This document shows, in pieces, positions 1 to 64,000 of a stretch of 64,000 nucleotides of DNA. How positions within the stretch are numbered: the first letter of the stretch is position 1; the number at the start of each line of letters is the position of its first letter. The position numbers were made by a program, and so were the translations under genes. The stretch is from Phoenix dactylifera (taxonomy: Eukaryota > Streptophyta > Magnoliopsida > Arecales > Arecaceae): the NCBI RefSeq assembly GCF_009389715.1, contig NC_052396.1:16894631-16958630 (forward strand), given 5' to 3'. Below the pieces are notes generated by a model. It was not told the origin of the DNA. It did not search any database and saw only the letters and a program-made list of their open reading frames with translations.

Positions 1-3000
1 TTTCGATCTCAGCAGAAAAAGAAGAAGAAGAAGGCCCGGCCGCCGCCGACCATGGCGCGCCTCCGCCCGAGCTCCCTCCTGCGGCCGCGGCCGGCCCCTG
101 CTCGCCCCCTCCCTAGCCCCCTCCTGTGGCCTCGCCCCCTCCCACGGCCCCCGCCCGAGCTCCCTCCCGCGGCCGCCGTCGGCCCCGGCTCGCCGTCGAC
201 GGCGGCCCCGCCCCCTCCAACGGCCGCCACGGCCCGGCCCCCTCCGGCGCCGCCGGCTCGCAGGAGGAGAAGAAAGAAGAAAGAAGAAGAAGGGAAGAAG
301 AGAAGAAAAAGAAAAAAAAAAGAAAAGGAAAGAAAAAGAAAGAAAAAAAAATAATTAAATAAATGCATAAATAAATAAATCAATAAATAAAATAAACAAA
401 TAAATAATATATTCTAATAAAATAAAATAATTATAAATAAATAAATAAATAAAGAAAAAGGAAGAAAAGGAAAGAAAAAGAAAAAAGAAGAAAAGGAAAG
501 GAAAAGAAAAAAGAAAAGAAGAAAAAAAAAGAAAAGAAAAGAAAAAAAAAACAGAAGAAAAGGAAAGAAAAAGAAGAGAGGGAAAGAAAAAGAAAAAAAG
601 GAAAGAAAAAGAAGAAAAGGAAAGAAGAAGAAAAAAAGAAAGAAAAAGAAGAAAAAGAAAGAAAAGAAAAAAAAGAAAAGAAAAAGGAAGAAAATGAAAG
701 AAAAAGAAGAAAAAGGAAAGAAAGAAGAAAAAGAAAAGAAAAAGAAGAAAAGGATTATTTCTACAAAAAGCAGAAAACTCAGTTAAGTTCAGCATTCTGC
801 TCTGTGCACACAATTTATTGTTTACTGCACACAGATATGTGTCATTTGCACACACTTATTGTTGTAAGTCTAGAGCATGGCACAAACTCAGTTAACCTGG
901 AAACATACTTAATTAACGTTGGCACACACTAAATTTACCCCCGAACATACTTAATTAACGTTGGCACACACTAAATTTACCCCCGAACACAGTTTTGTGC
1001 TTTTTGCACACAGTTTTCTGCTTTTTGCACACAGTTAATCGACTACTGCACACAGATATGTGCCATGTGCACACAGTTAAGTTAAGCATTCTGCTCTGTG
1101 CACACAATTACCCGAACACAGTTTTATGCTTTTTGCACAGTTTTCTGCTTTTTGCACACAGTTTATCGATTACTGCACAGAGATATGTGCCATGTGCACA
1201 CAGTTAAGTTAAGCATTCTGCTCTGTGCACACAATTTATTGTTTACTGCACACAGATATGTGTCATTTGCACACACTTATTGTTGTAAGCCTAGAGCATG
1301 GCACAAACTCAATTAACCTGGAAACATACTTAATTAACGTTGGCACACACTAAATTTACCCCCGAACACAGTTTTGTGCTTTTTGCACACAGTTTTCTGC
1401 TTTTTGCACACAGTTAATCGACTACTGCACACAGATATGTGCCATGTGCACACAGTTAAGTTAAGCATTCTGCTCTGTGCACACAATTACCCGAACACAG
1501 TTTTATGCTTTTTGCACAGTTTTCTGCTTTTTGCACACAGTTTATTGATTACTGCACAGAGATATGTGCCATGTGCACACAGTTAAGTTCAGCATTCTGC
1601 TCTGTGCACACAATTTATTGTTTACTGCACACAGATATGTGTCATTTGCACACACTTATTGTTGTAAGCCTAGAGCATGGCACAAACTCAATTAACCTGG
1701 AAACATACTTAATTAACGTTGGCACACACTAAATTTACCCCCGAATACAGTTTTGTGCTTTTTGCACACAGTTTTCTGCTTTTTGCACACAGTTAATCGA
1801 CTACTGCACACAGATATGTGCCATGTGAACACAGTTAAGTTAAGCATTCTGCTCTGTGCACACAATTACCCGAACATAGTTTTATGCTTTTTGCACAGTT
1901 TTCTGCTTTTTGCACACAGTTTATCGATTACTGCACACAGATATGTGCCATGTGCACACAGTTAAGTTCAGTATTCTGCTCTGTGCACACAATTTATTGT
2001 TTACAGCACACAGATATGTGTCATTTGCACACACTTATTGTTGTAAGCCTAGAGCATGTAACCTGGAAACATACTTAATTAACGTTGGCACACACTAAAT
2101 TTACCCCCGAACACAGTTTTGTGCTTTTTGCACACAGTTTTCTGCTTTTTGCACACAGTTAATCGACAATTTTTTTTCTTTTCTTTTCTTTTTTTCTTTT
2201 TTCCTTTTCTTCTTTTTCTTTTCTTTTTTTCTTTTTCTTTCCTTTTTCCTCTTTTTCTTTCCTTTTTCTTCTTTTTTTCTTTTTCTTTCCTTCTTTTTTT
2301 TCTTTTATTTTTCTTTTTCTTTCCTTCTCTACACACAATTAAGTCTTCTGTGCACACACTTAAATCTTCTCTCAACACAGTTAAGTATTCTATACATCAC
2401 ATAGTTAAGTTAAATATTCTCTATACACAATTAAGTCTTATATGCACACATTTAAATTTTCTCTGCACACAGTTAAGTGTTCTACGCATCACACAGTTAA
2501 GTGTGTGCAGAGAAGACTTAATTGTGTACAGAGAACACTTAACTGTGTGATGCACACAGTTAAATGTTCTCTGTACACAATTAAGTATTCTCTGCACATA
2601 CATGAATCTTCTTTTTCTTTCCTTTTCTTCTATTTTTTTCTTTTCTTTTCTTTTCTTTTTTCTTTTTTTCTTTTTTCTTTTTCTTTTTCTTTCCTTCTCT
2701 TCTTTTTCTTTCCTTTTTCTTCTTCTTTTTTTCTTTTCTTTTTTTCTTTTTTTCCTTTTCTTCTTTTTCTTTTCTTTTTCTTCTTTTTCTTTCCTTTCTT
2801 TCCTTTTTCTTCTTTTTCTTTCCTTTTCTTCCTTTTTCTTTTCTTTTTTTCTTTTTTTCCTTTTCTTCTTTTTCTTTCCTTTTTTTCTTCTTCTTTCCTT
2901 TTCTTCTTCTTCTTTCCTTTTCTTCTTTTTCTTTCCTTTTTTTCTTTTTCTTTCCCTCTCTTCTTTCTCTTTCCTTTTTTCCCTTCTTTTTCTTTTTTTT

Positions 3001-3830
3001 TCTCTTCTTCCTTTCTTCTTCTTTCTTCTCCTCCCGCAGGCCGGCGCCACCGGAGGCCGGGGGAGAGGGCCCGGCCATGGCGGCCGCAGAAGGGGGCCGC
3101 AGGAGAGGGCCCGGCCGTGGCAGCTTTATTTATTTATTTATAATTATTTTATTTTATTATAGAATATATTATTTATTTATTTATTTATTTATTTTATTTA
3201 TTTTATTTGTTCATTTATATTTATTGATTTATTTATTTATGCATTTATTTAATTATTTATTTTTTTTCTTTTTTTTTCCTTCTTTTTCTTTCCTTTTCCT
3301 TTTTTTCTTTTCTTTTTCTTCTCTTCTTCCCTTCTTCTTCTTTCTTCTTTCTTCTCCTCCTGCGAGCCGGCGGCGCCGGAGGGGGCCGGGCCGTGGCGGC
3401 CGTTGGAGGGGGCGGGGCCGCCGTCGACGGCGAGCCGGGGCCGACGGCGGCCGCGGGAGGGAGCTCGGGCGGGGGCCGTGGGAGGGAGCTCGGACGGGGG
3501 CGGGCCATGGGAGGGGGCTCGGGAGGGAAGAGGCCGCGAGAGGGGGCGAGCAGGGGCCGGCGACGGCCGCAGGAGGGAGCTCGGGCAGAGGCGAGCTGTG
3601 GTCGGCGGCGGCCGGGCCTTCTTCTTCTTCTTTTTCTTCTGAGAACGGGAGATTAGGAAGGGAAGGGGCACGGGAGGTGGCGGGGCCGCGGGATGGGGCT
3701 CGGTAGGGAGCGAGACGGCGCCGGTGGCGACCGCGGGAGGGAGCTCGGGCGGGGACGGGCCGTGGTCGGTGGCGGCTGCCCCTGTTTCTTCTTCTTCTTT
3801 TGGGAATGGGAGATCAAAAGGGGCAGGGGC
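1..3830. repeat. Large imperfect palindromic repeat block, cut by the left window edge
   Basis: Bases 1-770 recur as the reverse complement at about 2600-3660. The shared order is a GC-rich stretch (1-270 against 3360-3640), a short purine/pyrimidine tract, an AT-rich (AAAT)n stretch with a GCAT interruption (350-460 against 3125-3260), and a long purine tract (440-760) matched by pyrimidine tracts (2600-3030). A further diverged copy of the GC unit and its TTC-rich end follows at 3665-3830. The middle (about 780-2600) holds the tandem repeats listed separately. The long Lys/Glu- and Phe/Ser-rich open frames here are translations of simple sequence and I do not call them genes. The outer end of the left arm lies beyond base 1. 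Confidence 0.8.
901..2168. repeat. 379-bp tandem repeat array (about 3.3 units)
   Basis: The phrase TTTACCCCCGAA recurs with its first C at 980, 1359, 1738 and 2104, giving spacings of 379, 379 and 366. The short last spacing comes from a small deletion near 2058. Each unit is built from internal subrepeats around TGCACACAGTT and CTGCACACAGATATGTG. A partial unit lies at 780-960. A related array with shorter motifs (CACACAGTTAAGT, CACACAATTAAGTCTTCT) is at 2332-2605, and part of it is inverted about position 2510. Confidence 0.9.
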
Positions 3831-3950
3831 ATTTTAATATTCTTAGGGGGCGTTTTCGTCTCATAATAAAGTATTGAAATATGGCTGGACTGATCGTTAA
3901 ACAACCAGTCAACAGGGATTAAACGTTAAAGACCGGTCAATAAATGTACC

Positions 3951-3988
3951 GGTGATTAATTTCCCCAAAATAGGGGAAATTAATCACC
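3951..3988. repeat. Perfect 16-bp hairpin
   Basis: GGTGATTAATTTCCCC (3951-3966) and its exact reverse complement (3973-3988) flank a 6-base loop, AAAATA. It sits between the GC-rich repeat block and the promoter of the next gene. Its function is unknown; it could be the end of a small inverted-repeat transposon. Confidence 0.8.
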
Positions 3989-4458
3989 CACCCTCTTTTA
4001 GACCACCATCCATGTACCGCCCCAGGTCATGTGTCGAGCTGCATGTAATTGGAATCAAAACAGAGCGCTGTTAATACCGTTGACAAAGTGGCGATGCCGG
4101 TGGCGGCAGCACCTCACCGAGTTTTTCGCTGCAGCAAAGAGACAAAACGCCATCTACCCCACTGGCCACTGCCAAGACTTTCCCAACACTACCACAATTA
4201 CCATTACCATACAATATACATGTAAAAAAGAGAGCGGAAATAAACAAACAAACAAAATCTCGTCACACTCTCCCAATAAGGACTCTCCTATCCACACCCC
4301 CATGTGACCACCCCAGCTAAGAAGAATGGCGGACTCTGTCTCTCAGCAGACTCTGCACAAGTGCAGAACGGAGAAAATAAGAGAGAGAGCATCTTCTTCC
4401 ATCCCCTCCGTCGACCTCTGCTTCTGCTTTCTACTACTGCTCCCACGTCGCCTTAGCC
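3989..4458. other. Upstream region of the small gene at 4577
   Basis: No recognisable gene. A run of repeated CATTACC-type motifs and purine-rich AGAGAGAG lies just before the TATA box of the following gene, so this is its presumed promoter region. Confidence 0.4.
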
Positions 4459-4466
4459 TATAAAAG
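4459..4466 (+). promoter_or_regulatory. TATA box
   Basis: TATAAAAG lies 118 bases before the ATG at 4577. Transcription would be expected to begin near 4490. The element is well placed for the small gene that follows. Confidence 0.65.
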
Positions 4467-4576
4467 AGCGAGCACCACTGCTTAGCTAAAAGTCTTCAAC
4501 TTCTTATAAAGTGCGTCTCCAGTAGTCCGTACCATCTGGGCCTCTTGGCGCTTTGCTGGTGGTTGTGGTGCTGGAG

Positions 4577-4855
4577 ATGGCAGTGGCGATGGGGGTGGCA
4601 GCGGCGCTGGAGGAGGCCGGGTTGGTGCTGGAAGGGGGGAAGAGGAGGGTGCGGAGTCTCTATTGGAAGCTGAGGGCGGAGATCCGGAGGCTAATGGAGA
4701 GGGGGAAGGCAAGGAAGCAGCGGTTCAGCTTCCACTACGACCCCTTCAGCTACGCTCTCAATTTTGATGATGGGGGCTCCACTTTCCTCTACTCTGTCGG
4801 AGGCCAGTATTCGATCTCTCTCTCTCTCGTTTTTTTTCCTGAAGGGACCTCCTGA
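4577..4855 (+). CDS. Small plant-conserved protein of unknown function, 92 aa
   Basis: This is an intronless reading frame starting at the first in-frame ATG (4577); the frame is open further upstream but has no ATG. The core, roughly residues 28-62, is a basic helix with RRVRSLYWKLRAEIRR followed by RFSFHYDPFSYALNFDDG. I recognise this core as typical of a family of short uncharacterised angiosperm proteins (basic helix, then the DPFSYALNFDDG block near the C-terminus). No signal peptide or membrane segment is evident; the N-terminus is Ala/Val/Gly-rich. The tail after FDDG, which runs into a CT repeat, is atypical and may be a diverged end. A good TATA box lies upstream. Function is unknown. 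Confidence 0.7.
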   Translation: MAVAMGVAAALEEAGLVLEGGKRRVRSLYWKLRAEIRRLMERGKARKQRFSFHYDPFSYALNFDDGGSTFLYSVGGQYSISLSLVFFPEGTS

Positions 4856-5123
4856 TCTTAATCTCTTGGAAAGAAAAGAACGAAAGCTCTGTGATGTAGA
4901 AAATGGCAGTGACTACTGTGGAGCTTTCTTGGTTGTTTTGGTTAAAAAAAAAATCAACTTCTGTTAGTTTTGGGTGCATCTGTTTTTATGGAGTTAGAGA
5001 AGCAGAAATGCAGTTCGGCGCTTTCTCTTTCCAAGTCTGAAAGGATCTTTCGGACGCTCCAAAAATACTTGCCATGATCACGATTTTGACCGGCTTTTCA
5101 GACGTTCATGCATGGCCCCGGTT
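4856..5123. other. 3' flank of the small gene
   Basis: AT-rich, with poly(A) stretches. No further gene is seen, and the 3' UTR is presumably here. Confidence 0.3.
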
Positions 5124-5136
5124 CATTTAGAGGTGT

Positions 5137-5500
5137 CTCCTTTTTTTTTTTTTTTTTTTTGCTAAAGAAGAAGGGGGTAGGGGGGAGGAAGGGACAAGCT
5201 AGCCCACCCCCGCATAGCAGCCTTCACTGGGCCCCCGCTCCGTCAAGAGAATGTTCGATGCGGGCAGAAATGGCCGTGTGTTGGGCACCCCGACCGGTTT
5301 TACTCATGCTTTCCCCACCCATGGGCCCGGCTCAGCTACTCCTCTGGGCTCTGGCTCGAGTCCCAAGTGCGAGTACATCACACCTGGCACCACTCCGGCT
5401 ACTAGCGGTCCAAGAGCGGTCCTATACCTCATGTCCACTCGAACTTGGGACCATGAGGTTAGAATCTCCGCCCAATACCACTAGGCTACCACCTTGGTGG
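5137..5500 (-). mobile_element. tRNA-derived SINE
   Basis: Read on the minus strand, the element starts at 5500 and ends in a 20-base A tract (T tract at 5141-5160 on plus). It carries a pol III A-box-like TAGCCTAGTGG (complement of 5478-5488) and a B-box-like GGTCCCAAGTTCGAGTGG (complement of about 5435-5452), spaced as in a tRNA head. A perfect 13-bp target duplication, CATTTAGAGGTGT, flanks it at 5124-5136 and 5501-5513. Length is about 364 bp. The head is too diverged to be a functional tRNA gene. The intact duplication suggests a fairly recent insertion. Confidence 0.85.
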
Positions 5501-5513
5501 CATTTAGAGGTGT

Positions 5514-7089
5514 TTGGTTTTATAAATCCCTATTCTTCCCACCAAATCTATGCGAAAATGATGCCATACTTAGGCCAAATCTAACCTAATTATGCACACC
5601 CAACCCCAGGCCCGAAATTAACGAGAAAGCGAGGAACAAACCTTATGCTTCTAAAGCCAAATTACAATTTGTAATTGTACATTGCACTGCATTTGTTTGA
5701 TATAGAAACCTGCATAAAATTATAATTCATAGCAAATGTAAGCACCTTGGGCTACAGTCACCTCTAATTGAAGACTTATGTCATAAAACTAGTCCACCGC
5801 CAACCGGCCTTGGGTCCTTTGGGTCTGGCGCTCTTCTCAATCGCGTGCACACTGAAAGTTTCAGTCGGATGGTGGCAATCTCACTATATTTAATTTTTTT
5901 TAAAGAAAATCTATATGACCATTTCTGGACCATGTATTAAAACAAACAGAAGCTTAGTAGCCGATGAAAAATAACAAGAAAGCAAAAGGCATTTGATGTA
6001 TATGGTTCTTGCTACAGCTTATCAGAAGGTTTAACTAATTAAAACACATTATGGCGCCAAAATGTGGTAGATCAAGAGTAGCCACTAGACAGGCCCAACA
6101 TCATACCGCCGAGCTTACATATCAGGAGCTCTCCATAGTTGGCCGCATCCTAACCGAGAGTTTTAACGATCATCAAGATTCCACCGATGTTACAGGCATG
6201 ACATCATCCGTACACGAAACATGCACGCCCAATGTCCAAGCCGTACTCAACCTAGTTACTTTCGGTCGACCTATATGCCTTAATTCTTTGATGGTAGGTA
6301 TGCTCCTCCACCATACATACACGAAAAAAAGAGACAGAGAAGATAAGAAAGAAGAATGCCATAACAGACTGAAAGACAATCTCCTTTTATTTTTGATTAC
6401 GGCATTGACTATCAGCCATTGAATACGTTCCATCCAAAAAAATTCCGTTGCTCTGTACCATTTCAAATTGAAGTGCTACCATTTGATGAATACCTGGGCT
6501 GTAGCGATCAAGCGCGGCTGAGCTTCTCTAGTTCTGGACGGAGCAGGAGGCTATCAATCTTTATAACGTTATTGCGCTTCTCATCCTGGTGTTTAGAGCC
6601 AATCAGTTCTTAGTGACGTCACTTTTATTTTTTATAATTCTCCCTTCAACGCCTTTTATTTAATGAACATTCTTTTATAACGGACAATTTTAATTCCCTT
6701 CCGGCATCAATGAGTGAGGCTGCTGCAACGCTAGCAGCCGCTGCTACTAACTACAATATGGGTGCTGCTGCGTCTGGGGAAAGCAGAGGAATCCCAGCCG
6801 GGTCATAATGGTTGCTTTGATTGATTGATGTACTCGGTACTGCAGCTCTTGTTACCGTGTCTCTCAATCTACAACCACCCAATCTCTTAATCATACTAAT
6901 CATATCTACGTGAGGAGGAATCTCAAAAACTATACCCCATTGCGCTCCTGCTCTAATTTGGAAGGCTGCCCTCTTAATTTTACTAGTACGGTGCTGTTTC
7001 AAAAGAATTTGGGACCGTCTATTTACGAAAAGAGATGGTGACTATGCTTCGTACCCTGCATCATCCCCATTTAATTGGTTTGCACTATA
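5514..7089. other. Anonymous intergenic DNA
   Basis: Only short open frames are present. One has an ATG at 6051 (123 codons), but neither its product nor any other resembles a family I know. A GC-rich GCTGCTGC stretch lies near 6716-6775. I can support no gene here. Confidence 0.4.
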
Positions 7090-7830
7090 CTAGCAACCAC
7101 AGTAAAATATCTAATGGATTTGAGAGTGTCGCCTACTTCTGTAGGTCGGGTTTCGTTGGAGTCATTGCGTGGAGTTTTTAGAGCCTAGAAATCCTAGGCA
7201 AACCTAAAGAACAAGGGGTAGGGTAAGGATCTATTTTAGTGTAGGGGAAGGACCACAAGGTAAACTCTTCAACAACTCTCCATGAAGATCCTAAATTACT
7301 TGGTTAGAATTAGGCAATTTGGCGATTGGAGACCGGTCGGCTTGGCTAGAGCTGAGCTGCACAATGAGAGATCCGACTTGCAAAAAAAGAAGCAATCAGA
7401 GGTTGCCGGAATGTTTTCGGCAAAGAACCTTCTGATGTTTAAGCTAGGCAGAATTTTGGTGGAACAACGAAGATCCAAGATGAAGAGCAGCGAAGGTCCC
7501 ATACTTAGGATCCCCTGACTTGGTTTATATAGAGAGGAGGGCGAGAGTCCATTGTGATCTGGTCATGCAATCTTCGGATGAGCTATTATACTCTTTTCTT
7601 ATCTGGCTCTTTAAGAAGGTACACCCTTCCTTATTTGGTGTGCGGAGATCGTGCCAAGCTATAAACGCCTGCGCACTATTTGCTTAGAGGTTTGCTTAGC
7701 CGTCGACTCTACGTGCCACAATGCCACACCCAGTCATTAGTCGGTCGTGCTGGTAGGTGCGATTTTAGTGGGCATCGAATCTAGGACAGACAATAGTAAC
7801 AAAAGTATATCCGAGTAGTTCTCAAACAAT
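7090..7830 (+). mobile_element. Possible LTR-like remnant
   Basis: The stretch has GC content above its surroundings, an internal TTTATATAGAGAGGAGGG (about 7524-7541) resembling the promoter of plant LTRs, and a short open frame at 7282-7518 with no known match. No paired LTR, primer-binding site or target duplication was found, so this is only a suggestion. Confidence 0.25.
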
Positions 7831-10072
7831 ATTTTAGTAGATCCATCAAAATATAAGCTTGTAGTCTGGATAGTTCTATTTTTTATTTTTTTCCTTCTAG
7901 TTAGAGTATCCTAAGTTTCCTTCTGCACATCATGAAGTTCCCGAACTGCAAATCCTCTATAAACCTGCTTGTAGGCAAATTCCAACTCTAGGTGAAATAT
8001 GCGCGGGCAGAGAATCCATGCACAGCTGGGACGTGGCAGTCAGCAGTTAAGTTTTGTCAGCATATTCCATCATCTCCGAATAAGGCCATACCAACAGAAA
8101 GATAGGCCCCACGCATGCCGTCGGTGGAGAAATTCTTACAACCGTTCCTTTTTATCTCATCGTATTCATACCTCCTTGACATTAGAATCAGCAAGGCTAG
8201 ATGTGATAAGAGTATAGATTATGTTGATAAAACTAGCGAATCTTATGAGAATCCATGGAGACGTATGTTTAGAACGCTAGGGCTTAAAAGGAGAGAATAT
8301 GTGAGGGTTCATGCGGGTGCGTGTTCAATCATATATCAACTATATACTAGGTAGATTTTGGTATACTTATACAGGGCGAATGAACCCAAATAACACCTTA
8401 TGACTATCTTTTTTTTGTGTGAAATTATGAGCTTGATTCCTCTTGTTTTTATATTTTATGAAATGCCTCTGTTTTATGTACTCCAGAGGATGTCGAGGAA
8501 TTTTCTGGATAGTACTGTTTGTAGTTTGTTAAGTAAGGTTGAATCGAAGTGCTGTCAATTTTGAACATGAAGTTGTGAACAGTCTTATAGTGGAATGCAG
8601 GTGGCTGATTCGGCCATCTCCTGCAAGGTGAGCCTAATCCACTACAACTTGTCGGCTTCTTTTCCTTGAAAAGTTCAGGGTTGCGGATGAAGGCAATGCC
8701 TTGACTGCCACATGGTGGTGGCCATTGTTTAATGGCACAATCCTCCAGTTCTGCTGCAACATGTGATGGTCACAATTGTGTGGGCCAATTCCAGCAGTAG
8801 GTTTACATACAGAACTTGAGAAAAGTAGCAGCCTAATGACTTATATATCTATGATGCACCTCCACCTCAAAACCAGGAAAATAACAGGAAAAAGATAGTT
8901 TTACAGATAAGCATAAGGGTGTATGCATTTTCTTTTCCTTTTTGTGTCCAATGAGATTCGCCTTCTTTTTGTCGGTTTTGATTCTTGGAGTAAAACAAGG
9001 AAAATGCACCGACTTTTAATGCAAGCCAGAAGTTATTGTGACGCAGGTTATCCCAAGTGTTGGGAGTATTTTTTATTACTTTACTCCTACAATTTCGCTT
9101 GCACTATTTCGATCATTATTTCGTTCTCTCTCCTTTGCATGAGAAAATAACGTTGGTTGTTTTTCTGAAGCACTTGAAGAAATATATATGTCAGCTCCTG
9201 ATCCTTCAATTTGCCGGAGTCTTATCCGTTTTATTAAATAAACGGTCAAGCTATCTATCACCTCCATATCCAAAGAAGCTTCTCTTGTCAACACCAGATC
9301 TCCAAACACGTAATGAAATGCTGACTCAGTTCTGCGTGGGATGAGATCCCGACTCATTGCTGCGTCAGCCGACGTCGGTAAATGCGGTGCAAAGCTTCGA
9401 GGAACCGAAGGGAAAGAATAGAATTGGAAAGGTGGGAAAGATTATCTTATCCGTTTCTTACCTCAATCCTATGGAAGGATGGTCTTACACATCATATGGG
9501 TCCAATTCCACGCCAGCCGAAGACTTGTGGTGCATAACCCTCGACGGAAAAAGGACCCTTTTCTTGGAGAGCAAGATCCATTCTTTATCCAGATACGTGT
9601 CAGAAGTTGATCGATCAGCTGAGTTAGGTCGTGTTCATGGTTTCATCTGCGAAGTGGCTGCCTATGTACGAGGCCATCCATTTTACTGGCCTCTCTATAG
9701 ACATGCTCAGCTTGGAAGGCCATTCTGCCGGAGACCATGGCTCGGATGTCACGGATTAGGAGGTGGCGCTCCTTTTCAAAGATGAACAGGACAGAGAACT
9801 TATTCACCTAACTTGGTCATTTGGTCAGTATCGAAGTTGTTGCATGATTAAGCTTCATCAGCTCCTTTGATCATGGAAAATTCTAGAAAAGGGGGATGGA
9901 TGGCACAAAAGCAGGGGGAGACTTTTCTTCTCTCTTTCTTTCTGGGTTGGTTCATTACATTACAATTCTTTTATATCGGATGAGCTGATGATGACTCTGC
10001 AAGATAAAAGAGCTGATTCGGTCAGCCACTTTATTCCTGCTGAATGCATTCACCACTTCCTAGATTTCTCCA
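7831..10072. other. Anonymous intergenic DNA upstream of the GRAM gene
   Basis: There is an open frame of 142 codons at 9357-9785, but it begins with TTG and has no recognisable domain. The remainder is AT-rich. Nothing here can be supported as a gene. Confidence 0.35.
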
Positions 10073-10080
10073 CCTTATAA
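10073..10080 (+). promoter_or_regulatory. TATA-like element of the GRAM-domain gene
   Basis: CCTTATAAGG lies about 110 bases before the ATG at 10187, which would leave a leader of about 80 bases. Confidence 0.4.
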
Positions 10081-10186
10081 GGACTCTCTGCCGGGCGTTT
10101 GGAGCAGGGAGCGGCTCTCGGAGAGAAACAACCTCAAGAGTGAGTGGTCGGAGCTAAGAAGGGCTAAAGGAGCTTCACCCCCAAAA

Positions 10187-11223
10187 ATGAAGAACCCAAG
10201 CCATGGCCATGTCCTTGGAATTCCTGTCAGCTCTGTCACATATGCAGCAGAGGAATTACCAAGCGAGCCTGCTTCTGTTGCCGAGCCTGCTAGCTTATAC
10301 CTGCAATCCGATTCATATGGGTCCATGTACTGCAAACACAGTAATGATCATCTCCCTCGCATTCTCATATCAATTGTTCTGAATTTTTTGTTTTTTGTTT
10401 TTTTCATCTTTTTCATAGCATTTGAAAGACATCCTTCAGCTGTATATTAATGGGAATCGTCTGGAATTGTAGGTAAAAAGGATTCAGCTGTCGATCGGAT
10501 GAGCAAGTTCAGCAAAAAAGCGGACAATTATGTGCAAGGAATCCGAGAACATGGTAACCATCCACCCCCACCTTCCTACCCAAATTTCAGTACAATGCAA
10601 TTATGTTTTGTTTCCATAATCCATAGAGTATATTATAGTAAATGATAATAACTATTCCCCTACGAAATTGCAGTGACCTTGGGGCCTAAGATCACTGAAA
10701 CTATGAAGGGGAAGTTGAGCTTAGGGGCAAGGATTCTTCAAGCGGGTGGCGTGGAGAGAGTTTTCAGGCAAGCTTTCTCTGTTGAAAAAGGAGAGAAATT
10801 GCTGAAGACCTTCCAGTGTTATCTGTCAACCACTGCTGGCCCTATTGCAGGGATGCTCTTTATCTCAACCGAGAAGGTTGCATTCCACAGCGACAAGTCC
10901 CTTACGCTAACTTCTTCCAAAGGAGACCTGGCCAGAGTGCCTTACAAGGTAATTTCATTTCCAAAGGCTCTCATGCACAAGATTAGAGAATAATATTCTG
11001 AATCTTATTTCAGTTTCTAACTGAATCTGGTGTCTTCGATATATAGGTTTTGATTCCGTTGAGAATGATGAAGAAAGCCACGTCGAGTGAGAATCTGGAC
11101 AAGCCAAACCAGAAGTACATCCAGATGGTCACCATGGATGACTTTGAGTTTTGGTTTATGGGATTTATCAGATACCAAAGATCTTTCAGATACCTACAGC
11201 GGGCAATCTCAGAATTACGATGA
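10187..11223 (+). CDS. GEM-like protein (GRAM domain), 228 aa, four exons
   Basis: Exons 10187-10340, 10473-10553, 10674-10948 and 11047-11223 join in frame with GT-AG introns (154, 81, 275 and 177 nt; 687 nt with the TGA). The N-terminus holds GIPVSSVTY, the diagnostic start of the GEM/GEM-like family. Next comes DSAVDRMSKFSKKADNYVQG. The GRAM domain follows from about residue 100: the VFRQAFSVEKGEKLL segment, then AGMLFISTEKVAFHSD, and at the end FEFWFMGFIRYQRSFRYLQ. Members are plant proteins of 210-300 aa, some ABA-responsive or affecting cell division and root-hair patterning. GRAM domains are thought to bind lipids or proteins at membranes. The start is the first ATG of the exon carrying the family motif. 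Length and exon layout are normal, so it looks intact. The exact GEM-like subgroup is not resolved. Confidence 0.93.
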
Positions 11224-13436
11224 CCTTTCGGCAGAATATACTCATCATATGATATGTTCGAGAAATGAAAACAAGTCTTTAGTGTACAATGTCTCGTTGT
11301 AATTATCACGAAAACTGCGACACGTTTTTCCATCAGAGCATGTTCCATGCAGTCTTAAAGAAAAAAGGGTGTCGATTTTGTTTCTTCTTTTCTATGACAT
11401 CATGCAAATTAAGAGCAATGCGTTCATCGTACTATGAGCGAGGCTTGTATGCCGAACTTTGACAAGGTTTCGATGTATTACTCAACAAATAAGTTGATGA
11501 TTAACGAGTGACAAAATTCTATCAGTATAAAATACACTCGGCGCTGAATCCGGGTGGCTTTCAATGCTGAGATCTCCATCAAATTCATTCAAATGAGAGA
11601 GGTGGAAAGCACAACTGACCAAGAGCTGGTAACAGAACCTGAAAACAAGAAAAATCAAACCCAGGTGGTCCGAACCTCTCCGGCCTGTCCTTTTAGTTTG
11701 AGAAAGCTACTCCATTCTGACAACATAGATCCTTTGAACTCAATGTTCCTCTATGAACATTATTTCATCCTCGAACATAGCTTGTTCCAGGAAACGATGA
11801 TCTTCCATGTCTTCTTGGATCTCATATACTAAAAGTATAACTTTGGCCTTCCTGATCACTCTCCAAAACTGTGAGCCACTGCCATTCCTTGTGTCCAGCA
11901 TGCCTCAAACTGAAGCACTGCAGGTGTACTCAGCAAGAAGAAGCTTCCTCCATAGCTCTTCCCTGTTAGAAAAGGAATTCCGCCACCATTTACAGAGCAG
12001 AGCGATGTTCATGTTTCTAGTGTCGAGGATTCCTAGACCTCCCTCTTGTCGGGGTTTGCAAATCAACTACCAACTCCCAAAATAAAATTCCCTTGGTTCC
12101 ATTCGGTCCTTTCTAAAAGGAAGCATCATGTATGGACCCAATCCCTTTAATCGCCCACGAGGAAGCCTGGTGCTAACCACAACTCATCCGCTGATTCTTC
12201 AACATCAGTCGGTTCGGATCTCTACTTAGTTTTACCCAAGCTTCATCCTGGTCATGGATAGATTACCCATGTTCGGATCCATAAGTAGTGACAATCGCCT
12301 ATGAAGACTTGCTTTCGCTGCGGCTTACCTCTTGCTTCCCTTCAAAAGAAATAGGAATCGAGAAAAGGAAAGATTTGGGCTACTTGGAGGGAGCCTTCTC
12401 ATTGATGTCAAAGAACTTAAATATGATTGAGTTACTAACAACCAAAGATGAGAATATAAGAACATTTTTTGATGTCAAGAGAATATAGGAACTATCTAGC
12501 AGAGAGCATGGATCCTCTACGGTGTGCAGTGTGTGCACGGCACTGTAGAGTGTTGTGCAGCCGTAGATGGCTGCCATCACAAAATGGATGACCATCAAAG
12601 AAGGTAGTTTATAAGCATGTGCATGGCGCCCATTGTTTCATAGCCATCCATCTCATGATGATGGCCATTCAGGGACGAACAATATTTTATGGTACGAGGC
12701 CGCACCATGGAGGAAAACTAGAACTACTGTTGTGAAATATTGGACGACGAACGTGTGGATCAGCAGCTAACTACAATTTTGAATGCTAGGGATCTAGTTT
12801 TCTTGAGCATTTTGAAGGGCCCATGGTACCTTCACCCTTCAAGCATTGATGATCTACCATAAAGAATGATAAGAATAAATTTTCTGACATATTTTTGAAA
12901 TACTATGTTCTTCAATGTTTGGAAGATGGACAGCATGTTAAAAAGAGCAAATGGCATCACTAAAAAAGCTCATGGCGGCCATGAGGTATCTATCATCTTA
13001 AAGGCAATTTTCTCCATAGATACCCAAAGCGTGGGTCAAGGTTGGAGAAAAATTTCATCCAATAATTCATCAGTCATTGGAACTGGAAGTTTTCTTGATG
13101 GTAATTTTGTTGACGCAACGATCCAGGTGATGGCAATTTCTGTATCTCCATTGAGGTGGGATAACTGGATACGCAATAATGTCTTTCAAAAGATTGGCTC
13201 TCATGACATTAGTCTAGTGGTTGCCTAATTAGACAATGCACTGCTTACATACTGAAAACAGAATTTTAATTGACATTATTATACGTCTACATATATCCAG
13301 CAGTGTAGGCTTGAGTTAAGAAAAGAAAATCCACAGAATACTTACCGGTCAGGGTTGCTTTTTACCAAAGAATAATATAGTCTTTCTTTCAGGAAGAAAA
13401 GAAAAAAAAGAAACTTTGAAAAGAGATCCCAAAAGG
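11224..13436. other. Intergenic DNA
   Basis: This holds the 3' flank of the GRAM gene and then anonymous DNA. The stretch near 12510-12670 has several imperfect inverted segments (CTCTACGGTG / CACTGTAGAG, GATGGCCAT types) of possible MITE origin. A 107-codon open frame at 12905-13228 matches nothing I recognise. Confidence 0.35.
13431..13434 (-). terminator. Pol III terminator of tRNA-Lys
   Basis: TTTT on the minus strand lies two bases beyond the discriminator base of the tRNA. Confidence 0.7.
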
Positions 13437-13509
13437 CGCCCACCGTGGGGCTCGAACCCACGACCACAAGGTTAAGAGCCTTGCGCTCTACCGACTGAGC
13501 TAGACGGGC
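13437..13509 (-). tRNA. tRNA-Lys (anticodon CTT)
   Basis: On the minus strand the 73-nt sequence begins GCCCGTCTAGCTCAGTCGG. It folds as a complete cloverleaf: acceptor stem GCCCGTC with GGTGGGC (with G-U pairs), D arm, anticodon stem CAAGG/CCTTG, and a T arm with GGTTCGAGCC. The anticodon CTT is at 13474-13476. There is no intron, and no encoded CCA, as expected for a nuclear gene. A TTTT pol III terminator follows at once on the minus strand (complement of 13431-13434). Confidence 0.97.
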
Positions 13510-15027
13510 TCGATGATTGCAATGCATAAAAAAGCTATTAGACAGAGAGAAGCGTATACCCTCTTACCTTCACAAATGATATCAACCTAAAACGACGTCA
13601 AAACCCTCCCTAGCAACTCGAAGCCCTTCTAGCTGCTGGCAGCATTGATGGCGATCTGCTTGAACAACATAAAACCGGTGCTAGCAGATTCGGGACGGAT
13701 CGATCCACTAAAATCAGCTTTACTGAATCCCAACGAACAAGGATGTGAAAATTCTGAGAGGTCCAAATGTACCAGAGACAAAGATTGATTTCATCTTAAT
13801 AGTTTGCAAGGAAACAAACATTAGGAGATGCCAAGAACAAGACAGCCTGCTCCTAACGAGTCTGAGATATGCTGGGAGGTCTTTAAAGGCAAGTTATTCC
13901 ACACAGCTGAAGTAGATGGGCACGCCGAAAACTAGTGACGAGTGACTCGATCTCTCTCAAACCCGGTCCCTCCCTCCCTCCCAAATCCCTCATCAGGTCA
14001 CATCGGAGTTCAAGCTCCCGCTTGGTGCCGAATACTTTCAAACCAAAGCCGAACTCAGCTTACTTAAGGAGCCCGGCTTGGGCCAGGGACGGACCAATCA
14101 TGGCCATGCTCATTTCCTGTCCTTCTTATATAGCTTTTGTTCGTCTTTTAAAAGCTGAGGCGAACAAGCCATGATCAAGTTAATATGTCAGCAAATATCA
14201 TATATTTGATGTGGCACTGTAGCAATCTAACTACAAATTTTCAGCAAGTATATTATATTCTGCCCATGGTTTGTCGAGGAAATTTTAATGCACAGAGAAA
14301 TCCTAAATATCAAGATTTATCGTCTCGATACCGAACCCGATACTGTGCCACACTAGTTCAGTATTGATGGAGTACAAAATATTTTCAGCCTACACTTTTT
14401 GTACCGTGTATCAATGGTATGACCTGCGCTGCCCGAGCCATGCTAAATATAATGTGGATATTTCTTATTGGTTTATGCAGATCATGATCCAATGCCGGAT
14501 AAAAATCTTGTTCGTTGTAGGATAAAAAAAACCCATCTTAAAGTCGAGCAATTCATATCAGGAGTTTTAAACAGAAGCTGCATGTCACTATAATAGGCTG
14601 CACAAAAAGCAAATATTGGATCAAGGCACACTGCAGCCATCAAAACAGCCCCTCTCTTCCATGCGTCCACTGTAGAATCAGGCAATGCCCTTGAATTCTA
14701 AAGCATGATGTTCATATGTACTAGCTAGAGCCACTATGTTTATTCTCATCTATTCTAACGCATCGTCCAAGTGACATATTCATCAAAAACAGTAGTTAGC
14801 TCTGAAAGTATCAAAACATATTTACATAAATCCACTGAGGCATTTGTGTTTCAATCACAAAGATTGACAAGCAATATAAATCAATGAAACATGATACGAA
14901 TTCACAGCACTGCTAAGCGTACTTACTACTCTCACTTGGCTGCTAAACAAATTGGGAAGCTGATTATGATGTGACCTTGTACATGAGCAACTTTCGGCCA
15001 AGAGCCTTCCCTTATTTTGGTCTGGCT
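13510..15027. other. Intergenic DNA and 3' flank of the F-box/LRR gene
   Basis: No gene is supported. A short open frame at 13935-14174 is Ser/Pro-rich and unrecognised. The 3' UTR of the minus-strand F-box/LRR gene lies just below 15028. Confidence 0.35.
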
Positions 15028-16197
15028 TCAAAAGAAGCCACCAATCATAGCATCGCTCTCTGATAAGCTGCCATCAAAGTTCGTTCGACAGCGTTCTGGA
15101 AAATGCAACCCAGCTTGTTCGCAACCAAGCCTTGTAACATTTGGACAGGACCGCAGGTCAAGATACTCCATGGACTTGCAGTACTGCAATATTGTGCCTA
15201 CTCCAATAACCGTGATCCGCAGGCAGTTACTGGCCTTCAAGACCTTCAAATCGGACTCAAACCCTCCCATTCCTAGTGCCTGAAATGCTGAATCTGTTAC
15301 TTTATCGCAACAACCAATGTCGAGAGCCACAAGATATCTACAATTTGACAACAAGCGGCTCAAGGATAAATCGGTGATGTTTAAACACCAATCCATCCGT
15401 AAGTTCTTCAGGCTGCCACCACAGGCAAGTGCTAGGGATTTCATTGATTCATCAGAAACATCACGGCATCCACCAATAACCAGGGTCTCAAGGTTATGGC
15501 AGCAGTTAGCCAAGGTAAATATGGATTTATCACCAACCTTGTAGCAATCCAACAGCTTTAGGGTCTTCAGAGATGATGAAGAGACCTCAGCAGTTCTCGA
15601 GACTCCCAAATCACCAATCTTGCTGCATTTACTAACATCTAAAGATTTAATATAGCGACAGCCATTTGCAAGAATCGAGAGCCCAGCATCAGTTATGCTG
15701 TTGCATCCTGCTAGTCCTAGCTCTTCTAGGTGAGAGCAGCTCCTGGATAAAGCTTGCAATAGATGATCTGTTATGGATTTGCAGCCAGCAAGGTGAAACC
15801 TTTTCAAATTGCAACAACCCAGTACAAAGGCTGCCAATCCCTTGTCTGTGAGTTTTCTGCAGTACGAAACATCCAAGGACTGGAGCGACGGAAGGCCATT
15901 TCCCAGTGTTATCATCCCAGCATCAGTAACACCTGTCCAACAGTGCACACATCATTTCTATTACAGATAGAAGCAATGCATGATAGCTAGTTGCTCAAAA
16001 CCATAAGAAGACCAACTCATGAATATAAACATATGTCGGCCTAGATGAAGAATTTATTCTCTTAATTTTTCAGTTAAATTACTGATTTAATATTGAGTTA
16101 CATGTTAACAATGTAAGACAGTTGTGATTCTGGGTAACTTGTTAAATTCCATACCACAATCAAACAAATGTATCAAATGGATAAAAAAGTGTGTGAT

Positions 16198-16230
<33 letters not shown>

Positions 16231-17639
16231 AGGGAAGGGGGAGATTGAATCAGAAATGTGTTTCTCAAATACTACATTGAAGCGAAGTGGTTCTACAAAA
16301 TGACTTCATGAAATAAAAGCAGAAGACCCTGCCTTAATACAATTACTGATTCCCTGTTATTAGAGCAAAATGCTAGGCTTGTAATACTCTACAGAGCAGC
16401 GTAAAAGTTTCACAAAACTAATTCTCATGGAAAAAATCAATAAAGAATTCCTCACGCTAAATCGTTCACGTGGATCCTGATCATTCAGTAAAAAGAGATT
16501 TTCATTCTACAACAACATTTTACTGTCTAAATAGACTGTCAACTTCAAATCCAAATGAATGGACTACAATTCAAAAAGCTCATTTTGAGCAATATATTTT
16601 TACTAAATTACATCAACGACCTTAAAAAAATGCAATCACGACTCAGATTCCAGAGCCCAACTAAAAACATTATATTTTCCATACAAACAGTTTCCAGAAA
16701 GCAAAGAATAAATATCATCTTATAATTCTAACCAATAACCGCATCATTTACATTTAAATAATCAACAACAACCAACAACAGATATTCAAATCATATTAGA
16801 ACAAAATGCAACCAACATCATTCAACAATAACAAGCAAATTAAAGTTTCATCCTTTGTACCAAGATAATATTATAATAATGTGCAGCAACTTGGAAAAAA
16901 TGCTATTCTCTTTCTTAAGTAGCCTCAAAAGGGCATAACCAAAGAAGTTTTTCGATTCTGAGTTCTGAGCTTTTTTTTTTTTCTTCAAAGAAAGTAAAAG
17001 TCCACTCGGTCGTATCACCAATTTTCACCATCATCGCCAACAAGAGTTACAAAATCTCCAAAATAAATCGAAACTTAAATGCCAAAAAAGCGACCTCAGT
17101 CCAAAGCCTAAAACTGGCCCCTTTTTTTACCGCCCAGTTGATCAACACAATCAACAAGCACGACAACAGCACAAAATTCGTAAATTCAATCAAAATTATC
17201 CGCCGAAAAACTTAGCAAAATTGGAGAGAAAAGGAAGAAAATTGAATTCCCCCCTCCAAAGTCAAAAAATCTCACCTTTACAGTTGTGGAGATTAAGAAC
17301 TCGCAAGCCCCGGAACCCGTCGACGATAACCGATAGATCGGAGTCGGTGACGCCAGGGTAGAAGGACCGGGAGGCGGACTGGGAGAGGTCGAGCTCGACG
17401 AGGCCGCAGAAGCGCTGCGCCATCTGGCGGAGCATGGCGGGGCCGGCCCGGGCCCGGAGGCGCCGCCGCTCGGAGCTCTGCAGCCGGAGCCAGCGCTTGC
17501 AGACGAGGCCGAACGTGTCCTTCTCCTCCTCTCTGTCCAGCCTCGCCAGCACCGCTCGGAGCTCGTCGTCAGTGAGGGCCTCGTTGATGCAAACCCTCGC
17601 CTCCTCCTCCTCGCGCTCGGCGCTTTCCCGCCTCGCCAT
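15028..17639 (-). CDS. F-box/LRR-repeat (RNI-like) protein, 422 aa, two exons
   Basis: Exon 1 is 17276-17639 (ATG at 17639) and exon 2 is 15028-15932 (TGA at 15028-15030); they join in frame across a 1,343-bp intron (15933-17275). The N-terminus has an F-box-like segment (about residues 20-65: EALTDDELRAVL, FGLVCKRWLRLQS). The rest, from about 90, is a run of cysteine-type leucine-rich repeats with the pattern L..LDVSYCRKLTDKGL, L..LGLAGCNSITDAGL, L..LDVSKCSKIGDLGV, L..LVIGGCRDVSDESM. The sequence is close to my recollection of Arabidopsis At5g23340 (405 aa). Such proteins are expected to act as substrate receptors of SCF ubiquitin ligases; the target is unknown. Exon 1 is GC-rich and exon 2 is not, a pattern common in monocots. 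The gene appears intact. Confidence 0.93.
16190..16245. repeat. (TG)n(AG)n microsatellite in the F-box/LRR intron
   Basis: A TG-repeat run is followed directly by an AG-repeat run. The rest of the intron is AT-rich with no other feature that I can see. Confidence 0.85.
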
Positions 17640-18830
17640 GGCCGTGCCGGATATACGGATTCGGGCCGGCCAAAGATGGGGACTAGGGTTTCGTCCGCCC
17701 CAGCGTCCTTATCAATAGGCCGTTGAGCTGCGACCACGTGATAGCTTTAGAATTACTTCATTATTCAGTTACGGAACCACCCGAATTCAGGATAGGCTTT
17801 AGAGTCCAGCCCCACTGCGACGATCTGAGTAACTTTTGTGAATAATAATAGAGAAATAATGGTTCCTAAAGAAATAGAATAGCCACTAATAGAGAAATTA
17901 ATCATCATGAACAATTAGAAGAGCTTTCCTCCTAGTCTTTATGATGATGAGGCCAAACTTACCCATGCGATAGTATCCAGAACTACATGAAATCCTTGCG
18001 TACAGGTTTGAAACACATTTAATTCCTGCGTGCAGGTCCACAGTTCATAGATCCACGGAATCTACGGCTCTCGCTGTTGGATGTGAGGGATCTTTTCTGA
18101 TAATCTGATCTATGGAATTGGTTCCCTCTTGGACCTACGTGAATGCCGGCCTGCAGAAATAAAATTTGAACCAAGTCTCACGCAATCACGTAATTGGTTC
18201 TGGTCAACGTAGCGACCATCTGGTTCAAAACGCATGGACTCTCTCTCTCTCTACTAGTTGTTGGATCCTGGATATAGAAAACCAAATTAGAGTGGGGATA
18301 GATTCCATCTATGATTTTGTCTCAAAAAAGCAAAAAATCATAGCCTACTTAAGAATCCGTTCTTTAGAGATAAAAAAACCAAAATTCTATAATTTTTTAA
18401 ATAAATATTTTTCAGGCAATATTTACGTAAAAAAATAATTTATTCATGCTCTTTTGCTCGACTATCTGATGTTTCAAGTTCTATGCGGACCATAGCAGAC
18501 AACAGACAAACTGTTTTATTCAAACTGGAAAATGATGAAGTGTGCATGCCCTCTTCTCTGCAACCCTACTGGTAGCTAATTAATGCAGCGTTCTCATGGT
18601 TCCCAACTAAGCAGCGAGCAGCATAAATTGTCATATATTGTGGACCCATGCAACATTGGCTTGTTGCTACCTACGGACGCTGAGTTGAGGGCTTCCCATA
18701 ATAAGCAGCAGGGTGGACTATCCTCGAATGTTTTGAGCTGCACTGACATACGTGGATTCTCTCCGCAGATGGTCATCCAACAGCATGAGAGCTATAAGAA
18801 ATGGTATGCATGTACGTATGTTAGAATGAG
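17640..18830. other. Region between the F-box/LRR gene and the end of the myosin gene
   Basis: It contains the promoter of the minus-strand F-box/LRR gene (from 17640 upward) and the 3' UTR of the myosin gene (below 18831). A CT microsatellite lies at 18238-18252. Near 18000-18140 there are inverted segments around AGATCCACGGAATC that may be a degenerate MITE. No further gene was seen. Confidence 0.4.
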
Positions 18831-19502
18831 CTACATAATTTTTGTGCTGTTCAACCTTGCCCACCATTTCCTCTTTGCCTTATCTGAGCTTGCAGCACCA
18901 TCAGCTTCAAGCTTGTGCGCGATTGACTTGGTCTCTCGGAGTCGCATGCTGAAATCCTTCTTCCATGATTCAAAGTTCTGCTTCAGCCTCCTCAGCTCTT
19001 TTTCTGGATTTAGATTTGCCTCTGCCTGCCCAGACTTCACCTCCACCAAGAACTTCACATCATCTGCAAAAACCTGGCTCCGCTGCTCGAATTCTTCAGC
19101 AAGGCGGCTGATAGCGCCAAGGCCTGCACTCATATCTCGGTCCAGGACGCGGGACCCCAATCGCGTATGACTCCCCTCCCGCCCTCTGGTTCCAATATGG
19201 TTTCCATTACTGTCCCAGCTTTGATCCACAGATGCATCGGATCTTCGCGCAGCATCATCGGCGGCAAGGCTTTTCTTTGCGATTGAGAGGCTCGACTGTA
19301 AGGATCTCATTTGTTTCTGCCACACCTCCTCCATGGATCTCATTTTCTGCTCATACTCCAACCATCGGCTCTCATACTGCTGGAGCCTCTGATGGAGTAT
19401 GTCGTTCTCCTCTTCCTTCACTCTAAGTGCAGCCTCAGCCTTCAGAATTCTTCTTTGTAGCTCTGCAAGGAAAGATGCCTTCACCTGCACCTCATCGGAT
19501 TC
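18831..19502 (-). CDS. VIII-1: Myosin exon 23: coiled coil and class VIII tail
   Basis: It encodes residues 971-1193. A heptad-rich coiled coil (about 975-1045, [20 protein letters not shown] onward) continues with [17 protein letters not shown] Ser-rich linker comes next, then the conserved tail: [53 protein letters not shown]. The end is [16 protein letters not shown]. The tail is the cargo/membrane-targeting part in class VIII. Confidence 0.95.
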   Translation of the reverse strand, partial: ESDEVQVKASFLAELQRRILKAEAALRVKEEENDILHQRLQQYESRWLEYEQKMRSMEEVWQKQMRSLQSSLSIAKKSLAADDAARRSDASVDQSWDSNGNHIGTRGREGSHTRLGSRVLDRDMSAGLGAISRLAEEFEQRSQVFADDVKFLVEVKSGQAEANLNPEKELRRLKQNFESWKKDFSMRLRETKSIAHKLEADGAASSDKAKRKWWARLNSTKIM

Positions 19503-22500
19503 CTGAAGCAAAAATCTCAACGTGGATTTAACCAATCAAACCAAGTGCAGGAGCAGCATAAGATTATGAGTTGTTATTGCTAAGAAATAATTTAAACAGG
19601 TGGCAAGGACAGAGAGGCTTTTTAAATCCATCAGAAACAGGCCAAGCGTTGTTTTTCTTTCATCCTGAAAGTTGTTGATGGAATTACAAGCTTCTTGTTT
19701 AACTTGACAAAACAAGGTTGGCATGTCAAAAAAAAAAAAGTAAACGAGAAAACAATAGAATGGCAGCATAATAAAGGGCTGCACTAAAAATCACAAGACT
19801 AAGGATGGTGACTTAGAAGGCATAGGCATCTGCTTTAATGTACATGTGCAAATACATGAGTTCAACTCACATATGACCAAGTTTGAAAACTTGCATGGGC
19901 TTTTGGTCTCCCCTGGATCTTGTGGAGTTTCAATTTCTGGAGCCTCATTTTTGACAGCTTCAGAAGTTCCCCTCAGGGTTTTCGAGTTTCAATCAGAAAA
20001 CCCGACAAAAATTCAAAGAATTAAAAAAAAAGAAAATTAAAAGAAGCCAAGAAACACAATCAGCCAAAACTTTAGAGCATTTTGTACTACATAGGTTCTT
20101 CATTTATGCAGTAAATTTTAGGCTGAAGTTCTATTGCATACAAGTGAAATTAATATATTGTCAATTGTAATGTGAATAAACAATTGCATGTTGTGCAAGC
20201 TTTATACCTTTTACAATTCATGTGAAGCTCATGGAATATTTCGAAAAACTACAACTAATGTTGAAGCTGGATTCTATACTTCCTATATAAGCAATTGCAC
20301 CAGTCATTCCCCAAATAATGGAGCTAAGCTATGATTTTTGAAAGCTTAACTCTCACATTCCACTTCCCTCTGGACTTATCACAATGTCTTATGATGCTGC
20401 ATGCGTAACAAATAGCTTGATAATAATATGCAATAAGGTTCGGTGTCACCATCCAAATCAATGTAACAGTGGCTCGGCTCTTTGATCAAATAACAAGCTT
20501 GGAAAATATCTTGATCCAGTGTTGAAACCATCACCATGTTATCCTCCAACCATTAATCCGATATCTTATTATAATCCATTCAGCATTACCAAATCATCAA
20601 CCAAATGTGGAGCTAGATTCCATAACATTGACTAATTGAATCAAGATGTCTCATATTAAATATGAATCAGTGTAAATTTCATGCCCAACACTTTACTCTT
20701 TCTTGTATTATTTATTCTTTTATTATGTTTTTATTGTTTGTTACGCTTATTTTACTTCATTTGTTTCCTATAATTTTTCCTTCGTTCTAGTTTTAAAGTC
20801 ATTTTGTTTTAATATTTTATTTTAATTTTGCTCTTTTCCATTTTTTACTTCATCTTCTATGCTTATTATTCCTTTTCCTTTTAATGGATAATTCTATTGC
20901 TATAGTTCTTCACCTCTTTATTCCATTAGATATAATGCTGAATCAATGGTTTGGTGATCATTGGTGGCTGTGTTGAATTGTCTATTTACTAGGAACTACA
21001 TAGTCTTTAATTGTTCAATAATAGTTGCCAAATATATTTTCGCTTACCTGAATATATTGAATATGTTACTGAGGTATATTGTTGCCGATTTTTAAAACAT
21101 AGTGTTGAATCTCATATTCATGAATCATGACTTCACATATAATTGTCGAGTCTATGTGATTATCTATGTAGTAATAAGAATCCACTCGAGTGATTAGGTA
21201 CATTAAAAATTAAATTACCTTTTCTATTCACTAATAACTTCTCCATAAATCTATGATATGTCTATGTCAATGGTTATTAGTTCTTATGACTAGTTTCCTA
21301 CTCTCATTTTTTTTTTCTTCCCACGTTATTAGATTTATACATGCTGCATTCAACCTTTTCTTCTATAGCTATTAAATATTGACCTCAGCTTTCATAAGTG
21401 TAATTTTTGTGCCAAAATCACAAAAGCAGCAATACATCATGAGAAGATACATCTTGCTCATAACGGAGCAGTGTCACTGTTTGTCAAAAGGTCACAACAA
21501 GTATTGGACAGGAATTCGTAGAATATACGGATAAGTTGTGTAAGTCAAAAGCCACAAGGATTGCTCAGTTGGTAGAAGTGGAAGGAGATTAATGAGGGAA
21601 AAGGAAGAAAATAAGGAAATGAGAGAAGGTTTCGTAGGAAGTGATAATGCAAGCATTGAGACATTCCATAAACCAAATGACTGCTAAACAGCCAAATGAA
21701 GTATCAAATATGATTCTCGATATTTTAGTTGGTCAAGCATACCTACATTGATGATACATGATAGAAGAATTTAACTAATCTCTGCAGTTGAATATTGGTG
21801 AGAGAGAAAATAAATTGAGCCAGAATTCTTATTGCAGTGAGCCAGTGACAGAATACTGCAATTTTGTATACATGTGGACAATTTGAAATTAGATTTTAGA
21901 CTAGAAAGAAAAAAACAACAGATGAAATATTAGATGATGAAACAAAAGGATGCATATTACCTTTGTGCCTTCAAGTTTCTTGGCAGTGGTTAGTAAACCA
22001 ACATCTCCAGAACACCTTCTAACAAGCCGTCCACGAATAACTGATTAATATAATTAAAGAATTGATAAGTTAAATATTATGATCTGCCAAACCAAGTCCA
22101 CTGAAGAACCTAAAGTAGAATGTGGAGGTTCTTACCAGACTGTATTGTAACTGTAGCATTACGAACATCGATAAAACTTTTCCTAGCAGATTGGCATTTT
22201 ACATATCTCTGTAAAACAATTGCAGCTCTGTGTCTCTGTAGCAAGCCTGAGTAAATCTGTCTAGTCTTCTTACCTCGAATGACTGGGAAAAGATATAAGA
22301 AAAGCTAAAACTTTCATAATTTCTTAATGATATCAATAGACAAAAATACTCCATTGTATATCTATAGCCAGATAAATAAATAATTTCCCAATATAGAACC
22401 AAACAAATAACTAAAGAGAGATGACAAAATACATGATTGCAATGTAACAATTGCTTTTCTGCGCTCCTTCACAAGACGACGAGCTTGATGGCCTCGGAAA

Positions 22501-25500
22501 CAGCTCTGAACCCTCAAAATACCATGAAGGGTACGATTTCTTGTATCTTCAAGTGCACCGATCTATAAATTGCAACAGTTCAGAGAAGAAGAACAAGACA
22601 GTTGATATACTTGATCTAATAGGCACATAAAAGGGAGAAAATAAAAGGAATCAATGGATTAGTGACAACTTTGCCACAACTCTTGCATGTTATCCTTTGT
22701 AAAGCTGATATTACATCCTAACAGAATAGTGGCTATGGAGCAAGATAAATAAAACACAAGCAATCATTGTAGGAAAACAGAACACAAAATGACATGCCTC
22801 AAAATAATTCAATATTACAGGATTACATGAATAATTTGAGGAAGTCGATAAAGATAAGGGATGATTGAGCACTCAAGCAACTATATACATTCTATTATCT
22901 AGAGTATTTATCTCACCTGTCCAGTACGGAAGAACAATTTTGTGTAGCCAACTTGATACATCTCTGGGAGAATATTGAACTGTTGAAGAATTGCCACTGA
23001 AACACTAAGCGGGTCTTGAGATGCAACATTCTCAAGAAGAAGAAAACCATACCTGATAAAAATTAAAAAAATATATTTGTTCCCTGTCAAATTAATAGAC
23101 GATATACATTCTGGTAGATGCATTGAATTACCTCCTAGCAAATTTTTGGTGAGACATTCTGGTAGGATAGCCAGATCTTGATATCCGAACAACTTCTAGA
23201 ACTCCACAACATCTAAGTTGCTGGAGTACAAATCCTTGTTCATAAGTTGTAGGCAGCTGTAAGTTATTTGGCTTAATGCAGCGTATGAAATGGGGTGTGG
23301 TGTTTTCAAGTCTTTGCATCAGTTGAAATAGTTGCCCCTAAACAAAGGGAAAAATGGGAATATTAAAGAGTGCGCTAATTTACCAACACCATTCTGACAT
23401 GCAAGAGAATTTTCGATAGTATATCTTAAGACACAGCTTCGGTGTATAAGTTGTCAATTAATGGACAAGAAGTAATTTTCACCTCACTATATACATTGGA
23501 CCAATATCGGAAGGTAGGCTTTACATGAGCCACTACGGGTCCAATGTATAGCTTGAGGGATAAAAAATAGATATAAAGGAACCCTGCTTTCCTAAGATGA
23601 GAAGGGCTCCAATCATGATTGAAAACACTGTCAAGAGTCCCTTGAAGAGAATAATCCATACAAAAATTAATAAAAACTAAAAATGAAAGAACTTATGAAA
23701 TATGAGTTTCCAGAACTCCATTTTCAAAGACCCTAAAACTTCATAATTGTTGATCACAGAAACCATAAACAATGTAAACCAACCAATACCTGTGATATGA
23801 CTCTTTCATAGTGAACTACACAAAATAGGATTTTAGAACTACCAAAAATTTAGCTCCTTGAAATCAATATGGAGCTTTACGGAAAACTCAAGTAAATCTA
23901 CATAACAGAATAGTGAAGGAACACATTCTTCTAGCTGACGTTTGGTTGCAGCATAGTGAAATGTAGGACTTCTATTCCTACTTCTAGTCCTCACTAAGCT
24001 TGCTTGTGGGATAAATTATGTTTGGTTGCCTTCGAATAAAATTAGCTAGAATTAGAAAATTGGATGGAAGAAATTTCCCCTTTGTTTCAGGAATAACTGC
24101 TTACACCCCACCTGAAGGAATGGCTTATCCCAAGAAGGCATCATTCACACAGAATAGAGGGAACTGACCTAAATAGTCTAATCCAGAATAAATCAAGATA
24201 ATGGGATGCTATTTGGCTAATTAGGGCGTATTTGGCCACTTAATCTTCCATGTTATTGAACCAAACAGGGTATTGGGACATACCGGGTGCCCTAAATTAT
24301 AAGTACTTCAAAAGAGGTAGAAGTGAGCCTGGTCAAGTAATTTATCAATTGGTTCCCCTGCTCTACAAGGAGTACAAGCTTCACTTGTATATTAGACCCA
24401 CTGGCTTAAATGTATAAAGCAATGAGAAGTGTTGACTAGAGAAAAAATCAAAATGTGTTTTTTTTCCGATTATGCAGATAAAATTGTTTTAAGCAAATTC
24501 TAAGATGTAAGACTACTAATGACTTATACAGAAGAGTATGTCCCACAAGACTTAATCAAAATGTTGAAAATATATAAGGAGGAACAAACAATTGCAATTT
24601 AAATTAGAGTCTTTTCACAAAATATGCTAGTAAAGTAATGCAAGTAGAAGACAGTTGCTAACTTTCGGGCAGTAGTAATAATGTAGCATATGGTTTCTCT
24701 GCAAGATACCAGTTCACCAGGGCTCCTAAGACCCTGATGCCATGATTGGGATTTTGAACTAGGTATAGACTGCCATATTTGCAAAAGGCAGTCACCAGTG
24801 AGATAGAATTAGAAGTTTGTTTCTTAGAACACTCAAGAACCTGATACGGAAAACATTAGAAATTTTAAGCACAAAGAAAAGTTATACATCAAAATCAAAA
24901 AACAATAAATCATACTGCAATTCACTGTTTTTGGCATCATTCAAGAATAAACAACCAGAGAATGAAACACCCATGACTCCTCCAATTTGTTAAACACCAC
25001 TCCATCAGCTAACCTTTATGTTTATATCATGCAAAGAAGGAGAAAACGAGAAAAGGCAGCCATATCCTGTTTAATATCTAACTGCAGAATGTATATACAG
25101 AAAAAAACTCCTTACCTTAAACTTTGTTGCAACGCTTAGCTTTTGGGAATCTCCAGCGCTGCATCTATATGGATTGCCAGCCACATTGTCAGATTGAGAG
25201 AGCATTTTGGATGCAAATGTTGGAGGAAGACGGCTTTTGCAAGAAGCAAGAAGTTGAATAGAGTCCATGTGCAATAAATCCCGATTCTTCTCCAAGAATC
25301 CCGATGTGTCATAGACCACCTGATTATAGGAGTTGAATATCAATAAATTTGAACCAAAATTTCAAAAACCATTTTGTGTAGAGTTATGAAGGATATCAGC
25401 AACAACCTCCCCAGCATAATGATGAACAGTGAAAGCTTTGCCTCTTTCCCCTCTGAAGCAAGGATTCGAATTAAGATGCTGCTTAAGCTTGTTCGCAAAA

Positions 25501-28500
25501 GTTAGATCAGTACCATTTGGAAAAGTGGACTCCTCATCCAGAAGAGTCAATAATCCTAATGGCTTCTGCAGTGGAGAGAAGACAGACAGGAGATATAAAT
25601 TAACAATGAATTAAGATCCATACTCGAAAAAATTAAATAATAGCATTTTTAACATTGATACTACCACTATAGAAGAATCATAATATAGGTTGGTATGCTC
25701 CATAGACTCTTAGCTCTTCAGCAGTGGAGCTACCTTTTGGCCATACATGAGAATCAAGATTGGTGTCTACATTAGATTTTCTTTTTTTGTGTGTATTAGT
25801 GTATGTCTGGTGCCCAATCAATCCACAAGGGTACCACTTTGTCTTGAGGCATCCATGGCCATAAAGTAGTTAATTATCAAATAGCACAAGTGGAAGGAAG
25901 ATGAACCATAACCCCTTTAGGGCCCCTGATGGAATTAGCATGCCCATATGAAGATACATGTATGTAGCGTGTATGCATGTCCAATATCTCCACAAGGTCC
26001 CTGAATATTCAACAACGAATAGCATCAGATAAGTAGGATAAGGTTGTATACTGTTTCTATGAAGTGATTCATGTCCTTAAATACTTCCATTCATTGGATG
26101 TCCATAACTCCTGTAGCTGGCCATGCTTAAGAAAATAGGATTAAACCAGGCTACCTGCGACAGCATGCAGTCTATTGAATGGGAATGATCTGTATAACAA
26201 AAATGAATGAAGTTGACTCCAAATAGATGAAATTAGGCTTGTTTTGTATGATTATGTAAGTATATGGGTTACAGAAATCACTGGGGAATGAAAGTCGAGA
26301 CATATTTTCATACCAAATATGTGCAATATCTCCACCAGGTCCCCGAATATTCAACAAGGACTAGTATCAGATAAAGAGGGTAAGGTTGCCTACCAGTTCT
26401 ATGGAGTGATTCATGTCCTTATATACTTCCATTCATTAGACGTCCAAAAATCTTGTAGCCTGTCCCGATTAATAAAACAGGATTTAACAAGGCTACTGTG
26501 ACATTATGCAATCTTTTGAATGGGAATGAGATGTATAACACAAATGAATGAAGGTGACTCCAATAGATGACTTTAGGCTTGTTTTTTATGATTGTGTAAG
26601 TATAAAGGTTACAGAAATAATTGGGGAATGAAGGACAAGACATTTTCATGCCAAACTTCGTCCATCATTTATAGCAAAGTTAGCACAACCATTACTGTTG
26701 GAGAATAAGAGATCAATCAGACACACATGGCAAAAGATATGCCAATAATAATCAAATCTGAAGGAGTCCAATGAAATCCAATATCATGGTGATGTAACAG
26801 AAGACTAGGATCAGATCGCTCTTGTTCAATATATCACCATGAAAAAGCATACATTTCATGCTTAGCAAGATATATTAATACCTGAAGTGAAGATATGAAA
26901 ACAATAGAAGATAAAGGAAGATGGATGAAGACTTCTCTAGGCACCATATAGAGTTCTCGCACCCGACAAGCCCTCCAAGAGCTACTTGGAAGTCTCCTCA
27001 TCTCTTTCTTGCTTTTTTTTCCTTCTATATCTCTTTTTTGGGCAGCATTTGGAGGTCTCTTACTTGAGATATTTGTGTGAGATAACAAAACATGCACTCA
27101 CAAAAATCTCTACACCCTACTCTCCTATTTATAATAGAAGGGGACAGTGCCAGGGAGAACCTATAGTGTATCAGACAGCCACCTAGGAAATCCTAAGTAC
27201 GTGGCTGGTGCCCAAGCTTCCCTCTTATGGTCAGCAACCTAGAGTGAACCCTATGCGTCGATTTTGGCCTAGCATTTAAAGCCAGCTTTTGGGACCTTGC
27301 TAACCCCCATGAACCAATCCTTATACCAAAGTTTGGTCCATCTACTCAGTTTGATTGAGCTTGTATTTGGTGAGGACTCAAGAGACATTTTTTAAAAAAA
27401 ATAAAAAAAGATGGCGAACAAGCATGAGATCTTGAGGTAAACTTGGGTTTCTAATTTGCCATGTCCCATCTTACTTGATAGGTGTGCACAGCCACAATGA
27501 AGCAAGCTAGACTAGGCTTACTATAATATAAAGATGTATAATTGTACTAATCTCTGATAGATAGCATGGAAAGAAAAGTCTCCCTCCATGCACAGCAACT
27601 GACATAGTGGGAAAAGGAAGAAGGGGCGATTTGATCGACGAGGTTATATTTCGAAGATCAACACGTAAATAGAAGAAAACTGGATTGAAGTATCCTTCAA
27701 TCGGTCAAAGAAATTCTCTTGAAAAAGAATTTTATTAATATCTCAAAAGGTATCCCTTACAATACATTAGATGCATATTTGTAGGACATGGTCACGTAAC
27801 CCTAATTCAGGTATTAAATTTGATATAAAATCATATTAGAAATAGGACTCGATAATGAAGAAACATGCTAGAGTTATTCTACTACAAATAAGAAAACCTG
27901 GCTAAAATTTGATATTGCCCCTAACGAAAAATTTATAAGAAAATCTGAAAAAAATTACTAAATCCCATTTGCTCGCACAATCACTCACAGAATGGAAATA
28001 AAACAAACATTAGCTCATTGTAGTCTTCGCCTGTGAATCCGCTAGCTCCTGCGATGCTTAGCTTGGTCTAGCTGGTCATAGTACCTGCTGGCTACACCTC
28101 ATGCTGCATCAGCAACTGTTTCTACAATTCAGTCCATCTATCTCTTTATCCTTGATTGACCGTTGGGAAAACATAAGTAATGTAAAACCCATAGTTAATT
28201 GATTTCATAGCCTGTCAAACTAAAACTTGATGTACGTGCAAAAGCAATTTGAATAAAATATTTTGGTTATATCCAAAATAAATAATCTTTATATTATATG
28301 AAATAATGAAAATGATTTAATTAAATAACATCCTGATACCAAGATTTTTCAGTTAGACATGTCTTTATTCTATTAGACAATCTTTAGTTCTTAACCTTCA
28401 TTGGTGACAAGACATAATAAATAATTGCGCTCCCTATCAAGGATAAATCCACATAACATATCCATGCACAGTTTGGCCCCAGATTTATTGAACCAAATCA

Positions 28501-31500
28501 TAGTTAGTAGTTGTACCTTCAAATTAGGGAACCACAGGCATGTAATATATACGAGATCGTCATCTTCAACTTTGACAATGGTTTCGAAGAGATTGTCTCG
28601 TCTCATTGACATTTCAGTATATACCGATGTGCTAGTACAAAGTCAACTACTTCAATGATTACAAGAAAATAGCTACTCAAATCCATCATCAGACAATATA
28701 TACCATGGCAGATATATGAGTATGATGCCTAGCTCACCCTTAGCTGTGAACAATTTTCAAGTGTCTAAAATGATCCAATTCTCCTTAAAGAATACACAAC
28801 CAACCACTTGGTCATTCTACTGATAAGAGATAAATAAACTCTTCTAGCTCATAGGATAATGTGTGACAAAACCTTCTAACTGTTTAAGACTCTGAGTAGG
28901 AGAGATACCCATGAAATATCTTTAAATATCATGCTCAATATGCAAAAATTGCTTTTACAGCATTTCCTACTTCCGATAAGCTCCTACTTGCACTTAAAGC
29001 CATGTAAGTGCATGTTCCCAACATGTAGTAACCTACCTATGTGGCAGTAAAAAGTGTACACTCACATTGTTATAACCTCCCAAGCCACAAATATCTTCTT
29101 GTAACATTAAAGCTAGCCAAGAAAATACCATTGCCAATGCAAAGTAAGACCTTATCGTATTATATTACAATTTTATCATGATTCATTGAATGAACTGAAA
29201 GCATCTCAAGGATAATTTATATAATTTGTAAAAACATAACCACTAATTTGAGCAGAACGAGGAATCAATTATCTCAAGTTCTCCCTTACTTCATGCATAC
29301 TTGTGTAGAGAACAGCAACCAACTTGTATGCACAAAACCATGAAGGGCAATTATAACTCCTACTAATGTGGATTTGCCTTTTCACATAGGAAAGTCTAAC
29401 TCTCCTTTTAGATTTTTCTTATAAATTTAGAACACCCATAGAGATTCAATCTAATCTAGCCTCTTTTGGCAGAAGTGTCAATTGATAGCTATAGAATTGA
29501 TCATCATCTATGAATATGGAATAACTTAGATCTGTGCTAACATATGACATCTTCTGCTAGGTGGAGATTATATCTCTCCTTCTCTAATTAAAACACTAGG
29601 AAACATTTATGGATAATTAATCTCTTTGCTCAAGATAATTAATATATATGCTTCTTAAGAAATCTTTGAGTTCAACCACCATGGACATATGAATACTAGT
29701 TGGCTATCTCCTAACTTCAATAGACATGTTAAGTAGGAAAATCTTCACTCAACATACTAACTTACTAAGTATATAAGCCAAAAGCATATGTTTTGAAGTC
29801 TGACTCATTAACACTCATAGATTCAATTCCACTCAATCCAACACTTGCACCTTAGGTATAGATGGTCATCTCATGAAGATCCCATCTTCATAATAAATCC
29901 AATCAATCCCAGCAATCATGACCATGAAAGCATGTCATTATACTGGTGAAACATGTTGCATGATACATATCATGATATCAATGTAATCAAAGGAATTTAA
30001 ATTACCAACTGATTAAACCATCATTAAAAATTCCAAGGACCAACCATCCACAACTAAAAGTCATGAAATTTTAAATAAAGTCTATAATATCTTTTAGACC
30101 ACTTATCCACTACCACGAATCTAAACTCCCACTACTCCAGCTGAAAGATCCCATCTTCCCATCAGCCCAAACTCGGCTTTGGAGCACTCCTTGCAAAAAA
30201 AGAATAAACAAGGACCAATCATATTCATCTGCAACCCAAGATAATGAGGTTCCACCTCAAATAAATAATGCAAAACTATTATATAAATTTTTTTAGTTCA
30301 AGGATAAATGACAACTTAATCTAGTGGAAATGTACAATAACCCTTGCATGGTTTGTTCGCAAACTTGTTAAACCAAAATCACAGTGGGTAGTCGTGCCCT
30401 CTGGTTAGGGGACAACTTACATGCTACTTTTATAGGATCATCATCTTCAACTCTGATAGTGGTTTCCAATAGGTGGTTTCATTCCATTGACAATTCGGTA
30501 TGAAGCATATCTATGTAAAAGTGCAAAGTCAGCTACTATAATAACTATGAGAAAAGTCATTCCAATCGATTATTAGACACTGTACACCATGGCAGACATA
30601 TGAGTGCAATGCCAAACCTCACCTGTAGTTGTAAACAATTTTCAATATTTAGAATGATCCAAATTCTTCCCATGGAAATGTACAACGTTCCACTTGGTCA
30701 TTCTACCCATAAATAACAACTTGTAGCCTCTTTTCGAGCTTCTATGCTAATGTGTTACACCATTCTCTAACTATTTATGACCATGTACAGGAGATCCCCA
30801 TAACATACCATGTTCAATATGGCAAATGGCTTTTAGGGCATACACTACTTCCAACATTTTTAATGCTGAAAATTAGAATAATTTAGAGGCGAAAGATAAA
30901 GCATCCTCTTTTAAGGATCATTAGTTTTAATTGGCATTTAAAATAAAAACTATAAAAAGTTAATCAAGAAGTGCAATACAGTGAAACCATAGAAAAAACT
31001 TACTTTCTCAAAAAGATTTAGACAATCCTGATTGTCTTCAAAGTCAACTTTTGCCCAGTCAATGCCATCTTGGATATATTCCTAATACAAGAAATCAAAA
31101 CCATGTTTAAATGTCCAATGAATATCAAGAATTTAGGATATAAAAACAGATCGAAGAAAAATGTGGTACGATTATGCATGGAATAATAGAAATTGTTAAA
31201 TTCTTAGACTAATAAGAGATAAATATAATGGATTTATATTAAAAACTAATTCATACGGCTTTGGATCCAATGATAAACAACTACAGCATCTTAATATACA
31301 GGATGAACAACCAATTAGAAAATTTACTACTAAAATGCATGTGAACATGATTACACAATGAGAGAATGTGTAGCATCAGCTAGGGGCATAAAATTGTGAT
31401 GTTTGAAGCAAATTTAAAAAATAAAAAACAACAGAACATATATTTGTTCAGTTTTTGGCTTGCTTAAGACCTGTAGTAGGGATAAGGTTCATGGTAGCTA

Positions 31501-34500
31501 GGGTGACAATAGATAAGAATATCAAACATCTTTGAAACGAAAATAAAGACTCAAGGTATTGAATCTATATTCAAAAATTAGAAGCAGTCCTCAGACCTAC
31601 TGACACAACTAACAACAGTTCGTCCAAGCAACTTCAAGGTGAACTAAAATAATCAAGTGAAATATAGATGGGGAAGCCTCATGGCTAGATTAGATTTGAA
31701 ATCTGGGTAGGTCATCCATAAATGGAATCCAATGTGGCATATATCTAGTTTGGGTTGGTGATTTCATCAAGCATGATCTAGTTCTAATGCTTTTGAAAGG
31801 TTTGACAACTCATGGTTTCATTTGAGGCCCCATCCTCAGTCATGTAATCATTTCCTGCATGCTAATGGCCATGGTATCCCTAAATAATGATCACTGGTAT
31901 GAAATAACAAATGAACTAAGTTATAGCATAAGCTTATGTACATGAACTCTTCCAGTAGGAGTCTAGTTATAAGATCACAGTAGGCAGTATCTTAAGCATC
32001 TTATTTGGTAGTCACTACAAGAGGAGACTTGAGTTGACTTAGGCTTTCCTATACCTCCCCTACTCATTATGGGAGTGCTCCAAGGATCTCCCCTCTATAC
32101 ACTTAAGACCCATTACCAAGTAATGTCTTATGCCTCAGGTTGACCAGCACTAACACAGAAATAAAGTGGACTTTACAAGTATGGAACAAAGACAAGTAGA
32201 GAAGCTAAGGGTTCGAGCAAAGAAACAGAAAGTTCGGCATTAACACATTCTCATTATTCAAGCTCAGAAGAGTCCTCTTAATCAAGTCAAGCTTCCAAAT
32301 CATGCTATGGGCGAGAAGAACTTGAAAATATGGTCACGTTAATCTCATATGATTGATGTTTCAGGTGCAGCTTCAGTCATATTCATTTTCAATTTCATTG
32401 CTCATCTAGATCTAGCGCATGTAGTATTCATATTGATATAGGATTCTTGCCCCAAACACAAATGCTTGGCAAATGATAATCCAAATATCGAACCCCCAAC
32501 AATTGGGACAAGGCTTGATGGTTATAATCATGGTATGCCACATCATACCGAATCGGGCGGTACGGAGCGTACTGAACTGGACGGTATTAAGCATACCATA
32601 CCGTACTGGTACGGAGGGTGTACTAGACACTCAGTATGCCAAACCAGCCCCTATGTCAAGCATTCCGACACGGTGACAAGGTGGCACCGGTACAAGGCCC
32701 GGTACCGAGATAGCATACTTTGGTTATAGTTATTCATACGTTGCATGAGAGCATATTGATTCAATATGATTACATGTAGATCACAATGTTCTCATATCTA
32801 CATGATGGATTTTCCCCAAAGACACTCATAGTTTAATCCCATTATGTAATATGTATCAAGCATACTATCTGGCTCTTAGGATCCAGCCGTTGTATATATT
32901 TATATTTTTCTAGTGGACCTATGCTTTGTGCAACATAAAGCAGATCAACCTTATGAGGCATCTTCAATGGAGTAATAATAAACAGAAAAAAAGTATCATA
33001 TTATTCATATAGGATAAAAGAGGGTCCATGTGATACTGAAGACATGTCACGGGAGCTATTTAGAATGTGATAGAAATATAATTTACTATCACTAAAAAAT
33101 ATTAAAATATTCAGACTTAGCTCTCTGGAAGAAAAAAAGATTGTAAAAACAAACCAACTTTAAATAAGCACCACAAAACACTGCAAAAATGACTTATGAT
33201 AATATATCACTACTTTCGGCATTCCTAAAACTGGTAAATTTTCATGATTCCTTGGTTTTATATCTGTACTCTATCACCAAGTTCAGCATTTGTAAAACAG
33301 GTAATTTTGCGTAAGTTCCTTCTTTTATGTCTGCGCATTCCCAGTGTTTCAATCAATTAAAGACTGCAGAAACTTACTTCCTGCTCCAGCTTAAACAAGT
33401 GGCGGTTAAAATGTTGTTGCAGCCTTTCATTGGCGTAATTAATACAAAACTGTTCAAAACTATTCTTCTGCAAAAACAAGAAATTTATCATGAGAGTATA
33501 TCCAATATAACCAACTGGGACAACTAATTGCAGAAGAGTTTTACATCAAAAGATTCAAAGCCATAAATATCAAGAATACTGATGGATCTGCCCGTGCGGC
33601 GCTTGCCTACAGCAAGTGAGTTGTTGATCTGTTCTACAAGCCACTCAAAAAGACTAGCATATAATGATTTGGCCAATGCATCTCTTGTATCGATTGCCTA
33701 GAGAAAAGGAATTTGAATGAAAATCTTCAGAAACCAGAGATTAAAATAAATCAGTAATTCTTCTAGTTAAGAATTCTAACAAACCTGTGAAAGAGTAAGT
33801 TTTTGGACAATATTATCATTGCCAACTTTCATTTTACGAGTTGACAGAGCTAACTTTAGATTACCAATACTGCATCCAATAAGTTTTGCAACAGTATGTG
33901 CCCCTGAAACAAAATGAAATATTATTAACTGAAAAACAACTAGAATATTGAAGTTCGCTATTTATATATTTCACAAAAGATGCAAGTAGAGAATTTTTAC
34001 TGACAATCTAGTTTTAAGGTTTGAAACAATTTTTGTACGAGAATTGATTTAATTTAATTTGGAAGTATAGACGACAATCAATGAATACCAAAAGTGATGG
34101 CAAAACAGACAAAAGAATGCTCAAGCGTCCGAATGGATAAACCATATCTGGCAACCCATACCTAAGCAAGAAGACACCATATAGATATCATAGATCTTTC
34201 CTATTTGATTTTCTATGCAGATATTTATTTTAAATACTGCAGTGAAAGTGTGTGCATACATGTGCGCAATTTGATATTCTATGTAGATATATTATTTTAA
34301 ATACTTTAGTGAATCAGGCATGCATACGTGCAAGCATGTGAACATTCAAAAACCTGATGAATTAGACTTTTTCGAAAACTCGACATCACAGTCCAAATGT
34401 AGGAGGTCAGTGCATCAAACAGGTCATTTAGACTGCCGCCACTTGTATTTTGGGCATGCTTGCACCTCACACAAACAAGATATCTTTTTAGCATTGCCTG

Positions 34501-37500
34501 CATAGCAGTTGCCACATCATGATCCAAACATGTATGAGATACTCGTAGATCTGACACATTCAGAATGATGGGCACAGAGCACCCAAGGCTTATTTGTCCC
34601 TTAAAATAATCCATTTTTCATCTCTCACGGGTTTTGGGCTATCAAAAGAATATAGGCACAAATTGAAAAACCTATCATGATGAAGCATCACAAACTAGAA
34701 ATGTTGTCATATGGCAATTTAACTAATTTGGATGACCATTAGTATACAGTATTAAACTCTTAATAATGCTGAACTTATTGTAAGCCCCAAGATCTTAAAA
34801 GGCAGCCACATCAAGGATCATAGCTAGAATGAGTCAGGACCATTTTTTCCAAGGATTTAAAAACTATCTAAATGGTACGGTAGGACCATCAATACCATAT
34901 GATTCCAGAAAGAAACCAGCAAAAGCACTGTGGTCAGAATGCCGAAACATGTTGGTGCTGGTGCATGTCCCATTGGTACCGATAGGTGCTGGCTGGTATG
35001 CACTAGTACCAGAAATGGTTCAGCTGGCACTAAGTCCATGCCAGGGAGCAGGATTTCACAAAAAATAAGTGAGAGATAACTAGCCAGCTAGGCTGCCTTT
35101 CACTTATCTATCACAAGGAGTTTTTTGGGATCCCATTTAGTGCCTTCTTGACTGAGAGAAAGAGGGAGAGATGGAGAAGAATAGAAAGAGAGAGAGAGAA
35201 GGGAGAGAAAATAAGGGAAGGAGGAGGGTGGGTGAGGTGTTTCCACCCTAAAATCCAGGTTCCTAGATGCCGAACACCCGCTGGATCCGGTGAGAACCCA
35301 ATCCCACACCCTTTTTTATTTTTTGCTCGTAAGTTGGCAATAAAAGGGAAAAATAGGGGAATTCATGCAAAATTTTTCCCTTTGGCATGAAATTTGGATA
35401 TGTTGTGGGGTGGGCATTATCCTATGCACACTAATTTCATTCTTTTGCACATATTTTATTTTATAAATAATTATTACTTTTGGATTAAATTAATTATTAA
35501 AAATAAAATTAGAAGAATTTCAGGGACAGAAAGAATATGTGCATCAATAGAGTAGAGTGCACATGCTACTAATTTATTGCTAGGTTTGGATGAATTGAGG
35601 GCACATTTGGGAGCAACTGAGCCTAAATTTGAAATTATGAGAAATTTAAAATTATCCTAGTAAATAAGCTTTTGTTCATCTAATGACGAATATAGGTAGT
35701 ACACCTACGGGCAAGATATGCGGTACCAATTGTAGCGACGTACCGGTGGGCATCGATACCGGTATGGTACTGAACCAAATCGAGCCGAACCGGTACTGTA
35801 CCGATGGGGCTAAAAGCCAAAAAAAATTTGGAGCCGGTACGGATGGTACCGGATCGGTACGGATCGGTACAGGTCGGTTCGGGCCAGTACCGGTTCGGTA
35901 CGGGATGGTACCAAATCGGTACGGGCCGGTACCGGATCGGTACGGGCCGGTACGCGCCGGTACGGGCCGGTACCCGTCGGTACGATTCGGTACCGAAATA
36001 TATAGTTGTACCGTACCAGTAGGGTCCGATACCGGTATGTACCACCGGCCGGTACCGACCCGTACCGACCGGTACGGCAGACCATGCCTACGAGTGCCTA
36101 TAAAAGCTCTCAAAATGATTAGTTTTTCAAATTTAATATAATTTGTATTTAATTTTCAATGAAAATTAATTAAAAATTATAGAGATTAGCCTAAATATTA
36201 GAAATAGGAATACAAGAAGCAAGATTTTCTATGCCTATCGGCTAACGACACGACTTGGTATGCCCTTGTGTCATTCCATGCCAAGTTCGTTTCGACACAG
36301 CAGAGAAGGAGGGGCAGAGAGAGAATAGGAGAGAGGAAAAAAAGAGGAGGAAGGGAAAGAGAGGGAGAGGGAAGAAGGGAGGGATAGACGATGAAAACCA
36401 ATGGAGGCCTGTGGAGCATGGCTCGATGTAGCAGAGAGGGTGGGGGAGAGGAAGAACATGAGAGAGGAAGAGAGCGAGATGGAGAGGAAGAGGGAGGACA
36501 AGAGAGATGGAGGCTGCCAGAAGGCCATTAGAGGTTGTTGGAGGCTGCCGAAGGCCTGCAGAGGGCTAGAGGTGGTGCAGAGGGGTGGAGTAGGGGCTTC
36601 TCCCTTCGGATCTCTGTTTCTTTCAAAATAGGGGTCCATCGGGACTCCTTTTTTCTCTCTGGGCCCCTCCAATGGCCTCCATCTCTCTCCCTCTCTCTTC
36701 CTCCCTCCCCCCCTCTCTCTCTCTCTTTTCCTCTCTTTCCTTCTTCCTTTTTTTCTCCTTCGCTAGTTTCTTATTTTAAATGCCGGAACCATCTCGGTCC
36801 GCCGTCGGCACAGCTCGGTATACCCAGAATCAAGTAGTTCGGGATGGTTTCTGCATTCCTTGATAAGAAGATAATCTATAGATATTTTTTAAGTAATTAT
36901 TATGCATTTTACTAATTTTTAAATTTTAAGAATTAAAATTATATTTTCAAGAAACTATTTAGAATTATATGAAATTTGATTAAATGTAAAAAAAAATAAG
37001 AAAATGTGTAGAGTTGAGATTTACTACTAGAAGAAAAGTGGTGGAGAATAATAAGAAGAGAGACATATTGGAAGGAAAGTGAGGATTAACAGGATGATCT
37101 TATTTTCTTTTCATTTATAATATTGTCCTTATAACATTTTTCCTTTTACAAGTCATTCCAAAAAGAGGCTATCACATAAGAAGGGAAATAACCCCTTTAG
37201 AAGTTATTAGTTGGCCATATCTTATTCCTTATTAAGCCCCAAAGTCTGCTAAACCGGTCGGAACCAACCGGTTCCGCCTGTACTGTACCGGTACCGGCCT
37301 CCACCAGTACGGTACAACCATAGAATTCGGTTTCGACCCTAAAGAGGTCGGAACCGAACGGTTTCTTGCCCGTACGAATGCGAACTGCACCGGTTCGCAC
37401 CGGTACCCACGAGGAAGAAGGGAGAAGAGGACCTCTCTTGTGCTACCAGGCCTCTTTTCTTCCTCCCGAGCGCCTCGTGGGGAAGAAGACCTTCTTTGCT

Positions 37501-40500
37501 CGCGGGAGAAGGGGGAAAGAGAGGAGAAGAGAAGGGAAGAAGAAAGGAGGAGCTCGGAAAGAAGAAGAGGAGAAGGGGAAAAAAAAAGAAAAGAAAAAAA
37601 AGAGAGAGAGAGATGCCGCGGGGAGCACGCTTGCATGCGGGGGCATGGGCGTGAGTGGAGAAACGCGCCCCGACTCGCGCCCGACTCGCTGCACACGCAC
37701 GGTTCCCCGCACGGGCTCGCTGCACAGGGCAGTGAGCCCCCGCGCTGCGCTGCGTGGGCTTTTAAATGCCACTCTGTAGCATAACGAGGATGCGCGCGTG
37801 TCCGCATGCGCGTCCGCACGGTTTGTTTCTTTTTTTTTGTCTGAACCGGTACCGAAACGGTACCGGCCTCCATTGGTACGTCGGTTCAGTCGGTTCTGCA
37901 TACCTTGTTAGGCCCCATACACATATAAAAAAATCATCCCTTACATATGGAAAGGATTCGCCCAATGAAGAAAATTATCCAATAATAGAGGGGAATCAAC
38001 TAATAAAGAAAATCATCCACCATGAAGATATTTTAGAAAATGTTATTAAGATAGCTATCATTCATTTTAGTAATTTCAGAATTTATATGATTTTCACTTG
38101 TTTCTCAAAAAATATTTAAAAAATCTAAAATTTTTATTAAAGGTAAAAGTATGGAACATGTGTAGATAATTTAGAAGTTGATTTTTAATAAAACAATCAT
38201 GAATTTTACTAATTATCCAAATTATTTATTTCAAATCACAATTAATTATTAATAATTGTTTAAAGGCAAAAAAAGTTAGGTTAAAGTTTAAGAAAATTAA
38301 CACAAAACACCACAATTTTTCAGACTATATTGGAAATTGTTTATCGAATGTATGGTAAGCATAGGTCTTTCGGTGGCCAAATAGAGTCTAGTAAGAAAAA
38401 ACAAAACAAACCCGATATCGGCTAGCTTCATGGAAAGATAGGCATGGAAAGACATATTGGATATGCAACTATTGTAGGATGACAAATAAAGGAGGTGGAG
38501 TCATCAATTGGCTACAAAGATGTCTAGAAGTGTACTAAGGTGTCCAGGGAGGTCTGAAAAGCAATGAGGAACCATTTGTTCAGTTTGAATGAAGCAAAGA
38601 AACTAGCTAGAGATCAAAGGGCTCACATAAACCGCAAGGTAGACGAGAGCCATTCTCACAAAGATAATGAGAAGGACAAGGACGAGCTGTCCGATCTGGA
38701 TGACATGGAGGCAGCTGAGACATGCATGGCTATACAAGAATCCAAGCAGGCGCAGTTGGCCCAATGCAAGAGAATACTTTATAGGCACAAATTGAAGCAA
38801 CTATCATGATGAAGCATAACAAACCTGAAATACTGTTATATGGTATTTTAGGTGATTTGGATGGTCATTAGTTCACAGTGTATTAATGATGTTAAAACTT
38901 ATGGTAAACCCCAAGATCATAAAAAGCAACCATGTCAAGGATCATAACTAGAATGAGTAAGGGCCACCTTTTGAAAATAGCATTTGGTAAGCACCTCTGC
39001 AACAACCTGGATTGTGGATGGGTCTTAGAACACCCATCAATCCTTGCCAAGATCAACATGAGTTTAAATATACAGGTATTAGACAGGTCATGACAAGGTT
39101 GCACATGTAGCCTTCTATTTTGTTTTATTTATGAGTTAAACCTAATTGTCTTAGATTACAAAATATCTGAGTAATTGTTTTTTTGATGAATGAGGGGCCC
39201 ATATCACAAATAATGTATAGCTTTTCAATTTTTCTTTTTAGTTTATGGAATTCTTTTCCATTAGAAAGGGACTGAAAAGGACTTGGCCAAGGTCCGTCGA
39301 ACTGGTACCAGGACCCGTACCAGTCGGCATCCGATACGGTTCGGTAGCAAACCAAATTGGTAGGGCAGTGGCAGGTGGTCCATACCCTACCCGGTTCGAA
39401 ACCAGGTTGACTCAGTGCGAACTAGCCAGTTCGCACTGAGTCGGCACCGAACCAGCTGGTTCCGGATGATAAAGGACCGGTTTCGGCCAGTCCAATATCG
39501 ATTCCGGCTGGTAGGAGCTAGAACCGAATCTGAATGACGAACCGACCTGGTTTTGCACTAGATCGGTTCAGTACTGCCTGAACCAGGCGGTTCGGCCCGA
39601 TTCAGTAGACCTTGGACTTGGCCAACCAAAAAGTTACTAAAGAATTCCCATTACTATAGCTTTTTAGTGGGAAAAACTAACTAAACTCGTTCCTATTTTC
39701 TGATCCCTTCTATATTCATCATGGTCATCTCCATGTTATCAAATTAAGTGTCCTGAATCTTGATGTTCATGTTTGAGATTTAATCATCAAAAGATTTTTT
39801 TCCCATCGAGTAATTATTTCACCTCCATCAGAAGAATAATAATGCAGCTTCAAAAAGATGAGAGAATGACATGCCATACTCAAAAGGCAAGGATCAAAAT
39901 TGTGAGGATGTACTTCTCAAAACAAAGTAAGAAGGCAGTTCTCAGATCAAGGACAAGGGATGCATTCAAGACCAAATATAGGCAGCAAAAATACCATAGG
40001 GGATAAAGGTGAGGGGTCATGGACAAGTTTTTGAATCAAGATTCTTGTGAAGAAAATCATTCTTCACAACCAGCAAGTTAAAGGGCCACAATGAACTGCA
40101 GCAATAGCAATCAATAACGCCACTATGATCAAGCTTGGTCACAAGAGAAATGTTCTCCCAAAAATCAACACATTGCTCCTAGAAAAGCACTCAGCCACTG
40201 AGCAATATTATTGCACAACTGAAGTATCAGCAATAGTTTTGATCTTGTAAACCTACTTGCATGAAATAAAATTATGTCAGCTGCATGAGGGATGTGATCC
40301 CATTCTTGAGGAGTCTTAATGAACATTTATCTTCTTAGCTATAGCATCCTTGCAATCTAGTGACAGGTTTTCCTAATGGAAATGGTTTGCATTTGTAAGA
40401 TATAACATGGCCAGGACTGAAAAAATAGAGGGAGGTGTTGGAAAATCAGGATTTGCTCCTTTTTAGTCTAATATCCATACTTGACAGATTTCTACAAAAG

Positions 40501-43500
40501 TTTGCAATGAACATGAGAAGATTTAGGTTTTATGGTCTTAGGGATTATGATAAGTGGAAGTTCATGAAATATTACATAAAAGGGAAAAATAAAGAACAAT
40601 ATTGCAAGAATTGTGCTACTATTAGATATTTATCAATTTCATAAAAATCCAATGATCTGATGGAGACAAAAGAAAGAACAGGAAATATGGAAGGAAGTAA
40701 AGTGGAAAGACTTCAATAGAGACGAGGAAATCAAGTATTATGAGCAAAGTAGATGAAGAATGAAAAGGAGAGAAACTAGAACCACATTTTCTTTTACAGC
40801 ATGAACAAAGAGACAGAAAAGGGGAAAAAAAGGGAAAAGAAAGAGAATTCAAAGTATAATCTTAGACATCAATCTTTTAAATGGGAAAACTCTTGAACAG
40901 CGAAACAACACCTAAATCTCTTAAATGGATCACAGTACACATGAAAGACTTTACCTTCATCTGCAACAACTTCAACATGGTTTTCATTATCTAGCACAGT
41001 AAAGGAGATGTTGCCCAACCACAAAACTGCTGCTAGCATTGCAAATACATTATCCTGATCCTCTTTGCTGATATGAACAATACTCATAGCTTCCTGGAAA
41101 CAGTTGAAGTTTTTGAGCATGATAATGATAATTATGAAGATTAGTGAGAAAGGATCGTTTATTAATAAAGATATTCATGAATTTGAAAGGCCATCAGATG
41201 TACCATCACAGTACGGAACCTTTCAGCATCATCAACCCCCACAATAGAATAGCAATTGCTCTGCTTCAGATATTTGTATTCATCTGCTTTTCTCAGATTC
41301 AGTTTCTCTGTTTTCAAAAAGAATTATAAAAAGAAAAACAGCAGGTTAACAGGTAGGAAGTGGAAAAAGGAATAAACAATAGAGCTCTGCATTATACACA
41401 TATCTATATGAATAAACACAAATAATTTACAAATCACAAAACCCATGAATAATGTATCATTATAATGAGAACATTACTCTTGGGAAGACAAAAGTGTCAA
41501 AAAGCTAATAAAACTTATAATTAGTAAACACAAAAAAATGACTAAATTTAGAGGCTTAACTCACCAATATGGACATAAAGGACTAAAGGAGAATTAAAGA
41601 AATCATGACTGGATACCTCTAACTTTGGAAAAGGAAGCATGCAGTGTTGTATTGATTAAAGGAGCAATAATAGTGATATTCAATTTACTCTCACTAGTTC
41701 AGTAATGATGTCAACACAAACAAACATTGCACGCCATTCGCTGGCGTTTCCCCAGGATTAATTATCTCATAGATCAGGTAAGTATCAAAAGTTTGGAGGG
41801 TTAGATGTATGTTCACCATCTTTGAATCATTGAATAACTGAGAATATATTGTATAAGCTTAACATATTATCTGAGAAGACTTTTTTAATAAAGGTTAGGT
41901 TTGTAGCTGTTCAACTAATAAACAAGTAGATGTGGTGATTTATCTCGATACATGACATAAATGCAGGCAGGAAGCTGCCAATTTATCATTGTCAATAAGT
42001 GAAAAAGATAAGCCAGGGATAGTCTATTACATTTGCCGAACAAATAAAGCATATCTACTGCCTGCATACATAACACCCTAATGAAAGCTGTCCCACGAAA
42101 GAATGAATTGTGGCTGACATCAAGTAGGTTGTCAGTCATACAACATAGTTCAAAACATAGTCTGCTGAACCGGCCCGTACTGTCCGGTTCAGCATGTACT
42201 GTACCAGTATCGGTGCCAACCGATACGGTTCAGCCGTGGAAAATGGTTCCGGCCCCTATGCGGCTGGAACCGACCAGTTTTCATTGCATACGGGTGCGAA
42301 CCGGACCGGTTTGTGCCGGCCCGCGCGTGGGAAAGAGCGTGCACTTAGCTCTATCAGTACTAGTTCATACCGGTCCGAACTGGAACCGTACTGGTCCGGT
42401 AGGTGACCGGTATGCCTACCAATACCGGTGTACCTTGGTTCAAATTATGAAACAGTCAATTGAATATGGATCAAATTTCAAACAAAGATGATGTTATGAT
42501 CATCTTCAGAGAAGGAGGAATGGATTGATCTTCTAGGATTCCCACAAATTCTTTGATTTCTTCCAAAAGCTGATGATTACTTGTCTTCTTCTAATGTTCT
42601 GTGAATAGCTGGTATATTGAGGAAGATCCAAAAAGGCATTTCAGAAATATAAAAGTAAAATGGGTTGGCTTTTGCTCATGTTATGGTAACCCCTCAAGTG
42701 AGATGATGTAATGAAACCCAAATGTAGTATGAAGAAAGCAAGGGCGCAAACAATAAATAGAAAGAGGGAAAGTTGATGCTAGAAGGAGAACGAATTAAAG
42801 GAGAGACATATCAAAAGAACTTTTCAAACATATTTAAGCATAACAGATATCTAACATAAAGTAACCAGCAAAACGAGTAAACTCGATGAGTACTCTGTAG
42901 AAAGAGACCCAAAATCCCCATAAACCCTACTAAAGGGAAACAATGAAGTCGGGTAGAGGAACATCAAAGGGAGCTTGCCTAGGTTGATGGATTAAAGGTG
43001 GTTTTAACCAAAAATTGAATCAGGTTAAATCAAATTGTTTTCTGGAATCTCCCCCAACCACCACCAAACTGAAGTTCGAATTCAAATGGCTTGGAAATGG
43101 TCGGTAGAGGTTACAAGGCCCTTCCACTACCAATCTCAATACATGATAACTAGATGGGATTGAATAATAAAAATTAGAAGATCACCTCTAGTCTCTAATT
43201 CTCAATTCATCAATGGCTTACAGCATGCTTCAGATTCACTTTTTCAGCAATGAACATGAGTAGACTTAAAACAACTTCGACTAGACTGTTTAAGCCTCAC
43301 AGATTGATCAAATTCAAAAAATCATTCTTGTGGTACACCAACAAGCAAGTCAAATGATTAAGATTCATGTTATACTAAAATTAGCAACATCAGCACTGTA
43401 GCATTAGTCACAGTGAGAAGATCCCATCCACTAGTTAAATAAACAGCTGATAGCTCCAAGGATTGCCGAACCGATACTGGGTGTCGTATTGGTCGGGCCC

Positions 43501-46500
43501 GGTCCGGGTTCAAACCCGTACCGAACCGGTTGGCCTGGTTCACGCATCCGTACGTCCTAATTTTTATTTTTTTTGGAAGTTCTCTCTTTTTGAACTTTTT
43601 CTATAAATTTAAGTCTAATTTGATTTTTTTTATGTTTTCTGATGTTTCTATGATTCTGGTTTAAGCTAGATGATGCATCTTAATACTTTAAAATGATACT
43701 AATTATAAAATGAACAACATAAAATATCTTCAAATCAAGATACAATCAATTACACACTTTTAAAGCCAACAAACATACATAATGATATCTAAAATCGGGT
43801 TGAGTGGCGATGCCTCTCGTAGATATCCGGATCATCAGTATAATTAGAAGGCATATCAACCCACTTCTCTATCCAAGCGGCGTTGTAGTCTTGCATGTTC
43901 ATCCCATAACACACGCACCAGGTTAAAAGCACTCTCGGATCTCTCGTTGAAGCTCTGGCTCTGAGAGGTGTCCTCTGGCTGATAATACAGCTATAGAGAG
44001 GCCCATCCTTTTATGCCGGCAGTCAAATCCGACCCATGAGATGCTCCAGGCTGCGTAGGATAGTAGCTATCGAAAGATGTCTTAGATGTACTATATCCAT
44101 ATGGGTCATAGGCTGCCTGTGGCTACGGATAATAGTATCCAGTATAAGACTCGGAATCTGATACGTCTATGGATCCTACTCCATGTGGGAGGTCATCTGC
44201 AGCTGCATCGTGTCCTCTTGAATGACCTCGAGGAGCCCATCTCCTATATGCAATCGGATCCTAGTGGGCTCCATCAGCTCGTGCACCGTGTTCCCGATCC
44301 TGTATAGCATGCGTAAACTGGGACTCGCCAGACCATCCTGCGACTGTCTCATGAACAGTAGTCTTCTGTCCTCCACTTTCTCCATGGCCAGCAGATTCTT
44401 AACCACCAGAACTGTCATTCGTGCAAATCCATGACTACCAAAACTGTCATTACTGCTGCTCTAGGACTCCTCCTTGACACTCTAAATTGGGGCCTTTTAT
44501 TTTTCTTGTTTGGTCTGCTAGGCAACTGTCTTCTTATCCTTCGTGCCCCTCTACCTAACTATGTCGCCCTCCTGACATAGTTGACCGAATAGTGTAGTGG
44601 TCTCGTCCGAGCATCTTTCGATCATGTATTTGAGAGAATATCTTATTTGAGCAATAATGCCACAGCACCGAGTCCTGATCGAACCGGATGGAACCGCCTA
44701 GTTCCATCCGTTTCTGTCTAGTACCGATCGGTTCCGGCCGATGTTACTGTGGTTCCGGCCCCTACTCCGTAAGCAAACCGATCTGGTCAGAAGTCTTCAC
44801 ATAATGTCTATGAATCTGGGTTCTGATACATGAATTGAATAGCATGTGCTAGAATGAATAGGATCCCATTTGGACTTCTAGTGACAACCATTAGAAAGCA
44901 ACCACAAGGGGTGCAACATGTACATAATCCATGGTATGCTGAACCGAACGGAACCGGTCAGTTCTATCACGTCCCGGACCCAGATCCGTGACACGGCCGT
45001 ACTATTGCTGACTACCGCCCACCATGGAATGCCGTACCGGTCCGTACCGGCCGGTACGGGCCGGTACGTACCGGTCCGGCCGTGGACTCGTACCGGTCCG
45101 GCCGTGGACTGGTACCGGAACGGATAAAAAACCGGTATTTTCGGTTTTTTATCCAAACCGGCCGGTACGGGTGCGTACCGGCCGGTTCGGGCCCGTACCG
45201 GCCGGTTCGGAGCCCGTACCGGCCGGTACGCACCTCGTACCGGTGCGAACCGGCCGGTTCGCACCGGTACGATTTTTTTTTTTTTTTTAGAACCACAGCG
45301 CCGCGCGCTGTGGTTTTTGAAACCACCGCGTACCGGCCGGTACGGGACCGGTACCAGCCGGTACGTACCGGACCGGACCGGTACCGTACCGGTCCGGCCG
45401 GCCACCGGTACGCCGACCGGTACCGGTACGGCGGACCTTGCCGCCCACAATAGCACGAAGCCTCATACATAGGTAACAGGTAGCCAAAAGCAGTCAAACT
45501 TTTACATATTAAAATATGTGCATTACAACCTGCTGCTTGATACAAAATACAGAGCCTCTACACTGTTTATGTACACAAAAGTATATATGTTTCACTCAAA
45601 AATAAAGAAGCCCTGTTGCAAAAGAAAAATGCCTCTGACGGCGATCACTGGTGAGGATCTGAAAGAAAATATAAATAAACGGATATGAGCTACACGGCTC
45701 AGTAAGTAATCCTGCATAATCTTATCGGATCAACTATAATTCTAAATACGTTTAAACCGGGTTTGAGAAGCTGATATGTATACTATCTAATGATTCATCA
45801 TGATAAAATATTTATACTAAGTAAACAAATCAGTGTTTTATGTCAACAAAAATTTTCATAAAAATATATACACATATAATGTAAAAACTATACCCCCGGC
45901 TTGCCGTGGTTCATGCTCTCGGATGCTACTGCGAAATCGTTATCGGCCACTGGCGGGGCCAGCTCAATTTTTTATCAGCCACTGGCGGGGCTGGCTCAGT
46001 CATTCTCGGCCACTAGCAAGGCTGGCTCAGTTGCATTCGATCAGTAGCATCTAAGAGCCCATTAATAGTACCTCTTGCAAGTAATACCTCTTGGATGCTA
46101 GGGCGAATTCATTAACGGTCATTGGCGGAGCCAGCTCAGTTTTTTATCAGCCACTGGCGGGGCTAGCTTAGTCATTCTCGGCCACTGGCAAGGCCGGCTC
46201 AGTTGCATTCAGCCCGTAGCATCAAGAGCCCATAATACCTCTTGCAAGCGGTACACTTAGCTAGATGCAATTGCTATATCAACTTGCATGCATGATACTT
46301 TAAAAATCAGCATAAACATGATGCATGCATAGCCATAATTTATGAGATCAAGCATATTACTTACTTTTCATAGTATGCTATACATGAAATATGTATATGA
46401 ACAATACTTAAATTTTTTTAATAAATATGATGCTCACATGATCCATATTAAGATTAAAGAGCAGGCTATTTGCATATAAATAACTTATACATTGATAATT

Positions 46501-49500
46501 CATGTAACATAACATGATCCATAAAAGATTAGGGCAAGTTACTTACAGTAGTTCGTTATCCGAATTTCTCAAATCCAAATGATAGATCTTTAATCCCTAA
46601 AACCACATCATAAGAATCACATTATTCTCTATTTATTTATTATAGAATTTAGTTCATCTTACTATGGACTTGCTTGGATCCCATCCAAGGATCTTAGCCC
46701 AATTCAATTTACCCAATTTGAAGCCTTTGAGATTCAATTAAAGCCAATTTGGGTCCACATGGGTTAATTGGGCTTTTAATAAAATGGTTGGGCCTGATTT
46801 ATAATTAAGTCTAGCCTTTTCTAGCCAATTTGGCCTTCTGTCAATTTAATTGGACTTGAACTGGGTCTAATTTACAATTAATTGGGCCTGCTGAGATTAA
46901 CATAACATGAATGGGGTTCGGACCCAGCCCAATTGGGCTTAATTAGGTTCGGATTTAACCTAATTTGCTTAATTGGGTTCATCCAGGCTCATTTAGGTTC
47001 AGACCCGACGCTATTTGGGCTTGAATTTAACCTATTTTATTCAATTGGGTTCGGTTCAATTTTTATTGGGTTTACCAAACCCATTTTCTTAATTTGGGCC
47101 TAACGAGTTTCGGACCCGAATTCGGATCCGACCCGTTAGGCAGACCTATTTTAGGGTCTTTCTCGGTTCTTCCTGAGGCTTCGCCTCTTCGTCTCCCGCT
47201 CCCCTCTCTCTCTTCCAGTCTCTTCCTCTCTCTCTCTCTCCGGAACCCTAGCCGCTCTGGCCAAAACCCCTGGCCTCTTCCTCTTCCCTCGCAGCCCTCC
47301 GGCTCCTCTCCTTCCTCTCGCTGGCAACCGGGGGAGGGGTGAGACTCCCTTGATCCACTGGCCGAGGCGGTGCTTCCATCTTGGAGCAGCAGCGGACGGG
47401 AGGCCGGCCCTTCCTCTTCTCCGAAGTGATGCCGGAGAAGAGAAGAAGGGCTGGAAGGTGGGGCCGAGGCCCGATCTCCTCCGGAAGGTCCTCACCTGCT
47501 CCGACCACGGCGAGGTAAAGCCGCCGTCCGAGGATGAAGCCTCAAGGGTTCAGTAAGCCCTTCTTTTTTTTTTTATTTACCTTCTTCTGCTTCTGTTTCC
47601 CCTCTTCTCTTTTCTTTTTTATAACGATGCACCACCTCAAAGAGGTGGGGGCTCGACTGGGGCTAGCGGCCCTGTGGCCGCATCTGTTGCCGGCTCGGCC
47701 AGACCCGGCGGCCTATGGCAGCCTCTGTGCCCTGTTCACCTGCAGGGCCGAGTCCAGTAGGGCTCGGCTCGGATGAACATCGGGCCTGGGCCTGGGCCGT
47801 TCTCAGGCCGGCCCGTGGCCTGTAAGTCTGACCCGTAGTGAAGTCCAGTGGCCCTTCTCCCGTCTCCTCCATGCCAGTCTTCTCCCCTCTGTTTCACTGT
47901 TGAAACAGAGAAGAGAACAGAGGAGAACACTCCACAGAGTAGTTTTCCACCCCTTTTTACTTAGTTTAAACCCTATTTACTTAAGTACAGTAGCTCTTAC
48001 CTTGCTTTGGCCGGTTGTAGCCGAGCAATACCACCTCCACAAAATCCCTCCTTCCTCTCCTAGGGCTGTAGAGCTCCTTTAGCCTCCAGCTCCAAAGGTC
48101 CGGCTTCTCTGGTGCAGTATTCTGGAGAGCTAGAGGTCAAGAGGGTATAGTAAACCGTGGGTTAGCAAGCTAAGGGTTTATATAGTGTAGCTTAAGATTT
48201 GACCCCTTGGAGAGGTGGCATCCTCTCCTTCCCCCTTGCTCCGGGAGCCACCAGCTGCCCCCCTTCCTCAGGCCAGCTAAGTCCTCCATTAACCGAGGCT
48301 GAGAGGTGGCGGGCTCCTAATTTGCATGGTTAAGGGCCAACAGCTGGCCTTCTCTCTACTAGCCAGCTGGGGCCCTGTCATATCTACCCTCAGGCGTGAG
48401 GTGGCAGCCCTCCATGGGCTGCCATCCATGGGTCCAATACAACCCACAATACCTGGCCCAAATACCCTCAAACTAGGCCTCAAAAGTATTGGGCCTAGTT
48501 AGTATTGGGCCCGGACATTACAGATTCAGACCGTACCGGACCGGTACCGACAGGCACCGGTCCGATACAACCTTTGAAATTGGTTCCAACCCTATCTGAG
48601 TCCGAACCGATCGGTTCCGACTCCGTACCGATGCGAACCGGTCCCTCTACAGCGATATTATCAACAACATGACACCTCTTAGAGCTAGAGCTTCGGCGAG
48701 AGATCTGAGAGTTCTTATGACCCGATGCGCATTCCTCAGGGATTGAGTATACAAGACTACAATGCTGCTTGATTAGAGGGATGGATTGATCTGCCTCCTT
48801 ATTATGCTGATGATCAGGATATCGACGAGAAGCATCGCCACTCGATATGATTTTAGATATTCGAGAGTTTTAAATATATATAATTGATTGTATCTTAATT
48901 TGAAAATATTTTATTTTCATCTCATGATTTGAATCATTTGGAAGTAATAAGATGCATCATCTAGTTTAAACCTTAAAGCTAAACATAGAAACATCAAAAA
49001 AAGGTCCAAAAGAGAGAACTCTCCAAAAAAAAATGACGCCGAGGCCGAAACCCGATCGAACCAGCCGTACCGGTACGGTACCGGTTCGGTTCGGTACGTA
49101 CCGATACGGTACCGATGCCCACTGGTACATCGGTACGGCGGACCTTAATAGAATCCATATACAAATACATGTATATGCTCGTACATTGGAAAAAAAAAAC
49201 ACTTCATCTACCACAAACCTTGAGAACAACAAGGTGGTCTCGAGCTTCCATAACTCATAATGTATTTGATAGACAAGCATAGTCAATTTTTGAGGACTCC
49301 TAAACAAGGGAAGTCCATGCCCTATATCTGCAACATTCCAATATAGCCAGTTTCATAATCAGTGTCCTGGCTCTTTTTCTTTCATTAAATTTATGAGAAT
49401 GCAAATAAAATCTTAAGGATGAGTCTCTCTTCTAGATGCCTAGCAATAGCTCCTAAAAAAAGACAAAGTAAAAATACTGCAGGGAAGCCACCTCTAGATC

Positions 49501-52500
49501 CTAAAGAAAGAAAGAGAAACTGTTTTACATTTTCACCAACTTTAAGTTTTATAGATAAAAATATAATAGCAGAAGGTTCTCTTAATACGACTAACCATAA
49601 GAATGACCGAAAGAAGTTATAAGACCGAGGTTTTCACTTCTCCACCATTAGTAGTAACATAATAAAAGTGTCGAAGCTTTCTATGCAATAGCAAGTCACA
49701 TTATTGTCCTTGTCGATGGGGAGTTACCAGGCAAAGTACTGCGATTGTGAATGACTCTATACCTAATTTACTAATGTGTTAACTAAATACCAATGCAAAT
49801 ATACGATTTTAAGAACTACATAACAAGTGTGCAGGAAAATATGATAGATCATGTGCATGTTACAAAATGCAAAGCCCACAAAATTAAGAGTTATACAGCT
49901 CACCAATGACTAAAATGCCTCAAAGATATGATCACATGCATCTAACAGAGGCAGGGGCAGATATGTTGGACAATTAATGCACAGTGTTGCATATTTATAT
50001 ATTACTAGCAAAAGACTCTCTCCTTAGTTATATATTTATTTACATATTACCAAGCCAAAAACTTCCTCCTTTTCCTTTCATGAAGAAGAAAAATGGAGAA
50101 AAATTTCATACATTATGATCCAAGAGATCTTAATTCTCCATAGCACTTTCTAGGTTAGCCTGAGACAGTACTTTCAGATTCAGTGTTTAAAATTTTGTTT
50201 GCTCCTGCATTTGCTATACCTGTCTGATCTCATCTTGAAATCTCTCTCCTACCCTCCCCACCCACTCCACCCCCCAACCCCCTCTCTCACTCACATTGCT
50301 TAACTGCTGATAGCGAGGTTTTAAATACAATGTACCTCTTTTTAGTCTTCCACATGTAGATGGAGGGATTCTGGGTACAACAAGATTACCCATGTGCTAT
50401 CTCTTTCCAATTTGATAATTGCATGTGATCCCATGCATTATTACAGAGGTCTTGTAATACTAACTAAGCAGGAGACACATGGGGGTCATCATCATCACTA
50501 TCCATGCCCTTCATGATGATTGTATGCAAGCAAAAGTCAAGAAAAGGCTATGCTGCATATGTAAATCAAGGTCATCTTACTAAGTATACCGAGCTTAACC
50601 ACATTTGCGGTAGGGTCATTATAAAAGATAACTTTTCCCATTAAAAGATATTTAATCACATTTTAGTGATATTCCACATTCTTTATGGGTGAAAATTTTC
50701 AAGTGTCATGACTATAAAATTCCAACTCGAAATAGCCAGCAACAACTATAGAGACAGAGTCCAATGGAAGTCAAGAAAACTAGCCCAAGACATAGATATG
50801 AAGGGAAAAAAAAAAGAACGGAGATAACATACCTCTAAGAGATAATGAAGCACCAGCACAGAGTTGATAAAAGATATGATACGACCGTTCACCAATGGCA
50901 CATTGAACTACTCTTGACTGCATATAGCATATAAAAATTAAAATACATCATGGGACAGAAAGCACAAAACTAGTAAGAATCATCTCACCAGACAGATAAA
51001 AGTACCTTCTCAAGTAAAACTGTCCACACATAGAAGTTGAGCAGGCAGAAACAATAGAAGGGTAAAGCAATCAATGTCGGATTGGAAAAAATGGAAGAAA
51101 ATATATTCTGCAAGGAAAACAAAGTGATTCAAAGTACATTCCTCTTACATGTTTGAATCTTGGCACCAGAAATTTTCCCAGTCATGCTGAAATGAATTTC
51201 AATCAGCTTGCCCTGAAGTCAGACACCAGGATTTAATGAAAAAATATAAAATGGTTTCAAATTTTAACATGAATGTTCTGCACACAGAAACTAATTACTT
51301 CACAAGTCTATGAAGTGGCAGATTTCAAAAGCCATCTACCTTATTCAACATTTCAACTCCCAATATTTAAGAGAAATTGAAGGCTTGGAATAGACTGTTA
51401 CAAGTATACGGTGACTAACAAGAGTAAAAATCATTGAAGCTAAATAACTCACAAAGCGACTGGAATTGTCATTTCTTGATGTTTTCGCATTGCCAAATGC
51501 TTCTAGTATAGGATTTGTCTGCAAGATTTCATATTCTATGCCACTACCCCCTCCGAGAGCAGCCAAATATTGCATTGCGATTTTTGCTGTTTCAGTTTTT
51601 CCTGCTCCACTCTCACCACTAGAAAGAAGACCACAGTTAGTGATTTAAGAGTACAAGAATTTGCTTCATTAAATTCACTTCTGAACTTGAAACATTAAAC
51701 AAATACCAGACAAAGAACAGAAAGAAGATAACAGATTCTCAGAATATAATATAAATTTTTTTAGTCAGAATAAATCAATCATGGTAATACTTTTAACCAG
51801 TATGCTTGTTCTTTCATATATTTTTCTTCCCTACTTTAGAAACTAGAAAGAAGTCCTTACAGTAAAAGAAGAAAAAAAAGATCTTTGATAACCTTTTATA
51901 AATTTTATTCAACTCCAAAAGCAATTTTGATTCCACAAGGATCTCATGGCTCGATTACTGCTCAATCTCAAAGAGTGAAAAATAAAGTAACCAGGAGGTC
52001 CATTAAGTCATGATGCTGACTTTCTAGTTGTAATATTAAGCAAGCATATTTATGACGCAGGCATTACATGTGTAACATCTGCAAGTCACCTATATATTTT
52101 GAGCAACTTATATAATCACAAAATATCTAATATTTTCATCTAGGATGCATCGCACTACAATCAGTGATAGGCCATAATCTCCTCCTAGAGATGTAAGACA
52201 GAAACTGATACAGAATCTGAAATAAGGTTTAAGTTGTTATTATTTCAAGAATTGAACGAGAAATACAAATTCTGAAATGACAAATGAATCAGATGTATAA
52301 ACCACCACTAAATAAATGGCTGACAGAAAAATGACAAGGACGTGATTTATAATTTGTATTAGCCTGCTGATTTTTGATCAAAGATGCTGCAGTCATGCAA
52401 TATTTATCATTTTATTTGTATATTATCCAACTCTATAACCTATGTATGAAAAAAAAGTGTTGGGAAAGAACAACCATAAGGCACATAAACAAGGAAAAGA

Positions 52501-55500
52501 TAAGATTTCAATTACAGAAAACACAACTAAGAACATCATAGAAAGAACGTCTGCTTTCTGTGTGCCCTTTTAGTTTCATATAATGAGCTATTTAATTTTC
52601 TTTCTTAGTCAGCCCACTCTTCTAGTGATATGAAAAGAATGATTTTGTTATTCTTTTTGATATATTGCTCAGTTCAATATCATGCATACAGAGGAAGAAG
52701 TTCCACCTTTCACTTGAAACAAACATCATCTTATATATGATGTAATAGCATCTATTCCAACAAAAAGCAACAGAAAAAAGTGAAAGGAGAAAAGTGCAAC
52801 ATTTATCTAAAGAATACTGAAAAAGTAACACCATGACCATGATCTGCAATTATCAAAGAACTGGATGAAGAACTACTGACCTTATAATAATTGATTGATT
52901 AACTTCATCTGCAATTAGGGGGGAAAAAGGAAAATCAAAGTCAAAGTTCAAGGTGGCTAAATATAATAGTAAGTTACATGTTGTAATTATGATGCAAATT
53001 GCTTACTTGAGATAAATTACCTCTTATCATTTCGCGAATGGCAGTATCTGCTATTGCATAAACATGTGGACTGTCAATAGCTTTTCGCCTATATGCTTCA
53101 ATGAGATCTTTTCCATAAAGATTTACTTTTTTAAATGGGTTGATAGCAACCAAAACTGGTCCTGCTTTAGTCTAAGTTGCAAGATGAAAAGATTTTTATG
53201 TGTTAAGAAAATTTATAATGAAGCTCTCAAATCTAGAGAGAAGATGAATTAATGAAAGTACTCAGATTTCAAATCTACAGGGAGCATGACTTAGTGAAAG
53301 TACTCACGTATATCATGTCTTGGGAATATCTATATTGCAGATTGTATAATACTGATGGTTCATTTAAATAACTGAGTTGCATAAGATCATCCACACCATC
53401 AAGAATTTCAGGGTTTGCAGGTAACAGACTCTCAGTGTTCAGCCTCAAAACCTTCAAACACAAATTTAGATGACAAGCTAGAATATTGTAAAAGAGAAAA
53501 CAAAGGTTCCTTAATATTTGGACTAGAATAGCTTACTTCACCCTCAGGAAGAGATATAACAGATACTGCCCCAGAAGTTGACAGAATGTTCCCCAATGCC
53601 CAATCACCATTTGCAAGTTTGCACCAGGCTTGAACCTTCTGAAACAATAAACTTTAACATGTAGGTCTTACAATCAATAGACAGTATGTGGATCATATCA
53701 TACCAACTGCAGCAGTTAATTTTTTTTTAAAAAAAAATGTACTCAATATTGGTAGGAATCTAAATTAAAATATTATACAAGAAAGCAACATAAGCAACCA
53801 TAACTTCCAGAAGCCATTTGCTTATCAGAAGAGTCACAAGATTATATGTAGCAGTTGACAATACAATGTTTCTTTATTCAAATATGCTGGGACAAATTTG
53901 CCCATTAAGATACGCTAAAGCAAGGTTCGTCGTCTCGGTATCGGATTCCGTACCAGTACCACACCAGCACAGTGTCGGTTGGTACGGTACGGATTTTTTT
54001 TAGCATACCGCATGTCGGTACGCTATCCGTACCGGATACCGATACCAAACCGATACAGTATGGTATGCCTTGTACCGCCCGGTTCGGGCTGGTACGGCAT
54101 ACCATGCGCTGAAGCAATAAGTGTAAAATTAAAGTACGAGGAGAAGCCTTATTTGTAACAACTCTAAGTAGTTATTCATATGACATGGGAGAAATAATAT
54201 TTTTTCTAAGATAGAGACCAATCATGCAAGAGATTATGCAGAATAAAACCTGACAACTCTAATTTTAATGAAAGAGAATCATTGTCGAGCTTATGAAAAG
54301 TACAAGGAAAATTGGACTATCAAATAATCAAATGTGACCCTTAAATCCTTATTCAGTTGAAGATTACAAAAAAGGTCCCCACAAACATATGCAGGAAACT
54401 GATGCATAAAAATGATGGGACTACAAATGGAATAGCATGGCAAAATTGATGCATAGAACAACTAAAAGGCTTTTGAATATAGAAGGCCTTAAGGACAAAT
54501 GCTTATCACTTTTGTCAGGATGCACTAATGTATGATTCCCCAGATCAGCCAAAGGACATATGAATCCGGTTGTAAAGAAGTGTATTTTACATGTATTATC
54601 CTATTATCAAGACATTGCAGCTCTATCTATATTCCATGACTTGCCTCAGAGGAAAACTTCTTGGAAAATTTGGATTTACGCAAAAGTGGTACAACCTGAC
54701 CAAAATATGATACCTAAATTATGGATCATGGTAGATATTAAACAAACTTTCTCAAGTAGTTCATACATGAAGTTCTAGACTTAATACCTGATGGGAGTGG
54801 GTAGGACCTTAATCCAACTCCTAAAAGAAGTTCTGGCCTCAAAATATATTAAAGAACCACTAGGCAACTGGTCCCGAGGGATTTGAATAAAGAGTAAGAA
54901 ACAAAAAGAAATATGAAAAATTTGATATAAGGATTACTCTCAAAAAGTGGGTGCACTCATTGCTAAAGCTCAGAACAGCATCTTAAGGAGAAATGCTGTT
55001 TTCTTATTTTTAAAAAGGGACTTTGACATGTTTATCCTCTTTTTCCGAACCCAAAACATTCCTCTTTTCTCCTAAAAAGAGATGGACAACTGAAAGTGAC
55101 AGGCAATGCAAGAGATTAATCCAGCACACAACCTGACAATTTTAAGAAACATGACCATCACCTTGAACTTACAAAAGTTTGGATTATGAAGTTATCAAGT
55201 TCAACGTTTCACAGTCATATTAAGCTGTCAATTACAAAAACATGTTCCCGATTTAACTTTTGCAGGAAACCAATGTATAAATGTGATGAGACTATAAATG
55301 ACATATCATGAGAATGCAACATTCTTGCAATTAAGAGGCTTCTGAATATGGAAAGTCTCAAGGAGAAATACTTATAACTTCTGGCAAGATGCTCTAAGTG
55401 ATGCCCAAGCTAGGATTAAGGCCACACACATCCGATGGTAAAAGAAATGTATTATTACATGCTCTATCCTACTGTCAGAAAAACTTCAGGACTATCTATA

Positions 55501-57296
55501 ACTTGCTTCCAAGAACATGAGTTGGAAAATTTAGCTCATGCACAACTTGAACAACCTGACCAATATGATTCTCAAAGCATGGATTGCAGTGGATTCTGAA
55601 CAAACTGAATGGTTCTCAGGTTACTGATAAATAAATTTCCAGCCTTAAGATAATATGTAATCCAATGGGGAGGGTAAGACCTTAAACGAACTCCTAAGAG
55701 ACCAAGAAGTTCTAACCTCAGAAACATATGAAAACACCACTCAGCAGCTCGTCCCATGGGATGTTAGATAAAGAGTACCAAAGCACAAAGAAATCCGAAG
55801 CATCTATTATGAGGATTTCTCTCAAAGAGTGGGTATGGTCATTGGTAGAGTTAATAAACATTATCTTAAGGAGACGTGCTGTTTTCTTATTGTTAGCAAG
55901 AAGTAGGTATGTAGAAAAACTAATCCCAGTATAATTCTCTACAGTGTCGCTTTTTTGAAAAAATGGGAAGTTTAACTGATACTTGACTAGCGGAGGCTAA
56001 CAGTTACAAGAAGACAGAAAAATTCTACATGCTAGAACCCAAAATAATAAGCCTATAACACAATGCAGAAGATCACTGACGGACCACTGCGCATGGCTCA
56101 CAAGGTAGAAGAGTACTAATATCCCTTTAGAGTGAAGTTAGATTAAGATTCACCGTTTCGGTACTAGATCTCGTACCTATGCCACACTACGACCATATCA
56201 GTATAGTACGGTCCGAGATTTTTTTCAGCGTACTAAGTGTCGGTACACCTTCCATACCAAATACAGATACCAAACCGGTACAGACCGATATGGTGAACCA
56301 TAAATTAGATGGATGGGCGCAGTTCACAGCATAATGTGCTGTAGCTAAAAATGTGAATCCCGCAAAAAGAAAGTAGAGAAGATCAAACACGAATCAAGTC
56401 AATGGCCTGAGGAAATTTACAAATAAACTTCAACATTAAGGAAGCAGATACAGCTGAATAGGGAACAGAGCCAATGCGCATCAATAAGCTAGCAACAACG
56501 GCGACCAAGAGTGAGATACCTGATGATCTATAATTCCCCTCAACTCTGCCTAATTAAACAAAAATAAATTTCCCAATCACAAGTACAATGTAAGTACATA
56601 CATAATATAAATAAGAAAAATCGTTACTGAAAATCCATGAAAATCACACATTTAACCATTTCCGAGGCAACATATAAATACCCCTGCATTTTCTGTTTGT
56701 TCTCGATAACTAAAACGTATGCTCCGAGCCCAATTTTAAGGTTGCGAGAATATATGCAGAAAAATGTAGCAATGGTGTAGATTTAATTCTTTTAAGAAAA
56801 AATAACAAAACCATCCCTGCACCTAAATCCGGTCTCGCCCTCATGAAGGAGTGATCTCTAACCAAAAGAAGAACAAAAGACTTACCTTCTTCGGGCCATA
56901 AGAGGTGGTATCGCTCCATCTGGAGTCAATCCGCAACGGAGCGACGACAGGCAACCTCGAAGTCACATCCTCGGATGCATCATCTCCCTCTCCTTCCGGA
57001 GATCTCTTCTCCCGGGAAGTCGTCCTCGAACTGTACGGCGACTCATCATTCCCCTGGAAACTCCCCATGTCCTCTTCATCCAAAGAAGGAAGATCCGTCT
57101 TCGATTCCTTCAGTTCCTTCCTGTCGCCGGCTTCCTCCAAGGAGGAAGGCATGGAGCCGCTGGTGAAACTAAAATCTTGGGGCATCGATTTCGTGGACTG
57201 GAGCCGGGGTGGCGCCCGCGGTTTCACCCTGGACCTCTCCGGCTTGGTCTTCTTCGAGCTCGGCGCCCTCCGTGACCTCATTTCAACGGACGCCAT
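18831..57296 (-). CDS. VIII-1: Class VIII unconventional myosin heavy chain, 1,193 aa, 23 coding exons
   Basis: Exons in transcript order: 56886-57296, 53537-53638, 53308-53451, 53021-53171, 52881-52908, 51453-51618, 51149-51212, 51006-51019, 50833-50917, 41204-41307, 40955-41093, 33785-33903, 33545-33697, 33378-33467, 31004-31081, 25407-25565, 25116-25319, 23132-23337, 22917-23052, 22433-22562, 22136-22282, 21961-22040, 18831-19502. They join in frame with GT-AG borders (3,582 nt). Order of domains: disordered basic N-terminus; SH3-like segment (about 130-175); motor (about 185-855) with P-loop GESGAGKT (280-287), switch I NDNSSRFGK (328-336) and switch II DIYGFE (552-557); four IQ motifs (about 867-950); a short coiled coil and a class VIII tail ending [10 protein letters not shown]. 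Arabidopsis VIII-1/ATM1 is about 1,166 aa. Class VIII myosins work at plasmodesmata, endosomes and the cell plate. The ATG at 57294-57296 is used because the frame above it starts with TTG. No inactivating lesion was found. Confidence 0.96.
19503..21960 (-). other. Myosin intron 22 (2,458 bp)
   Basis: AT-rich. Apart from T-rich tracts near 20700-20900 and 21305-21325, I see no repeat or gene in it. Confidence 0.6.
21961..22562 (-). CDS. VIII-1: Myosin exons 20-22: IQ-motif neck
   Basis: Exons 22433-22562, 22136-22282 and 21961-22040 encode four consecutive IQ-like motifs: [46 protein letters not shown] and [15 protein letters not shown]. These bind calmodulin or calmodulin-like light chains and form the lever arm. 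Exon 20 ends at a weak donor (TCAT followed by GTATTT) that splits a Phe codon. Confidence 0.92.
23338..25115 (-). other. Myosin intron 17 (1,778 bp)
   Basis: Plain AT-rich intron. The stretch around 23930-24330 (CAGCATAGTGAAATG, TTTGGTTGCCTTCGAATAAAATTAGC, GGGCGTATTTGGCCAC) reads like a fragment of an old DNA transposon, but no paired ends were found. Confidence 0.4.
25975..26655. repeat. Tandem duplication of a ~341-bp unit in myosin intron 15
   Basis: CAATATCTCCAC at about 25981 returns at about 26322, and the sequence that follows (GTGATTCATGTCCTTA, TTCCATTCATT, GAATGGGAATGA, TTAGGCTTGTTTT, GGGGAATGAA) recurs in the same order. The two copies are visibly similar with scattered substitutions. 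Confidence 0.85.
26656..28424. other. Middle of myosin intron 15
   Basis: AT-rich with no clear gene. A moderately GC-rich patch near 26930-27400 and a run of A near 27390-27410 could be repeat debris. Confidence 0.3.
28425..30855. repeat. Diverged direct repeats bracketing 1.35 kb in myosin intron 15
   Basis: Segment 28425-28978 is matched in the same orientation by about 30320-30855. Shared landmarks, in order, are TCATCTTCAACT, AATGGTTTC/AGTGGTTTC, TCATTGACA/CCATTGACAATT, ACCATGGCAGA.ATATGAGT, CAATTTTCAA, CACTTGGTCATTCTAC, ATGTTCAATATG and CTACTTCC. The layout resembles a non-autonomous LTR element of about 2.5 kb, but I found no convincing primer-binding site or target duplication, so that reading is tentative. 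Confidence 0.55.
32529..32722. mobile_element. hAT-like MITE, GGTACC family, copy 1 (194 bp)
   Basis: Left end CATGGTATGCCACATCATAC; right end (reverse complement) CAAAGTATGCTATCTCGG. The flanking 8-bp duplication is GTTATAAT (32521-32528) and GTTATAGT (32723-32730), 7 of 8. It lies in myosin intron 14. Confidence 0.75.
33378..33697 (-). CDS. VIII-1: Myosin exons 13-14: switch II and relay region
   Basis: Exon 13 (33545-33697) encodes [20 protein letters not shown], then the class VIII linker [21 protein letters not shown], with switch II DIYGFE at 552-557. Exon 14 (33378-33467) encodes [20 protein letters not shown], the relay helix. Exon 12 (33785-33903) precedes them. By the usual count of 16 residues before DALAK, an Asp (about 499) occupies the TEDS site. 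Confidence 0.93.
34651..34845. repeat. Dispersed repeat, copy A
   Basis: This stretch begins TATAGGCACAAATTGAA and ends near CAGGACCATTTT. It has a same-orientation partner at 38780-38970, with landmarks ATCATGATGAAGCAT, CATATGGCAATTT/TATATGGTATTTT, GATTTGGATG-type, CCCCAAGATC and TCAAGGATCATA. Both copies are in myosin intron 11. Confidence 0.8.
34850..35320. mobile_element. Possible further GGTACC-family element (unresolved ends)
   Basis: It starts like the family (CAAGGATTT at 34850) and contains GGTACC and TAGTACC motifs plus a purine-rich core (35145-35230) like the cores of the copies at 36220 and 37240. I could not find a matching right end or an 8-bp duplication. Confidence 0.35.
35712..36086. 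mobile_element. hAT-like MITE, GGTACC family, copy 2 (375 bp)
   Basis: Left end CAAGATATGCGGTACC; right end (reverse complement) CATGGTCTGCCGTACCGG. The flanking duplication is CCTACGGG (35704-35711) and CCTACGAG (36087-36094), 7 of 8. The interior is dominated by degenerate CGGTACGG/CCGGTACC words. Several overlapping open frames (GTGRY-type) are translation artefacts. Confidence 0.85.
36220..36862. mobile_element. hAT-like MITE, GGTACC family, copy 3 (643 bp)
   Basis: Left end CAAGATTTTCTATGCC; right end (reverse complement) CAAGGAATGCAGAAACC. The flanking duplication is ACAAGAAG (36212-36219) and ATAAGAAG (36863-36870), 7 of 8. The core has a GA-rich tract (36296-36510) and a CT-rich tract (36676-36755) facing one another. 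Confidence 0.8.
37240..37907. mobile_element. hAT-like MITE, GGTACC family, copy 4 (668 bp)
   Basis: Left end CAAAGTCTGCTAAACCGG; right end (reverse complement) CAAGGTATGCAGAACCG. The flanking duplication is TTAAGCCC (37232-37239) and TTAGGCCC (37908-37915), 7 of 8. GGTACC-rich arms (37250-37405, 37840-37900) surround a purine-rich then GC-rich core. Confidence 0.85.
38780..38970. repeat. Dispersed repeat, copy B
   Basis: Partner of 34651-34845. The flanking open frame at 38564-38809 (81 codons, Asp/Lys-rich) is unrecognised and runs into this copy, so it may be part of the same unknown element. Confidence 0.8.
39288..39614. mobile_element. hAT-like MITE, GGTACC family, copy 5 (327 bp)
   Basis: Left end CAAGGTCCGTCGAACTGG; right end (reverse complement) CAAGGTCTACTGAATCGG. 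The flanking duplication GACTTGGC is perfect (39280-39287 and 39615-39622). Interior repeats are of the GAACCGG/GGTACC kind. Confidence 0.9.
42156..42437. mobile_element. hAT-like MITE, GGTACC family, copy 6 (282 bp)
   Basis: Left end CATAGTCTGCTGAACCGG; right end (reverse complement) CAAGGTACACCGGTATTGG. The flanking duplication is GTTCAAAA (42148-42155) and GTTCAAAT (42438-42445), 7 of 8. It lies in myosin intron 9. Confidence 0.85.
43457..44790 (-). mobile_element. Larger hAT-like element with decayed coding remnant
   Basis: One end is CAAGGATTGCCGAACCG (43457), the family terminus, followed by GGTACC-type words. Reading away on the minus strand there is a decayed frame across about 43785-44420, with pieces such as [30 protein letters not shown], a Tyr/Pro-rich stretch and [20 protein letters not shown]. 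The last 400 bp toward 43457 match the 48680-49080 copy in opposite orientation. The other end (near 44690-44790) has family words but no clear terminus or target duplication. I infer a C-terminal transposase-like remnant; the family identity of this protein is not proven. Confidence 0.55.
45023..45440. mobile_element. hAT-like MITE, GGTACC family, copy 7 (418 bp), hairpin-rich
   Basis: Left end CATGGAATGCCGTACCGG; right end (reverse complement) CAAGGTCCGCCGTACCGG: 15 of 18 identical. The flanking duplication CCGCCCAC is perfect (45015-45022 and 45441-45448). It inserted into the nested element, making a third level. It includes two long perfect hairpins: a 13-bp stem at 45122-45134/45142-45154 and an 11-bp stem at 45291-45301/45305-45315. 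Confidence 0.92.
45921..46264. repeat. Two-unit GC-rich tandem repeat (172 bp each)
   Basis: GGATGCT begins units at 45921 and 46093. Each unit contains three shorter copies of a CGGCCACTGGCGGGGC.GGCTCAGT motif of about 33 bp, followed by AGCATC.AAGAGCCC. Confidence 0.85.
51006..51019 (-). CDS. VIII-1: Myosin exon 8: 14-nt microexon
   Basis: The 14 bases TTTTACTTGAGAAG complete the conserved motor sequence T-FLLEK-SRVVQ between exon 7 (ends ...AKIQT plus one base) and exon 9 (starts SRVVQ). It is flanked by AG and GTAC on the minus strand, and the frame only closes if it is included. Confidence 0.9.
51453..51618 (-). CDS. VIII-1: Myosin exon 6: P-loop and switch I
   Basis: This exon encodes the nucleotide-binding core: GESGAGKT (residues 280-287), the [19 protein letters not shown] helix region, LEAFGNAKT and NDNSSRF of switch I (the GK follows in exon 7). 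All key ATP-binding residues are present, so the motor should be catalytically competent. Confidence 0.95.
53921..54106. mobile_element. hAT-like MITE, GGTACC family, copy 8 (186 bp)
   Basis: Left end CAAGGTTCGTCGTCTCGG; right end (reverse complement) CATGGTATGCCGTACCAG. The flanking duplication is CGCTAAAG (53913-53920) and CGCTGAAG (54107-54114), 7 of 8. It is in myosin intron 1 and is the close relative of the copy at 56144. Confidence 0.85.
54224..55900. repeat. Tandem duplication of a ~883-bp unit in myosin intron 1
   Basis: ATGCAAGAGATTA near 54225 returns near 55108, ACCTGACAA at 54248 returns at 55131, and TGCTGTTTTCTTATT at 54994 returns at 55877. All three are offset by 883 bases. 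Many scattered differences show the duplication is old. Confidence 0.85.
56144..56302. mobile_element. hAT-like MITE, GGTACC family, copy 9 (159 bp)
   Basis: Left end TAAGATTCACCGTTTCGG; right end (reverse complement) TATGGTTCACCATATCGG. The flanking duplication is AGTTAGAT (56136-56143) and AATTAGAT (56303-56310), 7 of 8. The interior shares ACACTACGACC, CGAGATTTTTTTCAGC and ATACCAAACCGGTACAG-type words with the copy at 53921, in the same orientation. Confidence 0.8.
56886..57296 (-). CDS. VIII-1: Myosin exon 1: variable N-terminal extension
   Basis: It encodes residues 1-137: [10 protein letters not shown], a Lys/Arg/Pro-rich start, an acidic Ser/Asp/Glu-rich middle, and the conserved [12 protein letters not shown] end that leads into the SH3-like segment. 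The exon is GC-rich compared with all later exons. Arabidopsis VIII-1 has the same RWSDTSAY.RKK join, which supports the subgroup assignment. Confidence 0.9.
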
Positions 57297-60200
57297 TCGA
57301 TCGGACGCTCCCAATCTCTTCCCACCTGATCTCGAAACCTAGATAACCTCCCAAGATCGATTCTTTCGATTCCTCAAAACTTCTTGCCGTGTTCTACTAC
57401 ACTTCCTTCAAGGTTCTTATCTTCAATCCCAAGGACAAATTCAAAAAAAAAAAACCAAAAAAAGAAAAAAAAATAGAAGAATGAATGAACGTGGAGGATC
57501 TCTCGATCTAAATCACCGCCCGGAAGTAAAAATTCTCAAAAAAAAAAAGAAGAAAGGAAAAAAGCAACTTTGAGGCTGGGGGATATCAAAAAACTGCCAA
57601 AAAAATCAAGAAAGTAAAGAAAAGAGAAACCTCAAATAATTGGAGAAAGATGAGGAAAATTTTATGAGGAGGGGAGTGGGGAGGGAATTGGAAGGGATCA
57701 AAGGAGACTGGTGGAGGAGAGAAGGATCGCGCGAGTGGAGACGAAAGAAAGAAACAGGAAACCACCTTCCCTTCCACTTCTACTGTGCTTGCCTTTCTTC
57801 TTTCTCTTCTCGTTCCTGGTTTCTTTATGGTATTTAAAAAAAAAAGTTTTATGGATCGTATCGGAGAGAGAGAAAGAGAGTATAAAATGATATCAGTGAT
57901 TCATTTCGTAGAGAGAAAGGTTGGGGCTCGTCGACGGTCGTCACTGCCTCTGTTCTTTTTTTATGGAAGGTTTCCCCTTAACAGGTGGTCAGGTACCGTC
58001 TCCGACCCCAAAACTTTGTTAACGGCTAGGCGTAGATGACTGATGTACCCTTACTAGTTCTCATTAATGACTGAATCTTTGGGGAGTATTTTTGGTATCA
58101 TTTTCCAGATAGAGAGGGTAAAGAAGGGAATGAGAGAGATGCGGGGCGGGGAGGCCGGGGGAAATGACGCGGGCCTTTGACGAATAGGACGAGGACATGG
58201 GCCCGTTTTAAATTAGGGCCGCTAGAAAGTGATCCGACGGTTCAGAGGGGGATCCTTTTTTAATTTTATTTTCTATGGGTTTGCTGGGAAAAGCCGGCAA
58301 AAAGGATGCCTCGGTCCGACGGGTGGTGGCTGGATCACTCCTTTCTGCGAATTGGTTGATGATGAGAAATAAAGAGACCTTTCAAGCCAAACATATATTT
58401 AAAGAATAACAGGACTGCAGATTAGGTAACTGTCTATATGGCTAATCATTTTGGAGTTACCTTATGGGTCGGAGAGGGAGAGTTGACGCCGGTACTATGC
58501 AATCTTTTATTTTCCGATTTTATTGAGTATATTCGTACACATAATGTATGAAATACTTACTTTAGCACCAAAAAAAAAAAGAAAAAAAAAGAGACTTGCG
58601 AAAGCCTGTTAAAATACGTTTAAATTGCCTTCTAGGCCATGCTAGATTAGTTGGTGAGAGAGTGTGGTGCCTTCCAAATTGTGCATATGTACCAAGAGGC
58701 GATTATGGCAGCTGACTAGGCCGCCTTTTTTACTGTCCAACACTTCGAAGAGGTTCTCTAGACTTGTCATGTATCTGTTCCTCCACCGCCGAGCCATCTT
58801 CTTTCTCTTGACTCTGTTAGCTATGCTCACGTAAAATTTGTGCAAGCAGTCGGTGTACCAAAAAAAACCTACAAAAATACATTTGGCTTGTCGTGTCTTC
58901 ACCATTTTGAGTCGAACCGGCCAATATCCTGGCTGATCGAAAGGTGAGTTTTCAGTCTCAAAAATCCTACAAAACGTGAAGGAATGCGTTTATAGATCTT
59001 AAAACTCGAAAATCCCACCCATAAACCTGAAAACTCATTCATCCGTCCCAAGTTTCACGTAATATTGGCCCCAAGTTTCCCATCGCATGAGCCAGCTGCA
59101 ACCCCATGCACTGTTAGCCCCAAATTCATTATTATTGAAGATTGATTCTACTACCACGTGGTGCCAACTATATATTCTTCATCACCGAGGAATTACCCCT
59201 GTCACCCTCCCCACTGATCCCTGTCCTCTTATTTGGGCCTCTGATGGTGATGCAGCTAGATTCTAATGAGAAGGGACGAAACACACATATAAGATGTATG
59301 CTTGGAGCCAATTTCGGTGATGGGTGGTGGAGATTGTGAGAAGAACAAAAGACTCGGGCACTACAGTAGACAGTAGGAATCTCGAATCCTCTATAAAATA
59401 GTTGTTTTATTAAAAATAATAATAATAATTAACATTAACCATTGAGGTTATGAATGTTGATCATCTTATAACAAAATAAATGATATCTTTTGTTTCACCC
59501 TAGCTTTTGATTTGATTATATATTTATGTCTATTTTAAGGTTGCATGCAACTACCATTACAATATGTTCAATCAAGTAGCACTTGAATGACAAGATGAAT
59601 TAAGGTCTGGGGCTCCGCTCAGTTGTTTGAGCATCTTGTCTCTGGATGCATGCTCCCCAACTATATGGTGCACATAGCAACCACTGCAATTGCATCCACC
59701 ATGTAATTGTTATCTACCAACATATCCACAGCAAATTAACTATGCTATTCAACAAATCCCTATTTAGGTATCACAATTTTTCTTTTTACATTGTTTATGT
59801 AAATAATTATTCATTCTATAGAAAATAAGAAAAAATAAAATGATAGCCATTATTCGTATTATCTTTTAGAATTTTTCTCATTCGCCTTATAAATAGCCAT
59901 ATCAATGGAAATATGATTAAATAACAATTCTATTTGGTATGCATATACTATACAAAAAAGCTTCTAAATGATTATGGTGATCATTGCAACATAGGTTTGG
60001 CAATCGGGTCAAATCGGATCGGATACGGGTTAAGTTGGATGCATGTCAGATTAAAAAATTATTAACCTGAATCCTGATATTTATTAAATAGATCAAAAAT
60101 TTAGATATAAACCAAACCTATTGATAAAATAGGTAACCGGTCTGATCCGAATAATCTATTTACTAAATTGGTGGAGTCAAGTCAAATAGATTAAACAAGT

Positions 60201-60740
60201 TAAACGGATTAAATTGATTTAAATGAGTTAAATAGGTCGAGCGAGTCAAGTTAAACATGATAAAAATAAGTTAAGCAGGTTTTAAAGAGACCCCGAGCAA
60301 GTTAAATGGGTTAGATCATGATTTGACCTAATTATTAAATAGTCAAAATGAGTAAAATGGGCCATACATCTAAACCTAAATCCGAATTGTTTAACAAACA
60401 TGTCTAGATAAGTTAAATGGCTTTATTTAGAAGCAAAAAAAACTTGTTTTTCCAGATAGACTAATTGAATGCTAAAAAGATAAACTTTATTCGAACTTAT
60501 TAATTTGTATTTATCGGGAACCAAATATATCTAAATAAATAAAGGATAATTATACTTGTCAAACTCGCTCACAACTTATACAAAACCATTATTTTTCTTG
60601 CTCCTTTTTTTCAAAAGATAGAAAAAAGTGTCCTCGACCAAAAATATATTTTTAAAATTATACCCAAAGTAAAATAAAATTTGTGACAGTAAGAAAATAT
60701 AAAATATATAAATAAAGCTACCTCATCCTATCAACTTAAG
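57297..60740. other. Myosin 5' leader/promoter and upstream intergenic DNA
   Basis: 57297-57850 is pyrimidine-rich on the minus strand, as expected of a plant 5' leader, and the promoter should lie around or above 57850. A GC-richer patch is at 58140-58240. An 87-codon minus-strand frame at 58642-58905 is unrecognised. Near 60140-60340 a degenerate 10-base word (AGTTAAAYGG/RTTAAA) is repeated many times. I support no gene here. Confidence 0.4.
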
Positions 60741-60767
60741 TTTTTAGGACTAGTGGTGATTTCAACA

Positions 60768-60779
60768 TGGTATCAGAGC
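60768..60779 (+). mobile_element. Copia-type primer-binding site (LTR retrotransposon remnant)
   Basis: TGGTATCAGAGC is the 12-base complement of the 3' end of plant initiator tRNA-Met, the usual primer site of Ty1/copia elements. It directly follows a CA-ending sequence (...TTTCAACA, 60761-60767), as the 3' end of a 5' LTR would. The match stops after 12 bases, and no coding domain or second LTR is recognisable, so the element is a decayed remnant. Confidence 0.6.
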
Positions 60780-63630
60780 AATTAGATATAGTATAATACA
60801 ATAGCAAAATTATATGATTTGACATAAATATTAATTTTAAATATGACAATTAAATTCTTTAATTTTTGAAGATTGATCCGTAATATCATATCAATATTGT
60901 ACATTCAATATGTGGCAGTTATGATATCATATCAAAATTATGCATGCAATATGTCGTAGCTATGATATTCAATATTCATATATATTATAATAGGCAAGAT
61001 TGTATATAATTTTAAGCTATAATAAGATATATCTCACTCAGAGCTGATGAGATGTCACATGCTTCTTATACCAGTGGTTGGAACATTCCAAAGAATTGGC
61101 TGTTTTATAATATATCAGAGTAGGTTAATATATCAGAGTCGGTGCAATAAACTAATCAATGAAGGTTTCTAATTAACTGGCTGGCTTCTTGATTATTATG
61201 TCCTTTGATCGATGGAGGGGATTAAAGGGGACGAGCATGTGGAGAAGAGCAGGGAATTCGGACCCGTGCCTGCCTTCCATGAAGCCTTTACCAAGTACCT
61301 ATAATGTTGCAAGCGGGGCCTTCATTCACAAGGCCAGAAGGTTTACAAAGCAAAAATGAGAGCATTCCCATCAAATTCTTGTCAGTGCCAGAGACCATTC
61401 AAGACTAGCTGCCAAGTGGCAAGTACTAGGGCTTTTGTGTGGATCCCACCGGGTTGTTTATAGTTAGGACACGGCAGTGGAGGACAGGGTCCCAAAGGTA
61501 AAGCAGTAAGTTGACAGGCAACCAAGACCCACTCAACAGCAGCCACCATCACAAACTACAGACATGGGATAAAGACGATCAACTGAAAGGACTTTATAGC
61601 TACCAGGGAGTTTCAGCTGGGTTGGAGAAATCTTTAAATACAAAAAAAAATAATATAAATTGATATAAAATTACAAAAATAATGACAAATATTACTGAGT
61701 AATACAAATTATTATGTGGCCTCTCAAAACACTCTAACAAAATTTTACTAATAAAAAAAATAATATATATCGACGCCTAATAAAAAAAATATAATAAATA
61801 CTATACGTTGTTACGTGGTTTCTAAAAGCTGCTCTCTCTTAAGCAATCTAGCATGGTCATCTTAGAGACTTCGGACGAGGTCCGGGCCTAACTAGCCAGT
61901 GGGACTTTGTGAAATAAGTTAGTCGCATATTATAGCTTGCCACGTGCCCTTTCAAGATATAGATACGTAGGGCTGAATCTAGATTTGATCTGGTTATGGA
62001 AATCTAAGGAATAAATTAGTTGTAAGAAGTCATGAGGAATGCGACGCAGCATGGAGGAGCGGAAAAGAGAACCCAACCTAACGAACAAGCCTTTGTGTGG
62101 GTATATCTATAATTTAAAAAGGTGGCGGGTGGGGACTGGGGAGAGCAATGGGTATAGGAGAAAGAGAGGAATAAGATGGGGTGAGCTGACTGCATCTCTT
62201 GGCACGAGGGGCCCTTTCTCACGATGCAATAATGGAAGGAGGTGCGTCTCCCCTGATCTATGAATAAGACACCCCACCCCACCCCCTCTTAGCTTAAAAA
62301 TCTTTTCTTAGTACCATTGATGGCAGGAGTTACAGTAGTGAGTTTACAACTTGGCTCGCTTAGCCCGCAATCCACTTGGTCTCATGTTGGTGCATGCACC
62401 CGGTGCCATTGCCGGGCTGCTTCTGTGTATTCGAACCAGTAGATTTCCTCTTTTGCAACACCGAGCAAGGATTTCTGAAGAAAGAGCATATACAAATAAA
62501 AATATTTAAGTAAAATATGAGATGGATAGAGTGCAATTTGGTTAGGAGATTTTTCTCTGAAAAGCATAATTAAATCTAATTTGAAAAAGAATAGAGGAGG
62601 ATATAATTAAATTTACTTCTACGTGAAGATTAATTAGTATATTTTTAAGATGAGAGGCATTCTCGATCGGTATAGAGGAATATTTTTATAATATAGATAG
62701 ACCATGATTAACGGTGTGAATTTTTGATTTCGATGCACCAAATAAATACCTTCTTCTCTTGATACGAGAAGATACATACATATACATATAAGGATGTATA
62801 CGTGTGTATGAATTCCCTGAAATCTAAGCTTGATTCAATGAAACTTGAGGTGTGATGTTGAGATCTAGACCCAATATAATGGTTTATCGGTTCTATTTTC
62901 AGACCCAACACCCAAGCTTTACATACTGGGTTGGTATCCGATTGTAGAAGCGGCTATCGGTACTGGAAACAAGACAAGACAATGTCGAATAAGAATAACC
63001 TGGATTCGAGCCTGACCCATAGATCCTGTCCTAGATTTTTCGAAACCTGGGAGAGTTTGACCGGTCACAAGCCACCAAAACCATTGCCCACCTCCTCTCC
63101 TCCCGTCGTTTAAGAAGTTCATAGCCACGGCTGAAACCTACAAGAAAATTTTGACCTTGACCCCTCCTTGAACGGAAATGAACGATCACCATCACCGTCA
63201 CTGACGCATCCACTCCCCTTGCATTTTGATAACTCCTCCCGCTCAATCCACAGTGGGACTTGAGCTGCTATCAACTGATTAATTCCAGCTTCATGCAGAC
63301 CCCAGGACACGTTAGCACTCTGAGCTTCCCTATTCATTGATCCCTATCTGTAGCATTTTCTCCAACTAGGCTCCAATCTGGCCCATTGAGTTGGCGTAGT
63401 TGCTTTAGCCACGATAAAACCTCTCTATTGGTTGGGATTCTTTGTTTTCATTAATAAACTTTAGTATGCTAAGCATGAACTAGTGGATTGTGATTAATTA
63501 ATGCATAAAGATCCTTCTGTTGTATGCGAAAACATCCCATCTGCATTAAAGAAAAAGGCTGAAACTGTCTTACATGACAGGAGCCAACATGCATGTATAG
63601 CGAACCTTGAGAGGTAGGATGGGAACGGGA
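60780..63630. other. Intergenic DNA at the right side
   Basis: Mostly AT-rich. No gene with a recognisable product was found. Short open frames near 62039-62282 and 62919-63337 lack family similarity. Confidence 0.35.
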
Positions 63631-63633
63631 GGT

Positions 63634-64000
63634 GTACGAGTTTTCAGGGAAAAGACAGTTCCACTGGTTGGAAGGTATTTTTTTGAGTCCTTTAACTCTG
63701 TATAAGTATCTAAAAACTCTTTGGATCCTCACATACTTTCTCTATTCAAGCTCTAACATCTTCGTCAGGTTATAAGGATTCAAATCCATTCAAATTTAAT
63801 CACAAGCACCATGATCGACCCGTGATCAGCCTTTATGACCTCATATTGTAGTGTCCCCTAGTTCACATAAGTTATGGGACGAGTTTGCTTTAATACCATT
63901 TGTAATAACTTAGGACTTCACCTAAAATGACTGGTTGAAAGGTATTTCTTTTGGGTTTCTTAGTCCTGTATAAATACCCAAGACCTTTTCGGATTTTCAC
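63634..64000 (-). mobile_element. TRIM-like miniature LTR element, cut by the right window edge
   Basis: On the minus strand a first LTR-like segment (64000 down to about 63899) is followed by TGGTATTAAAGC (complement of 63887-63898), 10 of 12 bases of the tRNA-Met primer site. About 150 bp of internal DNA follows, then a second LTR-like segment starting TGTGAGGATCC (complement of 63723-63733) and running to about 63634. The two segments share GATCCAAA/AATCCGAAAA, TATACAG, AATACCTT.CAACCAGT. Total size is near 365 bp, with no coding capacity, as in TRIMs. Confidence 0.55.

Follow-up and report, generated by a model that had tools for sequence, protein, structure and literature searches.

The GGTACC-rich elements of a date palm (Phoenix dactylifera) window, the whole 64,000-nucleotide stretch analysed here, are almost certainly non-autonomous DNA transposons of the hAT superfamily, made up of MITEs and internal-deletion derivatives. 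This assignment, which a first-pass annotation of the same DNA had already proposed, is based on the 8-bp duplications that flank the elements, on their YARNG-like termini and, above all, on a full-length relative on contig C10, which carries a DUF659 domain and a hAT dimerisation domain. The elements have common ends, as the same annotation held in describing one MITE family, but the family consists of several subfamilies, along with long copies that have lost internal sequence, and is not one homogeneous MITE. It is dispersed over many contigs and is not special to the myosin gene found in the window, though it is dense there.

Window elements and their host gene

Inverted ends close to CA(A/T)GGTNTGCCGNACCG characterise eight elements in the window, each of which has a flanking 8-bp duplication (TSD) that agrees at no fewer than seven of its eight positions and is located exactly at these ends. 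The TSD is perfect in two MITEs, 39288..39614 (R39 subfamily, 327 bp, GACTTGGC) and 45023..45440 (R45 subfamily, 418 bp, CCGCCCAC), the latter of which resides inside an LTR-like insert. In the other six, the two copies of the TSD agree at 7/8. Three of these are S-type MITEs: 32529..32722 (194 bp, GTTATAAT/GTTATAGT), 53921..54106 (186 bp, CGCTAAAG/CGCTGAAG) and 56144..56302 (159 bp, AGTTAGAT/AATTAGAT). Two are R-type MITEs, the word-rich 35712..36086 (375 bp, CCTACGGG/CCTACGAG) and 42156..42437 (282 bp, GTTCAAAA/GTTCAAAT). The last is the R-type element 37240..37907 (668 bp, TTAAGCCC/TTAGGCCC), the left arm of which shares 71% identity with the 42156 element and 72% with the 44930 element described below. 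No strand is assigned to any of the eight. The first-pass annotation had counted nine elements, two with perfect duplications and seven with 7/8; the two perfect ones stand, but only six are at 7/8, and the ninth (44930..49147) agrees at 6/8.

A scan of the window for end pairs, which used the terminus of that annotation as its sole input and scored both ends out of 15 at a spacing of 80–1000 bp, returned 519 pairs with a score of at least 9/15 on both sides. Nine of them reach ≥7/8 in their duplication at the true offset, compared to a total of 30 pairs over 80 other offsets. Lowering the threshold to at least 8 gives 23 pairs at the true offset and 687 summed over the 80 others, and raising it to at least 10 and at least 11 gives 6 versus 5 and 5 versus 1, respectively. 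One of the nine pairs, 36220-36862, is not word-rich, and we count it as a chance pairing.

TSD positions 1–8 agree in six to eight of the eight elements and the next six positions in only one to five, so the duplication is 8 bp long, the length that generally defines hAT elements and that is found both in the window and in the genome copies. The short TIR of hAT elements has a consensus of the YARNG type. Among 19 tabulated termini, which were picked by their similarity to the motif of the first-pass annotation, position 1 is C in 16 and T in three, position 2 is A in all 19, position 3 is A in 12 and T in seven, and position 5 is G in 17. These termini fit the YARNG type except for the seven with T at position 3, which depart from R. 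In some copies the terminal arms are long and the interiors vary, as might be expected if the elements were Mutator-like (MULE) or other TIR MITEs instead of hAT. Mutator MITEs have a TSD of 9 bp (9 to 11), but the ninth base agrees in only 3/8 window elements and, on the two sides of 45023-type copies, in 6/20 and 4/20. The full-length C10 relative carries hAT domains, and we consider a MULE or other TIR origin very improbable.

The host is a Myosin-1-like gene (18834..57296, minus strand), which we take to encode a class VIII myosin. Its 18 exon blocks were delineated by tblastn, which is not splice-aware, and some of the blocks bridge short introns. The best protein by summed bits, among 120 listed of 2800 matching proteins, is from oil palm (P0085). 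Ten members of the family are located in four of the 17 gaps between the exon blocks (2.3, 7.0, 9.5 and 3.2 kb long), and no block is touched. A profile search finds 11 members in the 64-kb window versus three in a genome sample of 226 kb, which comprised 20 stretches spaced 2 Mb apart along contig C1, two close to the beginning of C1 and one from the beginning of C2. The profiles include the window copies and the window was picked because it is striking, so these numbers describe a dense local patch and are not evidence of targeting. We infer that the density in the myosin introns reflects the tolerance of long introns. Repeated colonisation of the introns of one gene, as first annotated, describes the ten members in the inter-block gaps but not the family, which is dispersed over the genome. 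The region to the left of the gene, in which the same annotation saw no member, contains an S-type relic outside the myosin gene (14311..14442, no strand assigned) with one good terminus and a perfect 8-bp match between its flanks (CTAAATAT/CTAAATAT).

Several other features of the window are of note. Both copies of a 100-bp direct repeat (34651-34750 and 38780-38879, 82% identity) lie in one 7-kb intron of the myosin gene, outside the elements described here, and perhaps belong to another repeat family. To the left of the gene are a fragment of bacterial-type LSU rRNA (Rfam, 12173-12261, minus strand), perhaps an insertion of organelle DNA, a tRNA-Lys (CTT) at 13435-13509 (minus strand), and a 379-bp tandem repeat (944-2167, 3.3 copies, 97% matches) near GA/TC-rich tracts.

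Nested insertions and empty sites

The ninth window copy is interrupted. Its left piece (44930..44964) is preceded by the TSD copy ACATAATC and its right piece (48527..49147) is followed by ATAGAATC, the two agreeing at 6/8; neither piece is assigned a strand. Across 357 bp, the right piece shares 80% identity with C10 element positions 147-498. Positions 44930 and 49147 most plausibly mark the two ends of a single element. The DNA that splits it is an LTR-like insert (44965..48521, plus strand, TATCACG..GGACATTACA), which carries the 45023-45440 MITE. The insert begins with TATCACGTCCCGGACCC, and related sequences at the start of contig C2 (locus L003) begin with TGTCACG and have the same boundaries. 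It looks like a solo LTR, though its flanking 5-mers, AGTTC and GATTC, agree at only 3/5. Minus the nested MITE, the insert is about 3.1 kb long; it contains an internal 172-bp tandem pair (45916-46248), and several related pieces are present in L003.

The site occupied by 45023-45440 in the window is empty in two L003 copies of the LTR, where the flanks continue through a single 8-mer (CTGCCCAC and TCGCCCAC, each one base off CCGCCCAC of the window). The nesting, the LTR boundaries and the empty sites together give the order of events: the 44930 element came first, then the LTR-like insert, and then 45023-45440. The empty sites and the dispersed copies with duplications of their own establish that the family has been mobile, as the first-pass annotation maintained in spite of the satellite-like interiors.

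To the left of the split element lies a tenth, longer and internally deleted copy (43457..44790, minus strand, right end approximate). It is inverted relative to the 44930 element, to which it is about 75% identical over 372 bp and beyond. We also considered 43457..49147 as one 5.7-kb element with long inverted arms and rejected it; its flanks agree at 2/8. From the boundaries of the LTR and from the C10 element it follows that this region holds two copies in opposite orientations, one of which is split. The 43457 copy has no recognisable TSD at its ends, of which the right one is approximate. Its matches to the C10 element cover positions 1-1078 (in pieces, 76–81%) and about 4104-4236. The middle of the C10 element, both transposase domains included, is absent from it, and the stretch downstream of the dimerisation domain is retained. 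A Pfam search with six frames of 43458-49147, which holds 45023-45440, yields nothing at E 0.1. None of the 313 candidates from a protein search with one frame of the 43457-copy stretch reaches E ≤ 1, and none of the 1041 candidates obtained with the translated 45023 element reaches E ≤ 0.01.

Copies across the genome and long relatives

The 773,078,369-bp date palm assembly that contains the window (on contig C5, 16894631-16958630) was searched with window copies. The 45023-45440 query has 40 scored matches out of 1843 first-look candidates (own copy included) with identities of 87–97%, which span query positions from 1-418 down to 67-418. The TSD was evaluated for 28 of the 32 copies listed as full length, the window copy included. 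It is perfect in 24/28 and agrees at ≥7/8 in 26/28, compared to 3/1008 in a control in which the right flank was slid by 9 to 44 bases; the other two copies have no duplication of at least 7/8 at their computed ends. The 28 copies are 384–430 bp long and their mean pairwise ungapped identity is 0.979 (range 0.952–0.995). The 45023 type is therefore a MITE: it is short, has a TIR and many copies of like length, and no transposase is found in the Pfam scan of 43458-49147.

The 26 duplications have T at position 2 in 17 cases (p 6.3e-4, uncorrected) and A at position 7 in 14 (p 0.017, uncorrected). The target preference of hAT elements is nTnnnnAn (PMC10368747, available part). The agreement with it is only partial since T at position 3 (15 cases), A at position 6 (16) and C at position 8 (11) are equally marked, deviating at least as much as position 7.

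The 39288-39614 query has 40 scored matches of 231 genome candidates (own copy included), with the others being 67–81% identical to it. All 13 near-full-length copies of this subfamily were evaluated: the TSD is perfect in 3/13 and agrees at ≥7/8 in 9/13. Four have no duplication of at least 7/8 at their computed ends, and one of these four (L068) shows 8/8 once both ends are shifted by one base. The check that the first-pass annotation proposed, for fixed ends and 8-bp duplications in other genomic copies, was thus applied to part of the copies in the assembly, and the family passes it. An automatic end-pair scan of a 230-kb genome sample gave no excess, with one pair at the true offset and zero to two at each of 16 other offsets. 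The single true-offset pair is L012:7596-7782, which has a perfect duplication and to which the 53921..54106 S-type MITE is 75% identical over 171 bp.

These data bear on whether the elements could be a GGTACC satellite or simple repeat that expands in place, with the flank matches arising by chance. The interiors are indeed word-rich, and TRF reports tandem repeats at 49067-49114 and in parts of the elements at 35712 and 45023. Against this stand the fixed termini with 8-bp duplications far in excess of the control, the empty sites in the two L003 LTR copies and the near-constant length (384–430 bp) of the 28 copies, and we give the satellite explanation practically no credence.

The 43457 copy, used as a query, has 40 scored matches of 1490 genome candidates (own copy included). 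Three long relatives were examined, on contigs C4 (L052), C1 (L053 and L056) and C9 (L054 and L055). The C1 copy carries PF05699 in L053 (25.8 bits, cut-off 21.4) and PF04937 (DUF659) in L056 (96.9 bits, cut-off 34.7), with no zf-BED upstream of DUF659 in L056. In the C4 copy, PF05699 scores 18.6 bits, which is under the cut-off of 21.4. No hAT domain is found in the two C9 stretches, the DNA of which matches the C1 copy at 77% over 1.6 kb.

A search with the DUF659 stretch (40 scored of 635 genome candidates, own copy included) led to the full-length relative on C10 (L070:210-4503, 4,294 bp). Its termini, CAAGGATTGCCAAACGG and CAAGGATTGCCGAACCG, score 12 and 14 of 15, its flanks (GTCTAGAC/GTTTAGAC) form a 7/8 duplication, and it has GGTACC- and GAACCGG-type words at either end. 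It carries PF04937 (145 bits, E 1.9e-42, cut-off 34.7) and PF05699, the hAT dimerisation domain (29.6 bits, E 6.2e-7, cut-off 21.4). The two domains are in different frames, so introns or frameshifts must lie between them. A zf-BED match (13.8 bits, E 0.061) is under the cut-off of 20.6.

Because they match a C10-type element with its middle absent, the 43457 and 44930 copies are best read as internal-deletion derivatives of a C10-like element. For the shorter copies the likeness is more restricted. A 39288-type copy (L067) matches the last 115 positions of the C10 element at 73%, the first 41 bases of the 45023 type match its last 40, and the R-type copies of the window match it over about 20–55 bp only; the R-type MITEs are probably internal-deletion derivatives, too. 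None of the S-type copies (32529, 53921, 56144 and L012) matches the C10 element at E 0.01. When the sequences were reversed as a control, no query matched it.

The S-type (about 190 bp) and the R-type might then have been moved by different, related hAT elements, which would make at least two families. The C10 element is matched by the long copies and not by the S-type interiors, and the S-type and R-type were found with separate profiles; conversely, these two types have a common terminal consensus and like words. We regard the chances of such a division as even.

Interiors, probable mechanism and relation to known systems

The interiors of the elements are filled with short words. The 28 copies of the 45023 type contain a mean of 43 ACCGG/CCGGT words per copy versus 11 such words in 22,400 flank bases (8 loci). 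In nine elements (eight from the window plus L012), the CpG observed/expected ratio is 0.95–1.54, compared to 0.30 in window positions 22000-32500. The same nine, folded as RNA, are more stable than their dinucleotide shuffles (z -2.4 to -18.4; 40 shuffles each and 15 for the longest element). A tandem-repeat finder calls parts of such transposons simple repeats, and GGTACC-rich elements are easily mistaken for them.

The enzyme that moved the elements was most likely a DUF659-type hAT transposase encoded by longer relatives with like ends. It would bind the TIRs and, presumably, the CGGTACCGG-like words with which the elements are filled, and would excise the elements and reinsert them via an 8-bp staggered cut. 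The short MITEs would thus have been moved by a C10-type transposase, with the S-type sharing only the termini and the R-type only short stretches with the C10 element. Elements of the hAT superfamily require subterminal repeats (excerpts of PMC10368747), and a preference for CGG words that are also present in the subterminal regions of the respective elements is described for several hAT-derived DNA-binding domains (excerpts of PMC8097297). By analogy, the word arrays probably serve as subterminal repeats to which the transposase binds. A more speculative scenario, which we consider rather doubtful, is that the CGGTACCGG arrays are binding sites for the family's own transposase, amplified until they filled the MITE, so that short copies outcompete long ones for the enzyme. 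If the arrays are amplified binding sites, these CpG-rich, strongly self-pairing inserts could alter how the long myosin introns that hold them are methylated and spliced. The idea that satellite-like GGTACC DNA may consist of transposase-binding arrays is testable.

Elements and MITEs of the hAT superfamily have already been annotated in bulk in date palm, as described in the available parts of the DPTEdb (PMC4865326) and Deglet Nour (PMC12295771) papers. The latter reports hAT as the commonest TIR superfamily of this cultivar, with 2001 elements, so the kind of element is not new. No paper on a palm hAT MITE family with GGTACC words was found among the top-ranked literature matches, which is weak evidence of absence given incomplete coverage, and a study of 207 plant genomes (PMC12550479) names no palm in its main text. 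What a tree crop gains here is a hAT and MITE family whose limits are well defined, together with a full-length relative, empty sites and a chronology of nested insertions.

The family is of a known kind, that of plant hAT MITEs, and its interior is unusual. The hAT MITE families of Brassica nigra, as far as the available part of PMC7385995 describes them, are likewise short, non-coding and of high copy number and have TIRs; the date palm elements differ from them in interiors that consist largely of CGGTACCGG-like words and in the high CpG ratio given above. In its PF04937 and PF05699 domains, the C10 element is like the DUF659-type plant hAT transposases, DUF659 being a domain that includes hAT transposases (PMC3985635, in part). 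The hAT-derived CGG-binding proteins (PMC8097297, same excerpts, which name no palm protein) often prefer CGG words, a preference that may extend to the date palm CGGTACCGG. Hermes and other hAT elements (PMC10368747, same excerpts) are alike in the 8-bp TSD, in a TIR with short repeated motifs inside the ends and in the tendency to T at position 2. Unlike in Hermes, the motif fills most of the date palm element, and the preference for A at position 7 is no more than weak.
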